In this document: positions 1 through 20,631 of the stretch, in pieces
How positions within the stretch are numbered: the first letter of the stretch is position 1
Layout: each line of letters begins with the position of its first letter
Origin: a virus
Direction: 5' to 3' (one strand)
IMG/VR virus record: IMGVR_UViG_3300017963_000846
Span: 1 to 20,631 of that record
DNA length: 20,631 nucleotides
Made by a program: the position numbers and the translations under genes
Notes under the pieces: model-generated
What the model was told of the DNA's origin: nothing
Seen by the model: the letters and a program-made list of their open reading frames with translations, nothing else
Databases searched by the model: none

Positions 1-1829
1 ACCCAGCTTTTCATGCCGATTCGGCCATCTTCCATGGTTGATAGACATGTAATATTATATTCATCAGCAGTGGCATAACTCGGCCTGTAATAGCGGACGG
101 ACATATCAGATAAATCAATACATCCGAGGCCCCTTCGATCCTGCATGCCATAAGACGCCGTATAGCCGAAACAGAAATATATTTTATTGTCAGAATAGCA
201 GAAGTCATTCACGCCGTTCCTATGCATTCCGGCATTGTTTCTATTTCTGATGTCATAAACAACATAGGGAGTTGCCGCATCGATATTTATGACCTGAATC
301 CCTTCGAAATCATTGTGCGGTCCCCAATATTCATTTGACCCCAGTATGGCCCACCCAAGTTCATGAACGAGCTTCATGGTGTGTGGGCCTCCAGTTGTTG
401 TTCCCCAGTTCCATCTTATTACCGTATGGTATTCATAATGACCTGTTATCGGATCTGGTTCATCCCTTAAATTTATAAATCCGATTTCCTGATTTCCCTG
501 TCCCCATCCGCCATGACAATAAACTCTGTCATAGCTTGGTGAATCGCTTATCCGTATTGCATGTTGCTTCCATGGCAAAACAGGTTCTTCTGTATCAACA
601 TTCCAGCTCAAGCCACATCTTACATCAGCGTCATATTGCTGATGGTATGTAGTAATGCTTTCAGCTTCAACGTCAAGAATCTGAAAGCAAATTGATATGC
701 CTGCAACCGCTCCGAGTATGATAAACTTTCCTTTGTTGCAGTCGCGGAACCATGTATAAGATGAGCAGATTGCCGGTGAAGATCCGGTGGTGTTGTATTC
801 TCTCGTAAGAGAAAATCCATCAGTGATGGTATACTCTTTTATGATTGTCGGATAACTGCCGCCGCAGGCAAAATACACCTGGCTTAATTCTTCCCTTAAA
901 TGGATATAAGTGGCTTGAATACTGTCCAGACTTTTGACTGCCGCAACCTTCGTATAAGCAAGTAACATATTCCCATCTGGCTTCATCGTTGCCGCTGGTC
1001 TTTGCGCGATTTCTCCGGGTTCATCATAGTCAGTTATTTTTACCGGATCCGACCATGTGACACCATTGTCCTGGGAAACCACATAATAAATGTTATAGAT
1101 GGCACCACTGTCGATATTGCTGTCAAGATATTGAAAGAATAGATACAGATCACCTTCTTCGGATTGGACAAGCTCCGTACATGATTTGGCATGGTTCACA
1201 TTCAGCCCTGTCAGCGGAATCTCTGTTTTCGCAGACCATGATCCAAAGCTGGTGCAAGTGCTGTAATAAAGGTAATATGATTTTGAAGTATCTGAAATGT
1301 CACCGAGAAAGTCGATATTTCCATCTGGAACAAGATCCGTGCTCCCGGCCCACGCAGCAACGTATGTCCCATTGGCCAGTTGAATGATGCTTGCCCCCTG
1401 TTGCCATGTGCCTGTATATGCAGAAACTGCCCAGTCACCAAGATTTGTTCCTGTGACAGATCTTTTGTGCGAATATATATGTCCCCACCCCCATGTGATA
1501 AGGGCAATGTTTCCGTCATCCATTTCACAGGCATCAACTTCCCGATATCCCATTCCGGAAACAGCGTTTGCTTTTTGAAACCACTGCATTTGATCTGTGT
1601 CTGTATAATAGCTATAAATCGCATCTCCATAATTATAATACATAATCATGCGACCAGACGAATGGGCCACAATAGCGGAATCTCTTTCAGATATTGATTG
1701 CTGGGTATTGAAATAAGTATGGAAAAACGGGATCACGTCCTGTGCCGCAAGGCTCATGATTTCAACAATTGGCCTTCTATTCAAGGTATCCATTCGGGCT
1801 TGCAATGTAGAATCGAGAGTGAGCGACAT
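1..1829 (-). CDS. Large tail/host-interaction protein with sialidase-like beta-propeller (3' end missing)
   Basis: The frame is open from the ATG at 1829 to base 1 with no stop (checked codon by codon), giving at least 609 residues; the gene runs off the left edge. The start overlaps the preceding stop as TAATG, with GGAGGT just upstream. The N-terminus (MSLTLDSTLQARMDTLNRRP) has the look of phage tail-tip proteins. A clear Asp-box, SQDNGVTW, lies at residues 252-259. Several strands of the kind 'xDGxxxLxY' (CEMDDGNIALI, KPDGNMLLAY, SEEGDLYLFF, STMEDGRIGM) suggest a BNR/sialidase-type propeller. Position after the tape measure and tail-tip genes points to a distal tail or receptor-binding role. 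Enzyme activity is not shown: Asp-boxes are structural, and I did not identify a catalytic Arg triad. A+T content is higher than in the head genes. Confidence 0.8.
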   Translation of the reverse strand, partial: MSLTLDSTLQARMDTLNRRPIVEIMSLAAQDVIPFFHTYFNTQQSISERDSAIVAHSSGRMIMYYNYGDAIYSYYTDTDQMQWFQKANAVSGMGYREVDACEMDDGNIALITWGWGHIYSHKRSVTGTNLGDWAVSAYTGTWQQGASIIQLANGTYVAAWAGSTDLVPDGNIDFLGDISDTSKSYYLYYSTCTSFGSWSAKTEIPLTGLNVNHAKSCTELVQSEEGDLYLFFQYLDSNIDSGAIYNIYYVVSQDNGVTWSDPVKITDYDEPGEIAQRPAATMKPDGNMLLAYTKVAAVKSLDSIQATYIHLREELSQVYFACGGSYPTIIKEYTITDGFSLTREYNTTGSSPAICSSYTWFRDCNKGKFIILGAVAGISICFQILDVEAESITTYHQQYDADVRCGLSWNVDTEEPVLPWKQHAIRISDSPSYDRVYCHGGWGQGNQEIGFINLRDEPDPITGHYEYHTVIRWNWGTTTGGPHTMKLVHELGWAILGSNEYWGPHNDFEGIQVINIDAATPYVVYDIRNRNNAGMHRNGVNDFCYSDNKIYFCFGYTASYGMQDRRGLGCIDLSDMSVRYYRPSYATADEYNITCLSTMEDGRIGMKSW

Positions 1830-2191
1830 TATACCTCCGACATGATCAATAATTTAAGCTCAACATTTTTTCGATATGGAGCACTCGCGCCAGCGGACAA
1901 ATGATATTCGCCGTGCAGGCTTAAAATTTCCACATTATAGGTGGACCCGTTTTCAGGATTCCAAACCACCTGGGCATCTGCGGTCAAGAGGGTTAAGAGT
2001 TCCCCATATTGAGTGGTGGACATGAATGACCAGGGCAGCTTGACTTCCTGGCCAGCGATGAAGGTGCCCCATGAAAAAAATGCCACACCGCCCATGGTTT
2101 TTAGTGAGGATCCGCGCCGCTCCTCGGTGATAATGGGCACGGGCTCGTTGGGATTGATGGCAAACGTATATGATCCGAGTATCATGGCCAT
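1829..2191 (-). CDS. Small tail-tip protein downstream of the tape measure
   Basis: This 120-residue protein is encoded directly after the tape measure gene: TAA at 2192-2194 is followed at once by ATG at 2191, and its own stop overlaps the next ATG (TAATG), so the three genes should be translationally coupled. The sequence is beta-rich with no Cys or catalytic signature. It contains GGVAFFSWGTFIAGQEV and ends in YRKNVELKLLIMSEV, resembling small proteins that follow tape measure genes in siphophages (the gpM/distal-tail position). Its role as a component of the tail tip is inferred from position and fold impression, not from a diagnostic motif. Confidence 0.8.
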   Translation of the reverse strand: MAMILGSYTFAINPNEPVPIITEERRGSSLKTMGGVAFFSWGTFIAGQEVKLPWSFMSTTQYGELLTLLTADAQVVWNPENGSTYNVEILSLHGEYHLSAGASAPYRKNVELKLLIMSEV

Positions 2192-4672
2192 TTATTGCAT
2201 TTCCTCGCGCATAATTTTAATGACAAGCTGTTCGACCTCTGTTTGCAGCCTGGCGCTCATCCGTTTATCCTGCATGCTCTCCATGCTCACAGGCACGCTG
2301 ATGCTGGTATTTTTTACGTTTTGGACATTAGTCACCGGTTTAACCCCCGGCGGAAGCACGGTTTCATCATATTTTAGAATGGCCGGGAATTCATCGTCGG
2401 AAAGACCCGGATATCCTTTGTGCAGACGGGGTGCATTGGCGAATAAAGATGCCGGCACATCCCTTGTGGGTGCAGAATCCTTTCCCGGCCTTCCGCCTTT
2501 GTGCCAGAGGGTTGCCGACCAATCCGCACCCAGGCCGGCGCTGGCATCCAAAGTGGTCCCACCGCCAAATAATGATCTGATTCCCGAAAACAAAGACCCG
2601 AATAATCCGGACCCGCCGGACGATCCGCCGCCGAATAATAATTCCTTGGTCATCTGCCCGAGCATGTCCGAAAAACTGTCGGACAATGAATGACAGAACG
2701 CCCGAAAATAATCAGCGGCTGAATCCAACTCTCCACGGAATGCATCTTTGAAAAAGCTGGAGAAATTATCTTCGATGGCATCGGACGTGCGCTCGGACAG
2801 TTCCACAAGCCAAACGTTATTTTTTTTGGCCGCCTCTAAACGCTCCTCATCAAGTGCCTTAATTTGCTCGATGAGCCATTGGTGTGCCAGGGCCTCATCT
2901 CCGGTGTATTTCTCGTAATCTTCGGCCTGTTTTTCAAGCTGGACCTTGCGGTAATTGTAGTAATCGTCGGAAACAAATTTTAAATCCGAATACATGGACT
3001 CGAAGGCCTCGCGGGTTTTTTCCGCATCGGCCTGGGTCTGGTCAAACCCGGTAATGTATTGACCCACATCAACCCTGAGCTGCTGCTCCATGGTTTCAAA
3101 GGTGCCGGAGGGAATGATCATGGCCCGCTGGAATTCTTCCTGGGCCTTTTCAACTTCTTTCATAAGAGCTTCATATTCTTTTTTGGCCTTTTCCGCATCT
3201 TCATCGCCGGCGCCACCGCCGGCCCCGCCAGGCCCTCCGGTTCCGGGCGGCTGGTAAATTTCCCAGCCCGGCGTTTCCGGGGCGATTTTGCCATAATAGG
3301 TGGACGGGGTCTGGGGCACGGGCTGTGTTTGCGTTTTTTGCGCGCCGGTCTGCCAGTCCCGCCGGCCGGAAATCACGTCCATGATGTTGCCAATGGCGTC
3401 TTCCCAGTCCTTCCAATGGTCAATGGCCGTGCCGATATCCGCGTTAAATTTTTTGAGCTGTTCATTGAGAAGATACAGGCCGGCCGCGATCTTGGCCGGA
3501 CCCCAGCTCCCGAACAGGATCCGGCCCGCGATCCCGGCGCCGGCGGCCCCCACCACGCCGTCGGGCAGGCTGTTATACAGGGCGATGGTTTTTTTCAAAG
3601 ACCCGTAAAGCGCTCCCACTCCCTCGTTGGCAAAACGAACAAACTCCTCCCGGTTTTCCCGCACATACTGGGCCATTTCCTTGAGGGTTTCATTGAGGAT
3701 CCCGGCTTCCTGCTCAAAGGTGTCGATCTCCACCCGCTCCACGGCGCTCTTGAATTCATACCACCGGGTGAGCACGTTGTCCCGCATGGTGCCGGCCATT
3801 TCTTTCAAGGATCCGGTGGCGTTGTAATACTGCCGGGTCAGGTCCTCCACTTTTTTACGTTGATCTGAAAGGATAATGGCAGATACAAAGGCGCGCTGAC
3901 CGAACAGTTCCTGGGCGGTTTTGACCTTGTTCGTGGAGTTCCGGATTTTGTCCATGGCCTGGTCATAGGACATGCCGGTCTTTGCCAGCTCGGTGATGAT
4001 CTTTCGCAGGTCCGTGCCCGCCTTGCTCGCGTCGATGTTGGCGTCCACCAGGGCGCCCACCTTGGCCGTGGTCTGCTCGATGTCCCAGCCGTAGGCCCGG
4101 GCCGCGGCCCCCACGTTGGCCATAGACTCCTGGAATTTTTCCATGTCAAGCGCCGTGGTCGTGGTGCCGGCGGCCATGACATCCATGTACCGGGAAAGTT
4201 CGATGGCCTGGGCGTTGAACGAGTTCATGGTTCCGGCGGCCACGGTGGCGGCCTCGGCCAGGTCCGCGTCCAGGGCCGTGGCCAGGTCCAGGGTGAGCCC
4301 AGTCACTTCCATGATTTCGTCTTTGGTCAACCCGAGCTTGGCATAGGCGATCTCAAGCTGGCCCACCTGGGTGGCCGTGTACTCGGTGCGCTCCCCCAGG
4401 TCCTTGGCCAGACCGCTCAATTCCTTGAAATCCTGCTCCCCGGCCTTGGTAATGGCCTTGACCTTGGACATGGTTTTTTCATAGTCCGCGCCCGTGGCCA
4501 GAAGATCCCGCCCCACGATTCCCAGCATGGTGGCCCCGCCCAGGGTGGCGATGGCGCCCTGCAGCGAAAACACGCTCCCGGTCAGTGCCTTGACCCGGCC
4601 GGTCACGTTATGAAAGGCTGTTTTGGTGGCGTCCCGTGCCGCCAGGATGATTTCTAATCGATGATCAGCCAT
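2192..4672 (-). CDS. Tail tape measure protein, TP901 type
   Basis: An 826-residue protein that should set tail length and fill the tail tube before DNA ejection. Residues about 60-300 carry the TP901-type core (YEKTMSKVKAITKAG, SGLAKDLGERTEYTATQ, AATVAAGTMNSF, KVGALVDANIDASKAGTDLR). A hydrophobic, Gly/Ala-rich stretch lies at about 371-402. A Gly-rich linker at about 477-490 is followed by a charged coiled-coil-like stretch to about 518. A Gly/Ser-rich segment precedes the C-terminal region with LKYDETVLPPGVKP, typical of tape measure C-termini. The ATG at 4672 has GGAG 8 bases upstream. Unusually, the tail chaperones are about 5 kb upstream instead of adjacent. Long open frames on the opposite strand here are by-products of codon bias. 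Confidence 0.95.
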   Translation of the reverse strand: MADHRLEIILAARDATKTAFHNVTGRVKALTGSVFSLQGAIATLGGATMLGIVGRDLLATGADYEKTMSKVKAITKAGEQDFKELSGLAKDLGERTEYTATQVGQLEIAYAKLGLTKDEIMEVTGLTLDLATALDADLAEAATVAAGTMNSFNAQAIELSRYMDVMAAGTTTTALDMEKFQESMANVGAAARAYGWDIEQTTAKVGALVDANIDASKAGTDLRKIITELAKTGMSYDQAMDKIRNSTNKVKTAQELFGQRAFVSAIILSDQRKKVEDLTRQYYNATGSLKEMAGTMRDNVLTRWYEFKSAVERVEIDTFEQEAGILNETLKEMAQYVRENREEFVRFANEGVGALYGSLKKTIALYNSLPDGVVGAAGAGIAGRILFGSWGPAKIAAGLYLLNEQLKKFNADIGTAIDHWKDWEDAIGNIMDVISGRRDWQTGAQKTQTQPVPQTPSTYYGKIAPETPGWEIYQPPGTGGPGGAGGGAGDEDAEKAKKEYEALMKEVEKAQEEFQRAMIIPSGTFETMEQQLRVDVGQYITGFDQTQADAEKTREAFESMYSDLKFVSDDYYNYRKVQLEKQAEDYEKYTGDEALAHQWLIEQIKALDEERLEAAKKNNVWLVELSERTSDAIEDNFSSFFKDAFRGELDSAADYFRAFCHSLSDSFSDMLGQMTKELLFGGGSSGGSGLFGSLFSGIRSLFGGGTTLDASAGLGADWSATLWHKGGRPGKDSAPTRDVPASLFANAPRLHKGYPGLSDDEFPAILKYDETVLPPGVKPVTNVQNVKNTSISVPVSMESMQDKRMSARLQTEVEQLVIKIMREEMQ

Positions 4673-4692
4673 TTAAAATGCTCCACATTTCA

Positions 4693-4818
4693 GGTTTATG
4701 GGTTCAAGGGTTCAGGGTTCAGAGGTTTAGGATTAAAAACCTTTGAACCTTTGAACGGGGAATCTTGAACCTGTTTATTAACCTTTGAACGCTGAACCTT
4801 GAACCTTTTAACCTTTTT
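4693..4818. repeat. GGTTCAA-type short-repeat array A (before the tape measure)
   Basis: About 126 bp made of 7-8-base units. The left part reads GGTTnnn (GGTTTAT, GGTTCAA, GGTTCAG), switches at GGATTAAAAACC, and continues as nnnAACC units. The two halves are roughly inverted and could fold into a hairpin in RNA. In transcription order it starts immediately after the stop codon of the gene ending at 4819 and ends just before the tape measure RBS. Bases 4733-4790 match the reverse complement of 9885-9942 at 56 of 58 positions. Confidence 0.9.
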
Positions 4819-5379
4819 TTAAGACGCTTCCACTTCACCCCTCACCAGGACGGCCATTTCTCCCCAGACCACACCATCCTCATTGTCGGGATCATAGGTG
4901 ATAATGGGCACGTCATGCCCTTCCGGCGTAATGGTTTGACCCCCTGCATCGATACGGATTTCTCCGACCTCATAACCGGCCTGGTCCCAGGTGATCAGAC
5001 CGGCGGCTTTATCCGTGGAGCTAATGAGTTTTGTTCCAAAAGAGGCCGTGATTTTGGTCACGCTGGAAAGATCCACCGGGGCTTTAACGTCAATTCTAAA
5101 CGCCCCGTCAGCGCCGGATACGGTGGATCCCTCATAGTTTCTATCCAGGGTGAAAGCGTCGGGGTTGCCCGGGATGGGACAGGCGATGATTTGATACCGC
5201 TGGCTGTCCGGTGCGATGAAATATTCATTCAAATGATAAGCCCCGGAAAGAGCGATCCCCACGACATTGTCAACCGTGGCGCTTCCGTTGGTAAAGGTTG
5301 CCGAGGTTGCCCTGCCGTAAGCCACCAGTATCTTGTCAATGGTGTTATTATGCCCAAGCCATAGGGTTTCGGTATCCAT
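4819..5379 (-). CDS. Unknown virion-associated protein
   Basis: A 186-residue protein starting at ATG 5379 with GAGGAGA upstream, two bases after the stop of the Ser-Gly repeat gene. It is rich in beta-prone residues, Gly, Thr, Asp and Ile, without transmembrane segments or Cys clusters beyond one Cys, and looks like a small structural protein (for example LDRNYEGSTVSGADGAFRID, EVGEIRIDAGGQTITPEG). I do not recognise a family. It is the last gene of the accessory block and is followed by a repeat array. A role on the virion surface or tail tip is inference from context only. Confidence 0.75.
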   Translation of the reverse strand: MDTETLWLGHNNTIDKILVAYGRATSATFTNGSATVDNVVGIALSGAYHLNEYFIAPDSQRYQIIACPIPGNPDAFTLDRNYEGSTVSGADGAFRIDVKAPVDLSSVTKITASFGTKLISSTDKAAGLITWDQAGYEVGEIRIDAGGQTITPEGHDVPIITYDPDNEDGVVWGEMAVLVRGEVEAS

Positions 5380-5381
5380 TA

Positions 5382-6275
5382 TTATTTCTCCTCAATATCC
5401 CGGTCCGTGGTAATCGAGCGTATGGCCCTGGAAACGGTGCGGGACATTATGGCCTTTGCGGCGGTGATGGATTTTATGGCCGGATCGATAATCTCAGAAA
5501 GGCCACCCGTGAGGATTCTTCCGATTACACTCCCGGCAAATGATATCGAGCCGACAAGTTTCCTGAAACCCGAAAAAGCCCTTTTCAGATATCCGGAGGA
5601 CGAGAGCCCTCCATCCGTCTTTCGCTTATAATTAACCCGCCGGGTCAGGCTCGATGAAAATGAAACCGCCCCGGCAATAAATCTCTGGAACGGCCCGGAC
5701 GCCCACTCCAGAAGCCCGGACCATGAAATCGATCCCTGAGCCGATCTGAAATGATTTGCGATCCGTTTGACAATTCCTGACCATGAAATCGATCCGGTCA
5801 GCTTTCTCGACCCGGCAAACTTTCGGGAAAGACCCCCGGACGTATCCAGATCCCCTCCGGGCTCCCTCTTAAAGTTCACTTTTCTCGCAAGGCTTGCCGA
5901 AAATCCCATGACCCCGGAAACAGATCTTTTCAATGCACCGATTGACCAATCAACAAGCCCCGACCATGAAAACTCGCCATCCGTTGCCCTGAAATAGTTG
6001 GCAATCCTGTAAACCATCCCGGATGTTGACAAAACACCCTCTGGGGATCGATGCAGGCTTGCTCGCCGGGTTGTAATGCCTGACTGTGATATGTCCCCTT
6101 GCGGTTTTCTCTTGAACAGGGGAAGCCTTGACACCGACCCGGAGAGATTTCCCATAATTCCTGCGACATTTCTCATGATCTTTTTTAAGGCGGAAACATC
6201 CCCGGAAAAACCATGATCCCCCACGGTATCTCTTTTATAGGCAGCCTTTCTTGTCAACTCTCCGGATAACGGCAT
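5382..6275 (-). CDS. Ser-Gly 20-residue repeat protein (probable virion protein)
   Basis: This 297-residue protein is built almost wholly of about a dozen repeats of about 20 residues following the pattern R-x(3-5)-G-x-(I/L)-x-(W/F/S)-S-G-x-(L/V)-x-R, with cores such as GEFSWSGLVDW, GSISWSGIVKR, GGLSSSGYLKR and GSISFAG. A larger period is also visible: RIAN(Y/H)FR recurs at residues 90 and 171, so an 81-residue block of four repeats has been duplicated. The DNA shows this too, as ACCATGAAATCGATCC occurs near 5720 and 5780. It is basic (many R/K). Regular Ser-Gly turns suggest a beta-solenoid or fibrous structural protein. The same repeat closes the protein encoded at 8116-8877. ATG 6275 follows the glycosyltransferase stop by one base. 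The Ser-rich repeats are possible substrates for that enzyme (speculative). Confidence 0.85.
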   Translation of the reverse strand: MPLSGELTRKAAYKRDTVGDHGFSGDVSALKKIMRNVAGIMGNLSGSVSRLPLFKRKPQGDISQSGITTRRASLHRSPEGVLSTSGMVYRIANYFRATDGEFSWSGLVDWSIGALKRSVSGVMGFSASLARKVNFKREPGGDLDTSGGLSRKFAGSRKLTGSISWSGIVKRIANHFRSAQGSISWSGLLEWASGPFQRFIAGAVSFSSSLTRRVNYKRKTDGGLSSSGYLKRAFSGFRKLVGSISFAGSVIGRILTGGLSEIIDPAIKSITAAKAIMSRTVSRAIRSITTDRDIEEK

Positions 6276-6276
6276 G

Positions 6277-6951
6277 TCACTCCTCGAAATCGTATTTTAT
6301 CAACCCCCAGTGACCGCACCGGACAGATCCGTCTGCCCACACCTTGAATCCGGCATCCGTGGCCCTCTGGCAGAACGCCCAGTCCTCGCTCAAGTATTCC
6401 CTGAAACCGCTCGGATGGGTATGGATGAACGGCTGATAAAAGGCATATGCTTTTTTAAAGGTTATGTTCTGGTCATATTCAAGCTCCGGGTATTTTTTGA
6501 CCATCTCATGGATGACCCTTGACGCCACGAGCATGCACCCGGTGCTGATGTATTGAACCTGGTGGATAGATCCGTTTTTAAACACATCGGACAACGGCGT
6601 TTTATTTCCGTAAAGCGGCCGGATGGCGGTATGCGCCTCATGATCTTTTTTCAGCCGGTAAAACCCCCCGATAATATCCTTGCCGGATTCCACGAGCTTC
6701 ACAATGCAATCAATGGGAATCTCGATGTCATCGTCAACCGTGAAAAGATAATCAAACTCCCTGCCCATATAATCCACAAGGGTGTTCTGCCTGGCCCGGC
6801 AGATCAAACTCTCCCCGACCCTCGGCACCAGACTGGATGTGATCTTATGTTTAGCGGCATACTGCATGGCCTTTTGTAATGACAAGATCGCCCCCCACTC
6901 CGGGGATCTTCTACTGGTAACATTCACATAAACCTTTTTAATTTCCGACAT
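6277..6951 (-). CDS. GT-A fold glycosyltransferase (family 2-like)
   Basis: A 224-residue protein with the layout of a compact phage GT-A glycosyltransferase. A DxD-type metal/nucleotide-sugar motif TVDDDI sits at residues 71-76 (D73, D75) after an arginine-rich helix (LICRARQNTLVDYM). STGCMLV lies at about 136-142. An acceptor-side region SEDWAFCQRATDAGFKVWAD at 188-207 contains the Glu-Asp expected for the catalytic base. RCGHWG at 211-216 gives a candidate metal-binding His. It would transfer a sugar from a nucleotide-sugar donor; donor and acceptor are unknown. ATG 6951 lies inside the end of the methyltransferase gene (14-base overlap) with AGGAGG upstream, so the two are probably co-translated. 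Its place among virion genes suggests it acts on virion proteins, or alternatively on DNA or host envelope. Confidence 0.85.
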   Translation of the reverse strand: MSEIKKVYVNVTSRRSPEWGAILSLQKAMQYAAKHKITSSLVPRVGESLICRARQNTLVDYMGREFDYLFTVDDDIEIPIDCIVKLVESGKDIIGGFYRLKKDHEAHTAIRPLYGNKTPLSDVFKNGSIHQVQYISTGCMLVASRVIHEMVKKYPELEYDQNITFKKAYAFYQPFIHTHPSGFREYLSEDWAFCQRATDAGFKVWADGSVRCGHWGLIKYDFEE

Positions 6952-7366
6952 GCCCCTCCTTTCTCAAATGGGCGATCAGCCAGGTCACCCGGTCGCCATT
7001 GCCCTTTCTCCGATCCTGCGAGGCCAATTTTATCAGCCTGAATCCCGGCCAGAAATCAGCAAAAAAGCTCTGCCGAGAGAATGCCCGGCAATGGGTGTCA
7101 TCTCCCCAGGCATCAGGACTCAGATAATGGGGCACGATCACATTGAGGTTGCCCCCCGGTTTCATGACCCTCAACAGTTCCTTTTTCAATGCCACAAGAT
7201 CATGGATATGCTCCAGTATATGGGAAGCCAGTACGTCATCAAACACACCGCCCAAAAACGGCAGCCCCTGCTCGCAATTCCCCACGACCTCACCATGAGG
7301 GTTGATGTCATAATTGACAAATCCCTTCATGGGATGAGGCCCGCACCCCAGATTAAGCCTCTGCAT
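6938..7366 (-). CDS. Short class I SAM-dependent methyltransferase
   Basis: A 142-residue protein with the class I methyltransferase signature: motif I LNLGCGPHP at residues 4-12, an acidic ribose-binding position at D20 (VNYDIN), motif IV-like region FDDVLASHILEHI at 42-54, and LRVMKPGGNLNVIVP at 65-79. The segment PDAWGDDTHCRAFS at 84-97 is typical of the small Methyltransf_11-like proteins found beside glycosyltransferases. It is shorter than most free-standing members (usually about 180-250 residues) but the SAM-binding core looks intact. It overlaps the previous gene by 14 bases and the next by 14 bases, and I see no convincing own RBS, so coupling is likely. The substrate (glycan, protein or small molecule) is unknown. 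Confidence 0.88.
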   Translation of the reverse strand: MQRLNLGCGPHPMKGFVNYDINPHGEVVGNCEQGLPFLGGVFDDVLASHILEHIHDLVALKKELLRVMKPGGNLNVIVPHYLSPDAWGDDTHCRAFSRQSFFADFWPGFRLIKLASQDRRKGNGDRVTWLIAHLRKEGHVGN

Positions 7367-7952
7367 TGACTGTCAATTCGTAAGTGAATTCCACGGTATC
7401 GTTGGCGATCACGGCCGGGGCATTGTCCACCAGGTTCCGGTCCATCATGGTGCCGCCGGAAACGGCATTGAATATGCCATGCTCATTCACCGTGTAGGCC
7501 GCGCTTGCCTGAATGGTGGCAACGGTCTGATAAATATTGGCCGTGTTCTCGCCGGGCGATGTATCGTTGATCCGGGTTTCCCGGCTGTTCTGCAGGGCGG
7601 TATGGGCGTTTGACTCTGCAGTACCGTCGTCCCCCATGTCATGCCAGGTAAACGCATCAAGGGGATAGGTCGTGGAATCCTGGAGAGAGTCCACCACATA
7701 ATTGGCAAACGCCGTGGTCACTTTCTTGACCGATACCACTCCCAGATCCTCCCACTCCCCGGTCAGGTATCTTTTTATCCTCATCCTCAGGAAGCCGAAT
7801 ATTTCGACCACGCCGGCGAGCTTTGTGGCTTTCAGGGCCTCCATGATCTCCCCCTGGGGAACTCCGCGGGGAACAATTCCCTTGCGAACTTTTTTGGCTA
7901 TCTGCTTTTGCCGGAAAAATCTAACGAGCTTTTTGTAGTAATCTTGAAACAT
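7353..7952 (-). CDS. Virion/tail fibre-like structural protein
   Basis: A 199-residue protein starting at ATG 7952 with a strong purine-rich RBS (GGAGAGGAGA) upstream. The first about 60 residues are basic and helical (YYKKLVRFFRQKQIAKKVRKG). From about residue 80 it resembles a domain common in phage structural proteins: YVVDSLQDSTTYPLDAFTWHD, a Thr/Asn-rich middle, then TVNEHGIFNAVSGGTMMDRN and VIANDTVEFTYELTV, which fits the pattern of 'E-x-GIF...G-T-x-x-x-R' ending with a beta-strand. This looks like a small beta-barrel domain for tail or head decoration. Function beyond 'structural' is inference. It overlaps the methyltransferase start by 14 bases. Confidence 0.8.
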   Translation of the reverse strand: MFQDYYKKLVRFFRQKQIAKKVRKGIVPRGVPQGEIMEALKATKLAGVVEIFGFLRMRIKRYLTGEWEDLGVVSVKKVTTAFANYVVDSLQDSTTYPLDAFTWHDMGDDGTAESNAHTALQNSRETRINDTSPGENTANIYQTVATIQASAAYTVNEHGIFNAVSGGTMMDRNLVDNAPAVIANDTVEFTYELTVNAEA

Positions 7953-8116
7953 TTTGTTGTCTCCTCTCCGTTTTGTTTTCGGCGGTTGAGTTCCGTCCGG
8001 GTTCTTTTTTTATTGATAAACCTCGACCTCAAATCCAAAACCTCGGTTCCATCATTCCATCTTGCTTTCCATTTTTTCGGAAACGGGTTGTAAATTGACA
8101 GCAACAGCCTGACCAT
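7898..8116 (-). CDS. Possible small coupled ORF (72 residues)
   Basis: An open frame that starts with the TAATG overlap on the stop of the preceding gene, the same arrangement used at 8877 and 1829. The product is short, basic and has no recognisable domain (NPFPKKWKARWNDGTEVLDL near the N-terminus). It overlaps the start of the gene at 7952 by 55 bases, including that gene's RBS, which is longer than the other overlaps in this operon. It fills an otherwise empty 163-base gap. It may be a real coupled gene or a leader that lets ribosomes reach the 7952 start; I hold it at low confidence. Confidence 0.4.
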   Translation of the reverse strand: MVRLLLSIYNPFPKKWKARWNDGTEVLDLRSRFINKKRTRTELNRRKQNGEETTKCFKITTKSSLDFSGKSR

Positions 8117-8877
8117 TAAAAAATTCCCTGGATCAATCGGTGCAGAACCGATTTTCTCTTGAGATCCCCACTTTCGGCAAGATCCCCCCCGATTAATCTT
8201 TTGAACTCCGCAAGCCTCTCCAATGCCCCTGCCATATTGAGGGTGTTGCTAATGATATCCCTCCTGGCGTCAAGAATTCTCTCAACATCCCCGGACGAGG
8301 ACAATATCCCGGTAATATCCCGGTAATATTCCGTCCCTGAGAGAGTCTCCATGGTAATGGATACCCCCACCGCATCACCGGCCGAGAAAGGTATGGCCGC
8401 GCTGTTGGTGGTATCATACCCCCTGAACTCATACAGAGAACCGTTTGCGGCCCCGGTGGTATCTATCCCGAAAATCACATTGGAATAATTATAGGCCGAA
8501 ATCCCCAGCGTGGTTTCTCCGTCCGTGCATTCCTTTCCCGCGGCAAAACCGCTTGAGCATCCGCCACCCGATGGATCAGAACACCGGTTGGCGCTCGCCC
8601 CCTCGTCAGAGAGCCCGGAGCAGGCATAAGCCGCAAGGTCGCTTGCCGACAGAGTCAGCCATGACCCTGAGTCTTTTCTAACCTCTATCCTTACTCCGGT
8701 GGATGCAAGGGTCTTATTGCATACCGCGCTTTGATAGAACTGTAAAACAACGCACAGCTTGGTGCCGACCGCCACATCAGACAGCCCGGTATTTTCAGAG
8801 GCCAGATCCGCGGAGTCCGCCTCATTTCTCAATATCGAATTTCCATGCAGTCCGTCAGAGAGATAGTATGTTGACAT
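8116..8877 (-). CDS. Virion-like protein with C-terminal Ser-Gly repeats
   Basis: A 253-residue protein coupled to the upstream gene by TAATG. Residues 1 to about 185 form a Gly/Ser/Thr-rich, beta-type domain with several cysteines (ASANRCSDPSGGGCSSGF region), suggesting a structural domain with disulphides or metal. Residues from about 185 to the end switch to the 20-residue pattern seen in the protein encoded at 5382-6275: YRDITGILSSSGDVERILDA, NTLNMAGALERLAEFKRLIG, GGDLAESGDLKRKSVLHRLI. The last repeat is cut after GIF, mid-unit, by the stop codon. Either the gene was truncated, or the repeat tail was later separated from the 5382 gene by insertion of the intervening genes. Probable virion protein; exact role unknown. 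Confidence 0.8.
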   Translation of the reverse strand: MSTYYLSDGLHGNSILRNEADSADLASENTGLSDVAVGTKLCVVLQFYQSAVCNKTLASTGVRIEVRKDSGSWLTLSASDLAAYACSGLSDEGASANRCSDPSGGGCSSGFAAGKECTDGETTLGISAYNYSNVIFGIDTTGAANGSLYEFRGYDTTNSAAIPFSAGDAVGVSITMETLSGTEYYRDITGILSSSGDVERILDARRDIISNTLNMAGALERLAEFKRLIGGDLAESGDLKRKSVLHRLIQGIF

Positions 8878-9242
8878 TAATCATCGACCCCATAAAGGGC
8901 GTTGCATTTCATTTCGTCATCCGACCCGAACGGAGTGTGGCCGTCCGGGGTTTCCAGACAGCAATCCCCGCAATTTGTGCACCGGTCCTTTTTGATATGA
9001 ACCTCGCATCCTCTTGCCTGATGTATCCATAATTCCTGATCGCCGAGCAATAACAGGTTCCCTTTTTTCCTCATCCAATCGGGCATCAACGACACCAGTT
9101 TCTCCCATGCCTCCCGGATCTCTTTTCCATGGGTTTCATTGTCAAGGTATGTGATATCACACCCCGGCACATTGGCCTTGATCGGATCCAACAGGCACCG
9201 GAACGGTTTATTCGCCTTTGCATTGCACAGGTATTTTTTCAT
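8877..9242 (-). CDS. CxxCxxCC metal-binding protein (YkgJ/UPF0153-like motif)
   Basis: A 121-residue protein starting at ATG 9242 with AAGGACA upstream, 16 bases after the gp10-like gene. Its mark is CTNCGDCC at residues 88-95, exactly the CxxCxxCC signature of the putative zinc- or iron-chelating family (PF03692, YkgJ-like); another Cys follows at 113 and others lie at 6, 16, 28 and 79. Members of that family usually carry the motif near the N-terminus; here it is near the C-terminus, after about 85 residues that I do not recognise (LLLLGDQELWIHQARGCE). It presumably binds a metal ion or cluster. Its job in a phage tail region is unknown; a modifying enzyme subunit is one possibility. Confidence 0.75.
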   Translation of the reverse strand: MKKYLCNAKANKPFRCLLDPIKANVPGCDITYLDNETHGKEIREAWEKLVSLMPDWMRKKGNLLLLGDQELWIHQARGCEVHIKKDRCTNCGDCCLETPDGHTPFGSDDEMKCNALYGVDD

Positions 9243-9258
9243 GCAATGTGTCCTTTTT

Positions 9259-9849
9259 TTATATCCTCTGCCCCTTCATTTTGAGCCTGAAATTTCGCTG
9301 AATGTTGCGCGAGGCCCGGTGTTCCTCGGCCCGCCAGAAGGGATCCAGAATGGGCCGGGCCGGGGTTTTGAACCGGGTGGTGGATTTTCTGACAAACATA
9401 TATTTCCGGGCCACGGATCTTTTTCCCATGCGAGCGCCTTTTCTCATAAAAAATTCCCGGCGGCTCCGGCTCATATCGGCAACGAACCCTTGCTGCTGTT
9501 TCTCGGCGATGCGCTTCCAGGACGCCGATGTTTTGGGTCCGGTCCAGCCGATGCGCATGTCAAAAGGCCGCTGATCCTTGACAAAATACCGCACCGCAAT
9601 GGCCAGCCGGCGCAGCGGCTTGTTTGCCGCAATCCCTTTGCCCTTGGCGCCCCAGGCCCTGGCCAGAAACGTCAACGGGTGAAATTTCCTCCCGCCCGGC
9701 GCGCCTTCCCGGATCTGCTTTTTGAGCAGCCGCATGAGCCGGAACCCTTCCACCTTGACCGATGTGTTCAGGGCTTTTTCCTGGCGCATGGACTCCGTTT
9801 TCAGAGCACGCTCAATATTTGTGAATCCTTTTGTGGTTGCGTGAAGCAA
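9259..9849 (-). CDS. HK97 gp10-like / tail morphogenesis protein (tentative)
   Basis: A 196-residue, very basic protein. The most likely start is TTG at 9849, preceded by GGGAGG at about 4 bases; the first ATG in frame is at 9789 and would remove 20 residues. The C-terminal phrase ARPILDPFWRAEEHRASRNI followed by QRNFRLKMKG resembles the 'P-x-x-P-F-x-x-A' end of gp10-like virion morphogenesis proteins, which usually sit among head-tail joining and tail genes. Here it lies after the tail chaperones, an unusual place. The first gene of the accessory block, it follows a repeat array. The family call is tentative; a phage structural role is more secure. Confidence 0.65.
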   Translation of the reverse strand: MLHATTKGFTNIERALKTESMRQEKALNTSVKVEGFRLMRLLKKQIREGAPGGRKFHPLTFLARAWGAKGKGIAANKPLRRLAIAVRYFVKDQRPFDMRIGWTGPKTSASWKRIAEKQQQGFVADMSRSRREFFMRKGARMGKRSVARKYMFVRKSTTRFKTPARPILDPFWRAEEHRASRNIQRNFRLKMKGQRI

Positions 9850-9868
9850 AAAACCTCCCGGTTTTTAT

Positions 9869-9976
9869 GGGTTCAAGGTTCCCCGTTCAAAGGTTAATAA
9901 ACAGGTTCAATGTTCCCCGTTCAAAGGTTCAAAGGTTTTTAACCCTGAACCCCGGAACCCTGAACCTCTGAACCTT
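9869..9976. repeat. GGTTCAA-type short-repeat array B (after the chaperone genes)
   Basis: About 108 bp of GGTTCAA/GGTTCAAA units that turn, at GGTTTTTAACCC (about 9934-9945), into nnnAACC units. The array overlaps the last 12 codons of the G-T gene and contains its stop. Bases 9885-9942 match the reverse complement of 4733-4790 at 56/58 positions, and 9925-9960 is a perfect 36-base inverted match to 11585-11620. The turn in the middle allows a hairpin in the transcript. Confidence 0.9.
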
Positions 9977-10307
9977 TATTTTGTTTTTTCAGCTCGATCC
10001 GCTCCAGCTTTCTGATCTTTCTCCACATACACTCGCTTAACTCAATATCCAATTCCGCCGCCCTTGCCCTTACTTCCCGGTAATCCAGGCCGATAACCCC
10101 AAGACCCGCGCCCCGCCATTGTGTTCTTACATCTTCCCAGAGATCCAGGACCTCCAGGTTTTCCGGCATAATCGCCGGCCTTTTGTGAGAACCATAATCG
10201 CAGGTTTTACAGGGCGGGATTTTTTTGGCCTTTTTTTTGCTGGCCAGGCATGTTTTGCAGTAGTTTATTCGCTTTGTGTCTGAGATCCATCCCCAGACGT
10301 CGGCAAG
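9939..10307 (-). CDS. Tail assembly chaperone frameshift domain (T part of G-T), DUF1799-type with zinc-ribbon linker
   Basis: This is the -1 frame reached from the G gene at the slippery site 10307-10313; the joined product (10573-10307, then 10307-9939) would be 211 residues: 89 from G plus 122 from this frame. After the shift it reads LADVWGWISDTKRIN, then a two-CxxC ribbon YCKTC...PPCKTC spaced by about 12 residues, then a DUF1799-like domain (LDLWEDVRTQWRGAG, GVIGLDYREVRARA, MWRKIRKLERIEL). An internal ATG at 10169 could start a 76-residue form. The last residues (KGSEVQGSGVQG) and the stop are encoded by the repeat array. In lambda-like phages the G and G-T proteins coat the tape measure during tail assembly. 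The match of site, spacing, stem-loop and downstream domain makes the fusion very likely. Confidence 0.85.
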   Translation of the reverse strand, partial: LADVWGWISDTKRINYCKTCLASKKKAKKIPPCKTCDYGSHKRPAIMPENLEVLDLWEDVRTQWRGAGLGVIGLDYREVRARAAELDIELSECMWRKIRKLERIELKKQNKGSEVQGSGVQG

Positions 10308-10573
10308 TTTTTTTCCTCATCCCTTGCCCCGTAGGTTTCCTTCACGATCCCGCCGAATACTTCCATGGTTTTTTTATGGGGCTGTTCTTCCAGGGCTTTC
10401 AAGGCGTCCGGATCCTGCACACAAAGATCCATGACCTTTTGTATCCCCTCGTCCACCAGGTTCATGTTTAAAATCGGCGGGCTGTAATATGAAAAATAAA
10501 ATCCATATTCTTTAAGATCCCGGAGCTCTTTCCGGGTAAGGCCCCGCACCTTTACGCCGTTTACTTCGCGCAT
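10265..10573 (-). CDS. Tail assembly chaperone G (zero-frame product)
   Basis: A 102-residue, mostly acidic protein beginning at ATG 10573 with GGAGG 8 bases upstream. It sits directly after the tail tube gene, the usual place for the first tail chaperone. It reads as an alpha-helical small protein (LTRKELRDLKEYGFYFSYY, EGIQKVMDLCVQDPDALKAL) ending in a short Ser/Gln-rich tail (TSGDGSQTQSE). In ribosomes that do not shift, translation stops at TAA 10265-10267; a fraction should shift at codon 88-89 (AAA AAC) to make G-T. No enzyme motif. The family assignment rests on size, position and the frameshift, not on a distinct sequence signature. Confidence 0.88.
   Translation of the reverse strand: MREVNGVKVRGLTRKELRDLKEYGFYFSYYSPPILNMNLVDEGIQKVMDLCVQDPDALKALEEQPHKKTMEVFGGIVKETYGARDEEKNLPTSGDGSQTQSE
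10278..10298 (-). other. Stem-loop downstream of the slippery site (frameshift stimulator)
   Basis: On the minus strand GTCTGGGG pairs with TCTCAGAC across a 5-base loop (ATGGA): 8 pairs, two of them G-U. The stem begins 8 bases after the slippery heptamer, within the spacing normally seen for -1 frameshift stimulators. Seen by eye only; a longer or pseudoknotted fold was not assessed. Confidence 0.7.
10307..10313 (-). other. -1 frameshift slippery heptamer A AAA AAC
   Basis: Within the G gene the codons GAA AAA AAC give the heptamer A AAA AAC in the correct register for tandem -1 slippage. The -1 frame is then open for 122 codons and encodes the T-type domain. The heptamer lies 13 codons before the zero-frame stop, as expected for a G/G-T pair. 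Confidence 0.85.
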
Positions 10574-10592
10574 ACTAAAAACCTCCGCTTTC

Positions 10593-11552
10593 CTATATGA
10601 TCAGATCATATGCGGCCACGCTATTGGTTACCCTGGCCACGATATTGCTGGCCTCTGAACCGTCCGTATAGTATCCCACAAAATCAAGGGACACGATCAA
10701 GCCCTGGGGTCCCTCCACGGGTACGCCGTTGACCGAGTAGAGCAGCTCCTGGATCTCGAATTCCAGGATCGAGCTGGCGCTGGCCGTCACTGTGACCTTT
10801 AAAGAGGTTTCCGTATCCCCGGTGGCTTTGTCCAGCAATGTTTTGCTTTCGAACAGGGTTTTAAGGTTTCCCGTAACCGTCACCAGTCCCTCCGGGATAT
10901 CCCCGCGGATTCCGCCGCCGCCGATGACAAAAGAGTTGGGATCCAGCCCGAAATCCAGACTCAATGAAAGCTCGGTGGCATTGGCCAGGGATCCGCCGCC
11001 CTCTAAAATCGCGGCATCAAAATTTTCGACCCTGGCAAGACTTACCGTTGTCGGGGATCCGTCAAATGCGCTGGTTTCATGGCTCATTTGGGCGCCGAGC
11101 ACTTCCATATTGCAGATCAGCTCTCCATCACCGCCCACGGTCATGGAAAACGTGGAAATCTTGCATCCCACAAACCGCTGGTACACGGCGGATGCCAGAT
11201 CCGTAAACGCTTCCTCCAAGGAAAAGCTGGGCATGGAAGATCCCACCTTGAACTCATGGGTATATGGGTCGCTTCCCGTGGTCGTTGGATCGCCGAACAT
11301 GGCGGCAAGCCAGTAAGGCATGGCGCCGGAATCCGCCGGCACCACAATGGGACCGGAAACATTCTGATTGCCGACAAAGGGCGCTACGGTATTTCGGGAT
11401 CCGGTGAGGGTGGCCGGCGAATTCCTGTTTTTGGCGCCCACAATACCGCAGGTGTTCATGGGTAGAACAAATCCCGCCGTTGCCACGGTGCCATATGCGA
11501 CATTCTCAAACCCAACAATAATCGTTGTATTTACGCCGCGCTGTTGTGTCAT
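10593..11552 (-). CDS. Major tail tube protein
   Basis: A 319-residue protein with the features of Phage_tube_2-type tail tube proteins: an N-terminal strand set (NTTIIVGFENVAYGTVATAG), a central region typical of the tube fold (SGPIVVPADSGAMPYWLAAM, DPYTHEFKVG, PSFSLEEAF), a conserved-looking FVGCKISTFSMTVGGDGEL, and a long C-terminal beta region (ASSILEFEIQELLYSV, PQGLIVSLDFVGYY). It would polymerise into the tail tube through which DNA passes. It is the first abundant tail gene, followed after 19 bases by G. ATG 11552 has AAGGAAA upstream. Length is somewhat above 200-residue lambda gpV-like tubes, but usual for this family. No sheath gene accompanies it, supporting a non-contractile tail. 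Confidence 0.9.
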   Translation of the reverse strand: MTQQRGVNTTIIVGFENVAYGTVATAGFVLPMNTCGIVGAKNRNSPATLTGSRNTVAPFVGNQNVSGPIVVPADSGAMPYWLAAMFGDPTTTGSDPYTHEFKVGSSMPSFSLEEAFTDLASAVYQRFVGCKISTFSMTVGGDGELICNMEVLGAQMSHETSAFDGSPTTVSLARVENFDAAILEGGGSLANATELSLSLDFGLDPNSFVIGGGGIRGDIPEGLVTVTGNLKTLFESKTLLDKATGDTETSLKVTVTASASSILEFEIQELLYSVNGVPVEGPQGLIVSLDFVGYYTDGSEASNIVARVTNSVAAYDLII

Positions 11553-11578
11553 AATAAAATTTCCTTTCGTAAATTTAA

Positions 11579-11659
11579 GGTTCCGGGTTCCGGGGTTCAG
11601 GGTTAAAAACCTTTGAACCTCTAAACCTTTGAACCTATAAACCCCTGAACCTTTAAACC
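11579..11659. repeat. GGTTCAA-type short-repeat array C (before the tail tube)
   Basis: About 81 bp: GGTTCCG, GGTTCCG, GGTTCAG then a turn at GGTTAAAAACC and a run of nnnAACC/nnnnAACC units. In transcription order it begins directly after the TAG stop of the gene ending at 11660 and runs to about 20 bases before the tail tube RBS. Bases 11585-11620 are identical to the reverse complement of 9925-9960. Confidence 0.88.
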
Positions 11660-12130
11660 CTATATTAGCGGATCATTCCCGATGCACATTCGCTCCCTGA
11701 ACCCAACGGCCACGTCCGCCTCGAAATTCGGAAAACTGGTCAGGGTATCCGTGATAAAGTCATAACCCATCACAAACCCGGCGGGCTTGGCCGAGCGGAT
11801 CACCGCCAGGATCCGGCCGATGAACTCCACCAGCTTGCCCGTGGCCGTGAATTCCTCCGCATTGCTTTCGGCCCGGGTCACCAGGGATGAATCATTGACC
11901 ACGATAAACAGGCCCACACCATATTCCACGATCCGGTTTTCCTCGTCCGCGGATTTTGAAGGGGAGTGAAACTGCACGTCCGGAGCATCCGACTCGCCCG
12001 GAGGCTCCCGGTCGTCCTGATCCAGATACACATTGGGCTTTTGTCCGTAATGGAACCGGCACCAGGCGATCAACTCCGCGTCCTGGGCCACGGCAGTAAA
12101 CAGATTGTTTGTGAGAGTATAAACATCCAT
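11660..12130 (-). CDS. Probable tail terminator / tail completion protein
   Basis: A 156-residue protein between the head-tail connector and the tail tube gene, the usual position of the tail terminator (lambda gpU-like). Features fit a small alpha/beta ring-forming protein: an N-terminal helix (YTLTNNLFTAVAQDAELIAW), a central strand pair (IVEYGVGLFIVVND), a helix (GKLVEFIGRILAVIRSA) and a C-terminal strand set (NFEADVAVGFRERMCIG). I see no diagnostic motif, so the function is inferred from size and order. ATG 12130 has only a weak RBS, and the gene is flanked on both sides by repeat arrays, which also makes it the only gene fully isolated between two arrays. Confidence 0.65.
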   Translation of the reverse strand: MDVYTLTNNLFTAVAQDAELIAWCRFHYGQKPNVYLDQDDREPPGESDAPDVQFHSPSKSADEENRIVEYGVGLFIVVNDSSLVTRAESNAEEFTATGKLVEFIGRILAVIRSAKPAGFVMGYDFITDTLTSFPNFEADVAVGFRERMCIGNDPLI

Positions 12131-12137
12131 GTTTGTG

Positions 12138-12323
12138 GGTTCCCCGCTTTGGGTTCAGGGTTCAGGGTTCAGGGTTGAAGGATAACAAGGTTCAAGGTTC
12201 TGGGTTCCGGGTTCAAGGTTGAAGGATGATTCCTTTTTTTAACCTTTGAACCTCTGAACCTTTGAACCTTTGAACCTCTAAACCTTTAAACCTTTGAACC
12301 TTTGAACGGTGAACCTATGAACC
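12138..12323. repeat. GGTTCAA-type short-repeat array D (head/tail junction), one arm of a 68-bp perfect inverted pair
   Basis: About 186 bp. The left part has GGTTCAG, GGTTCAA, GGTTCTG and GGTTCCG heptamers and GGATAACAA/GGATGATTCC spacers. After a T-tract at 12234-12240 it becomes nnnAACC units (TTTGAACC, TCTGAACC). In transcription order it begins right after the TGA stop of the gene ending at 12324. Bases 12173-12240 are identical over all 68 positions to the reverse complement of 18348-18415. Confidence 0.92.
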
Positions 12324-12635
12324 TCAGCGGACTTTAGGCCGCTGGTTCCGGATCAGCCGGATCTTCTTGCAATAGGCATCCTGCTCCAAAACTTTGGGAT
12401 ACCGCCACGTCAGGCCGTCATATACCAGGGTGTCGGTTCGATAGGTGACGGTTGGCACATCCGACGCCTTGGCAATGACATCCACAAAATCAAACACCGA
12501 ATTGGCATCCGCATCCGTGCCGTGTCCCACAATGATCACCGAAATATCCGACGTGTTATAGGTCACAGGCGCCGCGAACTCGTCCGTGTTGAAAAACACG
12601 GACAAATCCGTGGAGAGCTGATCGGCCAGGGTCAT
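12324..12635 (-). CDS. Head-tail connector/stopper protein (gpFII-like, tentative)
   Basis: A 103-residue protein immediately following the previous stop (TAA then ATG 12635). The opening LSTDLSVFFNTDEFAAPVTY fits small head-tail joining proteins that begin with 'V/L-FF-x-x-D-E-F-A', and the rest is beta-rich with TLVYDGLTWRYPKVLEQDAY near the C-terminus. Such proteins close the portal after DNA packaging and connect to the tail. Position between the capsid protein and the tail terminator agrees. I am confident of the structural role and moderately of the gpFII-like class. A repeat array starts directly after its stop codon. Confidence 0.72.
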   Translation of the reverse strand: MTLADQLSTDLSVFFNTDEFAAPVTYNTSDISVIIVGHGTDADANSVFDFVDVIAKASDVPTVTYRTDTLVYDGLTWRYPKVLEQDAYCKKIRLIRNQRPKVR

Positions 12636-12902
12636 TTATCGGGACTCCTCGGCATCGTCAGATTTTTTAACCGGCTCCAGAAAATTACGCATACCCTTGG
12701 GCACATTGTCCAGACAGATAATTTCGCCGCGCTTTAACTGTATTCTGCCCTGAATCTCATACAATTCATAAGAGGGGATGCCTTTCACAGCTCCGGTCTT
12801 GAGCTTTTTTAATCTGCCCATCCGAGGTTCGGCCTGTTTATTGGTCAGTCCGATTTTTCCGGTAAACAGGTCCGCCGTTTGTAATGTTATATGTTCTTTC
12901 AT
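12636..12902 (-). CDS. Small unknown protein downstream of the capsid gene
   Basis: A basic protein of 88 residues (from ATG 12902; a TTG at 12905 is an alternative that sits nearer the GGGAG motif). It begins KEHITLQTADLFTGKIGLTN and contains SYELYEIQGRIQLKRGEIIC, with no recognised domain. Position between the capsid and connector genes suggests a small head completion or adaptor protein, by inference only. It is preceded, on its own strand, by the capsid stop and a hairpin, and abuts the next gene with no space. Confidence 0.65.
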   Translation of the reverse strand: MKEHITLQTADLFTGKIGLTNKQAEPRMGRLKKLKTGAVKGIPSYELYEIQGRIQLKRGEIICLDNVPKGMRNFLEPVKKSDDAEESR

Positions 12903-12924
12903 CAAAACATATCTCCCTTTTCAT

Positions 12925-12946
12925 AAGGCCGACTGATATCGGCCTT
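12925..12946 (-). other. Hairpin after the major capsid gene
   Basis: AAGGCCGA and TCGGCCTT form a perfect 8-bp stem with a 6-base loop, starting 9 bases after the capsid stop codon in the minus-strand transcript. It is not followed by a T-tract on that strand, so it is not a classical terminator. It may protect or process the capsid mRNA, or partially attenuate downstream genes. Confidence 0.6.
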
Positions 12947-12955
12947 TGATTTTCC

Positions 12956-13903
12956 TTATGTCAGGGTTACCAGACAGGCATTTTGCCAGTATCCATAACC
13001 CACGGTTCTCCAGGTATCGATGCCGTATTGGTGGGCATCGTTGTCGAACTCATACTCGGAGCCGTAGCCCTTGACCTTCATATCCACCTCGGTTTCCTCC
13101 TGGCGGATCAGCGCCTTGACATTGCTGTCGGTGCGAAACACCGGAAACCGGTCCGTCCATGACGTAAACCGGGGGTTGGGAACGACCTTGATGGTAAAAT
13201 CCTTCTGGAGCTCGGAAAGGGCCAATTGACTGGCCGATGCCTGAAATGGCGTGGCCACAGCCTGGAGTCCCACCTGCATAAATGTGATTGGAACCATGGC
13301 CAGAAACTGACTGGCATCCTCGTTCATGGGCTCGCCCCGGTCATCCTTGAATCCGATAATGGCCTCAATGCCTTTGAAAATAGCCCACTGCATTTCTTCA
13401 ACACTCGGGGCCGTGGTGGTTCCATGATTCACTGCAGGCACCGCGGAAATATCAACGCTAATGTCATTGTCCTGAGTTCCGGAATCGCCCTCGCTATGGT
13501 CGGTGTCGAAAAAATACTGTCCGTCATAGCAGGTTGCGGATTCTCCGGCGGCGATAAGAGTTGACAAAAGGCTCGCCCAGTGGGCGTTGGCCCGGCGGGC
13601 CAATTCCGCAATCCTGATCAGGGCCTGTCCTGAATGGTCCCGCCTGAGATCGCGCACCAGAATATCAATGGTGGCCTCATAATGAATATTGGTCAGGGTC
13701 AGTCCGGCCTCACGCAGGGCCTTGGCATTGCGACCGCCGATCCATTGGCGCAGCACCGGTGCCATGCCAAGCCAGGCATACTCTTCGGACTTCTGGTCCG
13801 ATGTGAAATAATTGGATAACGCATCCACCCATGAGGCGCCGATATCCTGCGCCAACGTCTTATAAAATGCGCCGATGACTTGACGTTCGGTTAATCTATC
13901 CAT
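12956..13903 (-). CDS. Major capsid protein, Mu gpT-like
   Basis: A 315-residue protein with the hallmarks of the Mu-like major head subunit gpT family (HK97 fold): TERQVIGAFYKTLAQDIGAS at the start, the early WLGMAPVLRQWIGGR, a long helix region with ILVRDLRRDHSGQA, YFFDTDHSEGDSGTQDND at about 125-145, the middle domain QFLAMVPITFMQVGLQAV, and a C-terminal strand set (VPNPRFTSWTDRFPVFRTDS). It would form the capsid shell. Genes around it match lambda-like portal and terminase types, so the head module is mosaic. ATG 13903 follows AAGGAAA. About 105 non-coding bases separate it from the decoration gene. Confidence 0.9.
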   Translation of the reverse strand: MDRLTERQVIGAFYKTLAQDIGASWVDALSNYFTSDQKSEEYAWLGMAPVLRQWIGGRNAKALREAGLTLTNIHYEATIDILVRDLRRDHSGQALIRIAELARRANAHWASLLSTLIAAGESATCYDGQYFFDTDHSEGDSGTQDNDISVDISAVPAVNHGTTTAPSVEEMQWAIFKGIEAIIGFKDDRGEPMNEDASQFLAMVPITFMQVGLQAVATPFQASASQLALSELQKDFTIKVVPNPRFTSWTDRFPVFRTDSNVKALIRQEETEVDMKVKGYGSEYEFDNDAHQYGIDTWRTVGYGYWQNACLVTLT

Positions 13904-14008
13904 TTTATATTTCCTTTCTTATTTTTTTTTGGTTCCGAGTTCTATATTCAATGTCCAGGGCTGAAAAGTTTTTACCCCCCAGAACTGCCTAAGCTCTCGG
14001 CCCCATTT

Positions 14009-14776
14009 TTATGAATTATCCTTATCCGCCCAGACACCTTTGGACTTGCGAACAATCCATCCGGTGGCGTCCCCATACTCGATGTCCAGATAATCGTGTC
14101 TTTGCGATGTGGCCTTGGTGTTTTTCAGGCCATGGTTATCCGTGCCGCTGGAATCTTTATAAATAATGAGATCGCTGGCGTTGGGCGCCACATCCAATTC
14201 CACGGTGCCGAAAGCTCCCACGTTCATAATTCGGAATGCCATTGCGGCCACCGCCGGCAGGGTAATGGTCTTGTCATCCGTATCCACGCAAATCAACTTT
14301 CCGGTATCCTGATTGTCCAGGGTTTTATCCACAGAAGTGGTCTCGGCAGTAAATCCTTCATGGGGATCTTTAAGAACGCCTGCGTCAAATTCCACTATTC
14401 CATAACCGGCGGAAACATATCGGCACATAAAGCCGATAAATACTCCGGAAGTTGGCACGAACGAAAAGGTGTTGTCATCCTGGGCGTACACCGCGCACCC
14501 CACATCCGTGATTACCGCGCCGGTAATAGCCAACTTAGCCTTGCCTTTTTTAACCACCCGCACATTGATGGCGGCGGCGGCGCCCGTCGAATTATCGGCC
14601 CTGTCCTCGGCAAACCCGACAAACTGATCGGAAGATGTCAGGGGCTGGGCATGTCCGGTGGCTATAACCAAGCCAACGGCGGCGCCTTCATAAATAACAT
14701 CCGATGCAATCATCGGAAATTCATTGCGATCCCCGATTTCAAAATCTCTCGGAGTGTCTGCTACTAATGTCGTCAT
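14009..14776 (-). CDS. Head decoration-like protein with extra C-terminal domain
   Basis: A 255-residue protein. The first about 130 residues look like a capsid decoration/cement protein: DFEIGDRNEFPMIASDVIYE, EGAAVGLVIATGHAQPL, QFVGFAEDRADNSTGAAA, INVRVVKKGKAKLAITG and a D/G-rich end (YGIVEFDAGVLKDPHEGF). The remaining about 120 residues are a separate beta-rich domain (TGKLICVDTDDKTITLPAVA, GTVELDVAPNASDLIIYKDS, GDATGWIVRKSKGVW) not needed for decoration in lambda gpD (about 110 residues). It resembles surface-exposed fibre-type domains and may display a binding surface on the head. ATG 14776 has AAGGAGA upstream. Gene order protease, scaffold, decoration, capsid is the lambda order. Confidence 0.82.
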   Translation of the reverse strand: MTTLVADTPRDFEIGDRNEFPMIASDVIYEGAAVGLVIATGHAQPLTSSDQFVGFAEDRADNSTGAAAAINVRVVKKGKAKLAITGAVITDVGCAVYAQDDNTFSFVPTSGVFIGFMCRYVSAGYGIVEFDAGVLKDPHEGFTAETTSVDKTLDNQDTGKLICVDTDDKTITLPAVAAMAFRIMNVGAFGTVELDVAPNASDLIIYKDSSGTDNHGLKNTKATSQRHDYLDIEYGDATGWIVRKSKGVWADKDNS

Positions 14777-14812
14777 AATGTATCTCCTTGTTCTTGCTGT
14801 TTGTTTGGGTCG

Positions 14813-15364
14813 TTATTTTACGACTTTGCCCTGCAGGATTTTAACCTGGCCCTTGGCATTGGCCTTGAACCACGCCAGGTATGATTCATAATCCCCGTCG
14901 AATTCCTTGCGAACTTTGGCGTCTTTGTCCCATGTCTTTTTGGCCCGCTCCTCCACGGGTAGATTTTTGTCTTGTTCCGTGGTGTCTACATCCTTATCCG
15001 TGGACGGATCCGGCAGGGCCTCCGGGGATTCAACCCAATGGGTTGTTATGACGTTCTTCCGGAGTTTTCTTTCCTCAGCCAGAATTTTGACCGCGGCCTC
15101 CGGGCCGGTGGTTGTCCCGTCGAACATGAGCTCCTGGATCAATTTTTCATGCCCGGAAATGAGCTGGTCCTGAACGGACTTGATGCGCTCGCGTTCCTGC
15201 TGGGCGCCCTGGGCCATTGCCTGGTCCTGACTTTCCTTGGTTGCTTTTTCCGCGCCTTTCTTTTCTCCGTCTGTAAATCCTCGATTATAGCCGGCCGCAT
15301 CCCCTTCCTCGATCAGGGCGCTGGCAATATCAGGATATTTGGATTTGAATTCTTCCAGTGTCAT
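14813..15364 (-). CDS. Scaffold-like capsid assembly protein
   Basis: A 183-residue, highly charged protein predicted to be largely helical: a Gly/Asp-rich start (ASALIEEGDAAGYNRGFTDG), a long Lys/Glu/Gln coiled-coil-like middle (KKGAEKATKESQDQAMAQGA), the phrase GPEAAVKILAEERKLRKN that also occurs in C-terminal parts of phage S49 proteases, and a C-terminal acidic/basic tail. In lambda the scaffold Nu3 is encoded inside the protease gene C; here it is a separate frame whose ATG 15364, with AAGGAG, lies 35 bases before the protease stop. Role as internal scaffold is inferred from context and composition. Proteolysis by its neighbour would be expected during head maturation. Confidence 0.72.
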   Translation of the reverse strand: MTLEEFKSKYPDIASALIEEGDAAGYNRGFTDGEKKGAEKATKESQDQAMAQGAQQERERIKSVQDQLISGHEKLIQELMFDGTTTGPEAAVKILAEERKLRKNVITTHWVESPEALPDPSTDKDVDTTEQDKNLPVEERAKKTWDKDAKVRKEFDGDYESYLAWFKANAKGQVKILQGKVVK

Positions 15365-16253
15365 TTTTTAACTCCTTGTTTAATTGTATTAATTGTTTAC
15401 CCACTGTTTTTTCTTCCTGCATCACCGGCAGGGTGGTATGTAAAAGCCGGTCTAATGTGGAAACACCGTCCACCAGACCGGCACTGATGCCCTGGTTTCC
15501 GATAAATACCCGGCCGTCGGCCATATTTTTGAGCACAGTTTCTGAAGACACGCCCCGGTTCCGGGCCACCGCGTCAACAAACACGGTATAGATGTAATCC
15601 ACCCGGTCTTGGAGAAGCTGTTTGCCGTCTTTGGACAGGGGTTTATACTGGGACACCATGCGCTTGTATTTGCCCGCATAAATCTCCGTGGTTTTGATGC
15701 CCACACGTTTTTCATACTGGGAATAATCCACATGGGTGGCCACCACGCCGATGGACCCGGTCTGCACGGTGTCCCCGGAAATATACAGCTTTTCCGCGGC
15801 GGACCCGATCCAGTAGGCAGCCGACGCCATGAGCCCGTCCGAATATGCCACAATGGGCTTTTGATCGCGCCCTTCAAAGATCAGGCTGGCCAGCTCCAGG
15901 GTTCCGTCCACGGTACCGCCGGGAGAATCGATATCCAGCAAAATTCCATTAATGTCAGGATTGTTTAATGCATCGGCAATGTCCCGGGCCGCCAACTCCG
16001 TGGACACGCCGCCGGATATTCTGGTGAACAGGTTGGCCCGCTTGGCGGTCACCCCATGAATGGGAATCACGGCCATGTCATTGACCACGTCATATTCTTT
16101 TGTCTCGTTTTCCAGAGGCCGGCCGATTTTGGCCTCGATGGCCGCAATGTCGATTTTTTCCCCTCTCAGATGCGTGGAATAGATTTCCTGAATCTCATAG
16201 AGCTTTTCCGGCATGATGGCCCAGGGGCTGGTGAGAATGTCAATTATCTTCAT
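15330..16253 (-). CDS. S49 family head maturation protease
   Basis: A 307-residue SppA/lambda-C-type serine protease that should process the prohead. MAVIPIHGVTAKR at about 60-72 starts the fold. GILLDIDSPGGTVDG at 103-117 forms the oxyanion region. The nucleophile Ser144 is in DGLMASAAYW (139-148). TGSIGVVATHVDYSQ follows at 165-179, and the general-base Lys is in IYAGKYKR (K195 or K197). All expected residues are present, so it looks active. It overlaps the end of the portal gene by 14 bases and the next gene by 35 bases. Length fits phage single-domain S49 proteases without a fused scaffold. Confidence 0.93.
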   Translation of the reverse strand: MKIIDILTSPWAIMPEKLYEIQEIYSTHLRGEKIDIAAIEAKIGRPLENETKEYDVVNDMAVIPIHGVTAKRANLFTRISGGVSTELAARDIADALNNPDINGILLDIDSPGGTVDGTLELASLIFEGRDQKPIVAYSDGLMASAAYWIGSAAEKLYISGDTVQTGSIGVVATHVDYSQYEKRVGIKTTEIYAGKYKRMVSQYKPLSKDGKQLLQDRVDYIYTVFVDAVARNRGVSSETVLKNMADGRVFIGNQGISAGLVDGVSTLDRLLHTTLPVMQEEKTVGKQLIQLNKELKNDTGRIQIQIS

Positions 16254-17859
16254 TGGTTTCGTCCTCTTTGTCGAATCCTCTGTTTTCCCGGCCCGGCTGG
16301 TTTTCTTGGGCAGCGGCTTTTTCCGGCGCAGTCAACCCCGCGTCCTTTTTCATCTGTTCTTCCCGGGACCGCTGGGGAAATTTCTGTTCCCAGTCCCCGC
16401 CGGTCAATGATGCGGTTTCCTCGGAGTGGGTGGTCAGGGTTAACGCCAGGCGTTTTTCAGCGGCCTGGACTTCCTTGAACTCGTCGATCTGACCCTTGGC
16501 CGGCCCGGTCCATTCGGATCCCAGGTAGGCCATGCGGATGAGCGGATCCCCGCTTAAAAATCCGGGCGCCGCGATCCGGCCCAGAGCCACGGCCTCGGTC
16601 ATCCACAGTTCATACACCGGCTTGCACAGGTGGTCCTCCAGCCATTTGCGCCGGCCCATGTAAAACCGCCAGGCCTCCAGCAGGGCGGCCCGGGCCGCGG
16701 AATAACTGGCCGTAAAATGCTTGATCAGGATTTCAAAGGGTAGTTCCAGGGCCACGCCGATCTGCCGGGAGATAGCCAGCACGAAATCGTTAAAGGATTG
16801 GTTGGGCCGGCCCGGGTTTGCGGATTCAATGCTTTCGTTGGGCAGTAAATCCAGGATGGCGCCGGGGCCCATTTTATAGTCTTTGTCCGCGGCGGATCCC
16901 CCGACTTCGTTGGTGGGCTGCATGGGATACATGCCCGCATGATATTCGGATTTGATAAACACGGTAAAAAACGCACTGATCACCGAGGCATCCACCTCCG
17001 CGTCCGTGTACCGGCCGAGCTGTTTCAGGGTTTCCATGACCGGCGCCAAGTCGGGCACGCCCCTGGATTGACCCACCCGGAGTTTTCGGAACAGGTGCAA
17101 AACGTTGGATCGTCCGGTTTTGGGGCCAAATGCGGGCACTACAACCCAATCGTTTTTTTTGGCATAGATGTTGCCAGGATGGCCTTTTAAAAAATGGTAT
17201 TCTTTGGGGCGGCCGTTAGAGTCCTTTAAAATCCCGCCGGCCAGGGCTTCCGTGTCCTGCTTACTGTCTTTGTTGCAGACCCGGTCCGCCTCGATGAGCT
17301 GCAGCTGCAGGGAATAGGGGCGAAACGGGCTGGACTTTGACGGGGTGAGAACAAACACGTCCCCGTTTTCCAATGTGGACCGGAAGGATAGATCCTGGAG
17401 TCCGGCAAAATTCTGGGCCGAGGTCGCATCGCAATCTTTTGACTCGGACCAGAGCCGCCATTCCGCCTCGGTTCGCGCCTCCCATTCCTGGGCCTGGTCC
17501 TCTCCCATGTTCAAAATCTTGCGGTCAATCCGGGATTTGAGTTTCAGGCCCGTGCCCACCACGGACGTGACCTTGGTGTGGATGGCGCCGCCGGCCAAAG
17601 GATTGTTGCGGATAAGGTCCCTGGACCGCTCCCGAAGGTCGGGAAGCTCGGCAATGATGTCCGTGTCCGCGTCTCCGGAGGGCGGGGACCATTCGGACAA
17701 AGACCGCCGTTTCTTGGACGCCCCGTGATACGCCCCGGCCAGGGCCATGGCATACCGCGCCCTCATGCGCTGGGCGCCCCGCTGCGGTGAAAAGAAATTC
17801 ACGGCCCGGTCGATAATATTTTCTTTAACTTCGATTTTCTTTCGTCGAACTTCTCTCAT
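16240..17859 (-). CDS. Phage portal protein, lambda family
   Basis: A 539-residue protein of the lambda gpB type. N-terminal signature: RYAMALAGAYHGASKKRRSL near residues 35-54, RSRDLIRNNPLAGGAIHTKV and VVGTGLKLKSRID. The middle contains LENGDVFVLTPSKSSPFRPY, LQLQLIEADRVCN and HLFRKLRVGQSRGVPDLAPV, and the C-terminal half has ISRQIGVALELPFEILIKHF, TASYSAARAALLEAWRFYMG and the wing region YELWMTEAVALGRI, all typical of the family. It forms the dodecameric DNA entry ring, contacting the terminase. The start ATG 17859 has an AAGGCAAGG purine run, which is itself the edge of a short-repeat element. The stop overlaps the protease start by 14 bases. Confidence 0.96.
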   Translation of the reverse strand: MREVRRKKIEVKENIIDRAVNFFSPQRGAQRMRARYAMALAGAYHGASKKRRSLSEWSPPSGDADTDIIAELPDLRERSRDLIRNNPLAGGAIHTKVTSVVGTGLKLKSRIDRKILNMGEDQAQEWEARTEAEWRLWSESKDCDATSAQNFAGLQDLSFRSTLENGDVFVLTPSKSSPFRPYSLQLQLIEADRVCNKDSKQDTEALAGGILKDSNGRPKEYHFLKGHPGNIYAKKNDWVVVPAFGPKTGRSNVLHLFRKLRVGQSRGVPDLAPVMETLKQLGRYTDAEVDASVISAFFTVFIKSEYHAGMYPMQPTNEVGGSAADKDYKMGPGAILDLLPNESIESANPGRPNQSFNDFVLAISRQIGVALELPFEILIKHFTASYSAARAALLEAWRFYMGRRKWLEDHLCKPVYELWMTEAVALGRIAAPGFLSGDPLIRMAYLGSEWTGPAKGQIDEFKEVQAAEKRLALTLTTHSEETASLTGGDWEQKFPQRSREEQMKKDAGLTAPEKAAAQENQPGRENRGFDKEDETNEDN

Positions 17860-17865
17860 AGGCCC

Positions 17866-17920
17866 TTGCCTTTCATTCGACGTTCGATGTTGAATGTTCG
17901 ATGTTGGACGTTCATCTTTT
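17866..17920. repeat. GTTCGATG-type heptamer element, copy 1 (between gpW and portal)
   Basis: About 55 bp of 7-base units (CGTTCGATGTTGAATGTTCG) that, in transcription order, start immediately after the gpW stop codon and supply the portal RBS at the other edge. On the minus strand it starts AAAAAGATGAACGTC and ends GAATGAAAGGCAA. The same flanks enclose a similar element inside the terminase gene (20442-20499), so this is a dispersed element rather than local slippage alone. Confidence 0.85.
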
Positions 17921-18139
17921 TCATGGATCCGTAACCGGCGTCACGCCCCGGACCCGGATCCCGCCGTCGGTTTCCCGCTGGACCAGGGTCTGGAGGCGTT
18001 TCCGCTCGTCCATTAAGGTTTTTAAATCCGCGTTTGTTTTGGAACGTCCGCCGATAGAATAGGACTGTGCGCCCGTGAGGATGGCCGTGATAGCCGTGTC
18101 GATCTGTTCCAACTGCTCGGTATAGGTAAGGATCGCCAT
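17921..18139 (-). CDS. Head-tail joining protein, gpW-like
   Basis: A 72-residue protein matching lambda gpW-type sequences: YTEQLEQIDTAITAILTGAQ, SYSIGGRSKTNADLKTL, DERKRLQTLVQ. I chose ATG 18139 because the family begins about there. An upstream ATG at 18181 would add 14 residues (LQNKQPL...) that would be translated through a hairpin. gpW stabilises packaged DNA and makes the site for the next connector. A run of eight T's lies immediately before the ATG, preceded by GGGG, which sits in the stem of a hairpin (18140-18197). The C-terminus (RVRGVTPVTDP) ends directly at a heptamer repeat element. Confidence 0.9.
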   Translation of the reverse strand: MAILTYTEQLEQIDTAITAILTGAQSYSIGGRSKTNADLKTLMDERKRLQTLVQRETDGGIRVRGVTPVTDP

Positions 18140-18197
18140 AAAAAAAACCCCTATGCATAGTGGTTGCTTGTTTTGCAACACTATATCATGGGGTTTT
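18140..18197 (-). promoter_or_regulatory. Terminator-like hairpin covering the gpW ribosome binding site
   Basis: On the minus strand AAAACCCC...ATAGTGTTGC pairs with GCAACCACTAT...GGGG across an AAAACAA loop, with one bulge and an unpaired stretch of about 5 bases. The right arm ends GGGG followed by T8 and then the gpW ATG with no gap. It has the form of an intrinsic terminator, but the GGGG is also the only RBS candidate for gpW, so the fold would both stop transcription and hide the RBS. An attenuator or conditional RBS is the natural reading; I did not compute its energy. Confidence 0.65.
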
Positions 18198-18223
18198 GAC
18201 TAAAAACGCTTATCCGAACTTGT

Positions 18224-18263
18224 TGTATGCTAAAAAGAGGTTAATGTAGGGTAAAAAGATGTT
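18224..18263. repeat. Two 21-bp direct iterons
   Basis: TGTATGCTAAAAAGAGGTT (18224-18242) and TGTAGGGTAAAAAGATGTT (18245-18263) match at 16 of 19 positions with a 21-bp period, that is two helical turns. They lie in the non-coding stretch between the small HTH gene and gpW. Possible operator for one of the nearby HTH proteins or packaging-type sites; no proof. Confidence 0.55.
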
Positions 18264-18279
18264 GACAGGGGTTTTTTGA

Positions 18280-18490
18280 GGTTCAAAGGTTCCCCGTTCA
18301 AAGGTTTCCCGTTCAGAGGTTCAAAGGTTTAGAGGTTTAAAGGTTAAAAAAAAAGGAATCATCCTTCAACCTTGAACCCGGAACCCAGAACCTTGAACCT
18401 TGTTATCCTTCAACCTTGAACCCGGAACCCAGAACCTTGAACCTTGCCATCCTTCAACCCTGAACCCTGAACCTATAAACCTATAAACCT
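18280..18490. repeat. GGTTCAA-type short-repeat array E (right end of head module), second arm of the 68-bp inverted pair
   Basis: About 210 bp, the longest array. GGTTCAAA-type units on the left turn, at the A9 run (18346-18354), into nnnAACC units. A 44-bp higher-order unit (CTTGAACC, CGGAACC, CAGAACC, CTTGAACC plus a TGTTATCCTTCAA / TGCCATCCTTCAA spacer) is present twice in tandem here, once in array D. Bases 18348-18415 equal the reverse complement of 12173-12240. It provides the last two codons and stop of the HTH gene ending at 18481. Confidence 0.92.
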
Positions 18491-18717
18491 TCCTTGATGT
18501 ACTTGGGTGTATTTTTCAAATATTTCGTCCGCTGAAACGCCATCCAGTTCCACAGGTCAATATTGAGTGCCCGCCAGACGCGCTCCCCGTTGCGCTTCCA
18601 GGCGGGCAGCCCCTCAAACTCGATCAAATTCGTAATCTGCCGGGGATCCTCCCGGATAAACCCGCAGATCTCCTCCGCACCCTTCAAACACTCAATTTTC
18701 GTGGGGATGTTTTTCAC
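18481..18717 (-). CDS. Small HTH DNA-binding protein (excisionase / terminase small subunit Nu1-like fold)
   Basis: A 78-residue protein starting with GTG at 18717, directly abutting the preceding TAG. The sequence AEEICGFIREDPRQITNLIE, then FEGLPAWKRNGERVWRALNI and DLWNWMAFQ, follows the winged-HTH pattern of phage excisionase/Nu1 N-terminal domains ('eI...l....r.i..l....glPa.k..g...w.a....l..W'). It may bind DNA near the packaging site as a small terminase subunit; however, it is downstream rather than upstream of the large subunit, so a regulator is equally possible. The final Gly-Leu and stop are part of the repeat array, hinting that the array replaced the original end. Confidence 0.72.
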   Translation of the reverse strand: MKNIPTKIECLKGAEEICGFIREDPRQITNLIEFEGLPAWKRNGERVWRALNIDLWNWMAFQRTKYLKNTPKYIKEGL

Positions 18718-18894
18718 CTATAATTTCACCGCTTCAATTATTCCATAAGCCATCATTGAAATATTTTCCGCACACTTCTCACATAAATCATCCAGCTCTG
18801 GGTCATCATTGAGCATGTCATAATAAAATTTGTCTCCCGGCTGAAATGCATAACCGCATTTCTGGCATTTCTCCGGATAGGTTGATATTTTCAT
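18718..18894 (-). CDS. Small zinc-ribbon protein (58 residues)
   Basis: A 58-residue frame from ATG 18894 to TAG 18718. It has two CxxC pairs: CQKC at residues 10-13 and CEKC at 39-42, with FQPGDKFYYDM and NDDPELDD between them, so a zinc-ribbon or zinc-finger fold is likely. Start overlaps the previous stop as ATGA, and its own stop abuts the GTG start of the next gene. Small zinc-binding proteins of this kind are common in phages (mRNA or DNA binding). The specific role is unknown. Confidence 0.75.
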   Translation of the reverse strand: MKISTYPEKCQKCGYAFQPGDKFYYDMLNDDPELDDLCEKCAENISMMAYGIIEAVKL

Positions 18895-19202
18895 GGCTGT
18901 ACTCCTCGATTTGCACCAATTCGATTTTTTATTTCTTTTAAATTTATTTTTAAAAAAATAACATTCTGATTAATTTTTATTTCTGATATTATTTTAGCTG
19001 ATAATTTTCGACTAAAACCTATGTTTAATAAAGTTTTAAATATTTCGATTTTTATTAAATCGTTTTTATTTAAATAGTTTTTAGAACCATGGCCACTGGC
19101 CGGCCATTTCGGTTTAATAAACCCCCTTGCTATATATTCTCTTAAACGACCGTTTTCCATTTTACATATTTTCGCCGCTTTTGGTATTGTGTATCTATCC
19201 AT
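18891..19202 (-). CDS. MerR-type helix-turn-helix protein
   Basis: A 103-residue protein with an N-terminal MerR-like HTH: YTIPKAAKICKMENGRLREY, IARGFIKP, a wing region with SGHGSKNYLNKNDLIKIEIF, then a helix region (TLLNIGFSRKLSAKIISEI). The C-terminal third is short and Lys/Ile/Asn-rich and lacks a known effector domain. It probably binds DNA and may regulate late phage genes. It overlaps the previous gene by 8 bases and the next by 4. The gene is strikingly AT-rich (13 G+C in one sampled 60-base line, against 37 of 60 in a portal line), indicating recent acquisition from another source. Confidence 0.78.
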   Translation of the reverse strand: MDRYTIPKAAKICKMENGRLREYIARGFIKPKWPASGHGSKNYLNKNDLIKIEIFKTLLNIGFSRKLSAKIISEIKINQNVIFLKINLKEIKNRIGANRGVQP

Positions 19203-19419
19203 TAAAAACCTCTCTCGGGGCTTCCGATATTGCCTTTTCTATATTTTTAAGTAGTTTATTTTTATCAAAAGGCCCATCTTCTAAATCGCAATATAAATTT
19301 TCTAATATATCACTTATTTTATGAATAATTACGGCTATCAATACAAAATCATAAACAAAAGCGCTTGTGGTTATTCCATTGCCAAAATCGGCAGAATACA
19401 CAATAGTTTTTTTTGTCAT
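19195..19419 (-). CDS. Unknown small protein coupled to terminase
   Basis: A 74-residue protein whose ATG 19419 overlaps the terminase TGA as ATGA, so it should be translated by re-initiating ribosomes. It reads SADFGNGITTSAFVYDFVLI in the first third and KISDILENLYCDLEDGPFDK later, with an Ile/Leu/Val-rich helix-like middle that is not long or clean enough to call a membrane segment. I do not recognise a family. Like the next gene it is AT-rich relative to terminase and portal. Confidence 0.7.
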   Translation of the reverse strand: MTKKTIVYSADFGNGITTSAFVYDFVLIAVIIHKISDILENLYCDLEDGPFDKNKLLKNIEKAISEAPREVFNG

Positions 19420-20631
19420 CTCTTAACAAACCCCTTCCTTCTCTCCAGCCATTTCTCCCCGTTAATCCCGGCGCTGCGCACCCCGCGCCCGGTCCGCTGC
19501 GGGGCAGGGGAGGGGCTTTTTCCGTCCGGGGCCGGCCAGAACATCATACCCAGGATGTCGTGGGCGCACAGGCACAGGACCGAGCAGTCCCACAGGTGGT
19601 TATCTTTTCCGGCCGGGCACTCCCAGACGCCTTTGTCGTTGATAAACTCGGACGTCATGTGCCGGGCGTAGGCTTCGGAAAACTCCGCGTTTTCGTGCCA
19701 CGCCCCAGGATCGGCCGGGGAGATCTCCAACAGGGTGGACAGCTCGTCCTTGTAATAGTTGGTGTTCACGTTCACGCCGCGCAGGCCGCCGGGGATGGGC
19801 TTTTTTCCGCCCGGAAAATACTGGAGGTTGTTCCAGGTGTGAGCCTGGGCCATTTTCTGGCGGCCGAAAGAGGGGATGATCCGGCCCCGGTGCTTCAGGC
19901 AGAACGTATATACTTCCGACGTGCGGTGCCCAAGGGCGTCCTGGATCACCATTCGGATGATATATTCATTGCCGTCCTCGTCCATGTACTTGTCCGCCCA
20001 CAACACCTGCTCCAGGGCCTCGAACGTGGTCACGAATCCCTCGCGCACGCCCCAGGACTCTTTGACCAGGCCCGCACCGCCGAACCCGAAGGCACGGACC
20101 CGGTACCAGAACCCGTCATCCTGGGTGTCCACGCCCGCCACTAGGCCGGCCACGACCCCGCCGCCCGGCACCCGCCCCCGGGGCCGGTCATCGCACAGGG
20201 CCAGGATCGCGTCTTCCTGCCGCAGCACCTCGTAATGGATCCACGGCACCGCCTCGTCACTGTTCTTAAAATCCTTGAGCGCCGTCTTGTCCTTGGTCCC
20301 CCGCAAAAACCGCGCCATGACCTCGGAAAGCCCCACAAAATGCGAAATCCAAGACGGGATGTGAAACCCGACCTTCTTGGGCCGGTATGCATAAAGATAT
20401 TCCTCCAACTTCATGCCCGCGCCCTTGTGCTCCTGTTCTTTTTGCCCTTCATTCAACGTTGGACGTTGGACGTTCGATGTTCGACGTTCATCTTTTTGAT
20501 ACAAAACGGCGCCATCCCTGACACTCCCCACCCGCCATTCCCCATTCTGCACCGCCTCATCCCGCAGATCATCATCCCACTTGGCCCCGCACACGTCGCA
20601 CACATACCAGGCCAGGTTCTGGGCCTCGATC
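19416..20631 (-). CDS. Terminase large subunit, GpA type (5' end missing)
   Basis: Open from the right edge; 404 residues of the C-terminal part are present. It starts inside a zinc-ribbon (YVCDVCG), followed by NGEW, then after an unusual insertion VGFHIPSWISHFVGLSEV, typical of the region before the nuclease in GpA-type terminases. The nuclease domain begins VVAGLVAGVDTQDDGFWYRV with the expected first Asp, and a late acidic position lies in NHLWDCSVLCLCAHDILGM. The N-terminal ATPase must lie outside the window. The protein would cut concatemeric DNA and drive packaging through the portal. An insertion of about 30 residues, including DERRTSNVQRPTLNE, is translated from a heptamer repeat. 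The stop overlaps the next ATG. Confidence 0.94.
   Translation of the reverse strand, partial: IEAQNLAWYVCDVCGAKWDDDLRDEAVQNGEWRVGSVRDGAVLYQKDERRTSNVQRPTLNEGQKEQEHKGAGMKLEEYLYAYRPKKVGFHIPSWISHFVGLSEVMARFLRGTKDKTALKDFKNSDEAVPWIHYEVLRQEDAILALCDDRPRGRVPGGGVVAGLVAGVDTQDDGFWYRVRAFGFGGAGLVKESWGVREGFVTTFEALEQVLWADKYMDEDGNEYIIRMVIQDALGHRTSEVYTFCLKHRGRIIPSFGRQKMAQAHTWNNLQYFPGGKKPIPGGLRGVNVNTNYYKDELSTLLEISPADPGAWHENAEFSEAYARHMTSEFINDKGVWECPAGKDNHLWDCSVLCLCAHDILGMMFWPAPDGKSPSPAPQRTGRGVRSAGINGEKWLERRKGFVKR
20442..20499. repeat. GTTCGATG-type heptamer element, copy 2 (inside the terminase frame)
   Basis: About 58 bp with TTGCCCTTCATT at the left, then ACGTTGG, ACGTTGG, ACGTTCG, ATGTTCG, ACGTTC and ATCTTTTTGAT at the right: the same flanks and unit as the copy after gpW. 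Here it is read in frame as DERRTSNVQRPTLNE within the terminase. It does not break the frame. Confidence 0.85.

Follow-up and report, generated by a model that had tools for sequence, protein, structure and literature searches.

What are the short-repeat arrays that separate the late genes of this phage, and how did they come to lie there? The stretch analyzed here, referred to as the window, is a complete IMG/VR record of 20,631 bases and represents a siphophage-like late region in which every gene is located on the minus strand. The late genes code for a terminase with a GpA nuclease domain, a head-tail adaptor, a portal, a head protease, a major head protein, tail proteins, and a tape measure. 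A phage from another metagenome record (L009) was 99.9% identical and contained the same arrays. An Rfam search of the window gave no match, and the identification of the arrays with a known RNA family was rejected on this ground.

A preliminary description had reported five arrays of GGTT units turning into AACC units, each starting at or containing the stop codon of the upstream gene, and both the arrays and their placement were confirmed. The units were clustered at a spacing of 7 to 8 nt, with up to 5 GGTT or 8 AACC units per cluster, which is far above chance, as no cluster exceeded 3 units when the window was shuffled 200 times with its dinucleotide composition preserved. Each array is a dyad of two facing arms, in which GGTT units are followed by a short center and then by AACC units, always in this order. 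Since reverse complementation leaves this plan unchanged, it reads identically on either strand, and the arrays are listed here with no strand. All five are GGTTC dyad arrays. J1 (positions 4693 to 4818) is flanked by the gene at 4819 to 5379 and the downstream tape measure gene (2192 to 4672), J2 (9870 to 9975) by a DUF1799 gene (9939 to 10169) and a neck-like gene (9259 to 9849), and J3 (11579 to 11659) by the gene at 11660 to 12130 and a tail tube-like gene (10593 to 11552). J4 (12138 to 12323), which has one 8-mer and one 7-mer arm, separates the gene at 12324 to 12635 from the gene at 11660 to 12130, and J5 (18280 to 18490), which contains 44-nt higher-order copies, separates the gene at 18481 to 18717 from the adaptor gene (17921 to 18181).

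Because all genes are on the minus strand, each array has the upstream stop codon at its end with the higher coordinates. The stop codons at 4819, 11660, and 12324 abut their arrays, the one at 18481 falls within the first units of J5, and the DUF1799 gene extends about 12 codons into J2, such that its 3' end (KGSEVQGSGVQG) consists of array units. The arrays simply occupy the stretch from a stop codon to the ribosome-binding site that follows, which is the sole non-coding space present.

Some arrays are copies of each other. The same 105 nt were found in opposite orientation in J1 (4701 to 4805) and J2 (9870 to 9974), with 90% identity, and J4 (12152 to 12307) and J5 (18281 to 18436) had about 156 nt in common, again inverted and with 89% to 97% identity, from which it follows that the arrays were copied whole. 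A second heptamer family (GAACATC/GTTCGAT, family D11) was represented by a lone arm at 17866 to 17924, at the adaptor-portal joint. A second copy of this GTTCGAT arm, 86% identical to the first, was located at 20442 to 20500 inside the terminase reading frame, where it is read through (peptide ERRTSNVQRPTLNEG); neither arm is assigned a strand. The polarity of the arms was GGTT-first in all 28 pairs examined in phages and chromosomes, and in 25 cases to 1 in viral contigs. A 7-mer arm was combined with an 8-mer arm in 20 of the 28 pairs (shuffle p = 0.04), which was only suggestive, and a strict asymmetry of the arms was not adopted.

Related phages were identified by portal-based searches, with 70% to 85% amino acid identity for the closer ones, in addition to more distant phages. 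The close relatives contained dyads of the same plan at the same joints, named here after the end of the upstream gene, with units of unrelated sequence (GAAGGCT, TTAGGTT, GTGCCTAAA, and others). At joint 11660, the units were GGTTCA in the window, TTAGGTT in L010, CAATCATAAATCAA in L013, and GAAGGCT in L014, and at joint 12324 they were GGTTCAA in the window, GTGCCTAAA in L010, GTGCCTTG in L013, and ACAAATA in L044 and L046. The GTTCGAT family at the adaptor-portal joint of the window was also present in L010, while other families were found at this joint in L012 and L013. Within a single phage, one family was common to several joints, and dyads could be nested, as at the capsid joint of L010. 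Some joints had no array in some of the phages. The GGTT arrays had no match in a collection of isolated phages, and gave partial matches in 3 records of a plasmid collection, for example to replicons from Photobacterium and Burkholderia.

The search for the unit consensus proposed in the preliminary description was successful in bacterial chromosomes, while the joints of the relatives carried other units. In a sample of 389 genomes from one Desulfobacteria class, 26 contained an exact match to an 18-mer (GGTTCAAAGGTTCAAAGG) and none contained its reversed control. Our chromosomal surveys cover 400 kb of one genome and sampled loci, and the Desulfobacteria may not be the hosts of the phage. 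The chromosomal arms were likewise arranged in GGTT-first pairs, often 30 to 223 nt apart. Heptamer-type tandem arrays of many unit families were numerous in the 400 kb, of which 85% is coding, and 55 of 65 were intergenic. Strong hairpins (z of -6 or lower) in the same region numbered 28 in intergenic and 5 in coding sequence. The chromosomal arrays were not clearly biased toward stop codons: where the neighboring genes were co-directional, the array was nearer the stop in 20 of 34 cases.

One chromosomal family is a transposed element. One genome contained at least 40 copies of a 152-nt core with GGTTC arms, and others contained up to 20. The two ends of the element are GTAACCGTTCAC...GTGAACGCCTAC, and a perfect 8-bp target duplication was identified in 17 of 34 copies, whereas all other lengths were at the shuffled level. 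The GTAA ends and the 8-bp duplications suggested IS66 as the mobilizing transposase, but 3 of 4 genomes with the element lacked IS66. A candidate transposase gene located between distant arrays in L129 turned out to be an ordinary host gene. The GTAACCG ends of this transposing family were absent from the arrays in the window, and no convincing target duplications were identified at the phage arrays; the array in L010 alone is bordered by TTAAAAAA on either side, within A-rich DNA.

The arrays fold into long imperfect hairpins that rank, at the RNA level, with the most stable ones in the window. The coding-strand RNA had folding energies of -39.8 kcal/mol for J1 (z = -5.6), -44.4 for J2 (z = -4.2), -34.2 for J3 (z = -3.6), -75.6 for J4 (z = -6.8), and -72.7 for J5 (z = -2.0 over the whole stretch, and about -6 for positions 18247 to 18461). 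The suggestion that the arrays are RNA-hairpin joints was thus borne out as regards structure, but not as regards joints shared by interchangeable modules. By analogy, the array hairpin on the transcript is probably a substrate for RNase III. In phage T7, intercistronic hairpins serve as RNase III sites.

Such hairpins could be intercistronic RNA elements under selection that set the decay, processing, or relative expression of the late mRNA, with pairing alone being selected and the unit sequence drifting or being swapped. The strength of the hairpins is in line with this explanation, as is the presence at the same joints in relatives of dyads that are unrelated in sequence and similar in size (101 to 141 nt at joint 11660 in four phages). 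However, at many joints at least one relative has little or no intervening sequence. The adaptor-portal joint is 61 to 105 nt long in four close phages, but in most others it is a gap of only 1 to 2 nt (L011, L014, L022 to L024, and L027) or a small overlap. Furthermore, the portal and protease genes overlap in three close relatives, and the tube joint in the window is 19 nt. Finally, the unit families are identical to families in chromosomes and whole arrays have been copied, which points to invasion rather than drift. We consider selected RNA elements to be an unlikely explanation.

It is less likely still that the arrays are satellites that arose in situ by polymerase slippage and quasi-palindrome template switching, which would expand heptamers locally with no need for mobility. 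Among long simple repeats, those with 7-nt units are the most frequent in many bacteria, according to a statement in PMC4679880 that cites Mrazek 2007, and near-identical phages differed by indels of whole units inside arrays (15 nt in L022/L023 and 12 nt in L044/L046), as expected from slippage. But slippage does not fit with the inverted full-array copies inside the window or with the 8-bp target duplications of the chromosomal GGTTC element. Nor does it fit with joints such as portal-protease, where the genes overlap by 14 nt in the window, L011, and L016 but are separated by a dyad of 89 to 97 nt in L012 and L013.

Two further explanations are very improbable. The first reading of the arrays was that they mark module borders and serve as recombination joints for the exchange of phage modules. 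In its favor, identical inverted arrays could recombine, and two of the five arrays, at joints 4819 and 9939, coincide with differences in gene content: the g8877-g4819 block is absent from L010, and L013 has an insertion of 1165 nt. However, the other three joints (18481, 12324, and 11660) did not coincide with synteny breaks. They had the same neighbor genes in relatives with no GGTT array there, and since the gene order is unchanged, these joints are not module breakpoints, which only joints 4819 and 9939 are. With three of five joints syntenic, the reading as module borders was for the most part contradicted and we rejected it. The related notion of joints shared between interchangeable modules was unsupported, as the array sequence at one and the same joint differs among phages and therefore offers no common homology. 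Relatives also contain arrays inside modules, at the adaptor-portal and portal-protease joints and between the tube gene and the next gene. Intrinsic, bidirectional transcription terminators between the late genes are equally hard to credit: the stable hairpins do follow stop codons, and the chromosomal arrays were somewhat enriched between convergent genes (13 versus 8 expected by length, p = 0.04 overall), but there is no U-run after the stems on the coding strand (the DNA there reads TGAAATG, AAAAACCGG, TTAAATT, ACAAACATG, and CAAAAAACC), and the arrays lie within one late operon with essential genes downstream.

A link to a gene family was provided by a 488-nt copy of the chromosomal GGTTC element (L390), which has the same ends and an 8-bp duplication and encloses an open reading frame for a four-helix bundle resembling PF05635; a search for PF05635 also gave a hit here (G185:C50:115906-116217). 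S23p/IVP, as this family is called, is a four-helix-bundle protein from the intervening sequences of 23S rRNA. It was identified in all 7 array-rich genomes, with 3 to 27 copies each, in 20 of 30 genomes of the class drawn regardless of arrays, and in none of 14 control genomes. Flanks were counted as complementary at z above 4. By this measure, the PF05635 flanks were complementary in 13 of 22 loci in one set (Fisher p = 2.5e-11) and 18 of 24 in another (p = 2e-16), that is in 31 of 46 loci altogether, versus 2 of 128 control genes comparable in size; the count for Y1-transposase loci was 1 of 15. A heptamer-type array was located within 350 nt of 20 of 24 PF05635 loci versus 22 of 129 control genes. 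The arms around the PF05635 genes span many unit families, several of which are also found in phages, namely GGTTCA (the window), GGTTCAC, AAGGCTG, GACAGAG/TCTGACC, AGGTGTCAG, and AATCATA. Searches of the window and of viral contigs gave no S23p/IVP gene. To our knowledge, bacterial heptamer repeats and S23p proteins have been separate puzzles with no known function, and a literature search that covered few subscription journals gave no paper linking heptamer dyads to S23p genes outside rRNA.

The heptamer dyads in phages and chromosomes are probably recognizable as one class of probably mobile element. The explanation that we favor, and consider fairly probable, is that the phage arrays are gene-less, hairpin-forming members of the class of elements that surrounds S23p/IVP genes, which have been acquired, have spread, and are tolerated between cistrons, where they can be cut by RNase III. 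According to this explanation, the phage copies would have been acquired from the repeat pool of the host and would then have spread inside the phage genome, as suggested by the inverted copies J1/J2 and J4/J5. Selection against gene disruption would let arrays survive only between a stop codon and a ribosome-binding site. The indels of whole units between near-identical phages are also in line with this explanation. On the late transcript, base pairing of the arms would give a long double-stranded stem that may be cleaved by RNase III, by analogy with the rRNA intervening sequences, so that the insert would be either near neutral or an intercistronic processing hairpin.

A broader hypothesis, which we advance tentatively and which is somewhat less likely than not, is that heptamer dyads form the termini of a large class of selfish elements, fluid in sequence and centered on S23p/IVP genes. 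This class would reside mostly outside rRNA genes, invade phage late operons as gene-less hairpins, and be the source of much of the unexplained heptamer load of bacteria, with S23p or a partner enzyme driving the synthesis and mobility of the unit arrays. The statistics tie heptamer repeats to S23p, the 8-bp duplications are a signature of mobility for one family, and the same repeat families colonize phage gene joints, where relatives differ in family at one place. Taken together, these observations allow direct tests of where the repeats come from and of what S23p does.

In comparison with known systems, integron attC sites have the order RYYYAAC...GTTRRRY, with the AAC box first, whereas the arrays always have GTT first and AAC last. 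The arrays resemble REP/BIME sequences with TnpA-REP (RAYT) in being intergenic, palindromic, and high-copy, with RNA hairpins possible at 3' ends. However, REPs are defined by a conserved GTAG beside a short palindrome (PMC8266576), and no GTAG next to a short palindrome was seen at the arrays in the window. Instead of a constant GTAG and a palindrome of 20 to 50 nt, the arms consist of tandem heptamers of many families. The density of heptamer-type arrays around Y1 genes was 0.12 per kb versus 0.16 per kb in the G225 stretch, and REP/RAYT was rejected. The heptameric simple repeats of other bacteria (TAACTGA in Beggiatoaceae, G-rich repeats in Xanthomonas and Nostoc, and cyanobacterial STRR) are also intergenic tandem repeats of period 7, but are described as direct repeats, unlike the two-armed dyads reported here, which are tied to S23p/IVP and occur in phage late operons. 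The chromosomal GGTTC element resembles a MITE in that it is short and high-copy, with terminal inverted repeats and 8-bp target duplications, whereas the arrays in the window have neither conserved ends nor clear duplications.

The intervening sequences of 23S rRNA also differ from the arrays, which are located between phage late protein genes rather than in 23S rRNA and which have no S23p/IVP reading frame between their arms, either in the window or in related viruses. In Coxiella burnetii, the intervening sequence contains an S23p reading frame and complementary end repeats that form a stem, and is excised by RNase III (PMC4990558); for the arrays in the window, such cleavage is predicted by analogy. 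The Coxiella element has tandem GACAGAT heptamers that vary in number between strains (PMC4990558), and the arrays share with intervening sequences the complementary terminal arms, the long stem, the tandem heptameric units near the ends, the variable unit number, and the scattered distribution. The GACAGAT family itself was also found here, and in the chromosomal relatives a PF05635 gene is located between the arms.

At the portal-protease joint of two related phages (L012:4649-4737 and L013:2702-2798), a dyad insert was found where the genes formerly overlapped, and the portal gene now ends at a new stop codon that lies within this insert. At the joint after the major head gene, relatives contained dyads in place of the short hairpin of the window (AAGGCCGATATCAGTCGGCCTT, 12903-12955), which is located 3' of that gene.

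A second heptamer family, GTTCGAT/GTTGGAC, had two copies in the window that were 86% identical, one in the adaptor-portal joint (17866-17924) and the other within the terminase ORF (20442-20500), where it is translated as ERRTSNVQRPTLNEG. Nested dyads, with the hairpin of one heptamer family between the arms of another, were identified at three sites: L010:15524-15678, L157:986-1053 and the stretch L137 of host G225 (at about 78093-78314 of the 400-kb join).

Upstream of the head-tail adaptor, the window (18129-18271) contained a hairpin (AAAACCCCATGATAT...ATGCATAGGGGTTTTTT) together with repeats that resemble TGTCAACATCTTTTTA. A counterpart with repeats and hairpin recurred in the related phages L010, L012 and L013, and similar hairpins were present in L015, L030, L050 and L054; this stretch is possibly a conserved late control element.

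A 152-nt core with GGTTC arms (L317-L366, many of these loci from the bacterial genome G185) had at least 40 copies in G185 and was associated with 8-bp target duplications. Homologous cores were identified in G358, G363, G237, G381, G139 and other genomes.
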